This document shows positions 1 to 64,000 of a stretch of 64,000 nt of DNA, one piece after another. The DNA comes from Paracoccaceae bacterium (GTDB lineage Bacteria; Pseudomonadota; Alphaproteobacteria; Rhodobacterales; Rhodobacteraceae), in contig JASJAR010000007.1 in assembly GCA_030066905.1 (NCBI GenBank), positions 62,001 through 126,000 of the forward strand, written 5' to 3'. Under the pieces are notes generated by a model that worked only from the letters and a program-made list of their open reading frames with translations, was not told where the DNA came from and ran no database searches. Both the position numbers and the translations under genes were made by a program. The first letter of the stretch is position 1. Each line of letters begins with the position of its first letter.

Positions 1-366
1 GGCGGCGAAGTCGTCGGGCCGTCCCGGGAGCCGGCCGAGCGGGCCGAAGAGCGCGTGGCGCAGGCGCTCGCCATCGACTTGCCATCCTTCGGGGAGCGAG
101 AGAGCCGATTGCCCGAAATGGCGCGGCCAGACGACGAAGAACCGCATCAGGTGATCGCGCCGGATCTCGGCGGCGACCTCGGCTGCTGCCCCGTCCTCGG
201 CAAGCCCAAGGGCGTGTCGGACCGCGAGCGATTGCGCCGCCCGGCACAGGTTGAAGAGCCGCGGCAGGAGCTCGGCGACCTCCCCTGCCGGCTTGCCAGT
301 CACAAGCCCGGCGACCGGCAGTTTCGGGGCCGGGACCGCAACGAGGCTGGGGGCGGCATCGAGCAT
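1..366 (-). CDS. hupK: HupK, hydrogenase maturation factor (partial, C-terminus beyond window)
   Basis: The 122 visible codons start at an ATG whose A lies in the hupIJ stop codon (TGATG overlap), so translation is probably coupled. The protein carries LFNLCRAAQSLA, which resembles the segment around the nickel-binding cysteines of hydrogenase large subunits, as expected for HupK, a large-subunit-like scaffold needed for [NiFe] centre assembly. Its place after hupJ matches the Rhodobacter order hupG-H-I-J-K. The assignment rests on position and this weak similarity. The C-terminal part is cut off by the window edge. Confidence 0.75.
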   Translation of the reverse strand, partial: MLDAAPSLVAVPAPKLPVAGLVTGKPAGEVAELLPRLFNLCRAAQSLAVRHALGLAEDGAAAEVAAEIRRDHLMRFFVVWPRHFGQSALSLPEGWQVDGERLRHALFGPLGRLPGRPDDFAA

Positions 367-1154
367 CAGCCGGCCTCGCCCGCGCCGAGGCCGCCGGTGA
401 TGACCTGCCGCCGCGAGGGGACCGGATCGACGGTCGGGAGGTGGTCTTCGGCTTCTGCGGCAAGGTCCGCCTCGCGGGCGGCGCGAATGTCGGCGCTGCG
501 GTCGGTCTCGGCGCGGTTCTCCGCGTCGAAGAGGGCGACCATCACCGCGTTGGCCACGTCGACCGCGGCGGCCTGGGTGGAAAAGTCGCCCATCGCCGAG
601 AACAGCGAACAGGCCTTGTAGCCGCCGATCTGGTCCCGGGTGTTGTGGACGAATTCGTAAGGCCCCGACGGGAAGTGGACGATCTCTTTCGCGCCGGGGG
701 TGAGGTCCGACCAGTCCTCGGCCTCGGCCGGCAAAAGGACGAGGTTCATGAACCACGGCGAGAGTAACACCCCGAGCGGCCGGCCCTCATGGAGCCGGAA
801 CCCCACGGCCTGGACGCGCAGGAGCTTGTTGACGATGGGCACGTCGCGCATCTTGGCGTTCCAGACCTCGGTGAACTCCGCCAAGAGGGCCGAGGTGACC
901 GCATCGAGGCGGGCGGTCTCGGCAATATCGGCGGCACCGGGGTCCTCACGGACGAGGAACTGCTCGGGAGCGGCCGAGCAGGTCGGGCAGGACCAGTCGT
1001 CGGGGAGGTCGGTGAAGGCCGTGCCGGGGTCGATCTGGCGGCTGTCGTCGCCTTCGGCCGGATCGTAGGGCGTCCAGCAGATCTTGCATTCCATGATCGC
1101 CGCAGGGCTGATCTTGTCGGCCGCGCCGAGATAACTGCCCTCGAAGCCGGTCAT
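366..1154 (-). CDS. hupJ: HupI-HupJ fusion: rubredoxin plus hydrogenase assembly chaperone
   Basis: Residues 20-65 form a rubredoxin domain with the iron ligands C23, C26, C56 and C59 (CKIC and CPTC). Residues 75-262 match HupJ of the HybE family of [NiFe]-hydrogenase assembly chaperones. In Rhodobacter capsulatus these are separate genes, hupI and hupJ; here they are one 262-residue polypeptide. The ATG at 1154 overlaps the hupH stop as ATGA. The likely role is protecting or delivering the large or small subunit during oxygen-exposed maturation. Family and domain order are clear; the physiological role is inferred from known hup systems. Confidence 0.85.
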   Translation of the reverse strand: MTGFEGSYLGAADKISPAAIMECKICWTPYDPAEGDDSRQIDPGTAFTDLPDDWSCPTCSAAPEQFLVREDPGAADIAETARLDAVTSALLAEFTEVWNAKMRDVPIVNKLLRVQAVGFRLHEGRPLGVLLSPWFMNLVLLPAEAEDWSDLTPGAKEIVHFPSGPYEFVHNTRDQIGGYKACSLFSAMGDFSTQAAAVDVANAVMVALFDAENRAETDRSADIRAAREADLAAEAEDHLPTVDPVPSRRQVITGGLGAGEAG

Positions 1155-1981
1155 CGGATCGCCTCGATGACCGAGCGGATACGCGACGCGCTGTCGGCGA
1201 GGTCCTCGTCCGCCGCGACGGCCACCTCGGGCATCCCGGTGACCTCGAACGTGTCGAGGATGAGCGTGTCCATCGAGTTGAAGAACTGCACCCGCCAGAT
1301 GCCCCGCGTCGCGGTCGCGCCGATCCGGCAATTGCCGTAGCCCCGCGACAGGATCGTGACCGCCCCCTCGCCAAGGGCGGCGTCGAGCCAGACGAGGTCG
1401 GCCTCGCTGTGGGGCAGGAGCGTGAGATTGATGACGTGGAGGGCCGCGTCGGGACCGAAGGCGGCGGACCTGTCGAGAAGCTCGACGAGGATCGCCGGCG
1501 CGCTAGCGAGGCCGGCCGGCTTCGGGGCCGCCTGCCCGCCCCCGGCGCGCACCGGCTCGAAGGCGCGCTCGCGGGCGAGGCTCGGCACCGGAGCGACCTC
1601 GATCCGGTCGATGCCCGACCCGTTGAGGACCCAGACGCCGGCAAAGACGCTTTCCTGGGCCGCAACCGCGGGGATGCCGCGTATCTTTACCGAAACCTCG
1701 CCCTCGCCCATAACCTCGGCGAGAAGCGCCCGGTCGCGGGACTGAAGCCCGGCAAGGTCGAAGCTCTCGGCGGCCCCACCGGCGGCCACCCGCTCCGCAG
1801 CTGCGGCGATCTCATCGAGAAGCGCGAGGGCTGCGGCGGCCTCCGTCGCATCGGCTTCGGGCAAATGCGGGGCGTATGTCCGCATGCCCTGCGGCATTTC
1901 CATGTAGTCGAGGGTCTCGTCGGCCCCGGACTGGGAGCCCGGGCCGAAGCCCGCCGGCGGGAGGTGGAAGTTCTGCACCAT
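1151..1981 (-). CDS. hupH: HupH, hydrogenase expression/formation protein (HyaF family)
   Basis: This 276-residue protein matches the HupH/HyaF family, needed for maturation of the hydrogenase iron-sulfur small subunit. Visible family features are the N-terminal segment LDYMEMPQGMRTY and the C-terminal segment GIWRVQFFNSMDTLILDTFE. The ATG overlaps the hupG stop by one base (TGATG), and the 3-prime end overlaps hupIJ by four bases, so the genes form one translationally coupled unit. No cofactor motif is evident. Confidence 0.88.
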   Translation of the reverse strand: MVQNFHLPPAGFGPGSQSGADETLDYMEMPQGMRTYAPHLPEADATEAAAALALLDEIAAAAERVAAGGAAESFDLAGLQSRDRALLAEVMGEGEVSVKIRGIPAVAAQESVFAGVWVLNGSGIDRIEVAPVPSLARERAFEPVRAGGGQAAPKPAGLASAPAILVELLDRSAAFGPDAALHVINLTLLPHSEADLVWLDAALGEGAVTILSRGYGNCRIGATATRGIWRVQFFNSMDTLILDTFEVTGMPEVAVAADEDLADSASRIRSVIEAIR

Positions 1982-2367
1982 CAGGCGGCTCCTTCGGCTT
2001 CGAGGGACAGAATATGGGTGACGCGGGCGAGATAGTCGCTCCAGTCGCGTACCCGCGGGATCGCGCCGATCTGCGCGCCGTCGCGGAAGAAGATCAGAAG
2101 CGGGGTCTTGAAGACGCCCGCCGCCTCGCGGACCTCGTAGTCGATGGCCTCGTCGACGACGGCGCAATCGAACCGGCCCTGGAACGCCTGAACGAGTTCA
2201 GGAAGGATCACGGCGGCGTCGGTGGTTTCGAGGTTCTTGCCGGGATCGCCGGGGATGAAGAGGCAATGGACGCCGGGGCGGCTGGTGAAGGCCCCGGTCG
2301 TCTCCAGCGTCTTCAGATGCGGCCAGCCCAGATCGGCGGTCAGGCGGGAAATCAGTGGGTGGGACAT
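1981..2367 (-). CDS. hupG: HupG, thioredoxin-like hydrogenase chaperone (HyaE family)
   Basis: The product has 128 residues with a thioredoxin-like fold pattern, including TPLLIFFRDGAQIG near the C-terminus, but no CxxC redox pair. That is typical of HupG/HyaE, which bind the Tat signal of the small subunit before export. It sits between hupF and hupH in the usual order, with a nine-base gap to hupF and a one-base overlap with hupH. The ATG at 2367 is the only start that fits the family length. Confidence 0.85.
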   Translation of the reverse strand: MSHPLISRLTADLGWPHLKTLETTGAFTSRPGVHCLFIPGDPGKNLETTDAAVILPELVQAFQGRFDCAVVDEAIDYEVREAAGVFKTPLLIFFRDGAQIGAIPRVRDWSDYLARVTHILSLEAEGAA

Positions 2368-2375
2368 CGGGTACC

Positions 2376-2696
2376 TCAGGCTTCGGTGTCGCCGCGCGCA
2401 TGGGCGGCTTCGAGATGGGGTGGCAGGCGGGGGCCGGCCGCTTCGAGATCGGCAAAGGCGTCTCCGAGGCTGCCCCCGGTCATCAGCGCCCGGAGGCCGT
2501 CGAGCGCGGCGGTGATCTTCGCGGCCTCGTCCGCGTCGAGCACCTCCCTGGCAGCGCCGAGTAAGGTCAGGACCCAGCTGCCGCGCGGTTGCGGGCCGAC
2601 GAGCGAGAGGTCGATGGTTTCGGTCCGCACCCCATCGCTTGCGGTGGCGACGAGACCGTCGGCGGACAGGATCTCCATGGGCACGCCGACGCACAT
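2376..2696 (-). CDS. hupF: HupF, HypC-family hydrogenase chaperone
   Basis: The product has 106 residues and begins MCVGVPMEIL. This puts the essential Cys2 of the HypC/HupF family directly after the initiator methionine. HypC proteins bind the large-subunit precursor and carry the Fe(CN)2CO unit; HupF is a dedicated paralogue that protects HupL, particularly in the presence of oxygen. The C-terminal extension (about 25 residues beyond HypC) is typical for HupF. It starts four bases after hupD ends. Confidence 0.9.
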   Translation of the reverse strand: MCVGVPMEILSADGLVATASDGVRTETIDLSLVGPQPRGSWVLTLLGAAREVLDADEAAKITAALDGLRALMTGGSLGDAFADLEAAGPRLPPHLEAAHARGDTEA

Positions 2697-2700
2697 CCGG

Positions 2701-3309
2701 TCAGTCTCCCGCCGGCAGGAAGCGGGCATCGCCGATCCGGCAGGCCTCGTCGGCCGACGGCCGCCCGGCCTCGTAGGCGCCGCGCCGGATCGAGGCGTCT
2801 GCCAGCAGATCGGCCGCGGCCCGGCCGGGTGCGGCGACGACGCCGAGGGCGGCGAGCTTTTCCAGCGCAATGGCAATCGCCTCGGGGATTTTCGCCGCAA
2901 CCGTCTCCCGCAGCCCGCCGCCGTAATCCTCAAGCTCGACCGGCTGGCAGCCGATGAGGATGAGCGTTTCGGGCCGGTAGCCCATCAGCGTTGCGGTGGC
3001 GATGACGTCCTGAAACCCGGTCTGGTGCAGCGACATCTTCTTGGCTCCCATGAAGGCGGGGACCTCGTCGCCCTCGACGATCTTGAGCGTTCCGGGCGGC
3101 AGGCCGTAATCGACCGCATCGAACACGACGAGCACGTCAGCCTCTTCGAGAAACGGCAGGAGATAGAGGCCCTGGGTGCCGCCGTCGAGCAGCGTGACCT
3201 CGGGCGGAAAGGACCATTGCTCGGCCATGTCCTCGACGCAGCGCACGCCGAACCCCTCATCGGCCCAGAGGACGTTGCCAATTCCAAGTATGAGCGTTTT
3301 CGGCGTCAC
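2701..3309 (-). CDS. hupD: HupD, hydrogenase maturation protease
   Basis: This is the endopeptidase that removes the C-terminal tail of HupL after nickel insertion (family M52, HybD-like). The N-terminus TLILGIGNVLWADEGFGV, the acidic residue in FDAVDYG and the histidine in MSLHQTGFQDV are the expected nickel-sensing ligands. I chose the GTG at 3309 because a strong AAGGGAGG ribosome site lies six bases upstream. An in-frame ATG at 3378 would add 23 residues outside the family. It is the first gene after the hupC terminator and is preceded by an FNR-type box. Confidence 0.9.
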   Translation of the reverse strand: MTPKTLILGIGNVLWADEGFGVRCVEDMAEQWSFPPEVTLLDGGTQGLYLLPFLEEADVLVVFDAVDYGLPPGTLKIVEGDEVPAFMGAKKMSLHQTGFQDVIATATLMGYRPETLILIGCQPVELEDYGGGLRETVAAKIPEAIAIALEKLAALGVVAAPGRAAADLLADASIRRGAYEAGRPSADEACRIGDARFLPAGD

Positions 3310-3465
3310 ACCGGCCTCCCTTCCTTCGGGGCCGGCGCGCACTCTCCACATGCCCCGACCCTGGCTACAGGCGGACATCGGAGGTTACTTTCCTGCCGGT
3401 TTTCCGGTTCGGTGAAAGCCTCCTGTCCGCATAATCGGGATACGACGGAATACCTTCAAAGCGGT

Positions 3466-3479
3466 TTGACCTATGTCAA
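3466..3479 (-). promoter_or_regulatory. FNR/CRP-type palindrome upstream of hupD
   Basis: TTGACCTATGTCAA is a perfect TTGAC-N4-GTCAA inverted repeat in the hupC-hupD intergenic space, about 157 bases before the hupD GTG. It matches the general TTGAy-N4-rTCAA pattern of FnrL/NNR-type regulators. It could drive separate anaerobic expression of the maturation genes after the hupC terminator. Binding is inferred from sequence only. Confidence 0.6.
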
Positions 3480-3529
3480 CCCTTTGGAGCTTCGCCCCCG
3501 CTTTGGTGGCAACCCTCTGACAACCAAGG

Positions 3530-3557
3530 AAAACCCGCAGCAAGAGCTGCGGGTTTT
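3530..3557 (-). terminator. Intrinsic terminator after hupC
   Basis: An 11-bp perfect stem (AAAACCCGCAG / CTGCGGGTTTT) with a six-base loop ends in a short T run in the minus direction, 27 bases beyond the hupC stop. It separates hupSLC from the hupD-K maturation genes and may lower, rather than abolish, read-through. Confidence 0.8.
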
Positions 3558-3583
3558 GCCGGCTGCGGCGGGTCCGGTTCGGG

Positions 3584-4369
3584 CTATTCCGGCCGGTCGT
3601 CCTTGAAGGTCCGGTGGCCCGAAATCATCGTCGAGACCATCGACTGGCGCGACATCACGTCTTCGCGGATCGCCGCGTAGATGTGGATGATGACGAAGAC
3701 GACGATGGCCCACATGCCGAGATGGTGCAGCGAATGCATCACCTGGCTGTTGCCGACGAGGTTCATCACCGGGGCGGTCAGGGTGGACAGCCAGTGATCG
3801 CTCCCGAGCCCTTCGGCGTAGAGCGTGAAACCGGTGACAATCATGAAGCTGAGCCCCACGGTCATGAAGAAGAACATCGCGATCTGCGCCAGCGGGTTGT
3901 GGCCGACATACTTCTTCGGCTCCTTTTCGAGAAACGCGTACCAGCGCAGCTCGAAGAACACCTCCGACCACCAATGCCGGTTGAAGATCGGCAGGCGGAA
4001 CATTTGCTTCGAATGGTGGTTGCCGACAAACGACCAATAGATGCGGCCGAAAAAGCCGACGGTCATGACCATGGCGGCCGCGAAATGGGCGAAGCGGATG
4101 TAGCCGAAGACGAATTGCTCGGCGGCTTCGCCGATTTCCATCGTCGGCGGCGGGCTCCCGATCAGGTAGCCCGTCACGCAGAGCGTCAGGATCGCGAGCG
4201 CGTTGATCCAGTGCCAGAGCCTGACCGGGGTCTCGTAGACATAGACGCTGGTGTGCCGCTTGATCGTCTCGAGGTCCTCGGAGGTCGCGTCGCCGGTGAG
4301 ACGCGAAGCCGAATAGAAGTCGAGCTTTGTGTCCATCTGTGGCAGATTTTCCTCGACCTCGATCTTCAT
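3584..4369 (-). CDS. hupC: HupC, cytochrome b subunit of uptake hydrogenase
   Basis: HupC anchors HupSL to the membrane and passes electrons to quinone through two b-hemes. The 261-residue protein has about four membrane spans, with heme-ligand histidines in RLWHWINAL, IRFAHFAAAM, MHSLHHLGMW and FVIIHIYAAIRED. I chose ATG 4369 because it overlaps the stop of the preceding small gene as ATGA and follows a GGAGGAAGGG ribosome site; ATG 4384 would add five residues. A terminator follows. Confidence 0.92.
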   Translation of the reverse strand: MKIEVEENLPQMDTKLDFYSASRLTGDATSEDLETIKRHTSVYVYETPVRLWHWINALAILTLCVTGYLIGSPPPTMEIGEAAEQFVFGYIRFAHFAAAMVMTVGFFGRIYWSFVGNHHSKQMFRLPIFNRHWWSEVFFELRWYAFLEKEPKKYVGHNPLAQIAMFFFMTVGLSFMIVTGFTLYAEGLGSDHWLSTLTAPVMNLVGNSQVMHSLHHLGMWAIVVFVIIHIYAAIREDVMSRQSMVSTMISGHRTFKDDRPE

Positions 4370-4542
4370 GAGCCCTTCCTCCATCCAAGCAGTGCGAGCC
4401 CGACCGCGCCCGCGATGAGGGCGACGGCGAGGCCCGGCGCGGCATGGGCCGCCCCGTGGGCTTCGGCGGGCACCGGCAGATGCGCCCCATGGGCCATGGC
4501 CAGCGTCGGAACGAACGTCAGAAGCGTTGCAATGCGGATCAT
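4366..4542 (-). CDS. Small His-rich membrane protein between hupL and hupC
   Basis: This 58-codon frame has a good ribosome site (GGGAGGA, seven bases before ATG 4542) and overlaps hupC by four bases, so it is probably translated. The N-terminus looks like a signal peptide ending TLAMA. A short histidine- and alanine-rich segment (about residues 18-34) follows, then one hydrophobic span (residues 37-53) and a basic end WRKGS. I do not recognise the family. The periplasmic histidines and single span would suit a small subunit or metal-handling helper of the hydrogenase, but that is inference. Confidence 0.7.
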   Translation of the reverse strand: MIRIATLLTFVPTLAMAHGAHLPVPAEAHGAAHAAPGLAVALIAGAVGLALLGWRKGS

Positions 4543-4556
4543 CCGGGGTTCCTCCC

Positions 4557-6350
4557 TTAGCGGACCTTGACGGTCGTCAACTCGTCGCCGTCGGGCGACA
4601 TCACGTGGGTCGAACAGGCCAGGCACGGGTCGAAACTGTGCAGTGTGCGCAGGATCTCGACCGGCTCCTCGGGCCGCTCCATCGGCGTGTTCATCAGGCT
4701 CGCCTCGAAGGCGCCGATATTGCCCTGGCTGTCGCGCGGAGACCCGTTCCATGTCGTGGGCACGACGCATTGGTAATTGTCGATGCGTCCGTCCTTGACC
4801 TGGACCCAGTGGCCGAGCGCCCCGCGCGGCGCCTCGGTCATGCCGACGCCTTTGGCCTCCTTCGGCCAGGTCGAGGGGTCCCATTTCGCCACATTGGCCG
4901 TCGATTCGTCGCCGTTCTTGATATTGGTGACGAGCTTGTCGAAGAAGTACTTCTGCAAGCGCCCGCAATACTCGCTTTCGAGCGCCCGGGCGGCGGTGCG
5001 CCCGAGCGTCGAGAACAGCGCCTCGACGGGCAGGTCCATCGTCTTCAGAAGGCCGGTGACCTGGTTGGTGATGTCCTCGTGGCCGTCGGCATAGCCGACG
5101 ATGTAGCGGGCGAGCGGGCCCACCTCCATCGCATGGCCGCGCCAGCGCGGGGCCTTGATCCAGGAATACTTGGCGGCCTCGTCGATGTTCTCGATATTGG
5201 TCCGCGAGCCTCTGGTATTGGGCCCGAGCTCGAAATTCGCCTCCGTCACCCCGTCCCAGGGGTGGAGGCCCTTGCCGGGCTCGCCGTAATCGTACCAGGA
5301 ATGGTCGACGAATTCCTGCACCTGCTCGGGGTCGCGAACGTCCACCTCGTGAACGGTGGAAAGATCGCCGTTGATGATCGCCCCGCGCGGCAGGTGAAGC
5401 TGTCCGGCCGAGAAGTCGTTGGCGTGTTCGGGGATATCGCCGTAGGCCAGCACCGCCTGGGACGACAGCCCGCCGCCGTGGAGCCAGCTCTTGTAGAACC
5501 CGCCGATGGCAATGACATCGGGGATATAGACGTTGTTGTTGAAGTCGATGCACTTCTGGATGATCGACGAGACCAGGTTGAGCCGTTCCATGTTGATCGC
5601 CCCGACAGCGCCCGTGGAATGGACGTTGATCGGGCATGGCACGCCACCCACCAGCCAGTTCGGATGGGGGTTCTTGCCGCCGAAGATCGTGTGGATCTTC
5701 ACGATTTCCTTCTGGAGATCGAGCGCCTCGAGATAGTGGGTCGTGGCCATCAGGTCCGCCTCGGGGGGCAGAAGATAGGCCGGGTTGTCCCAGTATCCGT
5801 TCTTGAAGAGCCCGAGCTGGCCGCTCTCGACGAACTGCTTCAGCCGGTTCTGGACGTCGCGGAAATAGCCCGGAGACGACATCGGGTGGCTCGGTGAGAC
5901 CGCTTGTTGCAACTCGCTCGTCGCCTTCGGGTCGGCCTTCAGCGCGTTGACGGGGTTGACCCAGTCGAGCGCATGAAGGTGGTAGAAGTGGACGATATGG
6001 TCATGCACCTGAAGGTTCAGCTGCATGATGTTGCGGATCGAGTTCGCGTTGTCGGGGATCTCGATCCCGAGCGCGTCTTCCACCGCACGGACCGAGGTCA
6101 GCGCGTGGGTCCCGGTGCAGACCCCGCAGATGCGCTCGGTAAAGGCCCAGGCGTCGCGCGGATCGCGGCCCTTGAGGATCACTTCGAGCCCGCGCCACAT
6201 CGTCCCGGTGGAGACGGCGTTGCGGATGACGTTGTTCTCGTCGACGTTCACCTCGCAGCGCATATGGCCTTCGATCCGGGTGACCGGGTCGACGACGACG
6301 CGCTTGCCGGAATTGTCGAGATTGAAACCGTTGGGTGTCTGGACAACCAT
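4557..6350 (-). CDS. hupL: HupL, [NiFe] uptake hydrogenase large subunit precursor
   Basis: The 597-residue catalytic subunit oxidises H2 at a [NiFe](CN)2CO site. Nickel ligands are visible in [10 protein letters not shown] (C75, C78) and in the C-terminal DPCLACSTH (C576, C579). HupD is expected to cut after H582, removing the 15-residue tail starting VMSPDG. The gene starts three bases after hupS and is followed by the small membrane gene and hupC. The sequence fits membrane-bound, respiratory uptake hydrogenases; all key residues are present. Confidence 0.96.
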
Positions 6351-6353
6351 GGA

Positions 6354-7460
6354 TCAGACCTCCTCTTTCTGAGCGTCGGCGGGCCGGTTGGCCTGGGCCT
6401 TGTTCTGGGCGGCCTTCAGCGCCGAGACGGCGGCGTGGATCGCCACACCGCCACCGACGGCACCGGCGGCGGCCATGCCGATCTGGTCGGCATTCCGCTC
6501 CACACCGAACTGGGCGAGATTGGTGACCCGGTCGTAGAAACTGCCCTGGTCCCAGAACCCGTCCTCGGAACAGCCGATGCAGCCGTGGCCGGACTGGATC
6601 GGGAAGCTCACACCTTCGTTGAAGCCGATGGTGGAGCAGGCGTTGTAGGTCGTCGGCCCCTTGCAGCCCATCTTGTAGAGGCAATAGCCCTTGCGCGCGT
6701 TGTCGTCGTCCCAGGCCTCGACGAACTGGCCGGCGTCGAAATGCGCCCGGCGGTAGCATTTGTCGTGGATGCGCTGGCCGTAGAACATCGCCGGGCGGCC
6801 CTGACGGTCGAGCTCGGGGAGCCGGTCGAAGGTGAGCATGTATGTGATGACGGAGGTCATGACTTCGGCAATGGGCGGGCAGCCCGGCACCTTGATGATC
6901 GGCTTGTCGGTGATGACCTTGTGGACCGGCGTCGCCTGGGTCGGGTTCGGCGCGGCGGCCTGCACGCAGCCGTAGGAGGCGCAGGCGCCCCAGCTGATGA
7001 CCGCCTTGGCGTCTTTCGCCACATGGCGCAGTTTCTCGACAAAGGGCTTGCCGGCGGAGATGCAGAACATCCCGTCCTCGTTGAGCGGCGGGTTGCCCTC
7101 CACGGCAAGAATGTAATTGCCCTTGTACTTCTCGATGCTCTCTTCGAGCGCGGCCTCGGCGGCGTGACCGGCCGCGGCCATCAGGACGTGCTGATAGTCG
7201 AGCGAGATCATCGACAGGACGACATCCTTCGCGAGCGGATGGGCGCCGCGAATGAAGCTCTCCGAACAGCAGGTGCATTCGAGACCGTTGATCCAGATCA
7301 CCGGTGTGCGGGGCTTTGTCTCCATCGCATGGGCGATCTTCGGCACGAAAGCGGGGCCGAGGCCCAGCGCGCTGGCCGTGAGCGTGCAATACTTCATGAA
7401 GCTGCGCCGGGTGATCCCCTGGCGGCGCATCACGTCGTAGAAAGTCTCGATATGCGACAC
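6354..7460 (-). CDS. hupS: HupS, uptake hydrogenase small subunit precursor (Tat-exported)
   Basis: The 368-residue precursor carries a twin-arginine signal (TRRSFMK, residues 17-23) with probable cleavage after AHA (residue 45), and iron-sulfur ligands starting at C62 and C65 ([10 protein letters not shown]). The C-terminal [18 protein letters not shown] segment is the usual membrane helix. I chose GTG 7460, preceded by GGAGGGAGAG, because it gives the N-terminus conserved in HupS proteins. First gene of the operon; an FNR-type palindrome lies 127 bases upstream. Confidence 0.95.
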
Positions 7461-7586
7461 GTCTCTCTCCCTCCGATACGGGCGTCTGCCTGCCAGTAGA
7501 GAGGCCTTTCCAATCGGGTGGAAGCGCCGCGAATGCACTTCTTCTGATTTCCAAAGGTCCGGTTATTCAATGGGTTGCGCGATATC

Positions 7587-7600
7587 TTGATCTGGATCAA
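7587..7600 (-). promoter_or_regulatory. FNR box upstream of hupS
   Basis: TTGATCTGGATCAA is a perfect copy of the FNR/FnrL consensus TTGAT-N4-ATCAA between hypF and hupS. A GAATAA hexamer lies about 30 bases downstream in the hupS direction, so the box could sit near -40, as in class II activation. This predicts induction of the hup operon when oxygen falls. Confidence 0.75.
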
Positions 7601-7633
7601 GAAAACGCGTTCACCGGTTCGCTGCCGAAGTGA

Positions 7634-9874
7634 TCAACCGCTTTCCAGCGCGACCTGGGCGATGAGCGCCTGCCCCAATGCGAGCCCGCCGTCATTGGCC
7701 GGCACCCGCGTGTGGTGCAGAACGGGCACCGCGACCCCGTCCAGCGCGCCGACGACCAGGTCGAGAAGAAGCGCGTTCTGAAAGCAGCCTCCGGTGAGCG
7801 CGACGGCCTCCGCCGCCCCGGTCTCGACCAGACGGCGCGCCGCGCGCGCGAAGCTTCCTGCGAGGCCGGCATGAAACCGCATGGCAATTAGCCTTCGGTC
7901 CGTTCCGGCCGCAAGATCGGCGCCGAGGCCGGCCCAGAGCGCGGTGTCGTCCAACACGCCTTCGGCGGCCCCGACACCGAGCGGGTAGCCGTCGCCGACG
8001 TCCGGCCCCGCCGCCCTCGCCGCAGCTTCAAGCCACATCGCCGCCTCGCCTTCGAAGCTCTGCGCCCCGGAAAACCCAAGCGCGGCGGCCACCGCATCGA
8101 AGAGCCGGCCGGCGGAGGACGACATCGGGGCGTTGACCCCAGCCGATATCGCCTGGCGCAAAAGCGCCCTCGGGCGCTCAGCCAGAAGCTCATCGGCCGC
8201 CGCACTCAGACCGGCCAGATCGAGCCGGGCGAGGAGGTTGCGCCAGGGTTCGCGGTTCGCCGCATCGCCGCCGGGCAATGCTGCGGGGCGCAGCCAGGCG
8301 CGGCGTTCGAAGCCGGTATAATCGCCAAGGAGCACCTCTCCGCCCCAGACCGTGCCGTCGGCCCCGAGGCCGAGCCCGTCAAGGACGATCCCCGCCACCG
8401 GGCCGCCGTCGCGCGGCCAGCCGTTCTCGGCCAAACAGGCGCCGAGATGGGCGTGGTGATGCTGGACCCTGATGTGACGAAGTCCGGTGGCGGCCGCGTG
8501 CCGGGTCGAGCGGTAATCCGGGTGGAGATCGCTCGCCGCAGCCTCGGGGCGATGGTCGAACAGCGCGGCATAATCGGCGTCTGCCTTCTGGAACTCCTCC
8601 CAGGTCAGTGCGTCGTCGAGATCGCCCAGATGATGGGAGAGCAGCGCCGCCCCGTTCTTCGTCAGACAGATCGCGGACTTCAGATGCGCGCCATAGGCGA
8701 CGACGTCCGGCGCATCCTCGAACCCTTCGGGCAAGGGAAACGTGCCGGGCACCCGGCCGCGCGCCCGCCGCAGCACCATCGGCCCGTGCCGCGTGACGCG
8801 CTCGACGCTATCGTCGAGGCGCCGCGCGATCGGGCGATTATGATAGAGGATGCCATCGGCGATATGCCCGAGCCTGTCGCGGGCTTCGTCGTCGCCGATC
8901 ACCTGCGGCTCGCCTGAGAGGTTGCCCGAAGTCATTACCAGCGGTCGGCCGACGGCGCGCAGCAGGAGAAGATGAAGCGGGGTGTAAGGGAGCATCCATC
9001 CGAGCTCTGCCATACCCGGCGCGACGCTCTCGGGCAGGTCGGACGTCCCCCGCGCGATCAGGACGATGGGCGCGGCGGGGTCGCCGAGACGCGCGCGCTC
9101 TCCGGGCGTCGGTGCGCCGTGCCGGGCGATCATCTCCATGGTTCCCATCAGCGCCAGCGGCTTCGTGGGCCGCCGTTTGCGCTCCCGGAGCCGCGCGATG
9201 GCCGCCCCGCTCGTGGCATCGCAGGCGAGGTGAAACCCGCCGAGGCCCTTCAGGGCGACGATCTCGCCGGCCCCGAGGCGCCGCACCGCCTCGTCGAGCG
9301 GCGGCCCGGCGGGAGGCTCGAAGGCAAGCTGCGGACCGCAGGCCGGGCAGGCGATGGGCTGGGCGTGAAACCTCCGGTCGGCGGGGTTTTCGTATTCCGA
9401 ACGGCATTCGCTGCACATCGCGAAGCCGGCCATGGTGGTCTGGCCCCGGTCGTAGGGCAGACCCTGAAGGATCGTGAAGCGCGGACCGCAATTGGTGCAG
9501 TTGGTGAACGCGTAGCCCCGGCGCCGGCCCGGCGATGCGATCTCTTCCGCGCAATCGGCGCAGAGCGCCGCATCCGGCGTGACACGGGTCTCCGCACCGG
9601 CCGCGCCCGATCCGACGATCCGGAACCCGGAAAACGCGGGGCAATCCGCCTCCGCCATTTCGACCGCCTCGACCTCCGCCAAGGGCGGCGCCTCGTCGCG
9701 CAGGGCACGGACGAAGGCGTCGAGCCGGGCACCCGTTGCGCGGATCAGGACGCCCTCGGCGTCGTTGGATACCTCGCCGGCGATGGCGAACCGTTCTGCC
9801 AGTTGCCAGACGAAGGGCCGGAACCCGACACCCTGCACCTGCCCCCTCACCCGGATGCGATACCCCGCTGCCAT
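7634..9874 (-). CDS. hypF: HypF, carbamoyltransferase for hydrogenase maturation
   Basis: HypF makes the thiocarboxamide on HypE that becomes the cyanide ligands of the [NiFe] centre, using carbamoyl phosphate and ATP. The 746 residues show the full domain order: acylphosphatase (residues 1-90, [13 protein letters not shown]), paired zinc fingers ([20 protein letters not shown]), a YrdC-like domain, and a Kae1-like domain with [14 protein letters not shown]. It is encoded upstream of hupS on the same strand. The rest of the hyp genes are not in the window. Confidence 0.95.
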
Positions 9875-9957
9875 TACGGCATCTTGCCGGAGTGCCGGAA
9901 AACCGCAAGCGCGTGTGCGCTGGCCGGCCGGTCGGGTTTCGCCTTGCGTAGAGACTT

Positions 9958-10047
9958 TGGCGGAGAGACAGGGATTCGAACCCTGGAGACGGTTTCCCGC
10001 CTACACGCGTTCCAGGCGTGCGCCTTCGACCACTCGGCCACCTCTCC
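9958..10047 (-). tRNA. tRNA-Ser (GGA)
   Basis: The minus strand folds as a class II tRNA. The acceptor stem GGAGAGG pairs with TCTCTCC, the anticodon arm is CACGC-CTGGAAC-GCGTG with anticodon GGA, there is a long variable arm, and the T arm contains GGTTCGAATCC. A genomically encoded CCA ends at 9958. It reads UCC and UCU serine codons. Confidence 0.95.
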
Positions 10048-10091
10048 GGCAGGCCGGGTCTAATGGCAAACGCCCTCCCCGTGCAAGGCCC

Positions 10092-10943
10092 TCAGAAAAT
10101 GCGGAAGCTTGCAACGAAGGGCAGATGGTCCGACACCTCGCGCTTGAACGTGTCGCGTCCCATGCCGGGCGGGTTGCCGTTGTTGTTCATCGTCCAGTGC
10201 ATCGGGAAGAGGCGGAGCGAGCCGCGGATATAGGCCTTCGAATAGGTCCGCGAGATCGCAAAACCGTCCAGAAGGTTCGCCCGGCCGCGTTTCTGGATAT
10301 GCGACCACCGCTCCTGAAGGTCCCAGGACGAGATGAAATCCATCAGGTCGTCGCCGCCGAGGTGATGGAAGTTCGACACGTCCTGGCCCGGGATCATGTT
10401 GAAATCCCCCAGAAGCAGGATCGCGTCGGTCATGTATCCCGGCGTTGCACGCAGGTCCGCGATGTAATTGCCGATGGCGATGCATTGCGTGTCGCGGCGG
10501 GCCTGGTCGGCGGCGTCGCGGCCCGATTTGAGATGCACCCCGATGATCGTCGCCCGGAAACGGCCGATCACGAGGTCGACCGCGATGGCCCTGCGGCCGC
10601 CGTCGTAATCGCCCTCGGACCCCTCGACGAAGCGCGCATTGGAAAGCTCGATCACCGCTTTGTGAAGAAACCCGATATGGAGCGGGCTGACCGGCTGGGG
10701 GAGGATCGTGACCTCGTAATCGAGCCCGTACTCATCGCGCAACAGCTCCGCCAGCCGGTCGATATGGCTCAAGGGCGAGACTTCCACGAGGGTGACGATC
10801 TCGGCATCGAGCAGAGCCAGCCCCTCCGCCTGGTTCAGGGCGCGGTTGCTGTCGGGCGGAATGCCGCTGCCGGGTTCGAAGAGGTTGAAGCCCGCGAGGT
10901 TCCAGACCGCGACGCGGATGATGGAATGGGAAAACGCGACCAT
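10092..10943 (-). CDS. Endonuclease/exonuclease/phosphatase-family protein
   Basis: The 283 residues follow the EEP fold. An N-terminal VAVWNLAGFN is followed by an acidic residue in VTLVEV, then GVHLKSG, the catalytic LLLGDFNMI motif, and a terminal VSDHLPFVASF with the metal-binding aspartate and general-base histidine. No signal peptide is seen, so it is probably cytoplasmic. Members of this family cleave DNA, RNA or phosphoesters, and the substrate cannot be read from sequence. It lies between tRNA-Ser and cysK and has its own promoter space. Confidence 0.85.
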   Translation of the reverse strand: MVAFSHSIIRVAVWNLAGFNLFEPGSGIPPDSNRALNQAEGLALLDAEIVTLVEVSPLSHIDRLAELLRDEYGLDYEVTILPQPVSPLHIGFLHKAVIELSNARFVEGSEGDYDGGRRAIAVDLVIGRFRATIIGVHLKSGRDAADQARRDTQCIAIGNYIADLRATPGYMTDAILLLGDFNMIPGQDVSNFHHLGGDDLMDFISSWDLQERWSHIQKRGRANLLDGFAISRTYSKAYIRGSLRLFPMHWTMNNNGNPPGMGRDTFKREVSDHLPFVASFRIF

Positions 10944-11031
10944 GGGAGAATGCCTTTCGCCGGAAATGCCGGAAAGACTACCTCAGGTCGGCGGCCGGAC
11001 CGAGCTCAATCTCCCCCGCATGGCCAGGGGC

Positions 11032-11089
11032 TTCATCTTGGCAAAAAGTACCGCGAGGGGCCGCCGGAGGCGGCGGGGGCAACGCCCCC
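11032..11089 (-). repeat. Dispersed intergenic repeat, family A copy 1
   Basis: Between cysK and the EEP gene, the minus strand reads GGGGGCGTTGCCCCC, then a variable GC segment, then a CCTCGCGGTAC element followed by TTTTTGCCAAGATGAAG. The same order is found at 16523-16582 and 25411-25465. The first part can form a six-base-pair hairpin and may act as a terminator for the adjacent gene. Confidence 0.8.
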
Positions 11090-12126
11090 TACTCCACATC
11101 CTCGAAGACCTTCGGCAGGATACGGCCCGCCCCGTCGAGCCAGGTCGGCACCGGCAGCTCCTTCGACCGCAGGAACTCGGGGTTGTAGAGCTTCGACTGA
11201 TACCGCGTGCCGAAGTCGCAGAGGATCGTGACGATTGTCTTGCCCTGCCCGATGTCGGCGGCAAGGCGCACGGCGCCGGCGATGTTGATGCCCGACGATC
11301 CGCCGAGGCAGAGCCCCTCGTGCTCGAGAAGGTCGAAGACGATGGGCAGCGCCTCGCTGTCGGGGATCGTGTAGGCGAAATCGGGGGTGAAGCCCTCGAG
11401 ATTGGCCGTGATCCGCCCCTGCCCGATACCCTCGGTGATCGAATTGCCTTCCGCCTTTGCCGTGCCGGTGTTGTAGATCGAGGCGATGGCCGAGCCTTCG
11501 GGGTCGGCAAGCGCGATCTTCACCCCTTTGGCTTGCAGCGCCATGCCCACCCCAGCGAGCGTCCCGCCGGTGCCGACGGCGGAGACGAAGCCGTCGACCC
11601 GGCCGCCGGTCTGCTCCCAGATTTCCGGCCCCGTCCCGTCGATATGCGCCTGCCGGTTGGCGATATTGTCGAACTGGTTCGCCCAGACCGCGCCGTTCGG
11701 CTCCGACTGCGCCAGCCGCTCGGCCAGCCGACGGGAATAGTGCACGTAATTGTTGGGGTTCTTGTAGGGCACGGCCGGGACCTGGACGAGCTCGGCGCCC
11801 GCCACCCGCAGCATGTCCTTTTTTTCCTGGGACTGGGTCTCGGGAATGACGATCACGGTCTTGAACCCCATCGAGGCTCCGACGAGGGCCAGTCCGATCC
11901 CGGTATTGCCCGCCGTGCCCTCCACGATGGTGCCGCCGGGCCGCAGCAGGCCCTTCTCGACGGCATCGCGGATGATCCAGAGCGCGGCGCGGTCTTTCAC
12001 CGACTGGCCGGGATTCATGAACTCGGCCTTGCCGTAGATCTCGCAGCCCGTCGCCTCGGAGGCCGCCCGGAGGCGGATCAGTGGCGTGTTGCCGACGGCG
12101 TCGGCGAGATCGGAATTCACCCGCAT
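11089..12126 (-). CDS. cysK: Cysteine synthase A (O-acetylserine sulfhydrylase)
   Basis: This PLP enzyme makes cysteine from O-acetylserine and sulfide. Visible motifs are NPGQSVKDRA with the PLP lysine K44, the substrate loop EGTAGNTG (residues 69-76), and the phosphate-binding GTGGTLAG. At 345 residues it is slightly longer than many CysK proteins because of a C-terminal extension. It is last in the run phrB-cfa-trgA-trgB-cysK. In Rhodobacter sphaeroides a trgAB-cysK locus contributes to tellurite resistance, so a role in thiol-based detoxification as well as cysteine supply is plausible. Confidence 0.93.
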   Translation of the reverse strand: MRVNSDLADAVGNTPLIRLRAASEATGCEIYGKAEFMNPGQSVKDRAALWIIRDAVEKGLLRPGGTIVEGTAGNTGIGLALVGASMGFKTVIVIPETQSQEKKDMLRVAGAELVQVPAVPYKNPNNYVHYSRRLAERLAQSEPNGAVWANQFDNIANRQAHIDGTGPEIWEQTGGRVDGFVSAVGTGGTLAGVGMALQAKGVKIALADPEGSAIASIYNTGTAKAEGNSITEGIGQGRITANLEGFTPDFAYTIPDSEALPIVFDLLEHEGLCLGGSSGINIAGAVRLAADIGQGKTIVTILCDFGTRYQSKLYNPEFLRSKELPVPTWLDGAGRILPKVFEDVE

Positions 12127-12181
12127 GGACCTGTCCCTCGCTGAGATGCGCCGTGCCTTCTAGGCCGTCGCCCCCCCGAAC

Positions 12182-13300
12182 TCAATGGCCGCCCGCCGCC
12201 CCGAGGCGCGCACGATTGGCGGCGGTCCAGAACAGAAGATAGGCCAGCGGCAGGACGTTGGCCTCGCCGGTGTCGAGCAGCGACAGCGCGGTGTCGAGCT
12301 TCAGGACATGGGTTAGAATGTCCTCGCCCTCATGGGCCTGGCCGCCGGACCGGGTCCGGTAGTCCGCCAATGCGGTGAGCCCGACATAGAGATGGAAGAA
12401 CTCCGCCGTCGCCCCGGGGCTCGGATAGCCGCCGGGCACCGGCACGAGCCTGTCGATCTTCAGCGCTGCCTCCTCCATCGCCTCCCGCCGGCCGCACTCC
12501 TCGGGGCTCTCGCCGGGGTCGATCAGCCCGGCAATAGGTTCGAGCGTCCAGGGGTGCCGGTCGCCGCGCCGGAAAGGACCGGTGCGGAATTGCTCGACAA
12601 GCACGACCTCATCACGGACCGGATCGTAGGGCAGAAGGAGCGTCGCGTCGGTGGACAAGAACACCTCGCGAACGACATCTTCAACGCCGCCGTCGAAACG
12701 GCGATGGGCCAGATGAAGCTCATCGACCATGAAAAAGCCGCTGTGGCGCAGAACCGTTCGGTCGAGCGTCACGCCCTTGCGGCCGGTGCCGTTTCGGACC
12801 GCACCGGGCGCGCTTTGCGTCACCGCCCGGCGGGTCGAGGCCGCCCGCGCCAGAAGCATCGGGAAGCGCCGCGCCATGTCCCCCGGCGGTGTTTCGGGAT
12901 AGTGCCGCATGGCCTCGGCGGCGGCGATCTCGACCGCAGGCCCCCAGGCCGCGACCCAGGCCGCGAGGTCCCATGGCTCGGCCTTCGTCTCGACAGCCGG
13001 AGGCCAGTAGACCTCGGCCCGGGCCCCCGACACCAGGGTCACGGACCTGCGGCTGTACCCGAAAGCGCTTTCGTACCAGTCGAGACGCGCGAGGTCTTCG
13101 CCCGCGGCATGAAGTACGAGCCCCTCCGCGAGGCCCCCCTCGGCGCCGACGAGGACCGGGAAGTCCCCGGTCGCGGCATCGAGATGGACGGCGTGATCGG
13201 CCAGCGCATCGGCCCGCGCTTCCCAACGGCCATGGCCGAGGACCGTCGTGAGTTGCCCCGGGTCGCGCAGCGTCCCGTAAAGAAAAAGGTCGCGCGCCAC
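12182..13300 (-). CDS. trgB: TrgB-like: gamma-glutamylcyclotransferase-like domain fused to Nudix ADP-ribose pyrophosphatase
   Basis: Residues 1-115 look like an AIG2/GGCT domain (LFLYGTLRDPGQL). Residues 190-372 contain the Nudix box in GLIDPGE plus REAMEEAAL, the signature of ADP-ribose pyrophosphatases. The start is GTG 13300, one base after the trgA stop. The gene sits between trgA and cysK as in the Rhodobacter sphaeroides tellurite-resistance locus, which supports the name TrgB. Hydrolysis of ADP-ribose or another nucleoside diphosphate is inferred from the Nudix box; the role of the first domain is unknown. Confidence 0.85.
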   Translation of the reverse strand: MARDLFLYGTLRDPGQLTTVLGHGRWEARADALADHAVHLDAATGDFPVLVGAEGGLAEGLVLHAAGEDLARLDWYESAFGYSRRSVTLVSGARAEVYWPPAVETKAEPWDLAAWVAAWGPAVEIAAAEAMRHYPETPPGDMARRFPMLLARAASTRRAVTQSAPGAVRNGTGRKGVTLDRTVLRHSGFFMVDELHLAHRRFDGGVEDVVREVFLSTDATLLLPYDPVRDEVVLVEQFRTGPFRRGDRHPWTLEPIAGLIDPGESPEECGRREAMEEAALKIDRLVPVPGGYPSPGATAEFFHLYVGLTALADYRTRSGGQAHEGEDILTHVLKLDTALSLLDTGEANVLPLAYLLFWTAANRARLGAAGGH

Positions 13301-13301
13301 C

Positions 13302-13742
13302 TCAGGACCAGCGCGAGGCCGCGCTTTCGGTCATCACAGCGCAGATCAGCGTGCCGAGGAGCATCGCGCCGATGATCTGCGGCGTCGCCACGAGGCGCCC
13401 GTACTCGAGGGCCAGAACCGCCATGTCCTGCAACGCCTCGATCGGTCCGTCGTAGAGAAGCCGCGTGGCCCGGTCGAGCATCTCGTCGCCCGACCAGATC
13501 ACCAGACACCAGAAGACCACCGCAACCGTCGTCGTCGAGGCATGGCCGATTGTCGCCACGATCCCGTCGCCGGCATTGCGCCCCACCATCGTCCAGCCGA
13601 GCACGAACCCGACGGCGGCATTGACCGGCTGAAGCAGCGGCGTCGGCGTGCCTTCGGGGAGCAACGGCGGGATCAGGCCCGAAACGAGCCAGATGAGGAT
13701 TCCGAATGTCGCGGCACCAAGAAGCTTTCCCGCGGTGGGCAT
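13302..13742 (-). CDS. trgA: TrgA-like membrane protein
   Basis: The 146-residue protein has about three or four hydrophobic spans, starting LLGAATFGILIWLVSGLIPP and including VNAAVGFVLGWTMVG, and no catalytic motif. It lies two bases downstream of cfa and one base upstream of trgB. Its size and position match TrgA of the Rhodobacter tellurite-resistance operon. ATG 13742 is preferred over the longer frame because it follows cfa directly and gives a family-like N-terminus. Function beyond tellurite resistance is unknown. Confidence 0.82.
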   Translation of the reverse strand: MPTAGKLLGAATFGILIWLVSGLIPPLLPEGTPTPLLQPVNAAVGFVLGWTMVGRNAGDGIVATIGHASTTTVAVVFWCLVIWSGDEMLDRATRLLYDGPIEALQDMAVLALEYGRLVATPQIIGAMLLGTLICAVMTESAASRWS

Positions 13743-13744
13743 GT

Positions 13745-14956
13745 TCAGGCCGGCCTTTTCACCGTGATCTGCGTCACATCGCAGGTTCCGCTCGAAAAGG
13801 TGGCCGCGCAAGAGGTGAGGTAGAAATTCCACATTCTGCGGAAGCGATCGTCGAATCCGAGCAACGATACCTCCTCCCAGCGGCGATTGAACGTCTCGTG
13901 CCAGCGCCTCAGCGTCTGGGAGTAGCTGTCGCCGAACTCGACGGAGCGGGCGACGCTGAGGCCCGCCTTCTCGATCTCCGCGCGCAGAACCTTCGGCGAG
14001 GGCAGCATGCCGCCGGGGAAAATGTACTTCTGGATGAAGTCGACCCCCTTGCGGTAGGCCTCCCAGCGCCGGTCCTGGACGGTGATGATCTGGAACGTGC
14101 CCGCCGCGCCGGGGTTCAGCCGCTCGCGGACGGTCTCGAAATAGACCGGCCAGTACTTCTCGCCCACCGCCTCGAACATCTCGATCGACGCGATGCCGTC
14201 GTAATGGCCGCGCTCGTCGCGGTAATCCTGAAGCTTGATCTCGACGCGGTCCGACAGCCCCTCCCGGGCCATCCGGGCGCGGGCGAAATCGTGCTGTTCG
14301 CGCGATATCGTGAGGCCGGTGACCTTCAGCCCCCGTTTCTTCGCGGCATATTCGGCAAACCCGCCCCAGCCGCAGCCGATCTCGAGGATGTGGTCGCCGG
14401 GCCGTGCCCCCATCTCGTCGACCATCGAGGCGTATTTCTCGGTCTGGGCGGCTTCGAGGCTCTCCTGTCCGGTGCGGAAGAGCGCCGAGGAATAGGTCAT
14501 CGTGTCGTCGAGCCAGAGCCCGTAGAAGTCGTTGCCGAGGTCGTAATGGTGCGAGATGTTCTTCTTCGCCTGGCGCTTGGAGTTCGATTGCAGCCAGAAC
14601 CGGAACCGTTCATAGGCGCGGACCAGACCGATGCCGGGAAACCCGTCATAGATCGCGTCATTGTCCTCGTGGACGAAATCCATGAAGGCCTGAAGGTCCG
14701 GCGTCGACCAGGCGCCGTCGAGATAGGCTTCGGAAAACCCCAGATCGCCCTCGCGGAGCAGCCGGGCGAAGACATCCTCATCATGGATCGCCACCGCCGC
14801 CACGGGCCCGGGCTTGGGGCCTTCGGCGCGGAAGACGCGGCCGTCGGGCAGCGCGAGGTCGAGCCGGCCGTGCTCGATGGCCTGCATCATCGAAAACACC
14901 TGCGCGAAGTAGCGCGGCAGGTGCTCCTGCCCCTCGACGGACGTCAGTATTGTCAT
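13745..14956 (-). CDS. cfa: Cyclopropane-fatty-acyl-phospholipid synthase family methyltransferase
   Basis: The 403-residue enzyme uses S-adenosylmethionine to modify unsaturated acyl chains of membrane lipids. It has the AdoMet site ILEIGCGWGGFAEYAA and the family motifs SHHYDLGNDFYGLWLDD near residue 130 and FRRMWNFYLTSCAATF near the C-terminus. It follows phrB by 100 bases and precedes trgA by two. In Rhodobacter sphaeroides photolyase and cfa genes are adjacent and belong to the singlet-oxygen response; I did not find a convincing RpoE-type promoter here. Confidence 0.92.
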   Translation of the reverse strand: MTILTSVEGQEHLPRYFAQVFSMMQAIEHGRLDLALPDGRVFRAEGPKPGPVAAVAIHDEDVFARLLREGDLGFSEAYLDGAWSTPDLQAFMDFVHEDNDAIYDGFPGIGLVRAYERFRFWLQSNSKRQAKKNISHHYDLGNDFYGLWLDDTMTYSSALFRTGQESLEAAQTEKYASMVDEMGARPGDHILEIGCGWGGFAEYAAKKRGLKVTGLTISREQHDFARARMAREGLSDRVEIKLQDYRDERGHYDGIASIEMFEAVGEKYWPVYFETVRERLNPGAAGTFQIITVQDRRWEAYRKGVDFIQKYIFPGGMLPSPKVLRAEIEKAGLSVARSVEFGDSYSQTLRRWHETFNRRWEEVSLLGFDDRFRRMWNFYLTSCAATFSSGTCDVTQITVKRPA

Positions 14957-15056
14957 GGTTCATCCCCTGTCGTTCGGCCACGCTAGCCGCGCGCTTCGGC
15001 GCTCACAAGCGGTTTTGCCTTATCTGGTACGGGGTTGGGCGGCAGCCGGACCAGTC

Positions 15057-16475
15057 TCAGAAGTCACGGGTTTCGTAGGCCGCAAGCGCCCGCTCGCGCC
15101 CCTCCTTCGCTCCGACGATCGGCGCGGGATAGGCATCCTCGGCCGCCATAGCCCAGCTTTCGGGGATCGCCGCGAAGTAATCGCGCGCGGTTTTCGGCGG
15201 ATCGTCCTGCCCCTCGGCGATCCAGCGCCCGGTATAGATGCCCTCGGGGTCGAACTTCTCGATCTGGGTTTCGGGGTTGAAGACGCGGAAGTAGGGTGTG
15301 GCGTCGGGCCCGGAACCCGCCGACCATTGCCAGCCCATCGCGTTCGAGGCCGGGTCCCAGTCGACGAGGCAATCGGCGAACCAGGAAAGCCCGATCTTCC
15401 AGTGGCACATCAGGTGCTTTGTCAGATAGCTCGCCACGATCATCCGCGCCCGGTTATGCATCCGCCCGGTGACATACATCTCGCGCATGCCGGCATCGAC
15501 GAAGGCCATCCCCGTCCGGCCCCGTTTCCAGGCTTTGACCTCCGCCTTGCGCGCGTCCTCGTTCCAGGGAAATCCGTCCCATTCCTCGCGCCAGTTGCCG
15601 CTGACGATGCGCGGGGTGTGCCAGGCGAGATGATAGGCGAATTCGCGCCAGACGAGTTCTTTGAGGAAGATCTCCGCCCCCGCCTTGCCCTCCTCCATCG
15701 CGCGGCGGCCCGCATGCCAGCAACTTCGTGGGCCGATCTCGCCCCAGGCGAGGTTTTCGCTGAGGCCGGAGGTGCCGTCTTCGGCGACCCGGTCGCGGGC
15801 CTCGGCGTAATCGGCCACCTTGTCGCGGATGAAGGTGGCAAGCCGGGCCTGCGCCGCGGCCTCGCCGACATGAAGATGAGGTTCGACGACCGCCGCGCCC
15901 CGGACCATCGCGCGGTCGAGCCCCCAATCGGCGGGGTCGTCCGAGGCGGGCCAGTTCTTCGGTGTCGCAAGGGTCTTCGGGGCGGAACCGGCCTCCGGCA
16001 CATCGCGGCCGCGCACGGATTTCCAGAACGGGGTGTAGACCTTGTAGAACCCGCCAGTGCCGGTTTCGGCCGTCCAGGGCTCGAAGAGAAGGTGCCCCGC
16101 AACGCTTTTCGCATCGACCCCGTCGTCGGTGAGCCCGGCCTTGACCGCCTTGTCCCGGGCGACCTGATCGGGGTCGTAGGCGCGGCCCCAGCGCACGGTG
16201 TCCGCGCCGGTTTCCTCGACCAGGGCCCGCAAAACGTCGAGCGCGGCGCCGCGCCGGAAGACGAGCCGCGAGCCGATGCCCTCCAATCTTTCCGCGAATT
16301 CCCGCGCGCCGAGCCAGAAGCGCCAGAGCGGGGCGGCCCCGTAGGTCTCAAAGACCTCGTCGATGAGGAAGACCGGGACGACCGGGCGCCCTGTCTCGGC
16401 GATGTCGGTGAGGACTGGGTTGTCGGTCAGCCGCAGGTCCTTGCGGACCCACCAGAGGATGGGTTTGTCGGTCAT
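15057..16475 (-). CDS. phrB: Deoxyribodipyrimidine photolyase
   Basis: This light-driven enzyme splits cyclobutane pyrimidine dimers with FADH-. The 472 residues start with the antenna-domain signature LWWVRKDLRLTDNPVL. The C-terminal half carries the FAD-binding block, including GMAFVDAGMREMYVTGRMHN and DWDPASNAMGWQW, with the expected tryptophans. It is the first gene of the phrB-cfa-trgA-trgB-cysK run on the minus strand. Class I photolyase is more likely than cryptochrome given the conserved C-terminal block. Confidence 0.93.
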   Translation of the reverse strand: MTDKPILWWVRKDLRLTDNPVLTDIAETGRPVVPVFLIDEVFETYGAAPLWRFWLGAREFAERLEGIGSRLVFRRGAALDVLRALVEETGADTVRWGRAYDPDQVARDKAVKAGLTDDGVDAKSVAGHLLFEPWTAETGTGGFYKVYTPFWKSVRGRDVPEAGSAPKTLATPKNWPASDDPADWGLDRAMVRGAAVVEPHLHVGEAAAQARLATFIRDKVADYAEARDRVAEDGTSGLSENLAWGEIGPRSCWHAGRRAMEEGKAGAEIFLKELVWREFAYHLAWHTPRIVSGNWREEWDGFPWNEDARKAEVKAWKRGRTGMAFVDAGMREMYVTGRMHNRARMIVASYLTKHLMCHWKIGLSWFADCLVDWDPASNAMGWQWSAGSGPDATPYFRVFNPETQIEKFDPEGIYTGRWIAEGQDDPPKTARDYFAAIPESWAMAAEDAYPAPIVGAKEGRERALAAYETRDF

Positions 16476-16522
16476 GGTTTCGCCGAACCTAGAGCGGCGT
16501 GGCGGCGGTCAAGGCGGCGGTT

Positions 16523-16582
16523 GGGGGCGCTGCCCCCGGCCCATCCGGGCCTCCCCCGCGGTATTTTCCGCCAAGATGAAGA
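16523..16582 (+). repeat. Dispersed intergenic repeat, family A copy 2
   Basis: Starts GGGGGCGCTGCCCCC, followed by a short variable GC spacer, CTCCCCCGCGGTATTTT, then CGCCAAGATGAAG. It lies between acuI and phrB. Compare 11032-11089 (inverted) and 25411-25465. Confidence 0.85.
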
Positions 16583-16605
16583 GGAGCCGGCGGCGGATTT
16601 CCCGG

Positions 16606-17598
16606 TCAAGTGCGAACATCGACGACAACCCGGCCCTTCACCTGGCCTTTAAGGATTGCCGCACCAAGCGCGGGAAGGTCCCCGAGCCTCGCCGGCTGCA
16701 CCATGGCATCGAGTTTTTCCATCGGCAGGTCCGTCGCGATCCGGTCCCAGATCGCGATGCGGGCCTCGACCGGCTGGAGCACCGAATCGATGCCCAGAAG
16801 GTTCACACCGCGCAAGAGGAACGGGATCACCGTTCCGGGGAATTTCGGACCCGCTGCGAGGCCGACGGCCGCGACCGAGGCGCCGTATTTCATCTGCCCG
16901 AGCACCCGGGCGAGCATTTCGCCGCCCACCGCGTCGATACAGCCGGCCCAGCGTTCGCTCTCGAGCGGCCGCTTCACGGCCTCGGCGATCTCCTCCCGGG
17001 GCACGATCTCGGTCGCGCCAAGCGCGCGGAGATAGTCGGCGGTTTCGGGACGCCCCGTGACGGCGGCGACCTCATAGCCGAGATGGGCCAGGATCGCGAC
17101 GGCGACCGACCCCACGCCGCCCGCCGCCCCGGTGACCAGCACCGGCCCCTGCCCCGGTTCGAGCCCGTGGTCTTCGAGCGCCATCACCGATTTCATCGAG
17201 GTGACGCCCGCGGTGCCCACCGCCATCGCCTGGCGGGTGGAGATGCTGTCGGGGAGCTTCACCACGAACCCGGCCGGCACCCTGGCCTTCTCGGCCATCC
17301 CGCCCCAGCGGTTCTCGCCCATCCGCCAGCCGTTCACCGTGACCCGGTCGCCCGGCGCGAAGGCGGGATCGTCGGAGGTCTCGACGACCCCGGCAAGGTC
17401 CACCCCCGGCACATGGGGCCAGTGTTTCACGAGCCCCCCGCCCGTCGGCAGCATGCAAAGCCCGTCTTTGTAGTTGAGCGTGGTATACTCCACCGCGATG
17501 GTGACCTCGCCCTCGGGCAACTGGTCTTCGGAGACCTCTCTGACGGCGACCTCAACGGCGTCTTCGGCGGTTTTCTCGACAACGAGGGCTCTGAACAT
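16606..17598 (-). CDS. acuI: AcuI/YhdH-family quinone oxidoreductase, probable acryloyl-CoA reductase
   Basis: The 330-residue medium-chain dehydrogenase/reductase matches the AcuI/YhdH group, with YTTLNYKDGL, PGVDLAGVV, the NADPH-binding TGAAGGVGSVAV, and VNGWRMGENRWGG. AcuI enzymes reduce acryloyl-CoA to propionyl-CoA with NADPH, which detoxifies acrylate from DMSP or 3-hydroxypropionate breakdown. ATG 17598 follows an AAGGA site. It is 16 bases after the DinB gene on the same strand. No DMSP lyase is in the window, so the in vivo substrate is inferred. Confidence 0.82.
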   Translation of the reverse strand: MFRALVVEKTAEDAVEVAVREVSEDQLPEGEVTIAVEYTTLNYKDGLCMLPTGGGLVKHWPHVPGVDLAGVVETSDDPAFAPGDRVTVNGWRMGENRWGGMAEKARVPAGFVVKLPDSISTRQAMAVGTAGVTSMKSVMALEDHGLEPGQGPVLVTGAAGGVGSVAVAILAHLGYEVAAVTGRPETADYLRALGATEIVPREEIAEAVKRPLESERWAGCIDAVGGEMLARVLGQMKYGASVAAVGLAAGPKFPGTVIPFLLRGVNLLGIDSVLQPVEARIAIWDRIATDLPMEKLDAMVQPARLGDLPALGAAILKGQVKGRVVVDVRT

Positions 17599-17614
17599 CT
17601 TGGGTCCTTTCGGA

Positions 17615-18121
17615 TCAGGCATCGGCGGGCATGAACGGCAAATCGGTGTCCTCGGGACGGGCCCCGGCGGCGGTGAGCATCGCATGGACCTGGCCCCGGT
17701 GGTGGGTCTGGTGGTTAAAGAGCTGGATCAAGCAGACCGCTTTCGGCTGGCGCACCTCGCGGCCGACCGCGCCGGAGAACCAGACGAGATCGCCTTCGAT
17801 ATCGGCCGGCTTTGCGGCCAGCGCCCATTTAAAGATGCGCCCGTCAAGCCCTTCGCGAAGAAGTTTCAGTTCCTCCCACTCGACCACCCAGTCGCCGCTG
17901 TCTGCGATCTTGACATCCGGCGGCGGTCCACCGTCGAACCGGCCCATCCAGATCGTGTCGCCCCAGAGAAGATGCGACAGCGTGCGGTGGATCGAGCCCC
18001 AGAACGCACCCCGGTCCGCGCGGCGGTCGGCATCGCCAAGCCCGTCGGCGGCGGCATAGACCGACCGGTTCTGCCAGGCGTTGTAACGCGCCATCCGCTG
18101 CAAATAGGCCGGTGTGATCAA
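17615..18121 (-). CDS. DinB-family putative metal-dependent protein
   Basis: The 168-residue protein has the four-helix DinB/YfiT pattern with metal-ligand histidines, one in LSHLLWGD and two in FNHQTHHRGQVH. DinB-like proteins include thiol S-transferases and hydrolases that use bacillithiol or mycothiol, but in alphaproteobacteria the activity is unknown. It is first in a two-gene unit with acuI and is divergent from the solute-binding gene at 18254. A hairpin-forming repeat occupies the divergent space. Confidence 0.85.
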   Translation of the reverse strand: MITPAYLQRMARYNAWQNRSVYAAADGLGDADRRADRGAFWGSIHRTLSHLLWGDTIWMGRFDGGPPPDVKIADSGDWVVEWEELKLLREGLDGRIFKWALAAKPADIEGDLVWFSGAVGREVRQPKAVCLIQLFNHQTHHRGQVHAMLTAAGARPEDTDLPFMPADA

Positions 18122-18145
18122 AAATTCGCCCTCCCCACGCGCCCC

Positions 18146-18181
18146 TTCTCCCGGCTTGGCCCCGGGAGGTCAAGCCGGGCG
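18146..18181 (+). repeat. GC-rich inverted repeat, family B-like
   Basis: A perfect nine-base-pair inverted repeat (CCCGGCTTG, 18150-18158, and CAAGCCGGG, 18171-18179) with a 12-base loop lies between the divergent dinB and solute-binding genes. Its CCCGG-CTTG core resembles the family at 21156, 30488 and 61947. Confidence 0.7.
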
Positions 18182-18253
18182 CGAAAGCCCTTGTCGCGGC
18201 GCGGGCGTCACACTAGCGTCCCGCGCCAGATCAACCCAACGGGGAAACCAAAT

Positions 18254-19291
18254 ATGTACCGGTTCACGCTTTTCACCTCGGCGCTCGCTCTGGCTGCCGG
18301 CACCGCTCATGGGGCGGACGACGAGCTTCTCGTCTTCGACTATTCGGGCTTCGAAGACCCCGAATTCCATCAACCCTACGTCGCCGCCCACGGCGACAGC
18401 CCGGCCTTTTCGTTCTTCGGCGACGAGGAAGAGGCGTTCCAGAAGATCGTCGGCGGCTTCCGCGCCGACGTCACCCATGTCTGCGCGGGCTCGGTCAACA
18501 AATGGGTCGAGGCCGAGATCGTCGAACCCTGGGATACCGGGCTGATCCCGACCTTCGCCGATCTCGACGCCGATCTCGTCGGCTCCGAAATCGCCCCCGG
18601 CGACGCGGCCTTCTTCATCCCCACCGATTTCGGCTCGACCGCGATTGCCTACAATCCCGACGAAGTGCCCGAAGACGCGGTCCAGACCCTTGAGGTCTTC
18701 AATGACCCCGCCTACGCGGGGCGCCTGTCGATCCCCGACAATGTCGATGACGCCTATGCGCTGGCCTACCTCGCCGTCGGCGTGACCGACTGGACGACAG
18801 CGACCGACGAAGAGTTCGAGGCCGCCTCTGACTGGCTTCGCGGGGTTCATAACAACCTCAGGACCTACTGGGTCGATGTCGCCGAACTCACCCAGCTTAT
18901 GGCCACCGGCGAGGTGCTCGTGGCCTGGGCCTGGAACGAGGTCTTCCCCGCGCTTGTCGAAGAGGGCCTGCCGGCGGGCTTCGAGCGCGAACCGGCCGAA
19001 GGCTCCTCGCTGTGGCTCTGCGGTTATGTGAACATGGCCGACGGCCCGGGCTCGGAAGAAAAGGCCTACGATTACCTCAACGCGCTTCTCGACCCCGTCT
19101 CGACCGAGCCGCTCCTCGTCTCGGGCTTCGGCCATGCCAACCGGTCGGGCATGGGCGCGTTTTCCCAGGAGGAACTCGCCGCTTCGGGGCTTGAGGCCAT
19201 CGACGCCCCGGTGCTCGCCCAGCTTCCCCTGCCGGTCGCGGTCCGCGAGAAGCATTCCGAGGAATTCGAGCGCATCAAGGCCGGGTTCTAA
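18254..19291 (+). CDS. Extracellular solute-binding protein, PotD-like (orphan)
   Basis: The 345-residue protein has a signal peptide ending AGTAHG and a type II periplasmic-binding fold like the polyamine-binding protein PotD, with segments such as DVTHVCAGSVNKW, FFIPTDFGSTAIAYN and VLVAWAWNEV. It would bind a small cation or other ligand in the periplasm. No permease or ATPase gene is next to it, so it must work with a transporter elsewhere or act as an orphan. A strong terminator follows, suggesting a single-gene transcript. Confidence 0.82.
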   Translation: MYRFTLFTSALALAAGTAHGADDELLVFDYSGFEDPEFHQPYVAAHGDSPAFSFFGDEEEAFQKIVGGFRADVTHVCAGSVNKWVEAEIVEPWDTGLIPTFADLDADLVGSEIAPGDAAFFIPTDFGSTAIAYNPDEVPEDAVQTLEVFNDPAYAGRLSIPDNVDDAYALAYLAVGVTDWTTATDEEFEAASDWLRGVHNNLRTYWVDVAELTQLMATGEVLVAWAWNEVFPALVEEGLPAGFEREPAEGSSLWLCGYVNMADGPGSEEKAYDYLNALLDPVSTEPLLVSGFGHANRSGMGAFSQEELAASGLEAIDAPVLAQLPLPVAVREKHSEEFERIKAGF

Positions 19292-19317
19292 GTAACTTCG
19301 GCGCCTTAGCAAAATCG

Positions 19318-19354
19318 AAAGACGATCCTTCGTTGAAGGGTCGTCTTTTCTTTT
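19318..19354 (+). terminator. Intrinsic terminator after solute-binding gene
   Basis: AAAGACGATCCTTC pairs with GAAGGGTCGTCTTT (14 bp, one G-U pair) across a three-base loop and is followed by TTCTTTT. Confidence 0.9.
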
Positions 19355-19578
19355 GCCGCTTTTCCCGCCTGAACCTTCGCCATGACACGACAGCGGGCCT
19401 GCGCGCCCATGCGACGGACCTGTTCGAAGACCTTGGCGCGCCTTGCCCGCCGCCCGCAGCGCGAGACCGAAACTGCGACAGACGGGCACATCTCCGGCCC
19501 CTCGGGCGAAAAAGAGTGAACCGGTTTCGCTGCCGCGCCGTATCCCTGTCAACGCAGCCAATGTAAACCGAGATTGAC

Positions 19579-19938
19579 ATGATCGACGCCATCAACATCG
19601 CCATAGCGCTCACCTCCATCGGCCTTGGGGTCATCGGCTGGCTCGCGCCGCGCTACACGATGGCCGTGCTCGACCTCGAACCGACGACCTCCACCATGGG
19701 CGTGTCGGAAATCCGCGCCGCCTCGGGCGCGCTCTTCGTCGGCCTCGGTCTCGGCGCGATCTTTCTCAATGAGCCTTATGCCTACGCGATGATCGGTTTT
19801 GCCTGGGCGGGGGCCGCCATCGGGCGGATCACCTCGATCCTGGCGGATGAAAAGCCCACCCAGCGGACCTGGGGGTTCTTCGGCATCGAACTCCTCGTCG
19901 CGGCGGCCGCACTCGGCATCAATCTTCCCCTCGCTTGA
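19579..19938 (+). CDS. DUF4345-family membrane protein
   Basis: The 119-residue protein has about four hydrophobic spans covering most of its length, with a conserved-looking SEIRAASGALFVGLGLGA segment after the first loop, as in DUF4345 proteins. Its function is unknown. It stands alone, preceded by about 280 bases without a gene and followed at once by the tmRNA gene. ATG 19579 begins directly with the first span. Confidence 0.75.
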   Translation: MIDAINIAIALTSIGLGVIGWLAPRYTMAVLDLEPTTSTMGVSEIRAASGALFVGLGLGAIFLNEPYAYAMIGFAWAGAAIGRITSILADEKPTQRTWGFFGIELLVAAAALGINLPLA

Positions 19939-19954
19939 TAGACCGCGCCGGCTT

Positions 19955-20275
19955 CCATATATCTGGGTCGTTCCTTCGGGAACTATGGACATAAACGCGC
20001 TCGTAATAAGCGGATCGGACCCGGGGGCGGTACCCGGCGGCTCCACCAAAACTCCCGTCGTTGGGGACCATGGGGCCGAAACAGGATCGACGAACGTCTA
20101 AAGGGGTTAGCTTTGTCCCGGTGAGGTACCACCGTTATCGGTCCGACAAGTACAGTTGCCAACGACAACCGTGCTCCGGTCGCGCTCGCTGCTTAAGCAG
20201 TGCGCAACACCGAAATCTAAGCCCTTGCGCCTAGCCGCGTAAGGCGGGGCCTGCCGGAGCCTGGCAACAGAATCC
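19955..20275 (+). ncRNA. ssrA: Two-piece (circularly permuted) tmRNA, ssrA
   Basis: The order is acceptor piece, intervening loop, then coding piece, as in alphaproteobacteria. The acceptor end CGGCTCC-A-CCA (20038-20048) pairs fully, with one G-U, with GGGGCCG (20072-20078), the 5-prime end of the coding piece. The resume codon GCC at 20158 opens the frame ANDNRAPVALAA followed by TAA (20194-20196), inside the usual CTGCTTAAGCAG hairpin. The tag ends LAA for ClpXP recognition. Outer ends are approximate; the coding piece probably stops near 20270. Confidence 0.95.
20158..20196 (+). other. tmRNA tag reading frame (ANDNRAPVALAA)
   Basis: Twelve sense codons and a TAA stop encode the degradation tag added to stalled nascent chains. 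The N-terminal AND-N part is the expected docking site for SspB, and the C-terminal LAA is the ClpX degron. Confidence 0.95.
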
Positions 20276-20465
20276 GGCACCTAACCGCACAATCGATCGG
20301 TATGTCTGGGCAAAGACGCCCGGACTTCGCGTTCCTCCGGCGGTGCGCGACTGCCCGCAGTTCAGGCGAGGCGCCGCGCGATCTGGCGTCATTCGCAGAC
20401 GTGATGGCATTCGCAACAGCCCGTGATGGACTTTCGCCTGAGCGCCGGGAATAGTCGCCGCGTCC

Positions 20466-21125
20466 ATGGTCAAACGCGCGCTCCTCTCCTCCCTTCTGGC
20501 GATCACGCTCGCGACCGGCACGGCGCGGGCCTGCGACACGGCGCTGATCCTCGCCATCGACGTGTCGAACTCCATCGATTCGGGCGAGTACCGCATCCAG
20601 GCGGAAGGCTTGGCCGAGGCGCTCCTCGACCCGCTGGTGCGCGAAGCGCTGGTTTCGGGTCAGGTGGCGCTGACGGTGATCCAGTGGTCGGGCGTCGGCA
20701 ATCAGGTCGTTTCGATCCCGTGGCGTCGAATCGCGGCGGATGCCGACGTGCTGGCGATAGCCGAAGAAGCCCGGCGGATGCAGCGCGCCATCATCATGTC
20801 GAACACAGCAGTCGGTGACCTCGTCCGGTTCGCGCGGACCCAGTTCGCGGCCGTCCCCGACTGCGCGCGCAAGGTGATCGATATCTCCGGCGATGGCGAC
20901 GACAATGCCGGCACGCTCCCCGAGGCGGAACGTCTTCTGGCCGAACGCGACGGGGTGACGATCAACGCGCTGGCCATTGAATCGCTGGGGCTGTCGATCA
21001 CCAATTACTACCGGCTGAAAGTCATCACCCGAAACGGGTTCGTGATGACCGCGCGGGGGCATTCGACCTATGCCGAGACGCTTAAGGAAAAGATCAGGCG
21101 GGAAGTCGCGAAAGTGATGTTCTGA
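20466..21125 (+). CDS. DUF1194-family VWA-like secreted protein
   Basis: The 219-residue protein has a signal peptide (cleavage near TARA) and an integrin I/VWA-like domain beginning LILAIDVSNSID, with the MIDAS-type DVSNS motif and a second acidic segment VIDISGDGDDN. This is the DUF1194 family, common in Rhodobacteraceae and of unknown function; secretion and metal-dependent protein binding are the likely properties. It is a single gene between ssrA and chrA. Confidence 0.83.
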   Translation: MVKRALLSSLLAITLATGTARACDTALILAIDVSNSIDSGEYRIQAEGLAEALLDPLVREALVSGQVALTVIQWSGVGNQVVSIPWRRIAADADVLAIAEEARRMQRAIIMSNTAVGDLVRFARTQFAAVPDCARKVIDISGDGDDNAGTLPEAERLLAERDGVTINALAIESLGLSITNYYRLKVITRNGFVMTARGHSTYAETLKEKIRREVAKVMF

Positions 21126-21155
21126 GGGGTTTCCTCGCCCCCGGAGCAACGAAAA

Positions 21156-21190
21156 CCCGTCTCGGGCTTGCCCCGGGACCTCGATGGACG
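21156..21190 (+). repeat. Dispersed GC-rich repeat, family B
   Basis: Reads CCCGTCTCGGGCTTG then CCCCGGGACCTCGATGGACG, between the DUF1194 gene and chrA. Closely similar units are at 61947-61980 and, inverted, 30488-30523. Confidence 0.75.
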
Positions 21191-21387
21191 CGGCACACCG
21201 GAAGATCGGGACCCCGGGCCAAGCTCGGGTGCAAGGTCGGCGCATCGGCCCGCGCCGTGCGAGCGCCAGAGCCAAGCGGCCCTTTGCTGCGAGCCCGGAT
21301 CTCCCATCGCAGCGCAACCGCGCCGCCCATTGCCCCGCCCCCGCTCCCCTGTCGCACCCCTGTCATCTTCGCGGTAGAGGGAAGGTC

Positions 21388-22683
21388 ATGGCCAGCCTCG
21401 ACGACCCGACCGGCGCCGCCGCTTCGGGCCCCCTCGCCCTTGCCGATCTCGCGCGCGTCTTCGGGCGGATCGGCGTTCTCTCCTTCGGCGGCCCGGCCGC
21501 GCAAATCGCGCTGATGCACCGCGAACTCGTCGAAGACCGCCCCTGGCTCACCGAGGAGCAGTACCTGCGCGCCCTGTCGTTCTGCATGCTGCTGCCGGGC
21601 CCCGAGGCGATGCAGCTTGCCACCTATGCCGGATGGCGGCTGAGGGGCGTGGCCGGCGGGCTCATCGCCGGTGGGCTTTTTGTGTTGCCGGGCGCGATCG
21701 TGATCGCCGCGCTGGCCTCGGTCTATGCCGTCTTCGGCGCGGTGCCCCTCGTGGAGGCGGCGTTTGTCGGCATCAAGGCCGCCGTCGTCGCCATCGTCCT
21801 ACAGGCGCTCTGGCGGCTGTCGGGAAAGGCGCTCCGACGCCCGGCGAACTGGGCCGTGGCGGCGCTCGCGTTCGTGGCGATCTTCGCATTCGGGCTGCCG
21901 TTTCCCGCCATCATCGCCGGCGCCGCACTATGGGGGGCAGTGAGCGCGGGGGCCAGGGTTCCGGCCGGCACGGGCGATGCGCCGCGCCCCGGGCCCGGCC
22001 ATGTCGCAACCGTGCTGACCTGGCTCGCCCTGTGGCTCCTGCCGCTTCTGGCCCTCCACCTCTTCGCCCCGGCGTTTCTCGCCGAGGTCGGCCTCTTCTT
22101 CTCCCAGCTTGCCGTCGTCACCTTCGGCGGGGCCTATGCGGTGCTGGCCTACATGACCCAGGAGATCGTCGCCGATCTCGGCTGGATCACCACCGAGGAG
22201 ATGCTCGTCTCCCTCGGGCTGGCCGAAACGACACCGGGGCCGCTCATTCTCGTCACCGAATTCGTCGCCTTCCTCGCCGGCTTCAAGGAGGGCGGCTTCC
22301 CGCTGGCTTTCGCGGCCGCCGCCACCGCCCTTTGGGTCACCTTCATCCCCTGCTTTTTGTGGATCTTCGCCGCCGCGCCCTGGATCGAGTGGATCACCGC
22401 CCGGCCCCGTCTCCAGAGCGCGCTCGCCGCGATTACGGCCGCCGTGGTCGGCGTGATCCTCAACCTGTCGCTCTGGTTCGCGCTCCATGTGGTCTTCGAC
22501 GATCTCGTCGCGCTGGAGATCGGCCCCGTCTCGGTGCTCTGGCCGGTCTGGCCGAGCCTCGACCCGGCTGCCGCCGCCCTTGCGGTTCTGGCCGGGGCGG
22601 CGCTCTTTCTGGGCCGGTTCGGGCTTGTGCCGCTCATCGGCTGTGCGGCTCTGGCCGGCCTCGCCCTGGGGGCCGTCGGATGA
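21388..22683 (+). CDS. chrA: Chromate transporter ChrA (two-domain form)
   Basis: The 431-residue membrane protein has two homologous CHR halves, each opening with a FGGPAAQ- or FGGAYAV-type motif (residues near 35 and 245) followed by a proline-rich PGP element (LLPGPEAMQ and TTPGPLIL). ChrA exports chromate, or in some cases sulfate-like anions. ATG 21388 follows an AGAGGGAAGG site; the longer open frame upstream crosses a repeat and is not family-like. It is probably monocistronic. Confidence 0.92.
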   Translation: MASLDDPTGAAASGPLALADLARVFGRIGVLSFGGPAAQIALMHRELVEDRPWLTEEQYLRALSFCMLLPGPEAMQLATYAGWRLRGVAGGLIAGGLFVLPGAIVIAALASVYAVFGAVPLVEAAFVGIKAAVVAIVLQALWRLSGKALRRPANWAVAALAFVAIFAFGLPFPAIIAGAALWGAVSAGARVPAGTGDAPRPGPGHVATVLTWLALWLLPLLALHLFAPAFLAEVGLFFSQLAVVTFGGAYAVLAYMTQEIVADLGWITTEEMLVSLGLAETTPGPLILVTEFVAFLAGFKEGGFPLAFAAAATALWVTFIPCFLWIFAAAPWIEWITARPRLQSALAAITAAVVGVILNLSLWFALHVVFDDLVALEIGPVSVLWPVWPSLDPAAAALAVLAGAALFLGRFGLVPLIGCAALAGLALGAVG

Positions 22684-22756
22684 TTGCGCGGCTGCGGGCG
22701 CGGCGGTCTTTTAATCCCAACCGAATCTCTTATGCTGGCGCCATCGGAGGTGCCCA

Positions 22757-23218
22757 ATGACCGGCTCGATCGACTACGGCAATCTGATGTACGCCGCCAT
22801 GCGGTCGCTGATCCAGAAAGTGCTGAGCCAGGTCGCCGAGGACGGGCTGCCGGGAGCGCACCACTTCCTGATTACCTTCGACACGATGCATCCCGACGTC
22901 GAGATCGCCGACTGGCTGTCGGACCGCTACCCCGACAAGATGACCATCGTGATGCAGCATTGGTTCGACAATCTCGACGTCTCCGACGACGGTTTCACCG
23001 TGACGCTCAATTTCGGCGATCAACCGGAAACCCTGTTCGTGCCGTTCGACGCGATCAAGACCTTCGTCGATCCTTCGGTGGAGTTCGGGCTGCGGTTCGA
23101 GACCCAGGACGACGATGAGGACGCCCCGCCGCCCGCGCCGCCGCCGGACGACCCCGAGCCCGAGCGCGACGACGAGGGCAGCCCGCAGGTGGTCAGCCTC
23201 GATTCGTTCCGAAAATAA
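22757..23218 (+). CDS. sspB: SspB, ClpXP adaptor (alphaproteobacterial type)
   Basis: SspB tethers ssrA-tagged proteins to ClpXP. The 153-residue protein has the folded domain at residues 1-115, a flexible acidic and proline-rich linker (residues 116-142), and a C-terminal VVSLDSFRK tail that fits the ClpX-binding motif of this family. The gene lies 2.5 kb from the ssrA gene whose tag it is expected to recognise. It has a ribosome site GGAGGTGCC before ATG 22757. Confidence 0.92.
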   Translation: MTGSIDYGNLMYAAMRSLIQKVLSQVAEDGLPGAHHFLITFDTMHPDVEIADWLSDRYPDKMTIVMQHWFDNLDVSDDGFTVTLNFGDQPETLFVPFDAIKTFVDPSVEFGLRFETQDDDEDAPPPAPPPDDPEPERDDEGSPQVVSLDSFRK

Positions 23219-23290
23219 CGCAGCGGCGGCGCCCTAATCTCGCCCGTTTCATCCGGTACACCCCATCGTCGCGAACGAGGTGAACCAGCC

Positions 23291-23872
23291 ATGTTCTTTC
23301 GAGGGTTGAGAAAAAAGCCGGAAGCCACACCCATCGCGCGCGAGGCGCGGCATGGGGCCGTTGCCTATTTGCCGATGAAGACGGGCGACACCGAAGCGGT
23401 CGAAAGTTTTGCCCGGCCGCTGCGTGAGCAGCTCGTGGCCTCGGCACTCGGCGATCTGGCGGGCTACAAGATGCGGCCGGGGCGCAGCGACGAACCCCAG
23501 GGGCTCGAGCTGCACCTTCAGCTCGCTTCTGCCCACCCCCGGGCGCTGCAATCGGTCGGCAACATGCTCGACGACATGGATGCGCCCGTGGGCTCGACCA
23601 TCGAGTTCACCGAAACCGGCCAGCGACACCTCTTCGGGCGTACCGAAGGGGTCGCGGTGGACCTCGACGGGGACACCGACTGGCTTGCCTTTGCCGAAGC
23701 CGCCATCGAGACCCTCGCCGGCGCGGCCGTCTACCAGGGCTCGCGGGTCGTGGCCGGCCGGCGGCGGCTCTATTTCTACGGCGAGAATGCAACGACCATT
23801 GCCACCGCGCTCCGCGCCGGCAGCCAGCTCGACCCGCGATTGTCGGATGTCGACGCCCATCGGCTGACCTAG
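23291..23872 (+). CDS. Conserved hypothetical protein
   Basis: The 193-residue product is soluble, without signal peptide or obvious catalytic motif. It begins with a short basic stretch FFRGLRKKPE, followed by an alpha/beta-rich body with repeated acidic segments (DDMDAPVGS, VDLDGDTDWL). I do not recognise the family. Codon use looks like its neighbours and it sits 72 bases after sspB, so it may be cotranscribed. The reading frame is convincing because no comparable frame exists on the other strand. Confidence 0.65.
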   Translation: MFFRGLRKKPEATPIAREARHGAVAYLPMKTGDTEAVESFARPLREQLVASALGDLAGYKMRPGRSDEPQGLELHLQLASAHPRALQSVGNMLDDMDAPVGSTIEFTETGQRHLFGRTEGVAVDLDGDTDWLAFAEAAIETLAGAAVYQGSRVVAGRRRLYFYGENATTIATALRAGSQLDPRLSDVDAHRLT

Positions 23873-24019
23873 CCGGGAGAAGACGGGGGCTTTCCTCCCG
23901 CACCACGCGCTCCCGAGGGCATATTTTCGGGCCAGTGGGAGGCCGGAGCACCGGCGCGAATTGCGATGGGCCGGGAGCCGGCCTATAGCGGTGCGGCAAT
24001 CGAGGAAGGGAGCCCCGCC

Positions 24020-25411
24020 ATGTCCGCCACCCGCACCGAAACCGACAGCTTCGGCCCGCTGGAGGTGCCCGCCGACAAGTATTGGGGCGCCCAGACGCAG
24101 CGGAGCATCCTGAACTTCCCCATCGGCTGGGAGAGACAGCCGGTGGCCATCGTCCGCGCGCTTGGGGTGATCAAACAGGCCTGCGCGGAGGCCAACAAGG
24201 CCCGGGGCGCGCTGCCCGCCGAGATCGCCGATGCCATCGTCGAAGCCGCCAGCGAGGTGGTGGCCGGCAAGTTCGACGACAATTTCCCGCTGGTGGTCTG
24301 GCAGACCGGCTCCGGGACGCAATCGAACATGAACGCCAACGAGGTGATCGCGAACCGGGCCATCGAGATCCTCGGCGGCGAGATCGGCTCGAAGGCGCCC
24401 GTCCATCCCAACGACCATTGCAACATGGCGCAAAGCTCGAACGACACCTTCCCCACGGCGATGCATATCGCCACGGCGACGACAGCCCGCGACGTTCTCC
24501 TGCCCGGCCTGAAGAAACTCCATCAGGCCCTTGATGGAAAAGCGAAAGCCTGGGGGGAGATCATCAAGATCGGCCGCACCCATACGATGGATGCCACGCC
24601 GCTCACCCTCGGTCAGGAATTCTCGGGCTATGCCCATCAGGTGGCAAAGTCCATCGAGCGGGTGGAAGCCGCCCTCGGCGACATCTACGAGCTTGCCCAG
24701 GGCGGAACCGCCGTGGGCACCGGGCTCAACTCCCCGAAAGGCTGGGGCGAGACGGTGGCGGCGAACATGGCGCGGATCACCGGGCTGCCGTTCGTCACCG
24801 CGCCGAACAAGTTCGAAGCGCTCGCCGGGCATGATGCGATGGTGGCGATGTCGGGGGCGCTGAAGGCCGCCGCGGCGAGCCTTTTCAAGATCGCCAACGA
24901 CATCCGGCTCCTGGGCTCGGGGCCCCGCTGCGGGCTTGCCGAACTCAAGCTGCCCGAGAACGAACCGGGCTCCTCGATCATGCCCGGCAAGGTCAACCCG
25001 ACCCAATGCGAGGCGATGACGCAAGTCTGCGCCCATGTCATCGGCAATGACGCCGCGGTGGGGTTCGCCGGTTCCCAGGGGCATTTCGAGCTCAACGTCT
25101 ACAAGCCCATGATGGCCTACAACGTCCTTCAATCGATGCAGCTTCTGGGGGACGCGGCTGTGGCCTTCACCGACAATTGCGTCGCCGGGATCGAGCCCGA
25201 CGAGGGCCGCATCGACCAACTCATGCGCGAAAGCCTGATGCTGGTGACGGCCCTTGCCCCCGAGATCGGCTACGACAATGCCACCACCGTGGCCAAGACC
25301 GCGCATAAGAACCGCACGACCCTGCGGGAAGAGGCGGTGAAGCTCGGCTTCGTCGACGAGGCGACCTTCGACCGCGTGGTGCGGCCCGAAACCATGGTGG
25401 GGCCGAAATAG
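24020..25411 (+). CDS. fumC: Fumarate hydratase class II
   Basis: The enzyme interconverts fumarate and malate in the TCA cycle. The 463-residue protein has the superfamily signature [11 protein letters not shown], and the substrate-site segments [27 protein letters not shown] and [17 protein letters not shown]. It is class II, iron-free and oxygen-stable, unlike class I. ATG 24020 follows GGAAGGGAG. It is likely monocistronic, with repeat family A and its hairpin directly after the stop. Confidence 0.96.
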
Positions 25412-25465
25412 GGGGCGCTGCCCCCGCCCTTCGGGCTCCCCCGCGGTATTTTTGCCAAGATGAAG
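25411..25465 (+). repeat. Dispersed intergenic repeat, family A copy 3
   Basis: Begins at the last base of the fumC stop codon with GGGGGCGCTGCCCCC, continues through CTCCCCCGCGGTATTTT and ends TGCCAAGATGAAG. It is nearly identical in order and core sequence to copies at 11032 (inverted) and 16523. The hairpin could terminate fumC transcripts. Confidence 0.87.
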
Positions 25466-25574
25466 CCCGGGGAGCGGAGCCCGGCGGCCGCCGGGGCGCG
25501 CTCACGAAGGCGTATCTCGACAAGAGGGGCGCGAGGTTCTAGCACAGGCAAAACGGAGCGGAGCGGGCAGATAC

Positions 25575-26162
25575 ATGCGGCTTTTCAAGGCGATGTCGGT
25601 GGCCCTCTTTCTGGGGCTCGCCGCTTGCGGGACGACCTATGGGCCCGAAGGCCCGCCCATGGGCACGGCGATCGAGGTCAACCAGCTCGAGGCGGAGCTT
25701 CTGGCGCTGGGGCCGGACGTGGACCCCGAAGAGGCCCGGCGGGCGGCAGAGATCGCCTACAGCTATACCCACCGCCTCGCTCTGGAATACGAGATCACCG
25801 ACCCGCCGCTCATCCACAACACCAAGGTCAATATGGGGCTGAAGCCCCGCGGGCTCTGCTGGCATTGGGCCGAAGACATGGAAAACCGGATGCGGGCCGA
25901 GAACTTCGAAACGCTCGATGTGCACCGGGCCATCGCCAATGCCGACAACCATTTCCGGATCGACCATTCGACGGCCATCCTGTCGGCGAAGGGCGACGCG
26001 TTCGATGAGGGCGTCGTTCTCGACCCCTGGCGGAAGGGGGGCATTCTCTTCTGGTCGCCGCTTCTGGAGGACGAGGATTACGTCTGGGTCGAGCAATCGG
26101 TCGTCCATGCCAAAAAGCGCGCGGAGATGATCGCCCGGGCCAAGCGGGAGGGCCTGATGTGA
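25575..26162 (+). CDS. Putative lipoprotein
   Basis: The 195-residue protein starts with a short signal peptide and lipobox LAAC (Cys19), so it should be lipidated and membrane-anchored. The mature part includes GLKPRGLCWHWAEDMENRM, and a tryptophan-rich C-terminal half (FWSPLLEDEDYVWVEQ). I do not recognise a characterised family. It is the first of three small genes that overlap: its TGA overlaps the GTG of the DUF4169 gene. Confidence 0.75.
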   Translation: MRLFKAMSVALFLGLAACGTTYGPEGPPMGTAIEVNQLEAELLALGPDVDPEEARRAAEIAYSYTHRLALEYEITDPPLIHNTKVNMGLKPRGLCWHWAEDMENRMRAENFETLDVHRAIANADNHFRIDHSTAILSAKGDAFDEGVVLDPWRKGGILFWSPLLEDEDYVWVEQSVVHAKKRAEMIARAKREGLM

Positions 26163-26338
26163 GCGGCAAGGTGGTGAACCTCAGGGCCTGGAAGAAGGCA
26201 AAGGGGCGGGCCGAGCGGCGGCGGGAGGGCGACGCGAACGCGGCCCGGCACGGCCGCACCAAGGCCGAGCGCGCCGCCGAGGACGACGCCAAGGCGCGCG
26301 CCGAGCGGCATCTCGACGGCCACGAGCGGGAGGAATGA
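26159..26338 (+). CDS. DUF4169-family small basic protein
   Basis: This 59-residue protein starts at GTG 26159, overlapping the lipoprotein stop, and ends at 26338, overlapping the next ATG as ATGA. The N-terminus KVVNLRAWKKAKGRAERR and C-terminus HLDGHEREE match DUF4169, a short, highly charged helical family common in alphaproteobacteria and usually next to a ribbon-helix-helix gene, as here. Function unknown. Confidence 0.82.
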   Translation: MSGKVVNLRAWKKAKGRAERRREGDANAARHGRTKAERAAEDDAKARAERHLDGHEREE

Positions 26339-26562
26339 GCGGACGGCCCGTGAAGCGGTCGCTCACGATCCGGGGCCACCGGACCTCGGTGTCTCTGGAG
26401 GATGAGTTCTGGGCGGAGTTTCGCGCAATCGCCGCCCGGGAGGGGCGCGCGCTCAATGCGCTGGCCGCCGAGATCGACGCGGCCCGGGGGACCGAGGCGG
26501 GCCTTGCCTCGGCGATCCGGCTCTTCGTTCTGCAAGACCTCAGGCGCCGGGCCGGGGGCTGA
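26335..26562 (+). CDS. Ribbon-helix-helix domain protein
   Basis: The 75-residue product contains an RHH fold (SLTIRGHRTSVSLEDEFW, then two helices), the DNA-binding fold of CopG/Arc-type proteins. Proteins of this subfamily usually follow a DUF4169 gene. A role as a small regulator or nucleoid factor is inferred. Its last 23 bases overlap the 3-prime end of the convergent P450 gene. Confidence 0.82.
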   Translation: MSGRPVKRSLTIRGHRTSVSLEDEFWAEFRAIAAREGRALNALAAEIDAARGTEAGLASAIRLFVLQDLRRRAGG

Positions 26563-27865
26563 AGGCGAGCCGTATCCCGTCGCGGGACCGGGTTGTGAGC
26601 TGGGCCACCGGCACCGGCACCGCACGCCGGGCGACCCGGTGGCGGGCGACGATCTCCGACAGGCAGGCCACCCCTTCGGCGAGCGCGAAGGACGCGCCTG
26701 GGCAGACCCGGGGGCCGGCCGAGAACGGCAGGTAGTGTTCGCGCAAGGGTTTGTCGGCCCAGCGGGAGAGGTCGAAAGCGTCGGGGGCCTCCCAATAGGC
26801 CTCGTGGCGGTGGATATGCCAGGGCGAGATCACCACCTGAGTGCCTTTCGGCAGGGCACGGCCGCGGAAGGTCTCGCGCCGCGTGGTTTCGCGCACCATC
26901 ATCGGCACCGGCGGGTAGAGCCGGAGGGCCTCGCGGAAGACGTCCCTGGCGGTCGGAAGTTTCGAGAGCCCCTGGAACGACCGCTCTGACGAAAAACCGC
27001 GCCAATCGGCGGCGATGCGGGACTGGAGCCCCTCGTCGTCCGCAACGAGCCAGAGCGCCCAGGCCAGCGCGGCCGCCGACGTCTCGTGGCCGGCGAGAAA
27101 GAAGATCGCCACCTGATCGGCCGCCTCGCCTTCAGGCAGCGTCTGGCCGGTCTCGGGGTCGGTCGCGGTCATGAGCCGGGTCGCGAGATCGTCGGGCGCG
27201 GTGCCGGCGGCGATGGCAGCGGCACGGTCGGCCACGAGCCGACCGATCAGGCCACGGACCTTCGCGGCTGCAAGCCGGGTTTCCCGGCGATGGAAGGCGG
27301 GCAGGAAAAACGCAAAGGCCCGCGGGGTCAGGAGCGGCTGGGTCCGGGCGTAGCTTCGGAAGGCGGCGTAGGTGGCCGTCGCGGTCGGTTCGTCGATGGG
27401 CAGCGAAAAGAGCGTCCGGAAGATCACGTCCGCCGCCGCACGGGAGGTCTCGGGCTCGACGTCGATCTCGCCGTCGGGGAGCCTGCCCGCCGCCTCGGCG
27501 GCCGCATCGAGCATCGCGGGGAAGACCCGCCGGAGCTCGCCGGCCCCGAAACACTGCTCCACAATGCGGCGCTGGCGCGCCCAGGTCTTCGCGTTGGTGA
27601 CGAAGACCGAGTTGCCGAGAAGCCGCCTGAGGCCGGCCGTGACCCGCGGGGATTTCGGAAAGTCCCCGGGCCGCTCGATCAGCACCTCGCGCACGAGTTC
27701 GGGGGTGTTGATCAACACCGAGCGCAGGAACGGTGCCCGGAACTCGGCCATCTTCGCGCGGTAGAGCTTCGCCGGCTGGGCCGAGAGGATGTCGTCCCGA
27801 AAGAGCCGCAGGTAGCGCCAGCGCGAGACCGGCCCCGACCGGGCCGCCGGTTTCGGCGGGATCAT
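26540..27865 (-). CDS. Cytochrome P450
   Basis: The 441-residue monooxygenase has the oxygen-activation motif AGHETS in helix I, the ExxR pair EALR, and the heme loop FSAGPRVCPGASFA with the axial cysteine. It is soluble, without an N-terminal membrane helix. Substrate is unknown; the layout resembles P450s of fatty-acid or secondary-metabolite type. The start codon overlaps the stop of the upstream alpha/beta-hydrolase-like gene (ATGA), so the two proteins probably function together. No ferredoxin or reductase gene is adjacent. Confidence 0.92.
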   Translation of the reverse strand: MIPPKPAARSGPVSRWRYLRLFRDDILSAQPAKLYRAKMAEFRAPFLRSVLINTPELVREVLIERPGDFPKSPRVTAGLRRLLGNSVFVTNAKTWARQRRIVEQCFGAGELRRVFPAMLDAAAEAAGRLPDGEIDVEPETSRAAADVIFRTLFSLPIDEPTATATYAAFRSYARTQPLLTPRAFAFFLPAFHRRETRLAAAKVRGLIGRLVADRAAAIAAGTAPDDLATRLMTATDPETGQTLPEGEAADQVAIFFLAGHETSAAALAWALWLVADDEGLQSRIAADWRGFSSERSFQGLSKLPTARDVFREALRLYPPVPMMVRETTRRETFRGRALPKGTQVVISPWHIHRHEAYWEAPDAFDLSRWADKPLREHYLPFSAGPRVCPGASFALAEGVACLSEIVARHRVARRAVPVPVAQLTTRSRDGIRLAFSPRPGA

Positions 27866-29091
27866 GCCGCGCGGCTGGTATGGCGCGAGGCGGCGACGTC
27901 GATGCGCGATTTCGAGGGCGCGCGGCCGCGGAAGCGGGCGTCGAGCGTCATGGGGCCTGCGGTGATGGCGAAATAGTCATACCACCCCGGCTTATCGAAA
28001 GCGCAGAGATACTGGAAGTGGAGGCGGAAGAACCGCCAGCGGAGCGCGCCCCAGGTGGCGGGTGCCAGGGACTGGGAGAAGGCCGCCGAGAGCACCAGCG
28101 GCTGGTGGCTTTCGGCCGTTGCAACCCCGGAGACGGCCACCGGATCACAAAGCGCGAAGGCGCAGCCGTCGCCGGGCGCGGAGACATCGACCCAGGCGAG
28201 CATCTCGGTCTCCGACAAAAGCTGGAGATCGGCGCGGAGCTTGCCGGCCCGGGGCAGAAAGCTTTGCATCGGGATCGCCTGACCGAGGGTCAGGAGCGAC
28301 AGTTCGGGGCCGTTCTCGGCGACCTGGCCGGACCGGACGAGATCGGCCAGCACCGAGACGGCGATCTGCGCCCCGGAGGAATGGCCGACCACGAGCACCT
28401 CGTCGACATCGTCGCGCAGCGCAGCGGCGATCCGGTCGGCAAAGACGGCCATCCGGGGTTTCAGGGGCTCCGGCCAGGCCCCCGCTTCGGAAGCGGAGAA
28501 CGCGAAATCCTGCATCAGGTAATAGGCGAATATGCGCCCGTCGATCTTGCGGAACCATTGCAGCGTGACCCAGACGAGGGGCAGACCGACGATCCAGCCG
28601 GTGCCCGGAAGGCCCGTCGCCCAATGCACCGCGCCCCCCACCTGCCCGCCGACGAACCGGGCCAATCCCAGCGCGAAAAGAAGCTGGGCGATGAGCGCGG
28701 CGATGGGGTAGAGCGCGGCGACGACCGGCCCTTTGCGAAGCCAGGTAAGGCGCTGGAAGGTGCCCGTGGAGAGATAGGTCCAGACCGTCCGCGCCAGGGC
28801 GCCATATGTGGCCCGCACGCTGCCGGAGCTTGCGGATTTGGCGATATCGGACCAGGTGAGCACCTCGAGCCGCGCCTCGGCGAGATGGCGATCGATGTTC
28901 GTGCGGGCACGCCACGTCCCAGGCCCGGCCCAGGGCCGTTGGCCGAAGGAATACCCCGAGATCTCGGCCTGTTTCGTCCCCTCGCGGCGGTAAAGCTCGC
29001 GGTAGCGCCGGGCCGGCATGGGATCGAAACCGGGTATGTAGAATACCCGGCGTTTCGCCACCCGGTCTGCCTCGCTCAACACGTTTGTCAC
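27862..29091 (-). CDS. Membrane-associated alpha/beta-hydrolase-like protein
   Basis: The 409-residue protein has an N-terminal VFYIPGFDPMP strand-loop, two or three hydrophobic spans near residues 125-180, and a nucleophile elbow VVGHSSGAQIA with serine in GHSSG. It is probably an esterase or lipase-like enzyme facing the cytoplasm and anchored in the membrane. It is translationally coupled to the P450 gene. A convincing catalytic acid and histidine cannot be placed without alignment. Confidence 0.75.
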   Translation of the reverse strand: MTNVLSEADRVAKRRVFYIPGFDPMPARRYRELYRREGTKQAEISGYSFGQRPWAGPGTWRARTNIDRHLAEARLEVLTWSDIAKSASSGSVRATYGALARTVWTYLSTGTFQRLTWLRKGPVVAALYPIAALIAQLLFALGLARFVGGQVGGAVHWATGLPGTGWIVGLPLVWVTLQWFRKIDGRIFAYYLMQDFAFSASEAGAWPEPLKPRMAVFADRIAAALRDDVDEVLVVGHSSGAQIAVSVLADLVRSGQVAENGPELSLLTLGQAIPMQSFLPRAGKLRADLQLLSETEMLAWVDVSAPGDGCAFALCDPVAVSGVATAESHQPLVLSAAFSQSLAPATWGALRWRFFRLHFQYLCAFDKPGWYDYFAITAGPMTLDARFRGRAPSKSRIDVAASRHTSRAA

Positions 29092-29164
29092 GGCGCTGAG
29101 GCTAACCCGAGAGTGTGACCAAATATAGACCGCCGAGAAGCCGCTCCCCGGACGGGCGCGGCCA

Positions 29165-29920
29165 TCAGCCGAACTGCTGGAGGACGGGGAATTGCTCGTT
29201 GAGCCACCAGGCGAAGTCGGTGAACTTGCCCGAGACCATCAGAACGCCCACGATGACGAGCAACCCGCCCATGGACCGCTCGATAGCCTTCATATGCCGC
29301 TTCATCCAGGCAATGACACCCGACATCGAAGGAAAGAACGCCGCAACCAGCAGAAACGGGATGCCGAGCCCCGCGGCATAGGCTGCCAGAAGTGTCGTGC
29401 CGCGCGCGACATCCGCCTCCGAGGCCGCAATCGACAGGATCGAGCCGAGGATCGGGCCGATGCAGGGGGTCCAGCCGAAGGCGAAGGCGAGCCCCAGAAC
29501 ATAGGCGCCAAGGGCGGAGCCGCCCCGGTCGCCGGCGTCCATTCTGACTTCCCGGTCGAGAAAGCCCAGCCGGTAGACGCCGATGAAATGGAGCCCGAAG
29601 ATCACGATCACGACGCCTGCCGCGATCACGAAAGCCTCCTGATTGGTCAGAAAGAACCGTCCGAAGGCCGAGGCCGTGAACCCGAGGAAGAGAAACACCG
29701 TCGACAGACCGAGCACGAAGGCGAAGGCCGCGCCGACGGCCTTGCGCCGGGCCGCCCGGTCGGCGCCCGACATATCGGTTACGGTCACCCCGCTCATATA
29801 GGCCAGATAGGGCGGCACGATGGGGAGTACGCAGGGGCTGAGAAACGACAATATGCCCGCCGACATCGCGATGAGCATCGCGGGCAGAAGGCTTGCATCG
29901 AAGATGTCCAGTCCGAACAT
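29165..29920 (-). CDS. ccdA: CcdA-family cytochrome c biogenesis / thiol transport protein
   Basis: The 251-residue membrane protein has six hydrophobic spans and the paired redox cysteines of CcdA: SFLSPCVLPIVPPYLAYMSG in span 1 and GWTPCIGPILGSIL in span 4. It moves electrons from cytoplasmic thioredoxin to periplasmic thiols, for cytochrome c maturation or protein repair. Located between the hydrolase gene and a divergent TusA-family gene; its thioredoxin partner is not in the window. Confidence 0.93.
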   Translation of the reverse strand: MFGLDIFDASLLPAMLIAMSAGILSFLSPCVLPIVPPYLAYMSGVTVTDMSGADRAARRKAVGAAFAFVLGLSTVFLFLGFTASAFGRFFLTNQEAFVIAAGVVIVIFGLHFIGVYRLGFLDREVRMDAGDRGGSALGAYVLGLAFAFGWTPCIGPILGSILSIAASEADVARGTTLLAAYAAGLGIPFLLVAAFFPSMSGVIAWMKRHMKAIERSMGGLLVIVGVLMVSGKFTDFAWWLNEQFPVLQQFG

Positions 29921-30033
29921 GGCCGACCCTGTCTAGTGTCGCCCCACACCTAAGGACTATGCGACGCTCGGTCACCCTGGCGCCAGTCACGTCTTGGTGG
30001 ACAAACTGTAACACCTGCCGTTCCTTGGCCCCC

Positions 30034-30264
30034 ATGGACTGGGACGAGGACATCGACGCGCTCGGGCTTTTGTGCCCGCTGCCGGTGCTGACAGCCGCCA
30101 AACGCCTGCGCGCGATGGCCCCGGGCGCGGTGCTGCGGCTGCGCGCCGACGACCCCGCAGCGGTGGTGGATGTCCCCCATTTCTGCACCGAACAGGGCCA
30201 CACGCTCGAAGCCACCGCCGAGATCGACGGCGCGCCGGCCTATTTCATCCGCAAATCTGAGTAG
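30034..30264 (+). CDS. TusA-family sulfurtransferase-like protein
   Basis: The 76-residue protein has the CPxP motif LLCPLPVL with the reactive Cys14 and a two-layer alpha/beta pattern. TusA proteins shuttle persulfide sulfur for tRNA thiolation, molybdenum cofactor sulfuration or sulfur oxidation. ATG 30034 is the first plausible start. It is divergent from ccdA. A nine-base-pair GC hairpin (30266-30287) follows the stop. Whether it serves the molybdenum hydroxylase cluster downstream is speculation. Confidence 0.87.
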   Translation: MDWDEDIDALGLLCPLPVLTAAKRLRAMAPGAVLRLRADDPAAVVDVPHFCTEQGHTLEATAEIDGAPAYFIRKSE

Positions 30265-30265
30265 C

Positions 30266-30287
30266 CGCTCCCGCAGCCGCGGGAGCG
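30266..30287 (+). terminator. GC hairpin after the TusA-family gene
   Basis: CGCTCCCGC and GCGGGAGCG form a nine-base-pair stem with a four-base loop, starting two bases after the stop codon. There is no T run, so termination would be weak or factor-assisted. Confidence 0.5.
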
Positions 30288-30875
30288 CGCGTCCGGCACC
30301 GGTTCCGGCCATGGGCGGGGGATCGGGCCGCGCTCCGGCAAGCCTCGGCGAGACACGCCCCGGGACGGGAAGGCGTTCGGATCTGAGGGCGAAGAGCAAG
30401 CTCGGCCCAAGGCCAAAGCCGCTGCCGGCAGATCCCGGCCCAACGCGCCCCGGACCCGATCCTGGGTTCCGGCACACCGCACGCACCGCCCGTCGAGGTC
30501 CCGGGGTCCGGTCCGGGACGGGCGGCGTTCGGAGCCCCCGCCCGCGGCCAGAGCCGGGGCGCGGTCTCCCGCCCCCCACCGCACGGTGGTCGAAGCCGCC
30601 GTAAACCTTTTGGGGCGATACATGTCCCCGCGATGCGCATCGTCAGACGGCCCTCGGGCCGTCCCGGACCCGGGCAAAAACCGGCCCGGGGCGGTACCGG
30701 TGACAGTGGATCCACTGCTTCATGGGGGCCGTGGGCAATCTAGCGTGTTGATTTATTTGCCTTTTTTGTGTAACTTCAAACTGTTGGCGGCGACGGCTGC
30801 TACGCTGGAATACGCCCCGATATCCCCGAATTTGCCCCTCTACGACGACTCATTGCACATACAGCGCACACGAAA
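30288..30875. other. Gene-free region with repeat material
   Basis: No convincing coding frame is present on either strand. The first part is very GC-rich and contains an inverted family B repeat (30488-30523). From about 30740 the composition drops sharply, with runs such as TTTATTTGCCTTTTTTGTG, suggesting foreign or decayed DNA. It leads into the integrase remnant. Confidence 0.6.
30488..30523 (-). repeat. Dispersed GC-rich repeat, family B (inverted copy)
   Basis: On the minus strand this reads CCCGTCCCGGACCGG then ACCCCGGGACCTCGACGGG, matching the copies at 21156 and 61947. Confidence 0.7.
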
Positions 30876-31450
30876 ATGGCTACCATCTCCAAGCTTCGTT
30901 CCGGTGCCTGACCGGTGTCCAGATCAGACGAAAGGGTGGCTCACGCGAGCGAGACTTTCCTTCGCTGCGACGACGCCCACGCTCAAGCCCTGCCCAAGCG
31001 GAGAGCCCTGCGTCGATCAGGGGCCTCGCACCTACAAGCGCGTCCGTCTCCCGGCTCCAGACCGTTGGCGACCTCGCAGGCCACCATATAGCGGATATGT
31101 GCGAGGTAGGGAAACCGCCCCGACGCGAGCCAAGGTCGACACGCTCACGGCGCTCAAGCGCGATCTTGGCAAGGAGAGGATCGTCCACCTCGACCGGTCC
31201 GAGCCTGATCGACGTGCGCCTTGATGTGCGCCGAGCTAGGTGAGGCGTGTCTCGCAAATCGGTCCAGCGGACCGATTTGAGCGCCGAACGGCCCCGTCAC
31301 TCTCGGGATCGACATCGGCGTGATCAAGAGGGTCATCACCCATGCGGCGGCCGTGCACGGCCTCGACATCTCCCCGGAGCCTGTCGATCTGGCGCGTGTT
31401 GCACTCAAACGGCTGGGTCTGATCGGCAAGGGCACGGAGAGGGATCGGCG
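30876..31450 (+). pseudogene. Truncated, frameshifted tyrosine-type site-specific integrase
   Basis: Successive fragments in different frames line up in order with an alphaproteobacterial phage-type integrase. They are MATISKLRSGA; VQIRRKGGSRERDFPS; TVGDLAGHHIADMCEVGKPPRRE; AKVDTLTALKRDLGKERI; and, after a stop, LGIDIGVIKRVITHAAAVHG continuing to a GKGTERDRR end. At least four frameshifts or stops are needed. The similarity ends near 31450, before the catalytic domain with its R-H-R-Y residues, so the gene is dead. It marks an old insertion event at the edge of the accessory segment. Identification is from remembered family patterns, not from a search. Confidence 0.75.
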
Positions 31451-31895
31451 AGTTGAAGCGTCTTTTCCGGTGCTTCGGTTTCTACAAAACCGCCTTTCGA
31501 AAGCTGGCGATGACCACTAGACGGGAACTCTACTGCGCGTCCAAAGCGCTTGTTTCATGATCTGTCGAACAGTCGTAGCGCGCCCTGAAACGCCCCGGTA
31601 TTCGGTGGAGACTTCTGTATCGCAGCCCCAGTCTAAAAGAGACGCCGCCGCGCATCACGGAACCGGTAGCCATAGGCGCGCGGGTGGCCAAAATCATCAA
31701 CCGGGCGGAGGATGGGGCCTCCACCCTGGATCGCGTTGGCGATGATCCGATGTCCGCTTTGCGCAATTCAAGCATTGGTCCGCCAGCCAAAAACCAGACT
31801 TTCGGGTAAAATCTGAGTTTCTCGACAATTGTCCGGATTGCGGTCGCCGCGAGACATTCCAGGCTGAAAAATCACTTATGGGAGGAAGTGGAACT
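31451..31895. other. Decayed stretch and upstream region of the transporter operon
   Basis: No intact gene is visible. A short open frame around 31660-31808 on the plus strand (with ARVAKIINRAEDGASTLDR) may be another remnant, but I do not recognise it. The last 90 bases should hold the promoter for the substrate-binding gene; a ribosome site GGAGGAAG is at 31881-31888. I cannot define -35 and -10 elements with confidence. Confidence 0.5.
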
Positions 31896-33149
31896 ATGAA
31901 GAGAATTCTTCTTGCGGCCCTGCTCGCTTCATCATCGACCCTGGCCTATGCCGAGGGCGAACCGTTGAAGATCGGCTTTATGGCCACGCTGGAAGGGCCG
32001 TTCACGGTCTTAGGCGAAGATGGCCAGCGCGGGTTCGAGCTGGCCTTGCGCGAGGCCGATTACGAGGTGGCCGGCCGTCCCATCGAGGTCATCGTCGGTC
32101 CGACCGATGCAAGCCCCGAAAGTGCGCTGCGTGCCGCACGTAAGCTCGTGGAGCAGGACGAGGTCGATATCGTCATCGGGCCGCTTTCGGGCTCGGAAGG
32201 CATCGCCATGCGGGACTACTCGAAGACCGTCCCGCAAGTGACCTTCATCAACGGGATATCCGGGGCTCAAGAGACCACTCTGGTTGACCCGTCGGAGACC
32301 TTCTATCGCTACAATATGGACGGCGCCCAATGGACCATCGGTCTGGGCGATTACGTCTTCAACGAGAAGGGCTGGGAGGTCGTTGCGACCATCGCCGAGG
32401 ATTACTCCTTCGGCTACACCAACTTCATGGGCTTCGCGCTTGAGTTCTGCCGCGCCGGCGGCGACATCGTCGAGCGCCAGTGGGTGCCCCTTGGCACGAA
32501 GGATTTCTCGTCGATCATCGCGGCCCTCCCCGAAGACGTCGACGCGCTCTATCTCGGCCTCGGTGGCGCCGATGCCGTGAACTTCCTCAACCAGTACCTT
32601 CAGGCCGGCGGTGACGCGAACCTCATCGGCGGGACGATCATGGTCGACGGCACGGTGCTGAGCTCTGAAGGCCGCGCCAAGGAAGTGCTGATCGGGACGC
32701 CCTCGTCCGGCCCCCAGGCCGACACCTGGGACGATCCGAACTGGCAGGGCTTCGTGACCGCCTATCAGGAAGCCTGGCCGCCCGAGCAGCGCTTCCCCTC
32801 GCCATCGCTTCTGGCCACGGGGTACTACAACTCCACCAACGCGATGCTCGCCGCGATGGAAGCGGTTGACGGCGATTTGAGCGATGGCCAGGCCGGGTTC
32901 CGGGCGGCGCTTGCCTCGCTGGAACTCGATGCTCCCAATGGGATGATCTCGCTTGACGGCAACCGCCAGGCGATCGGGTCGAACTTCGTCACCGAAGTTG
33001 TCCAGATGGACGACGGAACGCTTGCCACCCAACTCGTCAACAAGATCGACGGGGTCGAGCAAACCCTCGGTCTGACGTCCGAGCAGTTTGCAGAACTTGG
33101 TCTCCCGAGCCGCGACGTTGTCGATTGCACGGCCTGGCAAGGCCGCTGA
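31896..33149 (+). CDS. Branched-chain-amino-acid-type ABC transporter substrate-binding protein
   Basis: The 417-residue protein has a signal peptide ending LAYA and a type I periplasmic-binding fold of the LivJ/LivK (Peripla_BP_6) group, starting EPLKIGFMATLEGPFTVLGEDG and including IVIGPLSGSEGIAMRDY. Members bind amino acids, amides, aromatic acids or urea, so the ligand cannot be read from sequence. ATG 31896 follows GGAGGAAG; ATG 31878 would place the ribosome site inside the gene. A strong terminator follows, allowing much higher expression than the permease genes downstream. Confidence 0.9.
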   Translation: MKRILLAALLASSSTLAYAEGEPLKIGFMATLEGPFTVLGEDGQRGFELALREADYEVAGRPIEVIVGPTDASPESALRAARKLVEQDEVDIVIGPLSGSEGIAMRDYSKTVPQVTFINGISGAQETTLVDPSETFYRYNMDGAQWTIGLGDYVFNEKGWEVVATIAEDYSFGYTNFMGFALEFCRAGGDIVERQWVPLGTKDFSSIIAALPEDVDALYLGLGGADAVNFLNQYLQAGGDANLIGGTIMVDGTVLSSEGRAKEVLIGTPSSGPQADTWDDPNWQGFVTAYQEAWPPEQRFPSPSLLATGYYNSTNAMLAAMEAVDGDLSDGQAGFRAALASLELDAPNGMISLDGNRQAIGSNFVTEVVQMDDGTLATQLVNKIDGVEQTLGLTSEQFAELGLPSRDVVDCTAWQGR

Positions 33150-33173
33150 TCGCACCCGCGACTGACCCTGAAC

Positions 33174-33200
33174 GACCCGGCCTTTGCGCCGGGTCTTTTT
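33174..33200 (+). terminator. Intrinsic terminator after substrate-binding gene
   Basis: GACCCGGC (33174-33181) pairs with GCCGGGTC (33188-33195), with a six-base loop and a following TTTTTA. It separates the abundant binding protein from the regulator and membrane components. Confidence 0.9.
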
Positions 33201-33295
33201 ATGGCTCCGACTTTCTTTTTGTCAAACCCGGACTTCCGCGTTAACGTTGCCCCCCGCCGGCGGGGAGGAGCCTGTTCGGGACCGGGAGAAAAGAT

Positions 33296-34120
33296 TTGGT
33301 TCGTGCGCTCGCCGTTCATCACGGCCTTTTCGGTCGGATCGCGATATACCGTTTTTGCGATCCCATGGTCGTCCACGCCCATCGCGAGGCACATCTGACA
33401 TTTCTCGTCGACGGTCCTGAAAGCGACATGCCGGTCGATGGCTGCCATGGCCCGCTCACGCAAGAGACGGTCGTCGCCTGCTCGCCCTGGCGGCCCCATG
33501 CGTTTCAACCGGGAAGCCCCACCGAGCCCAGCACGTTCCTGGTGCTTTACGTCTCGCCGATATGGTTCTCCGACCTCGATACCGAGATCAACCTCGGAAT
33601 GAAGTTCGGCTCGCATCTCTTTTATCGGACACAGAAAATCAAGGGTTACGTTACGAAACTGGTGAACCTTCTCTTCGTCGAAGAGCGCTCGGACCTCGTG
33701 GAAGGCTATATCTACGAGCTGACCCGGGAGTGTTTCGATGAGAGCCGGCGCCGGGTTGACGAGGACGGCAATGTCACCTTGGCGATGACGCCGGTGCCGG
33801 ATTTCCGCATTCGCCGCTCCATCGAGATGATGAAAGAGATGGTCGGCCACACGCTGGTGATCGAGGAAATCGCCGCCGCCTCGGGCGTCTCGCGGCCGCA
33901 TTTCTTCAAACTTTTCAAAGATTATACGGGGCTGACCCCCAATCTCTACCTCAACACGCTCCGCGTCGAGGCCGCCTTGTCGCGGCTCTGCGACCAAAGC
34001 CAGACCATCGCTGGCATCTCCGACGATCTCGGCTTTTCGAGCCAAGCGAGTTTCACCCGCTTTTTCTCCTCGAATGTCGGGGTGACCCCCAGCGAATACC
34101 GCCACGTCACGGCGGTCTGA
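33296..34120 (+). CDS. AraC-family transcriptional regulator
   Basis: The 274-residue protein has an N-terminal cupin-like sensor (VVHAHREAHLTFLVDG) and a C-terminal pair of helix-turn-helix motifs (IEEIAAASGVSRPHFFKLFKDYTG and IAGISDDLGFSSQASFTRFF) ending GVTPSEYR, standard for AraC activators. The start is TTG 33296 after GGGAGAAAAG; the next in-frame ATG (33365) would remove part of the sensor domain. It lies between the binding protein and permease genes and probably controls this cluster in response to its substrate. Confidence 0.9.
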   Translation: MVRALAVHHGLFGRIAIYRFCDPMVVHAHREAHLTFLVDGPESDMPVDGCHGPLTQETVVACSPWRPHAFQPGSPTEPSTFLVLYVSPIWFSDLDTEINLGMKFGSHLFYRTQKIKGYVTKLVNLLFVEERSDLVEGYIYELTRECFDESRRRVDEDGNVTLAMTPVPDFRIRRSIEMMKEMVGHTLVIEEIAAASGVSRPHFFKLFKDYTGLTPNLYLNTLRVEAALSRLCDQSQTIAGISDDLGFSSQASFTRFFSSNVGVTPSEYRHVTAV

Positions 34121-34242
34121 GCCCCCGCCCGCACTCGCGTGCGCGAGCGGTAAATGAGATTTTCGGTGCGCCGATCAGACCTTGGGGTAAGGACGCCCTT
34201 CGCTGCCTTCGTCAGACTGGTTGACGGGAGGAATGCACCGAA

Positions 34243-35286
34243 ATGGCGGACGCTCAGTCTTCATCGTCCACAGCGGGACCGTTGGCGACCGCAAAGAGCC
34301 GCTGGTGGGCGGCTGGCGGGGTCGCGGCCCTGGTCGTGCTCTGGCTCATCTTTGCGGTCTGGCCCGACTGGCTCGTGGCGATCCTCGGGCGCAAAAAGGT
34401 CTTTGTGAACGCGCTTTTGAACGGGGTCACCCTCGGCGCGCTCTATTTTCTCGTCGCCTCGGGCTTCACGCTGATCTTTGGGCTGATGCGCAACGTCAAC
34501 CTCGCCCATGGCTCGCTTTATCTCTTCGGCGCCTATCTCGGCTACGAGGTCAGCCGCATCACCGGCTCCTGGCTTCTGGCCTTCCCAATCGCCTTTCTCG
34601 CCATGGCCGCCCTCGGCACGCTATTGCAGATCTTCGTCTTCCGCCGGCTCGACGGGCAGGATTTGCAGCAGACGCTCATCACCATCGGCATCTCGGTCGT
34701 CCTCGCCGACATCATGCTCTGGATCTGGGGCGGGAGTTTCTATCAGATCCTCGCCCCCGACTGGCTGAGCGGACCCGTGGAGACCTTCATCCCAAGTTCC
34801 GTGAGCCGCCGGACGGGAGAGCTCATCTACATCAAATACCCCGCCGTGCGGCTCTTCATCCTGGTTTGCGCGGTGATCATCGGCGTCGGCATGTGGTACA
34901 TCCTCAACCGCTCGAAACTGGGGATGCTCATCCGCGCGGGCGTCGATGATCGCGAAATGCTCGCGGCCTCGGGCGTGCGCATCCAGCTCATCTTCGTATC
35001 AATCTTCGCCTTCGGTGCGGGGCTTGCAGGCGTCGCCGGAGTCGTCGGCGGCACGTTTCAGTCCATCGCGCCCGGGGAGGATACGCGGTTTCTGCTCTCC
35101 TCCCTCGTCGTCGTGATCGTCGGCGGGATGGGCTCGATCCCCGGCGCGGCGCTGGGTGCGATCCTCATCGGCTGCGCGGAGCAGTTCGGCTCGGTCTACG
35201 CGCCGACCTACTCGGTGGTTCTCACCTTCGTGATCATGGTCGCGGTGCTGGCGTTCCGCCCCCAGGGTCTTCTGGGACGCGCCTGA
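34243..35286 (+). CDS. ABC transporter permease, LivH family
   Basis: The 347-residue inner-membrane permease has about eight spans, the LivH opening LLNGVTLGALYFLVASGFTL, and FGLMRNVNLAHGSLYLFGAYL. The segment FGAGLAGVAGVVGG and the later GGMGSIPGAALGA are the usual contact regions. It has an unusual N-terminal extension of about 25 polar residues. GGGAGGAA precedes ATG 34243. It pairs with LivM (35288), two bases downstream. Confidence 0.93.
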   Translation: MADAQSSSSTAGPLATAKSRWWAAGGVAALVVLWLIFAVWPDWLVAILGRKKVFVNALLNGVTLGALYFLVASGFTLIFGLMRNVNLAHGSLYLFGAYLGYEVSRITGSWLLAFPIAFLAMAALGTLLQIFVFRRLDGQDLQQTLITIGISVVLADIMLWIWGGSFYQILAPDWLSGPVETFIPSSVSRRTGELIYIKYPAVRLFILVCAVIIGVGMWYILNRSKLGMLIRAGVDDREMLAASGVRIQLIFVSIFAFGAGLAGVAGVVGGTFQSIAPGEDTRFLLSSLVVVIVGGMGSIPGAALGAILIGCAEQFGSVYAPTYSVVLTFVIMVAVLAFRPQGLLGRA

Positions 35287-35287
35287 G

Positions 35288-36334
35288 ATGGCGGATGTCT
35301 CAGAGGCCGCGGCACCCCTCGGGCGCTTCGATCTGACGCGCATCCCGGCCCATATCTGGGTCATCGTCGTGCTCCTGCTTTTGGTGCCGACCTTTACGAG
35401 CGGCTTCGTCCAGTTCCAGATATTCGGCTGGGCGTTCATTCTGGGGATGATCTCGCTCAGCCTGATGATCCTCGCCGGCTACGGCGGCATGGTGAGCCTT
35501 GTGCAGATGACAGCCGCCGCGGCGGCGGGCTACGCCGTGGCGATCTTCGGGGCGAGTGCCGTGGCCGAGATCAGCTTTGCCTGGCCTTGGCCCGTGGCGG
35601 TGATCCTTGCCATCGCGATCTCGGTCCTGGTCTGCGTGATCTCGGGCGCGCTCGCGATCCGGACCGAGGGCATCTACACGATCATGATCACGCTCGCCAT
35701 CGGGTCGGCGTTTTTCTACTTCACCCGGCAGAATTACACGGTGTTCAACGGGTTCACCGGATTTAACGGCGTGCAGCCGCCCCAGGTCTTCGGGGTGACC
35801 TGGAACGACCCGACGCCGTTTTACTACCTCACGCTCGCCTGTGCGGCACTCAGCTACTTTTTCGCGGTCTACCTCGCGCGCACCCCCTTCGGCCTCGCTT
35901 TGCAGGGCGTGCGCGACAACCCGCGCCGGATGGCGGCGATGGGCTATAACGTCAACGCCCACCGGCTCGCCGCCTATGCCGTGGCGGGTGTGATCTCGGG
36001 TGTCGCGGGCGTGCTTCTGGTCTGGTCGACGGGGCAGATCAGCCCCAACACGGCGGCCATCGGCCCGATCATCGACATTCTCGTCATCACCGTCATCGGC
36101 GGCATCAACCGGCCCATCGGCCCCTTTGTGGGCGCACTGATCTATGTGGTGCTCAGGACCTATTCGCTGGACGTCCTGACCGCCCTCGGGCTCGACGGCG
36201 AGCGCTTCAAGCTCCTGATCGGGATGGCGTTTCTGCTCATCGTCTATTTCTCCCCCGACGGGATGTGCGGCATCTGGGACCGCTATATCACCCGCCTCTG
36301 GCGCGACCCGAAGCGGGAGGGTGCCGATGGCTGA
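35288..36334 (+). CDS. ABC transporter permease, LivM family
   Basis: The 348-residue partner permease has about nine to ten spans with the LivM signature SLSLMILAGYGGMVSLVQMTAAAAAGYAVAIFGAS in its first third, and GVRDNPRRMAAMGYNVNAHRL, the cytoplasmic ATPase-coupling segment. The end DGMCGIWDRY is typical. Starts one base after the livH stop and overlaps livG by eight bases. Confidence 0.93.
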   Translation: MADVSEAAAPLGRFDLTRIPAHIWVIVVLLLLVPTFTSGFVQFQIFGWAFILGMISLSLMILAGYGGMVSLVQMTAAAAAGYAVAIFGASAVAEISFAWPWPVAVILAIAISVLVCVISGALAIRTEGIYTIMITLAIGSAFFYFTRQNYTVFNGFTGFNGVQPPQVFGVTWNDPTPFYYLTLACAALSYFFAVYLARTPFGLALQGVRDNPRRMAAMGYNVNAHRLAAYAVAGVISGVAGVLLVWSTGQISPNTAAIGPIIDILVITVIGGINRPIGPFVGALIYVVLRTYSLDVLTALGLDGERFKLLIGMAFLLIVYFSPDGMCGIWDRYITRLWRDPKREGADG

Positions 36335-37112
36335 AGCCGCGCAAGCCCCCCGCCGCGATGTCGGTGCGGAGTTCGCGCTGGAACTCACCGGGCTGTCAAA
36401 ACGCTTCGGCGCGCTGGCGGCCCTCACCGACATCTCGCTCAAAGTCCGCCCCGGCGAACGCCGCGCGGTCCTGGGCTCGAACGGGGCGGGCAAGACGACG
36501 CTTTTCAACTGCATCACCGGGGATTTCCCGCCGTCGGAAGGTGCCGTGCGGTTCTTCGGCGAGGACATCACCCGCTTTGCCGCCCATGAGCGCATCCGGC
36601 GGGGGCTCAGACGCACCTATCAGATCTCGCTTCTCTTCAACGGGCTGACCGTCTTCGACAACGTCTATCTCGCCTGCCGGGGGGTTTCCGCCGGACGGTT
36701 CTCTATGATCGGCCTCAGCCCCCGCGACCCGCTGACCGACGCCGCCGACGAACTCATCGAAATCGTCAATCTCGGCGAGGTGCGCGACGCCCCCGTCGCC
36801 GACCTTTCCTACGGCCAGCAGCGCCAGCTTGAGATTGCCCTGGCGCTGGCCGGAGCACCCCGCCTCATTCTCTTCGACGAACCCGCCGCCGGTCTCTCGC
36901 CGAAAGAACGGCGCGAGTTGATCGCCATCCTCGGGCGGATGCCGAACCATATCGGCTATGTCATCATCGAACACGACATGGATGTCGCGCTCTCGGTAAG
37001 CGACCGGGTTACGATGATGCATAACGGGCGCATCTTCAAAGAGGGCCTGCCCGACCAGATCGAGAAGGACCCCGAGGTTCAGGCGCTTTATCTGGGGAGC
37101 GGGCATGACTGA
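36327..37112 (+). CDS. ABC transporter ATP-binding protein, LivG family
   Basis: The 261-residue ATPase has Walker A GSNGAGKTT (residues 50-58), the signature LSYGQQRQLE, Walker B LILFDEPAAGLSPKE and H-loop VIIEHDMDVA, as in LivG. I chose ATG 36327, which follows AGCGGGAGGG and overlaps the livM stop, over GTG 36321. Overlaps the next ATPase gene by eight bases. Confidence 0.93.
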   Translation: MAEAAQAPRRDVGAEFALELTGLSKRFGALAALTDISLKVRPGERRAVLGSNGAGKTTLFNCITGDFPPSEGAVRFFGEDITRFAAHERIRRGLRRTYQISLLFNGLTVFDNVYLACRGVSAGRFSMIGLSPRDPLTDAADELIEIVNLGEVRDAPVADLSYGQQRQLEIALALAGAPRLILFDEPAAGLSPKERRELIAILGRMPNHIGYVIIEHDMDVALSVSDRVTMMHNGRIFKEGLPDQIEKDPEVQALYLGSGHD

Positions 37113-39273
37113 GCGCCCGAGCCAGCCCGCCCTGGAGGTCCGCGGCCTCAACGTCTTTTACGGCGCAAGCCACGCGCTTCAGGGCGTCGATCTCACGCTG
37201 CCCTCGGGGGTGCTCTCGGTCGTCGGCCGGAACGGCATGGGGAAAACGACGCTCTGCAAGACGGTGATGGGGCTTCTGCCCGCCGCCTCGGGCTCGGTCG
37301 CGATCTACGGCGCGCCGGTCCCCCAGGGCGATGCCGGGGCGGTGGCGCGCTCGGGCGTGGGCTATGTGCCCCAAGGCCGCCGCCTCTGGCGCTCGCTCAG
37401 TGTCCACGAACATCTCGTGATGCTCGAAAAACCCGGCGGGTCGTGGTCCGCCGAGCGGGTCTATGACGTCTTCCCCCGCCTCGCCGAGCGGCGCGGCAAT
37501 GGCGGCGGGCAGCTTTCGGGGGGCGAACAGCAGATGCTCGCCATCGCCCGGGCGCTGCTGCAAAACCCCCGGATGCTGGTGATGGACGAGCCGACCGAGG
37601 GGCTCGCCCCCGTCATCGTCGACCAGGTGGCCGAACTTCTGATCACGCTGGCCGCCCAGCGCGAGATGGACATTCTCGTCATCGAACAGAACATTCGGGT
37701 CGCCTGCGCGGTCTCGGAACAGGTGGCGATCATGCTCAACGGCCGGATCAACCGGCTGATCGATTCGACCCGCCTTGCCGCCGATACCGGCCTCCAACAG
37801 GCACTTCTGGGTGTCGGCCGCCACGAGGACGACACCGAGGAAGAAGCCGCCCCCACCGAGGCGGGCCCCACGCACAAGGGTCCCGATTTCATCTTCACCG
37901 TGAACCCCGAGCAGCCCCGCCGCTGGTCGCGCGACCTCAGCGAAACCGCCATCCGCCGCAAGGCACGCGCGGTGACCGCCGCCGCGCCGCCCGCGCTCCC
38001 GAAGGCCGCCGCGCTCATTCGCCCGAATCCGGTGCGGGGCAATCGGGGCCTCGTCATCGTCGCGGGCACAATGGACACCAAGGCCCAAGAGCTGCGCTTT
38101 GTCCGCGACATCCTCCGCCGCCATGGACTGACCGTGCGCCTGGCCGACCTCTCGCTTCGCCCCTCGGTCTCGGGCGCCGACATCCCCAGCCACGAGTTTG
38201 CCACGCTCGATTTCAACACCCACCGCCCGCTCGGCGACCGGGTCGCACAGATGGCCGAGGCTTTCGCGGCCTACGTCGCCAACCGCTCCGACATCGCGGG
38301 CATGATCTCGGTCGGCGGCTCGGGCGGCTCGGCCATCGCCGCACCGGCCTTGCGCGCCCTGCCCCTCGGCGTGCCGAAGATGCTGGTGACCACCATGGCC
38401 TCGGGCGATGTGTCGGCTTACGTCGGCGGTTCGGACCTCATCGTCATGCCCGCCGTCGCCGATCTTGCCGGGCTCAACCGGATCACCGGGCAGATCCTCG
38501 CCAATGCCGCCCACGGTTTCGCCGGCATGGTGCTGGCGCGCGGCGAGGACGGCCACGGACAGATCGACCGTGCGGCCGTCGGGCTGACGATGTTCGGTAT
38601 CACCACACCCTGTGTGACCGCCCTCACCCACGCCCTCGAAGACCATCACGAATGCATCGTCTTTCATGCCACCGGCAGCGGCGGACGAGCCCTCGAAGCC
38701 CTCGTCGCCGAAGGCCAGCTTCAGGCGGTCTACGACATCACCACCACCGAGATCGCGGACCATATCGCCGGCGGGACCTTAAGCGCCGGTCCCACCCGGC
38801 TCGATGTCTTCTCCCGCATCGGCCTGCCTTACATCGGTGCCGCCGGGGCGCTCGACACGGTCAATTTCGGCGCCCCCGATACCCTGCCCGACTGGGCGCG
38901 GGCCCGCACCCTTTATCAACACAACCCCCAGGTGACGCTCATGCGCACCAATGCCGAGGAGGCCCGCAAGATCGGCGCCTTCATTGCTGAGAAGCTCAAC
39001 AAGATGGCCGGACCGGCGGTGTTCCTTCTCCCCGAAGGCGGGCTCTCGGCCCTCGACACCCCCGGCGGGCCGTTCGAGGACAAGGCCGCCAACGCCGCCC
39101 TTTTCGAGACCATCGAGCGCGAAACCAAGCAGAGCCGCACCCGCCGGGTGATCCGCCTGCCCTACCACATCAACGCCCCCGAGTTCACCAAGGCCCTTTT
39201 GCGCGAAACCCGTGAGATCGCCCCCAAGGCTGCGCAGGGGACCACAGCAGAAAGGCGGCTCGCCCATGGCTAG
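37105..39273 (+). CDS. LivF-type ABC ATPase fused to a Tm-1-like (UPF0261) ATP-binding domain
   Basis: Residues 1-235 are a complete LivF ATPase: Walker A GRNGMGKTT (41-49), signature LSGGE (137-141), Walker B LVMDEP (158-163). A proline- and charge-rich linker (about 240-310) leads to residues 314-722, a UPF0261/Tm-1-like domain that begins RGLVIVAGTMDTKAQELRFV and includes VGGSGGSAIAAPALRALPLG. In plants the N-terminal half of the Tm-1 resistance protein belongs to this family and binds ATP. The fusion physically links transport to an enzyme-like domain of unknown reaction. The next gene encodes a TIM barrel like the other half of Tm-1. Confidence 0.92.
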   Translation: MTERPSQPALEVRGLNVFYGASHALQGVDLTLPSGVLSVVGRNGMGKTTLCKTVMGLLPAASGSVAIYGAPVPQGDAGAVARSGVGYVPQGRRLWRSLSVHEHLVMLEKPGGSWSAERVYDVFPRLAERRGNGGGQLSGGEQQMLAIARALLQNPRMLVMDEPTEGLAPVIVDQVAELLITLAAQREMDILVIEQNIRVACAVSEQVAIMLNGRINRLIDSTRLAADTGLQQALLGVGRHEDDTEEEAAPTEAGPTHKGPDFIFTVNPEQPRRWSRDLSETAIRRKARAVTAAAPPALPKAAALIRPNPVRGNRGLVIVAGTMDTKAQELRFVRDILRRHGLTVRLADLSLRPSVSGADIPSHEFATLDFNTHRPLGDRVAQMAEAFAAYVANRSDIAGMISVGGSGGSAIAAPALRALPLGVPKMLVTTMASGDVSAYVGGSDLIVMPAVADLAGLNRITGQILANAAHGFAGMVLARGEDGHGQIDRAAVGLTMFGITTPCVTALTHALEDHHECIVFHATGSGGRALEALVAEGQLQAVYDITTTEIADHIAGGTLSAGPTRLDVFSRIGLPYIGAAGALDTVNFGAPDTLPDWARARTLYQHNPQVTLMRTNAEEARKIGAFIAEKLNKMAGPAVFLLPEGGLSALDTPGGPFEDKAANAALFETIERETKQSRTRRVIRLPYHINAPEFTKALLRETREIAPKAAQGTTAERRLAHG

Positions 39274-40126
39274 ACCCGACCGAAGCACCATCCTCAAACG
39301 CTTCGAGAACATGCGGGCCCAAGGCATCCCCGTTATCGGCGGCGGCGCCGGGGTCGGGCTTTCGGGCAAGGCGCAGGTCTTGGGCGGCGTCGATTTCCTC
39401 GTCGTCTACAACTCGGGGCGCTACCGGATGGCCGGGCACGGCTCGCTGGCGGGGCTCATGCCTTACGGCAACGCGAACACCGTGATGCTCGATCTGGTCG
39501 AGGAAATCGTCGCGGTCGCCGACGACACACCTGTGATCGCCGGGGTCTGCGGCACCGACCCGATCCTGTCGATGGACCGGCTGCTCGACGACATCGAGGC
39601 CCGCGGTTGCGCGGGCGTGCAGAACTTCCCCACCGTCGGCCTCATCGACGGCAATTTCCGCCAGAACCTCGAAGAATCCGGCATGTCCTACACCCGCGAG
39701 GTCGACATGATGGCCAAGGCGCACGGCCGGGGTCTTCTCACGGTGGCTTACGTCTTCAACCCCGAAGAGGCGCGGCTGATGGCGATTGCCGGGGCGAGCG
39801 TCATCGTCGTCCATTTCGGGCTGACCTCGGGCGGGGCCATCGGGGCGAAGACCGTGATGAGCCTCGAAGACACAATCGCGGTGATGGATGCCTGTGCCGA
39901 GGCCGCGCGCAAGATCAACCCCGATGTCCTGCTTCTCTGCCATGGCGGCCCGGTGGCGATGCCGGCGGATGCGGAGTTCGTGATCCGCGCGGCCAAAGCC
40001 TGCGACGGCTTTCTCGGCGCCAGCTCGATGGAGCGTCTGCCCACCGAGATCGCCATCACCCGCACCGCGCGGGAATTCAAGGACATCACGCTGACAGAAA
40101 ACGAAAAATCGAAGGTGCTGCCATGA
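39266..40126 (+). CDS. PEP-hydrolase-like TIM-barrel protein (Tm-1 C-terminal-like)
   Basis: The 286-residue protein belongs to the TIM-barrel family annotated as phosphoenolpyruvate hydrolase-like, also found as the C-terminal half of Tm-1-type proteins. Visible strands and loops are IPVIGGGAGVGLSGK, FLVVYNSGRYRMAGHGSLAG, VIAGVCGTDP and VIVVHFGLTSGGAIG. ATG 39266 overlaps the end of the UPF0261 fusion gene by eight bases, so the two are coupled. The chemistry is undetermined; a C-C or C-O bond hydrolysis or aldol-type step on an acyl compound is possible. Confidence 0.85.
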   Translation: MARPDRSTILKRFENMRAQGIPVIGGGAGVGLSGKAQVLGGVDFLVVYNSGRYRMAGHGSLAGLMPYGNANTVMLDLVEEIVAVADDTPVIAGVCGTDPILSMDRLLDDIEARGCAGVQNFPTVGLIDGNFRQNLEESGMSYTREVDMMAKAHGRGLLTVAYVFNPEEARLMAIAGASVIVVHFGLTSGGAIGAKTVMSLEDTIAVMDACAEAARKINPDVLLLCHGGPVAMPADAEFVIRAAKACDGFLGASSMERLPTEIAITRTAREFKDITLTENEKSKVLP

Positions 40127-42321
40127 GTGCGTCTCTCATCGGAACCCTGATCTCCTGGATCATCGTCGCGGTCATCGCAATCGCGATCATCTTCTGGATC
40201 CTCCGCGTGCTCTACCGCCGGTCGACGAAGGAAACCGCCTTCGTGCGCACCGGGCTCTTCGGCGAGAAGGTGGTGATCGACGGCGGCGCCTTCGTCTGGC
40301 CGATGGTCCATAACGTGACCCTGGTGAACATGAACACGCTGCAACTCGTGGTGAGCCGCACGAACGAACAGGCGCTCATCACCAAGGACCGGATGCGGGT
40401 CGATGTCGAGGCCGACTTCTACGTCCGGGTCCGGAAGACCACCGAGGCGGTGTCGAGTGCCGCGACGACGCTCGGGGCGCGCACGATGAAGCAGGAAAGC
40501 CTGCTCGCGCTTCTGTCGGGCAAGTTCGTCTCCTCCTTGCGCGAGATCGCCGCCGAAATGACGATGGAGGAAATCCACGAACAGCGCTCGGATTATGTCG
40601 CCCGTGTGAAGGCCGCCGCCCTCGATGCGCTGGCCGAAAACGGGCTGGAGCTTGAAAGCGTGGCGATCACCGAGTTCGACCAGACGGGGCTTGAATATTT
40701 CAACCCCTCGAACCGGTTCGATGCGGAAGGTCTGACCCATCTCATTTCCGACATCGAGGAACGCCGGAAGACCCGCAACGACATCGAGCAATCGGCCTCG
40801 GTGGCGATCCGCTCGCGCAATCTCGAAGCCGAAAAGCGCGCCAACGAAATCGCCATCGAAAGCGAGAACAGCCGGCTCGCCCAGGAGCGCGAGATCGAGC
40901 GGCTGCGCGCCGAACAGCAGATGATCATCGCCCGCGAGAAAAGCGAGCGCAGTGCCGAGGCCGAGGCCGCGCAACTGACCGCCGCCGAGGCGACCGAGAC
41001 CCGCCGCATCGCTCAGGAACGCGCGGTGAGCGAGGCCCGGATCGCCTCGGAACTCGACATCCGTCGCCGCGAGATCGAGCGCCAGCGCGAGATCGACGCC
41101 GCCGAGATCGAGCTTCACAAGACGCTTGAGATCGAGCGGATTGCCCAGGAGGAGGCACTGTCGGTCGCGCGGATCGGCAATGCGGCCAAGGTGCGCGCCG
41201 AGGAGATCGCGACCGAGCAGAAGACCCGCTCGCGCGAGATCGCCCGCGAGCGCGCCGAGCAGGAGGAGGCCATCGCTGCCGAGAAGGCCGTCGAAGCCGC
41301 GCGGATCGCGCGCGAGCAGAAGATCAACGAAGAGCGCATCAAGTCCCAGGCCGCCACCCGTCAGGCCGACATCGCCCGGAGCCGCGAGGTCGAGGAGGCC
41401 GAGCTTGCCAAGACGCTGGAGATCGACCGCCAGCGGATCGACACCGAGAAGGAGCGCGAGACCCTCAAGATCGCGCAGGCCGAGACCCTGCGGGCGGCAG
41501 AGATCGCCCGCGACCAGGCGCTCGAACAGCTCCAGATCGACCGCAACCGCGCGCTCCGTGAAGCCGAGATCGCCTCCCGCGAGGAGGTCGAGCGCGCCCG
41601 CATCGCCTCCGAACGCGGCCTCGATGAGGCGCGCATCACCCAGGAGCGCGACCGCCGCGCCCAAGAGATCGCCCGCGATCAGGTGCTCGAGAGCGCGGCC
41701 CTCGACAAGGCCATCGCCATCGCCACGAAGTCGCTTGATGAAAGTGCGGCCCAGATCGAGGCCGAGGCCGCCCGCGCCCGCGTCGCCGCCGCCGAGGAGG
41801 AGGTCTTGAGCGCGCGGGCCACCGAGGAGGCCAACCGCCGCCGCAAGGTCGAACTGACGCTCGCCGAGAAGGACGCCGAGGCGGCGAAGCTCCGCGCCGC
41901 GGGCGAAGAGGTCGAGGCCCGCGTCCGCGCCGAGGCGCAAAGGCTCATCTACGAGGCCGAAAACATCCTCACCGACGACGCGCGCTCGGCCCTCTTCCGG
42001 CGCAAGATGCTTGAACACGTTGAGGGCATCATCGCGGCCTCCGTCAAGCCGATGGAGAAGATCGGCGACATCCGCATCATGCAACTCTCCGGCATGGGCG
42101 AGGGCCCCGGCGGGGCGCGGCGCAACATGACCGACGAGGTCATCGACAGCGCGCTCCGCTACCGCGTTCAGGCGCCGATGATCGACCAGCTCTTGTCGGA
42201 AATCGGCGTCGAGGGCGGCAGCCTCGCCAAGATGGGCGGGCTCATCCGCGAGGCGCGCGACCTCGACAGCATCTCGAAATCCGCCGAGGCGAAGAAATCC
42301 AAGGGCGAGGACAAGTCCTGA
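40123..42321 (+). CDS. Flotillin-like SPFH protein with long coiled coil
   Basis: The 732-residue protein has one N-terminal membrane span (residues 5-31), an SPFH/band 7 domain (about 32-200, with LITKDRMRVDVEADFYVRV), and an unusually long, charged coiled coil rich in A, E, I and R (about 230-650) in which ARE- and EIAR-type heptads recur. The C-terminus resembles flotillin/YqiK. Such proteins form membrane microdomain scaffolds. ATG 40123 overlaps the previous stop (ATGA). Its place inside a catabolic operon is unusual and suggests a scaffold for the neighbouring transporter or hydroxylase. Confidence 0.9.
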   Translation: MSASLIGTLISWIIVAVIAIAIIFWILRVLYRRSTKETAFVRTGLFGEKVVIDGGAFVWPMVHNVTLVNMNTLQLVVSRTNEQALITKDRMRVDVEADFYVRVRKTTEAVSSAATTLGARTMKQESLLALLSGKFVSSLREIAAEMTMEEIHEQRSDYVARVKAAALDALAENGLELESVAITEFDQTGLEYFNPSNRFDAEGLTHLISDIEERRKTRNDIEQSASVAIRSRNLEAEKRANEIAIESENSRLAQEREIERLRAEQQMIIAREKSERSAEAEAAQLTAAEATETRRIAQERAVSEARIASELDIRRREIERQREIDAAEIELHKTLEIERIAQEEALSVARIGNAAKVRAEEIATEQKTRSREIARERAEQEEAIAAEKAVEAARIAREQKINEERIKSQAATRQADIARSREVEEAELAKTLEIDRQRIDTEKERETLKIAQAETLRAAEIARDQALEQLQIDRNRALREAEIASREEVERARIASERGLDEARITQERDRRAQEIARDQVLESAALDKAIAIATKSLDESAAQIEAEAARARVAAAEEEVLSARATEEANRRRKVELTLAEKDAEAAKLRAAGEEVEARVRAEAQRLIYEAENILTDDARSALFRRKMLEHVEGIIAASVKPMEKIGDIRIMQLSGMGEGPGGARRNMTDEVIDSALRYRVQAPMIDQLLSEIGVEGGSLAKMGGLIREARDLDSISKSAEAKKSKGEDKS

Positions 42322-42758
42322 TGCCGCGTGTTTTCGTCTCCGCGGTGATCCCTGCACCGGCTGAAAAGGTCTGGGACCTGATCCGCGACTTCAATGGGCT
42401 GCCGACCTGGCTGCCGATTGTCGCCGAAAGCCGCATCCTCGATGGGATGGCCGCCGATCAGGTGGGCTGCACCCGCGACTTCACGCTGCAAAACGGCGAC
42501 CGGATCACCGAGACGCTGGTGAGCCTTTCGGACTACGATATGGCGTTTTCCTACACGATGGGCATCACCCCGATGCCGCTCGAAAACTACTTCGCCACCC
42601 TGCGCCTCACCCCGGTCACCGAAACGGGCCAGACCTTCGCCGAATGGTCCGCCGAGTTCGACTGCGCACCGGAAGAGGCCGACGGCCTCATCGACAGCAT
42701 TGGCGAAGGCGTTTTTGCGGCCGGCTTCGCCGCCCTCTCCCGTCGGTTCGAGGGCTGA
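42321..42758 (+). CDS. SRPBCC-family (polyketide cyclase/CoxG-like) protein 1
   Basis: The 145-residue protein has the START/SRPBCC pattern: VSAVIPAPAEKVWDLIRDFNGLPTW at the N-terminus, a central sheet, and a long C-terminal helix (GEGVFAAGFAALSRRF). The fold makes a deep hydrophobic pocket. CoxG of carbon monoxide dehydrogenase clusters is of this family and helps tether the enzyme to the membrane. The ATG shares a base with the flotillin stop (TGATG). Either a substrate carrier or a membrane tether is plausible. Confidence 0.85.
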   Translation: MPRVFVSAVIPAPAEKVWDLIRDFNGLPTWLPIVAESRILDGMAADQVGCTRDFTLQNGDRITETLVSLSDYDMAFSYTMGITPMPLENYFATLRLTPVTETGQTFAEWSAEFDCAPEEADGLIDSIGEGVFAAGFAALSRRFEG

Positions 42759-42761
42759 GCG

Positions 42762-43208
42762 ATGGTCGCCGTGGCCACCAGCGACATCATCGCCGCCCCC
42801 ATCGACGCGGTCTGGGAGGTGATCCGCGATTTCAACGGGCATGAAAGCTGGCATCCGGCGGTCAGCGACAGCGCCATCGAGGGGCGGCACCCCTCCGACA
42901 AGGTCGGCTGCGTCCGCGCCTTCCACCTCGCGGGGGGCGAGTTCCTCCGCGAGCGGCTCCTCAGCCTCTCGGATGCGGAGACGATGTTCCGCTATTGCCT
43001 GCTCGACACGCCCATTCCGCTTTTCAACTACGTCGCCCAGGTCCGGCTCATCCCTGTCACGGTGTCCGACACCTGTTTCATCCACTGGTCGGCGCGCTTC
43101 CAGACCCCCAAGGGCGAGGAAACTGCGCTCAGCGGTCTCGTCCGCGACGGGGTCCAGCGGGCCGGGATCGAGGCCATCAAGGAGGAGGTACGCGGCCATG
43201 CCCATTGA
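42762..43208 (+). CDS. SRPBCC-family protein 2
   Basis: The 148-residue paralogue of the preceding gene shares the start pattern (IIAAPIDAVWEVIRDFNGHESWHPAV) and the C-terminal helix, so the pair arose by tandem duplication or they form a heterodimer. It starts three bases after gene 1 and overlaps the FAD subunit gene by 11 bases. Role as for gene 1; ligand unknown. Confidence 0.85.
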   Translation: MVAVATSDIIAAPIDAVWEVIRDFNGHESWHPAVSDSAIEGRHPSDKVGCVRAFHLAGGEFLRERLLSLSDAETMFRYCLLDTPIPLFNYVAQVRLIPVTVSDTCFIHWSARFQTPKGEETALSGLVRDGVQRAGIEAIKEEVRGHAH

Positions 43209-44019
43209 GATCACCCGAACCGACGACCCGGGCCTCGCCGCGCGTCTCATCGCCAACGACCGGGGCGCTTACGTCATGGGCGGCGGCACCGGGCTAATGC
43301 GCCGCATCCACGAGGGCGATCAGGCGGTGCGCCACCTGATCCTGCTCTCGGGGCCACGGCTGCGCCAGATCGCCCCGGAGCGCGGCGGGTTTTTCATCGG
43401 CGCCCAGGCCAGCATGGCGGATGTCCTGGCCGCGCCGGAGGCCCGCGCCCTCCACCAACCCGCCGCCTCGGTCGGCGCGCCCGCGCTTCGAAACATGGCC
43501 ACCGTTGGCGGCAACCTCTTCGCCCGCCCGCCCTACGGCGATCTCACGACCGCGCTTCTGGCCCTCGATGCCGAGGCGGTCACCGCCAGCGGTTCGGGCG
43601 AAGACCGCCGCCCGCTGGCCCTGCTGCTGGAAGACCGCACCACCCGCAGGCTCGTCCTCGGGGTCTTCGTGCCCGATCAGGGCGGTGCGCGGCTCCATTA
43701 CACCAAGATGACCCGCAGCCACCCGCGCGGCGCCTCCATCGTGACCGTCGCGGCCTCTCTCGCTCGCTCCGGCGGACGCGTCACCATGGCGCGGGTCGCG
43801 TTCGGCGGGCTGGCGGGCGCACCCTTCCGCGCAAGCGGCGTCGAACGCGCCCTGACAGGCGGGCCCCTCGGCTCCGAGACCATCGCCACCGCTGCCGAGC
43901 GGATCGGCGATGGCATCACCCCGATGTCGGATGCGCTCGCAAGCGGCTGGTACCGGCTCGAAATGGCCAAGATCCACCTCCGCCGCCTGCTCGGCACCGC
44001 GCAAGGGAGCCCGTCATGA
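43198..44019 (+). CDS. Molybdenum hydroxylase FAD-binding (medium) subunit, CoxM-like
   Basis: The 273-residue subunit carries the FAD domain of the xanthine oxidase family, with AYVMGGGTGLMRR and NMATVGGNLFARPPYGD, the two flavin-binding loops. It passes electrons from the iron-sulfur subunit to an acceptor. ATG 43198 lies within the end of the SRPBCC 2 gene, and the 3-prime end overlaps the iron-sulfur subunit gene as ATGA. Confidence 0.92.
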   Translation: MPIEITRTDDPGLAARLIANDRGAYVMGGGTGLMRRIHEGDQAVRHLILLSGPRLRQIAPERGGFFIGAQASMADVLAAPEARALHQPAASVGAPALRNMATVGGNLFARPPYGDLTTALLALDAEAVTASGSGEDRRPLALLLEDRTTRRLVLGVFVPDQGGARLHYTKMTRSHPRGASIVTVAASLARSGGRVTMARVAFGGLAGAPFRASGVERALTGGPLGSETIATAAERIGDGITPMSDALASGWYRLEMAKIHLRRLLGTAQGSPS

Positions 44020-44486
44020 CCACGCCTGTCCATTTCACCCATAACGGCCGCCCGGTGTCGCTCTTCACCGAAGCCGGCGAGAGCCTTTTGTCGCTCCTGC
44101 GGCTGAAACTCGGCGACCAGACCCCGAAATACGGCTGCGGCCAGGGCGGCTGCGGCGCTTGTTCGGTGCGGATCGACGGGCAATTGCGTCTGGCCTGCCT
44201 GACCTTGGCCGAGACGGTGGACGGGGCCGAGGTCGAAACCGTCGCCGCCCTCTCCGCCCCCAACCTCGACCCGCTGCAAGAGGCGTTCATGGACCACTTC
44301 GCGGCTCAGTGCGGCTATTGCACGCCGGGCATGATCGTGGCCGCACGGACACTGCTGGACACCAATCCGCGCCCCAGCCGCGACGAGGTGATCGAGGCGA
44401 TCTCGGGCAATCTCTGCCGCTGCACTGGCTACGAGCCGATCATCGACGCGATCCTCGCCGTCGCGGCGCAGGAGGTCAGCGCATGA
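44016..44486 (+). CDS. Molybdenum hydroxylase [2Fe-2S] (small) subunit, CoxS-like
   Basis: The 156-residue protein has both clusters: plant-type ligands C41, C46, C49 and C61 (CGQGGCGACS and RLAC), and the C-terminal ligands C99, C102, C134 and C136 (CGYC and CRC). It relays electrons from molybdenum to FAD. It overlaps both neighbours by four bases (ATGA). Confidence 0.95.
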   Translation: MTTPVHFTHNGRPVSLFTEAGESLLSLLRLKLGDQTPKYGCGQGGCGACSVRIDGQLRLACLTLAETVDGAEVETVAALSAPNLDPLQEAFMDHFAAQCGYCTPGMIVAARTLLDTNPRPSRDEVIEAISGNLCRCTGYEPIIDAILAVAAQEVSA

Positions 44487-46153
44487 GCCTAGACTTCCGC
44501 AAAGATCTTTTTGCCGATGAGCGTGACGACAACCTCAACGTCGTTGGCAAACCGATCCGGCGCCAAGACATCCTCGGCCATGTCACCGGCACCTCGCCGT
44601 TCTTCGATGACAACAAATTCGACAACCTCCTGCATCTGAAATGCGTCCGCTCCCCCCATCACCACGCGCGCATCGTCTCCATCGACACCGCGAAGGCCGA
44701 GGCGATGCCCGGCGTCGTGCGGCTCTTGCGTGGGCGGGACGTGCCAGTGAACCTCAACACGCTTCTGAGCCTCCTCGATTTCGGCCTTGATGATGAGCCG
44801 GTGCTGGCCGAGACCAAGGTCAGCTACTGGGGCGAGCCCATCGTCGCGGTGATCGCGACGAGCGAACAAGCCGCGCTCGATGCCGTCGCTGCGGTCGAGG
44901 TGCGCTACGAAGAGCTGCCGGCGGTGTTCGATGTCGAAGAGGCGTTGAAACCCGGCGCGCCGACGGTGAACGAGACCTATCCGGGCAATCATTTCGTCTT
45001 CTACGAGAACACCGACCACCAGCGCTTGCGCTTCGGCGATACCGAGGCCAGGTTCGCCCGTGCGGCTCATATCGTCGAGGGCCGCTATCAGCTTACACCA
45101 ATTGAGCAGGCCCCGATGGAGCCCAATGGTGCTATTGCGGCACCTGAAACCAACGACCGCTTCGCTTGCTATACGCCGACCCAAGGGCTTTTCTTCTCGG
45201 TCGGCACCTGCGCCAAAGTGCTCGATGTCGATCTCAACCGGCTCCACTTCATCGGCGGCACCGTCGGTGGCGGCTTCGGCGGTAAGGTGGACAGTGTGTG
45301 CGAACCCCTTGCGATCCTCGGCGCGATGCTCACCCGCCAGCCGGTGCGTTATGTGCTGAACCGGGCCGAAGAGATGCAGGTCTCCGCCCCGCGCTCGGCT
45401 GAGTTGTGGGAGATCAAGGACGGTATCGCCGAGGACGGGCGCATCCTGGCGCGCGAATTCAAGGGCTGGTTCGATGCCGGGGCCTATACCCGCCTCACCT
45501 CCTACGGGGTTGTCAAATGCACCGGCCACCTGCCGGGGCCCTACACGATCCCAGCGGTGAAATCCGACATCTGGTGCGTCTTCACCAACCGCACGCCCGC
45601 CACGGCGATGCGCGGCTTTGGCGTGCTCGGCGTCGATTTCGCCATCGAACGGCAGATGGACAAGGGGGCGCGGGCCGCCGGGCTCGGGCCGATGGAATAC
45701 CGGCTCATCAACGCCTACCGCGACGGCGACATGAAGGCGACGCGGCGGGTCGCCTCGAACACCGCGCTTGTCGAATGCATCCAGGTCGCCGCCGAGAAGG
45801 CGGGCTACCCGCTGGCACCTGAATACAAGGCGATGACTTCGATGACCGGGGCGAGCCTGACGCAAATCCCCGAGACCGTGACCGACAGCGGCCGCCGCCC
45901 CGCCGGGTATACGGCGATTGAGAAGACGGAAGTGTCCCCGGGTCTCGGCGAGGCCGCCCAGGTCCAGCCCACACCCGCCGCACCCGTGGCCCGTGCCCGC
46001 ACCGGCGGCGCGAGCAGCCTGCCCGAGCGTCCGAGCTACGCCCCCCAGCCCGCGCCCCCTCAGGCCGCTCCACCGCCCGCGCCCGAGCCGCCAGAGCCGG
46101 CCCCGGCAAAACCGCGCTACTCGCGCTATTCCTCATCGATCCGGAGGCGCTGA
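44483..46153 (+). CDS. Molybdenum hydroxylase large subunit, N-terminal part (NdhL-like) with proline-rich tail
   Basis: The 556-residue protein covers the hammerhead domain (residues 17-130) and the first molybdopterin-binding domain with GGTVGGGFGGKVDS and ATAMRGFGV. It stops before the second molybdopterin domain, which is encoded by the next gene. A 70-residue proline/alanine-rich tail (about 480-556) ends SSSIRRR. In most relatives both domains are one protein of about 770 residues, but nicotinate dehydrogenase of Eubacterium barkeri has the same L/M split. Probably catalyses hydroxylation of an aromatic or N-heterocyclic carbon. Substrate unknown. Confidence 0.9.
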   Translation: MSLDFRKDLFADERDDNLNVVGKPIRRQDILGHVTGTSPFFDDNKFDNLLHLKCVRSPHHHARIVSIDTAKAEAMPGVVRLLRGRDVPVNLNTLLSLLDFGLDDEPVLAETKVSYWGEPIVAVIATSEQAALDAVAAVEVRYEELPAVFDVEEALKPGAPTVNETYPGNHFVFYENTDHQRLRFGDTEARFARAAHIVEGRYQLTPIEQAPMEPNGAIAAPETNDRFACYTPTQGLFFSVGTCAKVLDVDLNRLHFIGGTVGGGFGGKVDSVCEPLAILGAMLTRQPVRYVLNRAEEMQVSAPRSAELWEIKDGIAEDGRILAREFKGWFDAGAYTRLTSYGVVKCTGHLPGPYTIPAVKSDIWCVFTNRTPATAMRGFGVLGVDFAIERQMDKGARAAGLGPMEYRLINAYRDGDMKATRRVASNTALVECIQVAAEKAGYPLAPEYKAMTSMTGASLTQIPETVTDSGRRPAGYTAIEKTEVSPGLGEAAQVQPTPAAPVARARTGGASSLPERPSYAPQPAPPQAAPPPAPEPPEPAPAKPRYSRYSSSIRRR

Positions 46154-46155
46154 GC

Positions 46156-47160
46156 ATGGCCAAACATCGCGGACGCGGCACGGTCGCGGTCAACTACCCC
46201 ATCGGCATGAACCTTGGCGGAGACCCCTCCCAGGCGCTGGTTCACTCCAACCCCGAGGGGCAGTTCACGGTCGCGCTCAGCTCCATTGACCTCGGCCAGG
46301 GGATGAAGTCGGTCACCCGCCAGATCGCGGCGGAAACCCTCGGCGTGCCGGTGGGGCATGTCTATGTCGACACCGCCGACAGCGACACCGGCGCGCAATG
46401 CATGGGCAGCTTCGCCTCGCGCGGCACCCACCGGGTGGGCAACGCGGTGATCGCGGCGGCCAAGGAAGCCCGCGCGGTCATGCTCGCCGCCGCCGCCCGC
46501 GAGCTCGAAGTGAACCCCACGGACCTCGAAACCGACGGCCTCGGCAACATCCATGTCAAAGGCGCGCCCCAGCGGAGCGTGACCACGAAGGACGCCGCCA
46601 ACGCCGCCCAGTTCAAATACGGCGAGAGCGTCTCGGGCAGCGGGATCTTCCTCATCCCGATGTCGGATGTGGATGTGGAAACGGGCGAGATGAACACTGT
46701 CTCGTGCTTTGCCCATTGCGCGATGATCGTCGATTTGACCGTTGACGATAAAACGGGTGAGATCAGCGATGTGCAGATCAACTCGGCTTACGAAATTGGC
46801 CGCGCGCTGAACCCCAAACTGATGGAACAGCAACTCGTCGGCGGCGCGTGGATGGGCCTCAGTCACGCGGCTTACGAGACGACCGAACCCGCGTATCCGA
46901 GCCGCGACCACCGTCCGTTCGATTTCTCCTCCTACGTGATGCCCGGCCCCGGGGACCTCGCACAGCACGACATCGCCATCCTCGAACGCCCCGCCCCCGA
47001 CGGCCCGTTCGGGGGCAAGGGCCCGGGTGAGATGTGCGCCAACCCGGTGCTGCCGGCGGTGGCCAACGCGGTGTTCGACGCGGTCGGGGTCGAGATCGAC
47101 ACGCTTCCCATCACCCCCGAGCGCATCCTGCGCGCACTGAAAGAGCAGCGCGGGGCGTGA
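46156..47160 (+). CDS. Molybdenum hydroxylase large subunit, C-terminal part (NdhM-like)
   Basis: The 334-residue protein holds the second molybdopterin domain, with HRGRGTVAVNYP at its start, SSIDLGQGMKSVTRQIAAETLG (cofactor binding) and GPGEMCANPVLPAVANAV, which carries the active-site glutamate. Its length is close to the medium molybdopterin subunit of bacterial nicotinate dehydrogenase. It begins two bases after the N-terminal part, and the break falls exactly in an interdomain linker, so this looks like a stable split, not a sequencing error. Confidence 0.9.
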   Translation: MAKHRGRGTVAVNYPIGMNLGGDPSQALVHSNPEGQFTVALSSIDLGQGMKSVTRQIAAETLGVPVGHVYVDTADSDTGAQCMGSFASRGTHRVGNAVIAAAKEARAVMLAAAARELEVNPTDLETDGLGNIHVKGAPQRSVTTKDAANAAQFKYGESVSGSGIFLIPMSDVDVETGEMNTVSCFAHCAMIVDLTVDDKTGEISDVQINSAYEIGRALNPKLMEQQLVGGAWMGLSHAAYETTEPAYPSRDHRPFDFSSYVMPGPGDLAQHDIAILERPAPDGPFGGKGPGEMCANPVLPAVANAVFDAVGVEIDTLPITPERILRALKEQRGA

Positions 47161-48026
47161 GCGGTCCGGCGCGCATAAAGGGCCTCGGCTCGCCCGAGGA
47201 TGTGCGCGCGGCACTCTCTGCCGCGCAATACATCGCGTCCGAAGACCTCGCCACCGCCGTCTACCTCGCCATGGCGCTCCGCAAACCCCTCCTTCTCGAA
47301 GGCGCGCCGGGGGTCGGTAAGACCGAGGCGGCCAAGGCGCTCGCCGCCGCGCTGGCCTGCGAGCTTGTGCGGCTTCAATGCTACGAGGGCATCGACGCCA
47401 GTGCCGCGCTCTACGAATGGAACTTCCCGCGCCAGATGCTCGCTATGCGCCAGGAGGCGACGGGCGAGATCGACGTCTATGACGAAAAATTCCTCATCGC
47501 CCGGCCGCTTCTCAAAGCGCTTAGGCTCGAAGCCGAGGGGCTCTTGCTGATCGACGAGATCGACCGCGCCGACCCCGAATTCGAAGCCTTCCTTCTGGAA
47601 TTCCTCTCCGATTTCCAGATCACCATCCCCGAACGCGGCCGCATCCGCGCGGCACGTCGCCCCTTTGTCGTGCTGACCTCTAATCGCACCCGCGACCTCC
47701 ACGAAGCCCTCCGCCGTCGCTGCGTCTACCACTGGATCGACTACCCCGAACCGGGGCTCGAAGCGGAGATCGTCACCACCCGCGCACCTGGCGTGGCCCG
47801 CGACACCGCCCGGGCCATCGTCGCCGCCGTGGGCCGGATGCGGGCCGAACCGCTCGCCAAGGCGCCCGGCGTGGCCGAGACAGTGGAATGGGCCGAGGCC
47901 GCCACCCGTCTCCACGATCTCGGCCAACCCTGGCCCGAGGCGTTTCGGCGCTCCATCGGGGTGGTGCTGAAGGACCAGGACGATCTGGCCTATCTCGAAC
48001 CCCGCATCGAGGCGCTGATCGGATGA
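47157..48026 (+). CDS. MoxR-family AAA ATPase (CoxD-like maturation factor)
   Basis: The 289-residue ATPase has Walker A GAPGVGKTEAAKA, Walker B LLLIDEIDRAD and a sensor region VLTSNRTRD. CoxD-type MoxR proteins are needed to finish the metal centre of CO dehydrogenase and related molybdenum hydroxylases. It starts at GTG 47157, overlapping the NdhM-like stop, and overlaps the VWA gene by four bases. Acts with the VWA protein as a chaperone pair. Confidence 0.9.
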   Translation: MSGPARIKGLGSPEDVRAALSAAQYIASEDLATAVYLAMALRKPLLLEGAPGVGKTEAAKALAAALACELVRLQCYEGIDASAALYEWNFPRQMLAMRQEATGEIDVYDEKFLIARPLLKALRLEAEGLLLIDEIDRADPEFEAFLLEFLSDFQITIPERGRIRAARRPFVVLTSNRTRDLHEALRRRCVYHWIDYPEPGLEAEIVTTRAPGVARDTARAIVAAVGRMRAEPLAKAPGVAETVEWAEAATRLHDLGQPWPEAFRRSIGVVLKDQDDLAYLEPRIEALIG

Positions 48027-49123
48027 GCCTCGATCTGCCCTCCGCCCGCCTTGTGGGGTTCGCGGACACACTCCGTGCCGCGGGCTTTGCCGCCAGCACC
48101 GATCTGGCGATTTCCTTTCTCGCCGCCACCCAGGCGCTTGGTCCCCGAAGCCTCGACGACATCCGCCGCGCGGCCCGCGCCGTCTTCGGCCCCGCCCCCG
48201 AGCGGCGGGGGGAGTTCGAAGCGCTGTTTGATGCGCATTTCCTGGGCCGTAATCGGGTTGTCCAGACCTCCGAAGACACCGAGGATGACAGCCCGCAAGA
48301 GGGCGCCACGCCACCGGACGGGGCGGCCGAGCCGTCCGACAGCCCAGGGCCAACGGCCTCGGTCGACCGCGTGGCCCATCGCCGCGAGGTCGCACCCGCC
48401 GATGACGATCTCGCCCTGCGCCACTTCGCCCGTGTCGCGCCGAGGCGCCTGCCCGAACGGCTGACCCGCCGCTGGTCGCCCGCCCCCAATGGCCGGACCT
48501 ATGACCGCCAGCGCATCCTGCGGGCCGCCGCCCGGCGCGGTGGCGAGGTGCTCGACCTGCCGATGCGCAAGCGGCAGCGGCGGCTCCGCCCGGTGCTGCT
48601 CCTCGTCGATGTCTCCGGCTCGATGAAGGAGCACAGCGACAGCGTCCTCCGCCTTGCCCATACGCTCGTCCGCCTGCCCACCCGGGTCGAGGTGTTCTCG
48701 CTGGGCACCGATCTCACCCGCCTTACGCCCGCGCTCAAACTCCGATCGGAGGCTCAAGCGCTCTCCAGGGTCGGCGCAATGATCCCCGATTTCGATGGCG
48801 GTACCCGTCTGGGTGAAACCTTGGGGCAGCTTTTGCGCACACCGCGCCTCGCTGCCTTCGCACGCGGGGCCATCGTCGTGACCGTCTCGGACGGGCTGGA
48901 GATCGGCGATAGCGACGCCCTCACCGCCGCCGCGCGCAAGCTCCACCACCTCGCCTTCGCCCATCTTTGGCTGACGCCGCTCGCGACCGGCCCCGGCTTC
49001 ACCCCTCAAACCGAGGCGCTCACCCGTATCGCCCCCTTCATCGACGAATTCGGCAGCGCCCGAAGCATCGCCCATATCTGCGCGCATCTTCTGGGCGCGC
49101 CCCTGACCGAGGAGGCCGCCTGA
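48023..49123 (+). CDS. VWA-domain protein (CoxE-like maturation factor)
   Basis: The 366-residue protein has an N-terminal helical part, an acidic low-complexity linker (about 95-125), and a C-terminal von Willebrand A domain with the metal site VDVSGSMKEHSDS and later TVSDGLE. CoxE proteins pair with MoxR/CoxD ATPases to insert or activate the metal centre of molybdenum hydroxylases. Position right after MoxR supports that. Confidence 0.9.
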   Translation: MSLDLPSARLVGFADTLRAAGFAASTDLAISFLAATQALGPRSLDDIRRAARAVFGPAPERRGEFEALFDAHFLGRNRVVQTSEDTEDDSPQEGATPPDGAAEPSDSPGPTASVDRVAHRREVAPADDDLALRHFARVAPRRLPERLTRRWSPAPNGRTYDRQRILRAAARRGGEVLDLPMRKRQRRLRPVLLLVDVSGSMKEHSDSVLRLAHTLVRLPTRVEVFSLGTDLTRLTPALKLRSEAQALSRVGAMIPDFDGGTRLGETLGQLLRTPRLAAFARGAIVVTVSDGLEIGDSDALTAAARKLHHLAFAHLWLTPLATGPGFTPQTEALTRIAPFIDEFGSARSIAHICAHLLGAPLTEEAA

Positions 49124-49126
49124 GCC

Positions 49127-50659
49127 ATGGCCCATACCGCCCGCGACAGCGCCTTTCTGCGCCTCATCGACCTCAATGCCGTCCCCGACCCGATCGGCAC
49201 CGGGTTCGAGTTCACCGAAGGCCCGGTCTGGCACCCGACCGAGCAGTTCCTGTTCTTTTCCGACATTCCCGGCAATGTCCGCCGCGCCTGGGACCCGGCG
49301 GGCGGCGTCACCGAAATCCAGCGCCCCTGCCACAAGGGCAACGGGATGACCTATGACGCCGATCTGAACCTGCTGGTCTGCGAACACGAGACCAGCCGCG
49401 TGGTGCGCTTTACGCCGGACGGCGCGGAGGAGGTCGTCGCCGAGCGGTTCGAGGGCAAGCAGCTCAACTCTCCCAATGACATTGTCGTCCATTCCGACGG
49501 CTCGATCTGGTTCACCGACCCCACATACGGACGCATGCCGGGCTTCGGCCTCGAACGCCCCGTGGAGCTTGGGTTTCAGGGTGTCTACCGTGTGCCGCCC
49601 GGCGGCGGCGCGCCGGAACTGATGGTCAACCGCACGACCTTCGATCAGCCCAACGGCCTCACCTTCAGCCCCTGCGAGCGGTATCTCTACGTCAACGACA
49701 CGGTGCAGACCAATATCCGCCGGTTCGATGTGGGCCGCGCTGGCGCGCTCTCGAACGAACGCATCCTCGCCTCTGGCATCTCCGACCCCGAGCGCGAAGG
49801 CGTACCCGACGGGCTGAAATGCGACGCCGAGGGCAATATCTGGTGCACCGCCCCGGGCGGCATCTGGGTTTACGCGCCCTCGGGCTATCTTCTGGGCGAA
49901 ATCGCGCTTCCCGAGAATTGCGCCAATTTCCACTGGGGCGGCCCGGGCTGGAAGACGCTTTATTGCACCGCGACGACCTCGGTCTACGCGCTCCCCGTCA
50001 AGGTCGGCCCGCGCGCCGAGCCCTTTATGGGCGCCAAGCCAGACGAAAGCACGGACCTCGACCTCTCCCGTGCCGCCCTCATCATCCAGGACATGCAGGT
50101 CGACGCGGTGGGCGAGACCGGCGCTGCCGCCGACAGCGGTGCGCCCGAGCATTGCAAGGCGCAAAATTGCGTCGCGCATATCGCCGCCCTCGCCGAGGCC
50201 TGCCGCGCCAAGGGCTTACCGGTGATCCACGTCCATTTCGTCATCGACCCGGTCGCGCCGGGGATGACCATGAACGCCCCCCTCTTCGAGTTTCTGCGCG
50301 ACACCGGCGCCCATACCCGCGGCACACCCGGCGCGGCCCCGGTGGACGGCCTCGCGCCCGAGCGCGGCGACCTCGTAATCGAGAAAAACCGGATGTCCCC
50401 CTGGGAGACGACGCCGCTGGAAACCGTCCTCCGCGCCCACGGCGTGACCACCCTCATCAACACCGGCGCCTGGACCAACATGGCCGTCGAACACACCGCC
50501 CGCACCGGGGCCGACCGGGGCTACCGGATCGTGATGCCCGAGGACGCGACGGCGACGATGAACGCCGACTGGCAGCGCGCCGCCTACGACCACGCGCTGC
50601 AAAACGTGGCGACGATTACCGACACCGCGCAGGTGCTGCGCGCACTAGAGGAGCTTTGA
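49127..50659 (+). CDS. SMP-30/gluconolactonase domain fused to an isochorismatase-like domain lacking the catalytic cysteine
   Basis: Residues 1-300 form an SMP-30-type propeller with FEFTEGPVWHPTEQFLFFSD, LNSPNDIVVHSDGSIWFTDP and GVPDGLKCDAEGNIWC, holding the expected metal ligands. Residues 312-510 are an isochorismatase-like fold with ALIIQDMQVDAVG (Asp) and VIEKNRMSPW (Lys). The usual catalytic cysteine is replaced by alanine (TNMAVEHTA, A453). So the second domain either works by the cysteine-free mechanism of true isochorismatases or is structural. The fusion would combine lactone hydrolysis with an amide, imide or vinyl-ether hydrolysis. It starts three bases after the VWA gene. Confidence 0.88.
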   Translation: MAHTARDSAFLRLIDLNAVPDPIGTGFEFTEGPVWHPTEQFLFFSDIPGNVRRAWDPAGGVTEIQRPCHKGNGMTYDADLNLLVCEHETSRVVRFTPDGAEEVVAERFEGKQLNSPNDIVVHSDGSIWFTDPTYGRMPGFGLERPVELGFQGVYRVPPGGGAPELMVNRTTFDQPNGLTFSPCERYLYVNDTVQTNIRRFDVGRAGALSNERILASGISDPEREGVPDGLKCDAEGNIWCTAPGGIWVYAPSGYLLGEIALPENCANFHWGGPGWKTLYCTATTSVYALPVKVGPRAEPFMGAKPDESTDLDLSRAALIIQDMQVDAVGETGAAADSGAPEHCKAQNCVAHIAALAEACRAKGLPVIHVHFVIDPVAPGMTMNAPLFEFLRDTGAHTRGTPGAAPVDGLAPERGDLVIEKNRMSPWETTPLETVLRAHGVTTLINTGAWTNMAVEHTARTGADRGYRIVMPEDATATMNADWQRAAYDHALQNVATITDTAQVLRALEEL

Positions 50660-50661
50660 CA

Positions 50662-51402
50662 ATGACCAACCGCAACGACGTCGCCGTGATCACCGGCGGC
50701 GCCCAGGGGATTGGCCTCGCCTGTGCGAAGAAACTGGCGGCAATGGGCGCAAAGGTCGCCCTTTGGGACTACGACCAGGCCGCTCTCGACGCCGCCGTTG
50801 CAGACTTTGCCGAGGGCACGGCCAAAGCCGTCCAGGTCGACATCACCGACTACGCCGCCGTCGCCCAAGCCGTCGAGGCGACCGAAGCAGGCTTGGGCCC
50901 GATCACCCAGGTGGTGAACTCCGCCGGGATCGCGGGGCCGAACGCCCCCATCGAGGACTATCCGCTTGAGGACTGGAACCAGATCCAGATGGTTAACCTC
51001 ACCGGTTCCTTCCACGTCCTCCGTGCCATCCTGCCGGGAATGAAGGCGCGGAGCTATGGACGGATCGTCCTTGTGGCCTCCGTTGCCGGGAAGGAAGGCA
51101 ACCCCAGCGCCTCGGCCTATTCGGCCTCGAAAGCGGGCGTCATGGCGCTGACGAAATCGGCCGGCAAGGAATGCGCCAAGCTCGACATCGCGGTCAATTG
51201 CGTGACACCCGCCGCCGCCAAGACCCGCATCTTCGATCAGATGAGCGAGGAGCATATCGGCTATATGCTCTCGAAAATCCCCCGCGAGCGGTTCTTGATG
51301 GTCGATGAGGCCGCCGCCATGATCGGCTGGCTCTGCTCGGCGGAGAACAGCTTCACCACCGGGGCCGTGTTCGACCTCTCCGGCGGCCGCGCGACCTATT
51401 GA
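50662..51402 (+). CDS. Short-chain dehydrogenase/reductase
   Basis: The 246-residue SDR has the NAD(P) site ITGGAQGIGLACAK, the NSAGIAGP strand, and the catalytic YSASK with serine in ASVAG. A D after the second strand (LWDYDQ) favours NAD over NADP. Starts two bases after the fusion gene. In context it should oxidise a hydroxyl intermediate of the pathway. Confidence 0.9.
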   Translation: MTNRNDVAVITGGAQGIGLACAKKLAAMGAKVALWDYDQAALDAAVADFAEGTAKAVQVDITDYAAVAQAVEATEAGLGPITQVVNSAGIAGPNAPIEDYPLEDWNQIQMVNLTGSFHVLRAILPGMKARSYGRIVLVASVAGKEGNPSASAYSASKAGVMALTKSAGKECAKLDIAVNCVTPAAAKTRIFDQMSEEHIGYMLSKIPRERFLMVDEAAAMIGWLCSAENSFTTGAVFDLSGGRATY

Positions 51403-51444
51403 GGGCGGCATCGCTTCCGTTCAAAGACCTAAGAAAGAGACCCA

Positions 51445-52290
51445 ATGAAACTCCTCCGCTACGGCGCGCCCGGCGCCGAAAAACCCGGCCTCCTCGACGC
51501 CGATGGCATGATCCGCGACCTCAGCGGGGAGGTGGCCGATATCGCGGGGCCCGTGCTTGGAGATGCAGACCTCGCCCGGCTGGCCGCGCTCGATCCGGCC
51601 GGTCTACCGGCGGTCGAGGGCACACCGCGTATCGGCCCCTGCGTCGCCGGGGTTGGCAAATTCATTTGCATCGGCCTCAACTACTCCGACCACGCCGCTG
51701 AAAGCGGTATGGACGTCCCCTCCGAGCCGGTTGTGTTCTTCAAAGCCACCAGTGCGATCTGCGGGCCCAACGACACTGTCGAAATCCCCCGGGGCTCGGT
51801 CGCCACCGATTGGGAGGTGGAGCTTGGCGTGGTGATCGGCAAGGAGGCCAAGTACATCGACGAAGCCGACGCGCTCGACCATGTGGCTGGCTATTGCATC
51901 GTCAACGACCTCTCCGAACGCGACTTCCAACTGAAGCGCCAGGGTCAGTGGGTGAAGGGCAAAAGCGCCGACACATTCGGCCCCATCGGCCCCTGGCTCG
52001 TCACCCGCGACGAGGTGCCCGACCCGCAGAACCTCAAGATGACGCTCGATGTGAACGGGCAGCGCTTCCAGGACGGCACCACAGCGACCATGGTCTACGG
52101 CGTCGCCCATATCGTGGCTTACCTCAGCCAGTTCATGTCGCTCCAGCCAGGCGATGTGATCTCCACCGGCACGCCTCCGGGCGTCGGCATGGGTCAAAAA
52201 CCACCCCGGTATCTCGCGCCTGGGGACAAGGTCGAGCTGTGGATTGAGAGGTTGGGCGGACAGACCCAGACCGTGATCGCCGCAAAATAG
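51445..52290 (+). CDS. Fumarylacetoacetate hydrolase-family protein
   Basis: The 281-residue protein has an N-terminal lid domain and the FAH fold with metal residues in DWEVELGVVIG, KGKSADTFGPIGPWL and STGTPPGVGMG. The family hydrolyses C-C bonds of 2,4-dioxo acids or catalyses related lyase and hydratase steps; many close members carry a poorly supported ureidoglycolate lyase label, which I do not adopt. Last gene of the plus-strand run; it could cleave the ring-opened product. Confidence 0.9.
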   Translation: MKLLRYGAPGAEKPGLLDADGMIRDLSGEVADIAGPVLGDADLARLAALDPAGLPAVEGTPRIGPCVAGVGKFICIGLNYSDHAAESGMDVPSEPVVFFKATSAICGPNDTVEIPRGSVATDWEVELGVVIGKEAKYIDEADALDHVAGYCIVNDLSERDFQLKRQGQWVKGKSADTFGPIGPWLVTRDEVPDPQNLKMTLDVNGQRFQDGTTATMVYGVAHIVAYLSQFMSLQPGDVISTGTPPGVGMGQKPPRYLAPGDKVELWIERLGGQTQTVIAAK

Positions 52291-52814
52291 GCCGGTCGCC
52301 AAAACCGCCCCCATCGCGCACTGCGGCGGCGCGGCAAAGAGGACCCCAAAACGTTCGAGTAGCTGGGCAGGAGCAATGATCTCCCACTCTTCTCAACCTG
52401 CAAGAACGCGGTCCGAGTGATCGAGGTCGGGCCTGCCGGTTCAAAGGTGCGGCGCGCATTTCACCCTGCTGAGAAGCTGTGACGGCGGACATTCAAAACG
52501 TGACAGGTCACGGAAGCACGCAACCGGAAAACATGCGCCTACTTCACACGACGCCCGGCAAGTAGCCGAAACATAATGCCATTTTTTTGTGCCGATCATC
52601 GGGATCAAAAGAGACAGCGCAGATTTCCGCAAGAACCACCGGCTGGGGAAAAGCTGGCGCTCGATGCCGAGGGTGGCGGCTTGGGCTCAGGCGAGGCGGA
52701 TCTGCCATCGGGCATCGGTTCGAGCACGTAGCGATCGGCGGACCGCAGTACGACCCGGCGGCTCGCGGACGTCCAGCTTGCGCCCGGTATTGGTTGTCAT
52801 GCGACTGGCCGCCG
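52291..52814. other. Gene-free spacer between convergent clusters
   Basis: No convincing gene is present. The composition falls between 52480 and 52630 (a T-run at 52582-52588), unlike both flanks. A 36-codon minus-strand frame from ATG 52800 has no recognisable family. The stretch is probably decayed DNA between the two converging accessory clusters and likely includes termination signals, but I cannot define a clear hairpin. Confidence 0.5.
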
Positions 52815-54005
52815 TCAAGGGTCGGCACGGGCCGACAGCGCCGCGATCGCGCCGCGCAATTCGGCCAATCCCCGCAAGCGTCCGACGAAAGGGTAGCCGG
52901 GATGGGCGGGCCGGCGGAGATCAGGGCCAAGTTCGTGGCCGTGGTCGGGGCGAAAAGGCAACTCCCAATCGCGCGACCCCGCCGCGCGGCGCCGCGCCTC
53001 CTCGGCGAGAAACACCCGAAGAAGGCCAATCATGTCGGCGTCGCCCGAAAGATGCGCCGCCTCAGTGAAGGATCCGTCAGGCTCAGTGGTGACGTTGCGC
53101 AGATGCAAAAACCCTGTCCGCGATGAGAACCGCTCCGCGATCCGGGTAAGACCGTTCGCGGCCCGCGCGCCGAGACTTCCCGAACAAAATGTCAGCCCGT
53201 TCGACGGGCTATCCGAAGCCGCGAAGACCCAAGCGATGTCGTCTTCGGTTGAGACGATGCGCGGCAATCCGAAAACCGGTCGCGGCGGATCGTCGGGGTG
53301 AATGCAGAGCGTCATGCCAAGGTCTTCGGCCGCGGGGAGCACCGCGTCGAGAAAACGCGCCAGGTTCGCTCGGAGATCGGCGCCGCTCATCCCCTCATAG
53401 CGCGCCAGCGCGTTGCGCAATTGGCCGAGATCGTAGCGGTCATAGGCGCCCGGGAGCCCGGCCATGATCCGACCAAGCAGCGCAGCCCGCGCCTCCTCGT
53501 CCATCGCGTCGATCAACGCGGTGCCGGTCTCGACTACCTCAGGCGCATAGTCGTTCCCGGCATCGTCGCGGCCGAGCATCCGCGCCTCGAACCCCGCCAT
53601 GAGCGGTTCATTGAAGCCCAGGGCCCTGCCCCCACCGCGAACCGGCAGGTCGTGATCGGTGCGCACCCAGTCGAGGACCGGCATGAAATTGTAGCAGACC
53701 GTCTTGATCCCGCAGGCCGCGAGATTGGCGAGGGATTGGCGGTAGTTGCCATAGAGCCCGCTCAGGTCGCCCGAGCCGTGTTTGATGTCGTCATGAACGG
53801 GAAGGCTCTCGACGACGTTCCAGCGAAGCCCGAGCGCAGCGGGCCCCTCGATCAGCCGCCGCCGCGCCTCGATGGCCTCGATACTCCAGACTTCCCCGTA
53901 GGCAACGTCATGGAGTGCGGTGACAACCCCCGTGGCACCGCTCTGGGCCACTTCGCCGAGCGATATCTCATCGAGCGGACCGAACCACCGCCAGCTTTCG
54001 ATCAT
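52815..54005 (-). CDS. uxuA: Mannonate dehydratase
   Basis: The 396-residue enzyme dehydrates D-mannonate to 2-keto-3-deoxy-D-gluconate in hexuronate breakdown. Family features are WRWFGPLDEISL at the start, VVESLPVHDDIKHG, TVCYNFMPVLDWVRTD, and the metal-site segments MTLCIHPDDPP and FLHLRNV. ATG 54005 overlaps the stop of the epimerase-like gene as ATGA. It is the last gene of the minus-strand sugar-acid cluster. Confidence 0.93.
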   Translation of the reverse strand: MIESWRWFGPLDEISLGEVAQSGATGVVTALHDVAYGEVWSIEAIEARRRLIEGPAALGLRWNVVESLPVHDDIKHGSGDLSGLYGNYRQSLANLAACGIKTVCYNFMPVLDWVRTDHDLPVRGGGRALGFNEPLMAGFEARMLGRDDAGNDYAPEVVETGTALIDAMDEEARAALLGRIMAGLPGAYDRYDLGQLRNALARYEGMSGADLRANLARFLDAVLPAAEDLGMTLCIHPDDPPRPVFGLPRIVSTEDDIAWVFAASDSPSNGLTFCSGSLGARAANGLTRIAERFSSRTGFLHLRNVTTEPDGSFTEAAHLSGDADMIGLLRVFLAEEARRRAAGSRDWELPFRPDHGHELGPDLRRPAHPGYPFVGRLRGLAELRGAIAALSARADP

Positions 54006-54904
54006 CGCCCGATATCCATCTTCGCCCAGCCGATCCGCATCGAGAAGGTCAGCGCCTCGCCCGTACCGAGCGCCCTCAGTCCGGGGTGTCCGGGGCGGTT
54101 GTGGGCATCGACAGCATGGCTGACGGGTTCGAAACAGAAGAAATCCGCCGCGCCCGACGGGGAATAGACGATAGCGGTCGTTAGAGGCGCCTCGGCGGTG
54201 ACCGTGACCTCAAGACCGAGATCGGGCTGGCGAATGGTGGCCCGCTGCGACCAGGCCTCAAAGGCATTGTTGATCCACCCGCGCGGCAGTGGGCGCGACT
54301 GCGAAAAGTCGAAGGCGGGGGCATCTGTGAGCGAGATCAAGTCGGTCGGCAGGTGCCGTTCGTCTTCCATCCACACACGCGCTGCCGTGAATGCCAATTC
54401 GGTGCCGGACCGCCGAGGGAACCAGGGGTGAAACCCGCCACCGAAGGGCAGCACCGGGCCGGTGTTGACGAGCGTCAGCGCGCAGCTCAGCCCATCTGGT
54501 GCCAGCGCATAGTCAACCGAGGCTTCATAGCAAAACGGGCCTATAGACCCGTCCTTCAATGCCAGACGGCAATGTGCCCGCCCAGCTTCGATCACCTCCC
54601 AGGGCTTCAAGAACGCATCACCATGGATCGGGCACGGCTCGGCGTCGAGATTGGGCGCGACCGGATGAAACTCGGACCCGCCCGGCACATCAAAGGCAAA
54701 ACCGCCGCCGGAGAGCCGGTTTGAAAACGGGGCCAGAAGGTTCATACCGACATCGAACACACCGGCCTGGGGGCCCGCCGCGTCCCGCAGCACTGGCACA
54801 GGCCCCGATCCGATGTCGGCCCAGAGCCCCAGCACCGCCCCGCCCAACTCCGGGCCAACGCGCGCCCGGGCCGGGCCGCACTCAAGTTCCAGGTGCCTTG
54901 CCAC
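54002..54904 (-). CDS. Aldose 1-epimerase-like protein
   Basis: The 300-residue protein has the galactose mutarotase fold, with NLLAPFSNRLSGGGFAFD, IHGDAFLKPWEV (histidine) and PFGGGFHPWFPR (histidine), and the catalytic glutamate probably in FCFEPVSHAVDAHNRPG. It would interconvert sugar anomers before oxidation. The start is uncertain: I used GTG 54904, which overlaps the SDR gene by 23 bases, as it gives the family N-terminus; no good ribosome site is seen. Confidence 0.82.
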   Translation of the reverse strand: MARHLELECGPARARVGPELGGAVLGLWADIGSGPVPVLRDAAGPQAGVFDVGMNLLAPFSNRLSGGGFAFDVPGGSEFHPVAPNLDAEPCPIHGDAFLKPWEVIEAGRAHCRLALKDGSIGPFCYEASVDYALAPDGLSCALTLVNTGPVLPFGGGFHPWFPRRSGTELAFTAARVWMEDERHLPTDLISLTDAPAFDFSQSRPLPRGWINNAFEAWSQRATIRQPDLGLEVTVTAEAPLTTAIVYSPSGAADFFCFEPVSHAVDAHNRPGHPGLRALGTGEALTFSMRIGWAKMDIGR

Positions 54905-55631
54905 CCTGCCATCCGCCGTCGATGAGAATGTTCTGCCCGGTGATAAGGCTTGCCCTGGGGGAGGCAAGAAACCCGACCAGTTCGGCCACGTCTTCGGGCT
55001 GGATCCGGGTCTTGATGCATTGCTGTTCAAGGACCCAATCGCTGTAGGCCCCGGCCGCGTCACCGAAGACGCGCGCCTCGGCTTCACTGACCACCGCACC
55101 GGGGGCCACCGCGTTGACGGTGATCCCGTGGCGCCCGAGCTCGCGCGCGAGGCTCACCGTCAGGCCTAGCATCGCGCCCTTCGATGCGATGTAGGGGACA
55201 TAACCGTCGATGATCCCTTTCAGGGTGACGGAGGTGAAATTGATGACCCGGCCCCAGTTCTGCGCCTTCATATGTTCGGCGCAAACGGTCGTGAGCGCGT
55301 AGGCGGCCGAGGAGTTCACCCGAACCTGGTCTTCGTATTCGTCGAGCGAGAACTTCTCATAGGGGCGGTTGATGATCAGGGCGGCGTTGTTGATCAGAAT
55401 GTCGAACGCCCCTGCCCCGGCGACGATGTCTTGGGCGCGCGACAGGTCGTTAAGATCGCAAGGCAGGAACGCTGCCCCCAAAGCCTCGGCCCGCGCCGGG
55501 CCGTCTTCTATATCGGGCCGCTCCAGAATCGTCACCGCTGCCCCCTCGGCGATGAGCCGTGCCGCCTGCGCCCGGCCCAGCGAGCCGAGACCGCCGGTGA
55601 GAAGGACGGATTTTCCGGTCACTTCACCCAT
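54882..55631 (-). CDS. Short-chain dehydrogenase/reductase of the sugar-acid cluster
   Basis: The 249-residue SDR has TGGLGSLGRAQA (cofactor site), LINNAALIINRP and the catalytic YIASKGAM with serine in NFTSVT. ATG 55631 follows GGGAGGGCC. It is likely to oxidise a sugar or sugar-acid hydroxyl. Positioned between the ABC ATPase and epimerase genes on the same strand. Confidence 0.9.
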   Translation of the reverse strand: MGEVTGKSVLLTGGLGSLGRAQAARLIAEGAAVTILERPDIEDGPARAEALGAAFLPCDLNDLSRAQDIVAGAGAFDILINNAALIINRPYEKFSLDEYEDQVRVNSSAAYALTTVCAEHMKAQNWGRVINFTSVTLKGIIDGYVPYIASKGAMLGLTVSLARELGRHGITVNAVAPGAVVSEAEARVFGDAAGAYSDWVLEQQCIKTRIQPEDVAELVGFLASPRASLITGQNILIDGGWQGGKAPGT

Positions 55632-55648
55632 ATGGCCCTCCCGTGCGG

Positions 55649-56380
55649 TCACAACACATCCATCACCTCATCCATGTTCGTGTCTTCAACGCGCCTGTCG
55701 AGCACGATCTCGCCGCGTGCCATCGCGACGATCCGGTCGCAGCATTCGAAGACATGGTGGATGTTGTGGCTGATAAAGATCCCGGTGATGCTGAGATCGT
55801 TCAGCGATTTGACGAAGCCGAGCACCTTTTCGGTCTCTTTGACGGCAAGATGGTTGGTGGGTTCGTCGAGGATCATCACTTTCGACTTGAAATGCATCGC
55901 CCGCGCGATGGCCACGCCCTGGCGCTGCCCGCCACTGAGTTCGCCCACCAGCGCATCGGGCGAGCGGAGGTGGAGGTCGACATCGGCGATTGCTTTGACG
56001 CTTTCGTCGGCCATGCGCTTGGTGTCGAGCATCCCGAACCCGAACAGGCCGTACTTCACCGGCTCGCGGCCGATGAACATGTTGCGGGCGATCGACATGG
56101 TCGGGACCATGGAATTGTACTGATAGATCGTTTCGATGCCCGCGTTCATCGCATCGCGCGGCCCCCGAAAGTCGACCGCCCGACCCTCGAATAGAATCTC
56201 GCCGCTGGTGCGGGTCTGGGTGCCCGACAAAATGTTGATGAGCGTCGACTTACCGGCCCCGTTATCGCCGACGAGCCCTAGTATCTCGTTGGGCAGCACA
56301 TCGAGGGAGACATCCTTGAGTGCGTGGACGCCAGAATACCATTTGTGGAGGCTTCGGACCTGAATGATCGGTTCGGTCAC
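55649..56380 (-). CDS. Sugar ABC transporter ATP-binding protein (single-ATPase, FrcA-like)
   Basis: The 243-residue ATPase has Walker A GDNGAGKSTL, signature LSGGQRQGV and Walker B VMILDEPTNHLAV. It is half the size of RbsA-type double ATPases, so it must work as a homodimer, like FrcA-type fructose transporters of rhizobia. Start GTG 56380 overlaps the permease stop as GTGA. Confidence 0.92.
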   Translation of the reverse strand: MTEPIIQVRSLHKWYSGVHALKDVSLDVLPNEILGLVGDNGAGKSTLINILSGTQTRTSGEILFEGRAVDFRGPRDAMNAGIETIYQYNSMVPTMSIARNMFIGREPVKYGLFGFGMLDTKRMADESVKAIADVDLHLRSPDALVGELSGGQRQGVAIARAMHFKSKVMILDEPTNHLAVKETEKVLGFVKSLNDLSITGIFISHNIHHVFECCDRIVAMARGEIVLDRRVEDTNMDEVMDVL

Positions 56381-57363
56381 GTTGACGTTTCCACTTTGAT
56401 GGCCTTGGCCTTGGCCCGAAGCCAGGAATTCACGATCACCGCAAAGACCGTAAGCGCGCCAAGGGCCAGTTTGAACCAATTGGCATCGACTTGGCTGAGC
56501 ACCAACCCGTTGTCGATCACCCGGATCAGGATCGCCCCGATGATCCCGCCGAGGATCGTCCCGATCCCCCCGGTGAGCGCGGTGCCGCCGATCACGGCGG
56601 CGGCGACGGCCTGGAGTTCGAGCCCCTCGCCGATGGACGGCAAAGGGGCGCCAAGGCGCATCACCTGGATGGTGCCGGCGAACCCCGCTAGCAAAGAGCA
56701 GATCATGAAGGTGGCGATTTTCACCTTCTTTGTAGGAATGCCCATTGACTGCGCGGCGGGCAGAAAGCCGCCCGTGGCCCGGATCCAATTGCCGAAATTC
56801 GTCCGCTGCAACAGCACGGTCAGCAGCACCGCGACCGCGACGAACCACAGAAACGACATCCGGAACATTCCCCCGGGGCCGACATAGGCCGTAAAGAGCC
56901 ATTTGGGCAGCACATCGGGCGGGAGCATCGGGGGGAAGCCGCCGGAGATCACCACCGTGATCGACCGCGCGACAAAGAGCATGCCCAAGGTTGTGATGAA
57001 GCTCGGGATATTGAAGTGAACGGTCAGAAACCCGTTCGTGAACCCGACCATCAAGGCGACGAGGAGCCCGGCAGCGTAGGCCAGGATGAAGGGCGAGCCC
57101 GCTTCGAGCATCACCGCCATCACCATGGGGCAGAGCGCGAAGACCGACCCGACTGAGAGATCGAATTCGCCGCAGATCATCAGAAGCGTGACACCCATCG
57201 CCACGAGCGCCACTTCCGGCAGCAGCCCCAGCAAGCCTTGCAGATTGAAACTATTCAGGAAAACGCCGCCAGACTGGTGCTGAAAGATCGCCGCGAGGAC
57301 GATCAGAAACACCACCCCCGCCAGTTCCGGCTTTTCCAGATAGATCTTGAGCAATCGCCGCAT
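56377..57363 (-). CDS. Sugar ABC transporter permease (RbsC family)
   Basis: The 328-residue permease has about ten spans with the RbsC landmarks ICGEFDLSVGSVFAL, IPSFITTLGMLFVARS and the cytoplasmic GGTALTGGIGTILGG loop. ATG 57363 gives MRRLLKIYLEKPE just before the first span; the longer frame from 57417 lacks a ribosome site. Overlaps the ATPase gene. Confidence 0.92.
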   Translation of the reverse strand: MRRLLKIYLEKPELAGVVFLIVLAAIFQHQSGGVFLNSFNLQGLLGLLPEVALVAMGVTLLMICGEFDLSVGSVFALCPMVMAVMLEAGSPFILAYAAGLLVALMVGFTNGFLTVHFNIPSFITTLGMLFVARSITVVISGGFPPMLPPDVLPKWLFTAYVGPGGMFRMSFLWFVAVAVLLTVLLQRTNFGNWIRATGGFLPAAQSMGIPTKKVKIATFMICSLLAGFAGTIQVMRLGAPLPSIGEGLELQAVAAAVIGGTALTGGIGTILGGIIGAILIRVIDNGLVLSQVDANWFKLALGALTVFAVIVNSWLRAKAKAIKVETST

Positions 57364-57427
57364 CGGTCCGCCTATTTCTGGAACTGCGGCCGCGGCGGAA
57401 AGCACCGCCGCGACCACATCACATAGC

Positions 57428-58405
57428 TCAGCGCACCCCTTGGGCGGCCAGCTCTTTCAACGCGGGCACGTCTTCAGCAAAGACCAGACCCTGGCCGGTA
57501 TCGACATCTGCCGGCGACAGATCGACCGTATGAGCCAGATAGGCCTGCATCACGGGGATGAAGCCCTGCATATAGGGCTGTTGGTCGACCTGAACCTGGA
57601 TGTAGCCGCTTTCCATCTGCGCCAGCACCTCCGAGACGATGTCGAAGCCGCCCATGAGCACGTCGCCGGGGGCAACGCCCCGGTCGGCCAGGACCTGGGC
57701 GACATAGGTGTGCCAGAGGCCGGTGTCGAAATAGACGGTCGTGTCGGGATTGGCGTTGATGTAGGCCCCAACCCGGTCGGCGACCACGGCGCCATCGGTG
57801 CCGGTGTCGAGCCGGACGATCTCGACAGAGCGGTCGGGATTGGCGGCCTTGAACTCTTCAAGATACTCCATCACCCCGGCCCCGCGCTGTTCGGACCAGT
57901 TCTGCCCCGGCGCGGAAATCCCCACGACCGCCTTGATCGGCCCATCATCGGGGAAGAAGTCGCTCATTGCCTTGCCAAGAGAGTACCCGGCATCGATGAA
58001 CCCTTGGCCGACAAAGGCCTGGCGCGCGTTTCCATCGGCCCCTTCGGTATCGTCCACGTTCGAGGCGATGACGATGACACCGTTGTCCCGGGCGCTCTCG
58101 ATGATCTGATCGAAGGCGTTGTTGTCAACAATCGAGGTCAACAGCGCGTCAGGCGACCGCGCCAGGGCGGTGGTCATATTGGCCACCTGCTGGTCGATGG
58201 CCCCCTCCGACTGGGTGAATATCATCTGACAATCGGCGGCGATCTTCTCGCAAGCGTCGTCGAACCCCAGTTTGACGGCTTGCCAGAACGGGTTCGACGC
58301 CGATGAATGGTGGGTAAACACAATGCTCATCGGCTCCTCCTGGGCCAGAGCATCGGTTCCCAGAAACGCCACGGAGAGCGCGGCGGCAGTCATAAGCTTT
58401 TGCAT
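57428..58405 (-). CDS. Sugar ABC transporter substrate-binding protein (RbsB family)
   Basis: The 325-residue protein has a signal peptide ending TDALA and a type I sugar-binding fold: SIVFTHHSSASNPFWQAVKLGF, VANMTTALARSPDALLTSI and the later GGFDIVSEVLAQMESG. It should bind a pentose, hexose or sugar acid matching the uxuA pathway. It is preceded by AGGAGGAAAT before ATG 58405. Confidence 0.92.
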   Translation of the reverse strand: MQKLMTAAALSVAFLGTDALAQEEPMSIVFTHHSSASNPFWQAVKLGFDDACEKIAADCQMIFTQSEGAIDQQVANMTTALARSPDALLTSIVDNNAFDQIIESARDNGVIVIASNVDDTEGADGNARQAFVGQGFIDAGYSLGKAMSDFFPDDGPIKAVVGISAPGQNWSEQRGAGVMEYLEEFKAANPDRSVEIVRLDTGTDGAVVADRVGAYINANPDTTVYFDTGLWHTYVAQVLADRGVAPGDVLMGGFDIVSEVLAQMESGYIQVQVDQQPYMQGFIPVMQAYLAHTVDLSPADVDTGQGLVFAEDVPALKELAAQGVR

Positions 58406-58452
58406 GATTTCCTCCTGATCATTCAGCTTGGTGACAATTCAGATGTCTTCGG

Positions 58453-59655
58453 TCAGATGTCTTTGGCGGTGGACCTCCTGCGGTGAACGGTGAAAGCGCG
58501 GCTCAGGTCGGGATGCAGGTCCATCCCATGGCCCGGGGTCGGGGCGATGCTGATCATGCCGTTCTTCACCTCCGGCAGGCCCGTGACGAGGTCACGGTAC
58601 CAGGTGTGGTAGAACGCGCGGACGCTCTCTTGGAAAAGCGCGTTCGGCGCGTTCAGCGACAGATGCGTCGAGGCGCCAAGGACGATGGGGCCGGTGCAAT
58701 CGTGGGGCGCGACCGGCAGATGCCAGGTCTCGGCCATCGCCGCGATCTTGCGCGCCTCCGAGAGGCCACCGCACCAACTGATGTCGAGCATCACCACACC
58801 CGCCGCCCCGGTTTCGAGGAGGTCCCGAAAGGCCCAGCGGCTGCCCAGCGTTTCGGAGGCCGAGATGGGCGCGCGGCTCGCTTCGGCGTATCTCCTAAGA
58901 TCGCCGAGACTGTCCATCTTGATCGGGTCTTCGTGCCAGAACGTCTTGAACTGGGCCAGCTCGCGGGCGATCTCCATTGCCGGCAGCAATTGCCAGAGCG
59001 AATGGAACTCGACCATAATGTCCATCCGGTCGCCCACTGCGCCTCTAATCTTTTCAAAGGGTTCCAACGCGGACTTCATGTCGGAAGCCGAGATGTATTG
59101 CCCCCGCGTCTTCTCGGCGGCTAGATCGAAGGGCCAGATCTTCATCGCCGTGATGCCCTCTTCCAAGAGCGAATGGGCAAGCTCGTCGGCGGCGTTGAGA
59201 AATCCGTTTAGGTCGTCATAGGCCGCGCTCACCCCGAGGCCGTAATTGCCTGATTGCTGCCCCTTGGCCTCGCGGATGTAATCGGTGCCCGCGCAGGTGT
59301 TGTAGGTGCGGATCTCGCTGCGGCTAAACCCGCCGAGAATCTGTGCGATGGGAAGCTCCGTGGCGCGCCCAAAAAGATCCCACAAGGCGATGTCAAAGGC
59401 GGAATTTCCGCGCATCTCCGCCCCGGTGGAGCGGAACCCCAGGTAGCCGGTGAGGTCGGAGGCCAGAAGGTCGATCTGGAGTGGGTCTCGGCCGATCACG
59501 GTCGGGGCGACGTGTTCATGGAGATACATCTCCACCGTCCGGGCCATCAAAAACGTCTCGCCGAGCCCGGTGACCCCCTCGTCGGTCTCGACCCGCACCC
59601 AGAGAAGGTTCGGGCGCTCTTCGATTCGGATCGTCTCAAGCCCGGTGATCTTCAT
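58453..59655 (-). CDS. Enolase-superfamily (mandelate racemase group) dehydratase
   Basis: The 400-residue protein has the capping domain (residues 1-120) and the barrel with the acid-base lysine region GITAMKIWPFD, metal ligands in DIMVEFHSLW, FWHEDPIK and ISASETLGS, and the histidine APHDCTGP that places it with sugar-acid dehydratases. A substrate such as gluconate, galactonate or a fuconate-type acid is likely given the neighbours. ATG 59655 gives MKITGLETIRIEE, a usual start for the family. Confidence 0.9.
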   Translation of the reverse strand: MKITGLETIRIEERPNLLWVRVETDEGVTGLGETFLMARTVEMYLHEHVAPTVIGRDPLQIDLLASDLTGYLGFRSTGAEMRGNSAFDIALWDLFGRATELPIAQILGGFSRSEIRTYNTCAGTDYIREAKGQQSGNYGLGVSAAYDDLNGFLNAADELAHSLLEEGITAMKIWPFDLAAEKTRGQYISASDMKSALEPFEKIRGAVGDRMDIMVEFHSLWQLLPAMEIARELAQFKTFWHEDPIKMDSLGDLRRYAEASRAPISASETLGSRWAFRDLLETGAAGVVMLDISWCGGLSEARKIAAMAETWHLPVAPHDCTGPIVLGASTHLSLNAPNALFQESVRAFYHTWYRDLVTGLPEVKNGMISIAPTPGHGMDLHPDLSRAFTVHRRRSTAKDI

Positions 59656-59674
59656 CTGCTGGTCATCCCGGCCC

Positions 59675-60388
59675 TCACGCGATCCCGGCGCCGATGAGTG
59701 CCCGCAAGCTCTCATCGAAATGCTTGTTCATCAATTCGCTCGACCGTTTCGGATCACCGGCTTCGATGGCCTTAGCGATCTCAAGGTGCAGCTTGACCAT
59801 ATTGCGCTGTTCGGCCTCGCTCGACCGGCTCCGCCAGCCGATGCCCCAGGTCTGCCGCGTCACGCGGTCGAAGGCGCCGACGATCAGCGCAAAGACGGGG
59901 TTCTTCGCCGCCTTGGCGATGGCGAGATGGAAGGCGATATCATGCTCCATCATCGCATCGAGGTTGTCGAACTGGGTCTGCATCGCCGTGGCGTGGCCGA
60001 GGATTTCAGCGGCCTGATCCTCTGTCCGGCGCAGTGCGGCCAAGGTCGCGGTGCGGGACTCGATCGTCCGGCGAACGTCGTAAATCTGCTGAACGCTGAT
60101 CTGTTCGGTATAGACGCCGTGTTCGATGAGCGGCGAAAGCGTTGTGTAATTAAGCGCGGCGATGGTGGCCCGCTTGCCGGCGCGCATTTCGATCAGGTTC
60201 ATCGCCGCGAGCGACCGGAACGCCTCCCGCACGACCGTGCGCGAGACGTTGAGCTCTTTGCTCATCTGCGCCTCGCTTGGAATCTTGTCGCCGGGGCCCA
60301 ATTCATTGCTGCGGATGAAGGCCGTGATGGCCCCGATTGCGGCCCCCACGAGGTTTTGGCCGCTATCTTCTGTGGGTTGTCGCTGCAA
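59675..60388 (-). CDS. GntR-family regulator (FadR subfamily)
   Basis: The 237-residue regulator has a winged helix (IPSEAQMSKELNVSRTVVREAFRSL) and a C-terminal FCD ligand domain with the metal-binding residues in EHDIAFHLAIAKAA and HLEIAKAIEAGD. Such proteins repress sugar-acid operons until the acid binds. It starts at TTG 60388; no alternative ATG fits. It is the first gene of the minus-strand cluster, divergent from the lactonase gene, so it probably controls both from the shared 115-base spacer. Confidence 0.9.
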   Translation of the reverse strand: MQRQPTEDSGQNLVGAAIGAITAFIRSNELGPGDKIPSEAQMSKELNVSRTVVREAFRSLAAMNLIEMRAGKRATIAALNYTTLSPLIEHGVYTEQISVQQIYDVRRTIESRTATLAALRRTEDQAAEILGHATAMQTQFDNLDAMMEHDIAFHLAIAKAAKNPVFALIVGAFDRVTRQTWGIGWRSRSSEAEQRNMVKLHLEIAKAIEAGDPKRSSELMNKHFDESLRALIGAGIA

Positions 60389-60503
60389 GCTCTGTCAGTT
60401 CCCGTACAAAACTAGACCAAAATCTGTCATACAAGTTATTGCATTTTTGTGTGCAGTTTTCTACTCTTTTCTCGGCAGACACCCCAGTTTACGGAGCCAA
60501 GAA
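60389..60503. promoter_or_regulatory. Divergent promoter region gntR / SMP-30 lactonase
   Basis: The AT-rich spacer includes TTATTGCATTTTTGTGTGCAG and two similar half-sites ending GTACAA (60405-60410) and CATACAA (60428-60434). On the minus strand the second gives TTGTATGACAG, one mismatch from the FadR-type pattern TnGTnnnACnA, so it is a candidate GntR operator. Low certainty. Confidence 0.4.
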
Positions 60504-61397
60504 GTGTCGGGGCGGGTGAGCATACCGCTCAAAGTCAGAAACATCGTCGGAGAAAGCCTGATCTGGGATGATCGACGGGGCTTACTGCTTTGGGTCGATA
60601 TCGTCGCGCGGACAATCCATTGCTACGCCCCCGAAGCGGAGGCATACCGGTCGATCCGCGCCCCAGATCTGGTTACCTCGATCGGTCTGCGGGAAGATGG
60701 TCGCTATGTCGTGGGGCTGCGCAAAGCCATCGCGATCTGGGACGGGGAGGAGACTTTCGCGCCCTTGGCCGAGATCGAGCCCGACCAGCCGGAAAACCGA
60801 CTGAATGAGGGCGTCGTCGGGCCCGACGGAGCATTCTGGGTCGGTACGATGCAGAACAACATCGCAGCAGATGGCTCGCCGATGGATATCACCGAAGCCA
60901 CCGGCCGGCTCTATCGCGTGACCTCCGATGGCGGCGCAGCTTGCATCTCAGATGACCGTTTCGGGGTCACCAATACGATGGTCTGGACGGAGGACGGACG
61001 GTTTATCACGGCCGACACGTCGGCCAACGCCATCTACTCCTATCGCATGGATCACGCCGGCCGTCTCACCGACCGCCGCATTGTCTTGGCGGGATTCGAG
61101 CGCGGTTTGCCCGATGGGTCATGCTCTGACGTGACAGGTGCAATCTGGAATTGCCGCGTGGTGGGAGGTGGTTGCCTTCTGAGGTTCACGCCGGGCGGTG
61201 AGCTTCTCGGTACCGTCGATCTGCCCACGTCCTGGCCCACCAGCTGCGTCTTTGGAGGCAAAGACCTCGACACGCTGTTCGTGACCTCGGCCCGGTTCAC
61301 CATGTCAGAGGCACACCTAGCTGCCGCACCTCAGGAAGGGGCTTTGATGGCATTGAAGACCGGCCTCCGCGGGCGCGCGTGTCACCGAATGGCGTAA
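60504..61397 (+). CDS. SMP-30/gluconolactonase-family lactonase
   Basis: The 297-residue propeller has the metal-site residues in VGESLIWDDRRG (Glu), NRLNEGVVGPDGAFWVGTM (Asn), FGVTNTMVWTEDG (Asn) and GLPDGSCSDVTGAIW (Asp), typical of sugar lactonases such as gluconolactonase and L-arabinonolactonase. GTG 60504 follows GGAG. It is divergent from gntR and would hydrolyse the lactone made by a cluster dehydrogenase. Confidence 0.9.
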   Translation: MSGRVSIPLKVRNIVGESLIWDDRRGLLLWVDIVARTIHCYAPEAEAYRSIRAPDLVTSIGLREDGRYVVGLRKAIAIWDGEETFAPLAEIEPDQPENRLNEGVVGPDGAFWVGTMQNNIAADGSPMDITEATGRLYRVTSDGGAACISDDRFGVTNTMVWTEDGRFITADTSANAIYSYRMDHAGRLTDRRIVLAGFERGLPDGSCSDVTGAIWNCRVVGGGCLLRFTPGGELLGTVDLPTSWPTSCVFGGKDLDTLFVTSARFTMSEAHLAAAPQEGALMALKTGLRGRACHRMA

Positions 61398-62317
61398 AGG
61401 AACCGCGGTGGAGGAGAACGGGTTCGAGGGGCATCGGCGGGCTTCTTTGCTTGGATCAATTGCGCTACGGCGCTCGCACTGCCAGCAGGGCATGGTTGAT
61501 GGCCTGTGCCCGTACCACCCCCGCGATGGGAACCCTCTCCGCCGCACTGAACTCGCACGGTGACTTGCGACGGATGTCTCATGGACGATGACCCCGAACA
61601 CAGGCCTCGGCCCTTGCACCAGCCAGTCGTTTTCCGGGGCCCCTGCCCCAGGCTGACCCGGCCAGTCATGGAGGCGGCGGGCCGAATTCGGCGTGGCAGA
61701 GGTCGAGATATGAACATATCCTGCACACGGCGTCACGCAACTTTTTGAAATACTGAGGTAATCCCCACCATCCATCATGGGACCCGACCATTCCTCACCC
61801 CGCTATAACGGCAGCCCCAGACCGCCCCCGGGAGACCCCGGGCCGGCGGCGAAAGGCGTTGGCGCGGAAGCATGGCGCTTTCTGGTCGACGGGAGTCCCC
61901 GTTTCGGCATCAAGGGAGGCGCGTTCGCCCGCCCCGCCCATAGGCCCCGTCCCGGGCTTGACCCGGGACCTCGACGGACGGAGTGCGCCAGCAGCTCGGG
62001 GCCCCGGTTCGTGTCCGGAGCGTGGGTTGTTGTTGGCCCGAAGGACCGAGCTGCGCCGTCGCCGGGCCAGCGCATCGGTCCGGCGACTTGGCTCATGCAG
62101 GCGCAACGCTCTGAGCTGTTTACAGATTTGCTGCCATAAGTCGCGCCGAAGAATCGCCGGATCGTCGCCCGGCGGCGCGTCGATGGCACGGCTCGTTACT
62201 CCGATGCCAACGTTCGCCCGCGACCAAGCCACGCGGGCCCGCCTCCCGGTCCGGTCGCCCGCCACCTGCAACGCTTTCGATATGCCTAACGCGACGCCGT
62301 TCCGACAACAGCCTCGG
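61398..62317. other. Decayed region with repeat material
   Basis: About 920 bases hold no intact gene. On the minus strand between about 61400 and 61700, fragments in two frames (WLVQGPRPVFGVIVHE, then EFSAAERVPIAGVVRAQAIN with a stop shortly after) look like the end of a broken gene I cannot name. A family B repeat occupies 61947-61980. This is probably the far edge of the accessory segment, before the core genes DUF4167, prmC and prfA. Confidence 0.55.
61947..61980 (+). repeat. Dispersed GC-rich repeat, family B
   Basis: Reads CCGTCCCGGGCTTGACCCG then GGACCTCGACGGACG. The CCCGGG-CTTGA-CCCGGG core is palindromic around CTTGA and can form a hairpin. Related copies lie at 21156 and, inverted, 30488. 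Confidence 0.78.
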
Positions 62318-62857
62318 CTACTCGGCGGCTTCCTGGTTGCCCGATGCCTCGCCCTCGGTCTGGGAGGCCTCGCGCTGGCGCCTGGGACGGCGGGCCCGCT
62401 GCGGCTTCATCTCGGGGGTCTCGACAAGGGTCGAGCCTTCGTCCTCACCGCCGGAGGCGTCGATCACCTCGGCCGGGGCCGCCTCGGCGGCATCGGGTTG
62501 CGGCTGGTCGGAGCGGTCCTCGCCGCCCGGGGGCTGGCCCTGCCCGTGCTGCTGCTGCTGCTCGCGGCGGTCGCGGTCCTGTTGCTCGCGCCGTTCCTGG
62601 GCCTCGCGCTGCTCGCGCTGGGCCTCGTTCAGCATCCGCACGTAATGCTCGGCGTGCTGCTGGAAATTCTCCAGCGCCACCCTGTCGCCCGAAAGCTGGG
62701 CGTCGCGGGCGAGCTGATTGTATTTGTCGATCACCTGCTGCGGCGTCCCGCGCACCTTGCCCTCGGGCCCGTTGCTGTCGAACACCCGGTTGACGATATT
62801 GCCCGACGGGCGGTTGCGGTTCGACTTCGACCGCGATCGTGACTTCGAAGATCTCAT
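62318..62857 (-). CDS. DUF4167-family protein
   Basis: The 179-residue protein has a basic, arginine/serine-rich N-terminus (residues 1-18), the conserved core IVNRVFDSNGPEGKVRGTPQQV, a glutamine- and glutamate-rich coiled region, and a low-complexity C-terminal tail rich in E, P and A. DUF4167 proteins are common in alphaproteobacteria near prmC/prfA; the charged, disordered layout suggests RNA or ribosome contact, but function is unknown. Start ATG 62857 is chosen from the family N-terminus. Confidence 0.87.
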   Translation of the reverse strand: MRSSKSRSRSKSNRNRPSGNIVNRVFDSNGPEGKVRGTPQQVIDKYNQLARDAQLSGDRVALENFQQHAEHYVRMLNEAQREQREAQERREQQDRDRREQQQQHGQGQPPGGEDRSDQPQPDAAEAAPAEVIDASGGEDEGSTLVETPEMKPQRARRPRRQREASQTEGEASGNQEAAE

Positions 62858-63055
62858 AAAGGTATGATCCAGCCTTGCTGTATGGCAGTCGCGCGATGTG
62901 TCCCCTTCGTGACCCGGATCGGGCCCCTGATCGCTGCGAAGGATGGCAATTTGGCGCTCGGGAGGCGATGGCATCCCGCAAAACGCTTCCTCAATAAGCA
63001 TGCGGCGGCACCCCGGGCAAGCAAAAAGTGTGCAAAGATGGTGGTATCGGCGGGC

Positions 63056-63823
63056 TTAGGCCGGGCGGCGGGCGGCCAGCACACGGTCGCGACCGTCGAT
63101 GTCGGGGTGGACGGCGATCTCGATCAGCCCCGCCTCGGAGACCAGTGCGGCGACAGACCTTGCCTGGGTCGGCCCGATTTCCAGAAGCAACCGGCCTCCG
63201 GGTTCGAGGTGGGCGAACACCGCTTCGGCGATGGCCCGGTAGGCCCCGAGACCGTCGCCCTCGTCGGTGAGCGCGCCGCGGGGTTCGTGGTCGCGCACCT
63301 CCGGCGCGAGAGCCGCCATCTCCGACGCCGCGATGTAAGGCGGGTTCGACACGATGAGGTCGTAGCGCCCCCCCACATCCGCCCACCAATCCGACAAGGG
63401 CAGGATGAGACGGTCCGCAACACCGAGGGCCGCGGCGTTCTCGCCGGCGACGAGCACCGCCTCTGGAGAGATGTCGGTGCCGACGCCGGTGGCCTCCGGC
63501 CGCTCGGCAAGCAGCGAGACGATGATCGCGCCCGACCCGGTGCCGAGATCGAGCACGCGCGCGAACGGCTCTTCGAGCGCCAGGGCGACGAGCGTCTCGG
63601 TCTCCGGGCGCGGGTCGAGCACCGCCGGCGTGACCCGGAACCGGCCGTTCCAGAACTCCCGGAACCCGAGGATATGGGAGACCGGTTCGCGGGCCGCACG
63701 CCGACGGATAGCCTCGGCGAAGGCGTCTGCACCGTCGCTCCCGCGTTCGAGACGGGCGGTGTCGCCGAGGGGGTCGGGCACGCCGGCGGCCCGCAACAGG
63801 GCGACCGCCTCACTGCGGGTCAC
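63056..63823 (-). CDS. prmC: PrmC, peptide chain release factor N5-glutamine methyltransferase
   Basis: PrmC methylates the GGQ glutamine of RF1 and RF2. The 255-residue protein has the N-terminal helical domain, REFWNGRFRVTPAVLDPRPETETLV, the AdoMet site VLDLGTGSGAI, and the catalytic VSNPPYI. GTG 63823 starts VTRSEAVALLRAAG, typical for the family; no strong ribosome site is visible. It lies 61 bases after prfA, its substrate gene, on the same strand. Confidence 0.93.
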   Translation of the reverse strand: MTRSEAVALLRAAGVPDPLGDTARLERGSDGADAFAEAIRRRAAREPVSHILGFREFWNGRFRVTPAVLDPRPETETLVALALEEPFARVLDLGTGSGAIIVSLLAERPEATGVGTDISPEAVLVAGENAAALGVADRLILPLSDWWADVGGRYDLIVSNPPYIAASEMAALAPEVRDHEPRGALTDEGDGLGAYRAIAEAVFAHLEPGGRLLLEIGPTQARSVAALVSEAGLIEIAVHPDIDGRDRVLAARRPA

Positions 63824-63830
63824 GGCGCGG

Positions 63831-63852
63831 CGGAGATTGCGCGCAATCTCCG
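63831..63852. repeat. Perfect 22-bp palindrome between prfA and prmC
   Basis: Both arms read CGGAGATTGCG and its complement without a spacer (63831-63841 and 63842-63852). It begins eight bases upstream of the prmC start codon and would sequester that start region if folded. It could be a cruciform, an operator or an RNA hairpin. Confidence 0.7.
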
Positions 63853-63884
63853 GCCCCGGTTCCCGCGCGCGGAAACCGCCCGCC

Positions 63885-64000
63885 TCACAGCCCGCTCTCG
63901 GCGAGCTTCGCCGCCTGCGCCTCCGCAATGAGCGCATCGATCACCTCGTCGAGATCGCCGGCGACGATCTGGTCGAGCTTGTAGAGCGTGAGGTTGATCC
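63885..64000 (-). CDS. prfA: Peptide chain release factor 1 (partial, C-terminal end only)
   Basis: The final 37 codons and the TGA stop are visible, with [20 protein letters not shown] and AAKLAESGL, the C-terminus of RF1. The rest lies beyond the window. The prfA-prmC order is the standard arrangement. Confidence 0.9.

Follow-up and report, generated by a model that had tools for sequence, protein, structure and literature searches.

Several described systems resemble parts of the locus reported here. Nicotinate dehydrogenase, which acts on nicotinate and contains a labile selenium ligand, has its molybdenum subunit as two chains (large and medium); its structure 3hrd is that of the Eubacterium barkeri enzyme, and we know of no Liv importer, UPF0261, TIM barrel, flotillin, SRPBCC, MoxR or VWA operon partners in that system. 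Aerobic CO dehydrogenase (CoxMSL, with CoxD and CoxE) is a three-subunit FAD/Fe-S/molybdenum enzyme with MoxR and VWA_CoxE partners, whose active-site loop carries either a cysteine (form I) or the motif AYRGAGR (form II). According to the accessible parts of one study, the UPF0261 and TIM barrel parts of Tm-1 are fused in land plants, where a role beyond virus inhibition was left open, and are generally separate genes with signs of co-evolution in prokaryotes (PMC5028733). Aryl ketone catabolism by the Hpe/Acv acetovanillone pathway begins with HpeHI, a two-component, ATP-using enzyme, and includes a biotin carboxylase (PMC12167813, PMC9618137, both in part); HpeHI is described as a dikinase with an ATP-grasp and a swivel domain (PMC12167813), and the accessible text of both papers contains no mention of UPF0261 or Tm-1.

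The window analysed here is a stretch of 64,000 nt from a Paracoccaceae bacterium (GCA_030066905.1, contig JASJAR010000007.1, positions 62,001 to 126,000 of the forward strand). All 19 genes of the run noted in a preliminary description are present on one strand at 31896-52290, with open frames, and each family named there was backed by Pfam in a profile search of the 19 proteins (Table 1). The tight spacing from livM to the SDR gene was borne out as well, the starts ranging from 14 bases ahead of the preceding stop to 3 bases beyond it; the FAH start lies 42 bases past the SDR stop. Because a strong terminator-like hairpin follows LivK, the run is probably more than one transcript, and with the AraC gene set apart (215 bases past LivK, by the start used, and 122 bases ahead of livH), it probably comprises two or three transcription units, LivK and AraC probably being transcribed separately.

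Table 1. Features of the gene run (coordinates within the window).
Feature	Position	Strand	Basis or remark
LivK-type periplasmic binding protein (Peripla_BP_6)	31896..33149	+	Pfam; nearest solved chain 4zpj, 137.7 bits
Intrinsic-terminator-like hairpin after LivK	33174..33195	+	8 bp, 7 GC pairs, T run
AraC-family regulator	33365..34120	+	Pfam; start uncertain, ORF opens at 33296
LivH permease	34243..35286	+	Pfam
LivM permease	35288..36334	+	Pfam
LivG ATPase	36321..37112	+	Pfam
LivF ATPase fused to UPF0261 (Tm-1-like N-terminal domain), 722 aa	37105..39273	+	Pfam
TIM barrel PF09370 (Tm-1 C-terminal-domain-like)	39266..40126	+	Pfam, structure match
Flotillin, hydrophobic N-terminus	40123..42321	+	Pfam Band_7 and Flot, both over gathering
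SRPBCC protein 1 (Polyketide_cyc2)	42321..42758	+	Pfam
SRPBCC protein 2	42762..43208	+	Pfam
FAD subunit (CoxM/XdhB-like)	43198..44019	+	Pfam
2x[2Fe-2S] subunit (CoxS-like)	44016..44486	+	Pfam
N-terminal half of split molybdenum subunit (a/b hammerhead and MoCoBD_1), 556 aa	44483..46153	+	
Pro/Ala-rich tail of the N-terminal half	45848..46150	+	~residues 456-556; start judged by eye
C-terminal tip PRYSRYSSSIRRR	46112..46150	+	consensus RFSSxxGxRRR or RFxSGxRRR
C-terminal half of split molybdenum subunit (MoCoBD_2), GPGE motif, 334 aa	46156..47160	+	
MoxR-type AAA+ ATPase (CoxD-like)	47157..48026	+	Pfam
VWA_CoxE protein, DVSGS motif	48023..49123	+	Pfam
SMP-30 lactonase-like and isochorismatase-like fusion, 510 aa	49127..50659	+	Pfam
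SDR, optional member	50662..51402	+	Pfam
FAH-family hydrolase, optional member	51445..52290	+	nearest L-2,4-diketo-3-deoxyrhamnonate hydrolase

The genes are inherited as a block and not scattered. All 78 other loci in which hydroxylase genes occur (two are duplicates, leaving 76 distinct, and many are MAG contigs) show their available core genes in an identical order, which argues against a chance neighborhood. The regular core consists of LivHMGF, UPF0261, the TIM barrel, flotillin, two SRPBCC proteins, the hydroxylase, MoxR, VWA and the SMP-30-isochorismatase protein; the full set of 15 core genes was available for 65 of the 78 loci, and most of the others are truncated where the contig or locus stops. 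The block occurs in Rhodobacteraceae, Hoeflea, Roseibium, Bosea, Bradyrhizobium, Mesorhizobium and some gammaproteobacterial genomes. One locus, L121, was counted among the 78 on a CoxM match 2.4 kb past SRPBCC2; in the 9.1 kb ahead of its TIM barrel gene no Liv or UPF0261 match was found, except ∼30% LivG/LivF matches to an unrelated ABC ATPase gene.

With a probability of roughly 0.55, the genes together form a single conserved catabolic system whose substrate is a small organic acid or ketone, probably aromatic or heteroaromatic. The gene set and its order, the fusions, the split, the tail and the conserved active-site motifs are seen directly in the sequence; we infer the aromatic substrate, activation by ATP, scaffolding, a docking partner of the tail and the following order of steps. 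The Liv-type ABC importer would take up the compound, which the LivF-joined UPF0261 and the TIM barrel, as a split, Tm-1-like two-part enzyme, would activate at the membrane, probably with ATP. The flotillin would be the scaffold of the assembly and the SRPBCC pair would hold a hydrophobic intermediate, to be oxidized by the FAD/Fe-S/molybdenum hydroxylase, which MoxR and VWA would mature and whose split large subunit would be tethered via a disordered arm that ends in a conserved basic tip. The SMP-30 protein would open the product, in most relatives along with Amidohydro_2 and metallo-β-lactamase (MBL)-fold lactonase-like proteins.

Both parts of Tm-1 are recognizable in the window. The UPF0261 domain scored 165.2 bits against PF06792 and 274.7 bits against PF23189 (gathering cut-off 27 each), and the TIM barrel 383.2 bits against PF09370 (gathering cut-off 33.8); the structure models matched Tm-1 (Z 39.9) and Mll9387 2p10 (Z 34.9, rmsd 2.1, 254 aligned), respectively. 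The pair thus resembles plant Tm-1 and the bacterial UPF0261 and PF09370 proteins, but UPF0261 is here fused to the LivF ATPase, inside a catabolic operon. This fusion was found in all 74 testable loci (of 80); G078 and G090, both without flotillin at that place, encode LivF and UPF0261 separately. Annotations of UPF0261 homologues elsewhere read “Tm-1-like ATP-binding domain”, which is a name only. The UPF0261 homologue 9mpy (VIA Z 30.5) had, according to its entry title, acetovanillone bound, the same compound as in the Hpe/Acv pathway, which could be an adventitious ligand. Considered as a candidate, a phenolic dikinase like HpeHI/AcvAB, as described in the accessible text, was rejected: no ATP-grasp or PEP-synthase-like swivel Pfam domain was found in the 19 proteins (E 0.001).

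UPF0261-TIM pairs elsewhere lie beside sugar-type ABC transporters, Gfo/Idh and cupin genes, and also with DUF1097 alone, which shows that the pair is not restricted to aromatics. Its sugar-transporter neighbors fit a sugar-acid or polyol-lactone pathway, in which the molybdenum enzyme would act on an imported sugar acid or lactone as an aldehyde or aldose dehydrogenase, the SMP-30, Amidohydro_2 and MBL lactonases would open the lactone, and SDR and FAH would carry out the final cleavage in the manner of the non-phosphorylating L-rhamnose route. The FAH protein scored 418.8 bits to the 2,4-didehydro-3-deoxy-L-rhamnonate hydrolase family NF053535, which is below the equivalog cut-off of 500, and 317 bits to a solved L-2,4-diketo-3-deoxyrhamnonate hydrolase; past it, on the other strand, the window contains UxuA, aldose epimerase, sugar ABC system and MR_MLE genes. 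Because its nearest relative is a sugar-acid hydrolase and sugar-acid genes come next downstream, the last part of the run may belong to a different pathway. SDR and FAH, which had been counted as part of the set, are present in the window but are not regular members of related loci: a same-strand SDR gene directly behind the isochorismatase was found in 3 of 20 downstream regions of relatives and a same-strand FAH gene in none of the 20 (locus G062 has both). An amidohydrolase (Amidohydro_2) was found in the regions of 17 of 20 relatives, an MBL-fold protein in 18 and at least one of the two in all 20; both are absent from the window. That SDR and FAH are optional speaks against the sugar-acid pathway, as do the importer genes, which are Liv-type in flotillin clusters with the upstream part in hand (L121 excepted), the aryl ketone in the title of 9mpy, and the proximity of the hydroxylase to enzymes of aromatic substrates. 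On balance, this pathway is considered unlikely.

The best-scoring solved relatives of the hydroxylase are nicotinate dehydrogenase, quinoline 2-oxidoreductase and 4-hydroxybenzoyl-CoA reductase, with xanthine, aldehyde and CO enzymes ranking lower. The preliminary description had called it CoxMSL-type with MoxR and VWA factors, which is apt for the three-subunit FAD/Fe-S/molybdenum set, but not for the enzyme as a CO dehydrogenase: the large subunit is split, the two halves scored 138.3 and 89 bits against TIGR02416 (cut-off 991.15) and 176.2 and 117.7 bits against NF040766 (cut-off 950), where the cut-offs are set for the whole protein and the sums of the halves are also far below, and RGFG (AMRGFG), not a CO dehydrogenase motif, is present in all 69 hydroxylase sequences (GPGE in 68 of 68). 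Xanthine dehydrogenase (pucD; TIGR03196, 248.1 and 97.1 bits, equivalog cut-off 783.65) and 4-hydroxybenzoyl-CoA reductase alpha (TIGR03194, 236.6 and 186.9 bits, equivalog cut-off 994.55) were likewise rejected. In each of the 62 testable loci (of 80), the split lies between MoCoBD_1 and MoCoBD_2. It has the same domain boundary as 3hrd, whose large molybdopterin subunit is the nearest solved relative of the N-terminal half (199 bits), which would suit an N-heterocycle pathway of the nicotinate type, with downstream hydrolases opening the ring and releasing ammonia. The C-terminal half, however, is slightly closer to 4-hydroxybenzoyl-CoA reductase than to nicotinate dehydrogenase (140.9 versus 133.9 bits), and no enamidase or maleamate amidase was recognized among the families found. 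Moreover, the cysteine-hydrolase branch of the isochorismatase family (amidases) uses an Asp-Lys-Cys triad, of which the isochorismatase domain, in one ORF with SMP-30 in 25 of 25 relatives, retains Asp and Lys; at the Cys position it has Ala in the window and Ser in all 25 relatives. Assignment to that branch was rejected, and without the nucleophilic cysteine, N-heterocyclic amide hydrolysis is not indicated. As to the aromatic or N-heterocyclic substrate originally proposed, an aromatic or heteroaromatic compound agrees with the best solved hydroxylase relatives and the title of 9mpy; a nicotinate-type route appears improbable.

In 69 of 69 sequences, the N-terminal half of the molybdenum subunit terminates in a Pro/Ala-rich tail whose basic tip is conserved; none of three split homologues from two genomes without cluster-type flotillin has it. 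Chain A of 3hrd is only 425 aa long, which leaves no room for such a tail. The last arginine codons of the tip coincide in part with the probable ribosome-binding site of the gene for the C-terminal half, which comes next. The long flexible tail with its conserved tip suggests that the hydroxylase is tethered to its partners; no such arm-and-tip organization is known to us from the molybdenum hydroxylase family.

Cluster-type flotillin was found in 12 of 337 genomes of the class of the window organism, in all 12 with the TIM barrel nearby on the same contig. Wherever hydroxylase genes are present, SRPBCC2 is unfused (79 of 79 loci), whereas it is fused to an MDR oxidoreductase in all eight hydroxylase-less loci with a complete SRPBCC2; it thus seems to be paired with a redox enzyme. 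The hydroxylase-less cluster of Variovorax has a Rieske oxygenase gene ∼4 kb farther along. That transporter and UPF0261-TIM serve one substrate and the hydroxylase module another, within a mobile or selfish block, is quite improbable despite UPF0261-TIM-flotillin-SRPBCC clusters without hydroxylase (G116, G192, G218, G235, G391, G446, L118 and Variovorax), a locus ending after SRPBCC1 without SRPBCC2 and hydroxylase (G029, Liv-UPF0261-TIM-flotillin-SRPBCC1), one with TIM, flotillin and both SRPBCC genes without adjoining Liv-UPF0261 (L121), and split hydroxylases apart from the module (G308, G401), because the oxidoreductase fusion looks like substitution inside one pathway, the tail was found only in flotillin-linked hydroxylases and the order of the available genes does not vary across the 78 loci.

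Within the reading as one catabolic system, a flotillin-scaffolded metabolon physically coupling import, ATP-dependent activation and oxidation is proposed tentatively, and is itself rather doubtful. The LivF-UPF0261 fusion would join the first two; the split would free a C-terminus for the disordered Pro/Ala-rich arm, whose tip RFSSxxGxRRR might dock on a partner, the acidic SRPBCC2 being the best candidate; and the redox slot would be modular, taken either by the tail-docked molybdenum hydroxylase or by the covalently fused MDR oxidoreductase. Should such docking occur, the molybdenum hydroxylase would possess an arm-and-tip tether. Since some clusters have a fused oxidoreductase in place of the hydroxylase, what the SRPBCC protein does can be tested directly. 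Literature searches found no described pathway with this set, as had been surmised, and a fixed-order operon across these taxa points to a common nutrient. For the Tm-1-like UPF0261/TIM pair, the cluster provides a defined catabolic setting in culturable bacteria.

All nineteen same-strand genes claimed in the preliminary description are present on the forward strand of the window, which lies in contig 14 of a draft genome of 3.69 Mb, and each family named there was confirmed by Pfam, in the order from LivK to the FAA hydrolase (see the table). The tight packing reported from livM to the SDR gene was also recovered, no start lying more than 14 bases ahead of the preceding stop or more than 3 bases past it. 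Because a strong terminator-like hairpin follows LivK, LivK and AraC are probably separate transcription units. On both strands of positions 35000-53500, 11 terminator-like sites were found and 11.2 were expected from shuffles, that is, no excess.

Features of the window and of fetched loci (L-numbers; G-numbers are relatives' genomes)
Source	Position	Strand	Feature
Window	26543-27865	-	Cytochrome P450 gene
Window	27865-29091	-	409-aa protein adjoining P450, no Pfam match
Window	29168-29920	-	DsbD_TM protein, within the P450 region (26543-29920)
Window	31896-52290	+	Pfam order: LivK, AraC, LivH, LivM, LivG, LivF-UPF0261, PF09370 TIM barrel, flotillin, two Polyketide_cyc2 (SRPBCC), FAD subunit, 2Fe-2S subunit, MoCoBD_1, MoCoBD_2, MoxR-type ATPase, VWA_CoxE, SGL-isochorismatase, SDR, FAA hydrolase
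Window	33174-33195		Strong terminator-like hairpin, end of LivK
Window	52818-59715	-	Sugar-acid cluster convergent with the run: UxuA, aldose epimerase, SDR, sugar ABC ATPase, permease, binding protein, MR_MLE enolase-type enzyme
L121, gammaproteobacterial MAG	9133-13638		TIM, flotillin, SRPBCC1, SRPBCC2
L172, Variovorax paradoxus VAI-C	10968-16813		SRPBCC2-MDR fusion, VOC, two oppositely oriented regulator genes, tripartite tricarboxylate binding protein, Rieske oxygenase genes
L163, Limibaculum	7205-9969		Second molybdenum hydroxylase set, only ~30% identical, near the cluster
L187, G235			Second molybdenum hydroxylase set, only ~30% identical, near the cluster
L180, G063	10741-18806		Decayed hydroxylase part
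L063, Qingshengfaniella	13291-15039		PEP hydrolase family-annotated gene adjoining UPF0261-TIM pair
L064, Azospirillum	8821-10647		PEP hydrolase family-annotated gene adjoining UPF0261-TIM pair
L066, Terrarubrum	6073-7923		PEP hydrolase family-annotated gene adjoining UPF0261-TIM pair
L067, plasmid pNGR234a	8779-10834		UPF0261-TIM pair with cupin, Gfo/Idh and sigma-54 regulator genes
L175, plasmid pMLa	4656-6711		UPF0261-TIM pair with cupin, Gfo/Idh and sigma-54 regulator genes
L065, Vibrio casei plasmid	6742-9408		Minimal UPF0261-TIM-DUF1097 unit and TetR gene

The predicted co-inheritance of these genes was found well beyond the window. A flotillin alignment was used as the query for a scan of a named genome collection, the best 80 of at least 565 relatives were kept, and loci fetched earlier were added. 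In this sample, 78 loci besides the window carry hydroxylase genes (two are duplicates); the core genes in hand stand in the same order in all of them, none deviating, and all 15 are in hand in 65. Among these loci are representatives of Hoeflea, Roseibium, Jannaschia, Bosea, Bradyrhizobium and Mesorhizobium, as well as gammaproteobacterial MAGs. In Jannaschia pohangensis (L080/L155) and Bradyrhizobium diazoefficiens (L147/L161) the cluster was followed as far as SMP30-isochorismatase. When the flotillin-to-SRPBCC gap was measured by HSP ends, 13 of the 78 loci fell within range; the shortfall is put down to the HSP missing the variable coiled part, and the gene order is unaffected. The SRPBCC proteins of genome G087 and locus L078 are identical. 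In fetched neighbourhoods, the window's order from LivK to the SMP30-isochorismatase fusion was seen in G004, G026 and G062, from LivH onward in G025, and in G014, G040 and G087 up to the point where the contig stops.

Genome-wide occurrence was surveyed in two samples. Among 147 relatives, the TIM barrel family PF09370 was found in 19 (18 above the family cut-off), and all 11 genomes with a cluster-type flotillin (E ≤ 1e-110) have it. A close homologue of CoxL-C, the C-terminal half of the split molybdenum subunit, occurs in nine, eight of them with PF09370; in the ninth, G063, PF09370 was not found. G063, a relative of the same family as the window, has a copy in which SMP30, MBL and MoxR match in pieces and CoxL-C contains an internal TGA, the contig ending at the CoxS match. 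In an even draw of 337 genomes from the class (cut-offs E ≤ 1e-60 for PF09370 and E ≤ 1e-105 for flotillin), PF09370 was present in 30 and the flotillin in 12, with PF09370 close by on the same contig in 12/12. CoxL-C matched in seven of the 337: five matches were strong (window included), with flotillin on the same contig in all five, and two were distant (G308 and G401).

Gene fusions and the split are regular features too. Among the best 80 of at least 565 flotillin relatives, LivF and UPF0261 form a single protein in 74/74 testable loci, and two genes encode the molybdenum subunit in 62/62. SMP30 and isochorismatase share one ORF in 25/25 relatives. Cysteine hydrolases of the isochorismatase family use an Asp-Lys-Cys triad; here Asp and Lys are kept, and the third site is Ala in the window and Ser in 25/25 relatives. 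With Ala or Ser at the Cys position, the domain probably does not act as an ordinary amidase. The SMP30 search covered 24 of the 80 loci, and downstream regions were fetched for 20 of those, several ending at contig ends. The SMP30-isochorismatase protein is present in 20/20, an Amidohydro_2 protein in 17/20, an MBL-fold lactonase-like protein in 18/20, and one or the other of the latter two in 20/20. In the window neither adjoins the cluster, and a search of its whole genome gave no MBL match, in a run made without a positive control, and an amidohydrolase match of only 29%. The window thus holds a reduced, divergent version of the regular unit. The nineteen-gene set stood as a run, but counting the SDR and the FAH-family hydrolase (FAH) as members did not: an SDR directly follows the cluster in 3/20 downstream regions and a same-strand FAH in 0/20, both being found in G062, so the two are optional. 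They could functionally be part of the convergent sugar-acid cluster. An iron-type alcohol dehydrogenase occurs in 42/78 loci and an aldehyde dehydrogenase in 15/78, both counts being limited by locus ends.

A second conserved feature lies at the end of CoxL-N, the N-terminal half of the molybdenum subunit. Past its catalytic homology the protein continues as a low-complexity arm (Pro 26% and Ala 19%, vs 5% and 10% in the body), which, judged by composition, would be disordered; counted from the ALVEC region, the C-terminal stretch spans 101-214 residues (median 147). Among 69 tails (68 closed ORFs, from 76 CoxL-N loci among the 78, plus the window; 68 distinct), the C-terminus is R[RK]R in 69/69, with Gly at -5 in 64/69 and Phe at -10 or -8 in 64. 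The window's own tip, RYSRYSSSIRRR, is an odd one, with Tyr for Phe and no Gly at -5. The tip pattern ends 61 of 16,297 frames of at least 80 codons in all loci in hand, some of them overlapping, and 61/61 contain the RGFG of CoxL-N in the same frame. The RRR end is not purely a protein motif: AGG AGG predominates for the Arg residues at -3 and -2 and doubles as a good ribosome-binding site for CoxL-C, accounting for some of the conservation. Synonymous codons vary at the F, S and G positions, so the tip is constrained at the level of the protein. No tail is present in the split homologues of G308 (two) or G401, which are 48-50% identical and come from genomes lacking this flotillin, and chain A of nicotinate dehydrogenase (3hrd) is only 425 aa long. 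Splitting therefore predates the tail or extends beyond it, and the tail accompanies the flotillin-linked system.

The second SRPBCC protein, SRPBCC2, is a stand-alone protein in 79/79 loci with hydroxylase genes, window included. In 8/8 hydroxylase-less clusters it is instead a 484-501-aa protein with a C-terminal MDR-type dehydrogenase (ADH_N and ADH_zinc_N; L118, G116, G192, G218, G235, G391, G446 and Variovorax paradoxus VAI-C). A script listed 20 flotillin loci without hydroxylase genes; the eight with a complete SRPBCC2 were counted and 12 left out, namely G029, which lacks SRPBCC2, G384, cut inside it, L141, with a stand-alone SRPBCC2 212 bases from the locus end, and the rest, with no SRPBCC2 in hand. 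FAH comes next in the hydroxylase-less clusters of G218, G391, G446 and G116, with an alpha/beta hydrolase and an Amidohydro_1 protein following in G446; Variovorax has a VOC gene and, after another ~4 kb, a Rieske oxygenase gene. We infer one redox slot that would have two fillings, either an MDR oxidoreductase fused to SRPBCC2 or the hydroxylase, which would be held to SRPBCC2 by a docking tail. With kinship ignored, only SRPBCC2, out of nine proteins compared, shows a clear difference in charge (-7.0, n = 79, hydroxylase type, vs -1.8, n = 8; Mann-Whitney p 5.6e-5); SRPBCC1 differs oppositely (p 0.02), and the seven others gave p ≥ 0.07. Because kinship is uncorrected and n = 8, the acidity of SRPBCC2 in the hydroxylase type gives a hint, and a weak one, that it is the docking-tail partner.

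Some loci depart from the usual arrangement. In L121 a CoxM match lies 2.4 kb beyond the tabulated genes, and the 9.1 kb before TIM gave no Liv or UPF0261 match save for an unrelated ABC ATPase gene matching at ~30%; UPF0261 may be elsewhere in that genome. G029 runs from Liv through UPF0261, TIM and flotillin to SRPBCC1 and then ends without SRPBCC2 or hydroxylase. In G078 and G090 the transporter and UPF0261-TIM occur with no flotillin adjoining, and there LivF and UPF0261 are separate genes. The PEP hydrolase family genes of L063, L064 and L066, 1.7-1.9 kb long, encode about twice the TIM protein length, so the barrel may be fused there to another protein, perhaps a regulator.

As to the substrate, the pathway guessed initially, import and hydroxylation of an aromatic or N-heterocyclic compound followed by ring or lactone cleavage, is plausible, and we favour import, activation and oxidation of an aromatic compound. 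Such a substrate fits the solved proteins that score best against the hydroxylase: nicotinate dehydrogenase, quinoline 2-oxidoreductase, 4-hydroxybenzoyl-CoA reductase and 6-hydroxypseudooxynicotine dehydrogenase. Enzymes for aldehydes, xanthine and CO score lower. UPF0261 matches plant Tm-1 (Z 39.9) and Saro_1862 of Novosphingobium aromaticivorans (9mpy, titled "with bound acetovanillone"; VIA Z 30.5). A published account of 9mpy was not found in the literature searched: term searches for 9mpy or Saro_1862 gave nothing in PMC12997858, PMC12710314, PMC11323797 and PMC8612281, and Saro_1862 is absent from the passages seen of PMC11837543 and PMC12607616. The acetovanillone kinase HpeHI is, according to passages of PMC12167813, a two-component enzyme like the proposed UPF0261-TIM, but a different one; as a phenolic dikinase it was rejected as the counterpart because its domains differ. 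After 2p10 (Mll9387), TIM is next closest to 2-methylisocitrate lyase, Rv2606c and ketopantoate hydroxymethyltransferase by Foldseek, and to triosephosphate isomerase, TrpA and IGPS by VIA; only a general barrel follows from the fold, from which the reaction is not derivable. No solved relative of LivK was decisive for its ligand.

The main rival is a sugar-acid or lactone pathway. Against the aromatic reading, UPF0261-TIM pairs elsewhere occur with sugar-type transporters, Gfo/Idh or cupin genes, or near-alone, and the closest relative of FAH is a sugar-acid hydrolase. An N-heterocycle of the nicotinate type is another rival; a nicotinate or purine pathway by name was rejected, no NCBIfam equivalog having passed for the hydroxylase. 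Both active-site motifs, RGFG and GPGE, are intact, so the hydroxylase should be an active enzyme and not a CO dehydrogenase, an identity rejected on scores and motif.

Each single protein of the unit is a member of a known family. In the literature searched, no description was found of the gene combination, the LivF-UPF0261 coupling, the arm and tip of the split molybdenum hydroxylase, or the exchangeable redox module.
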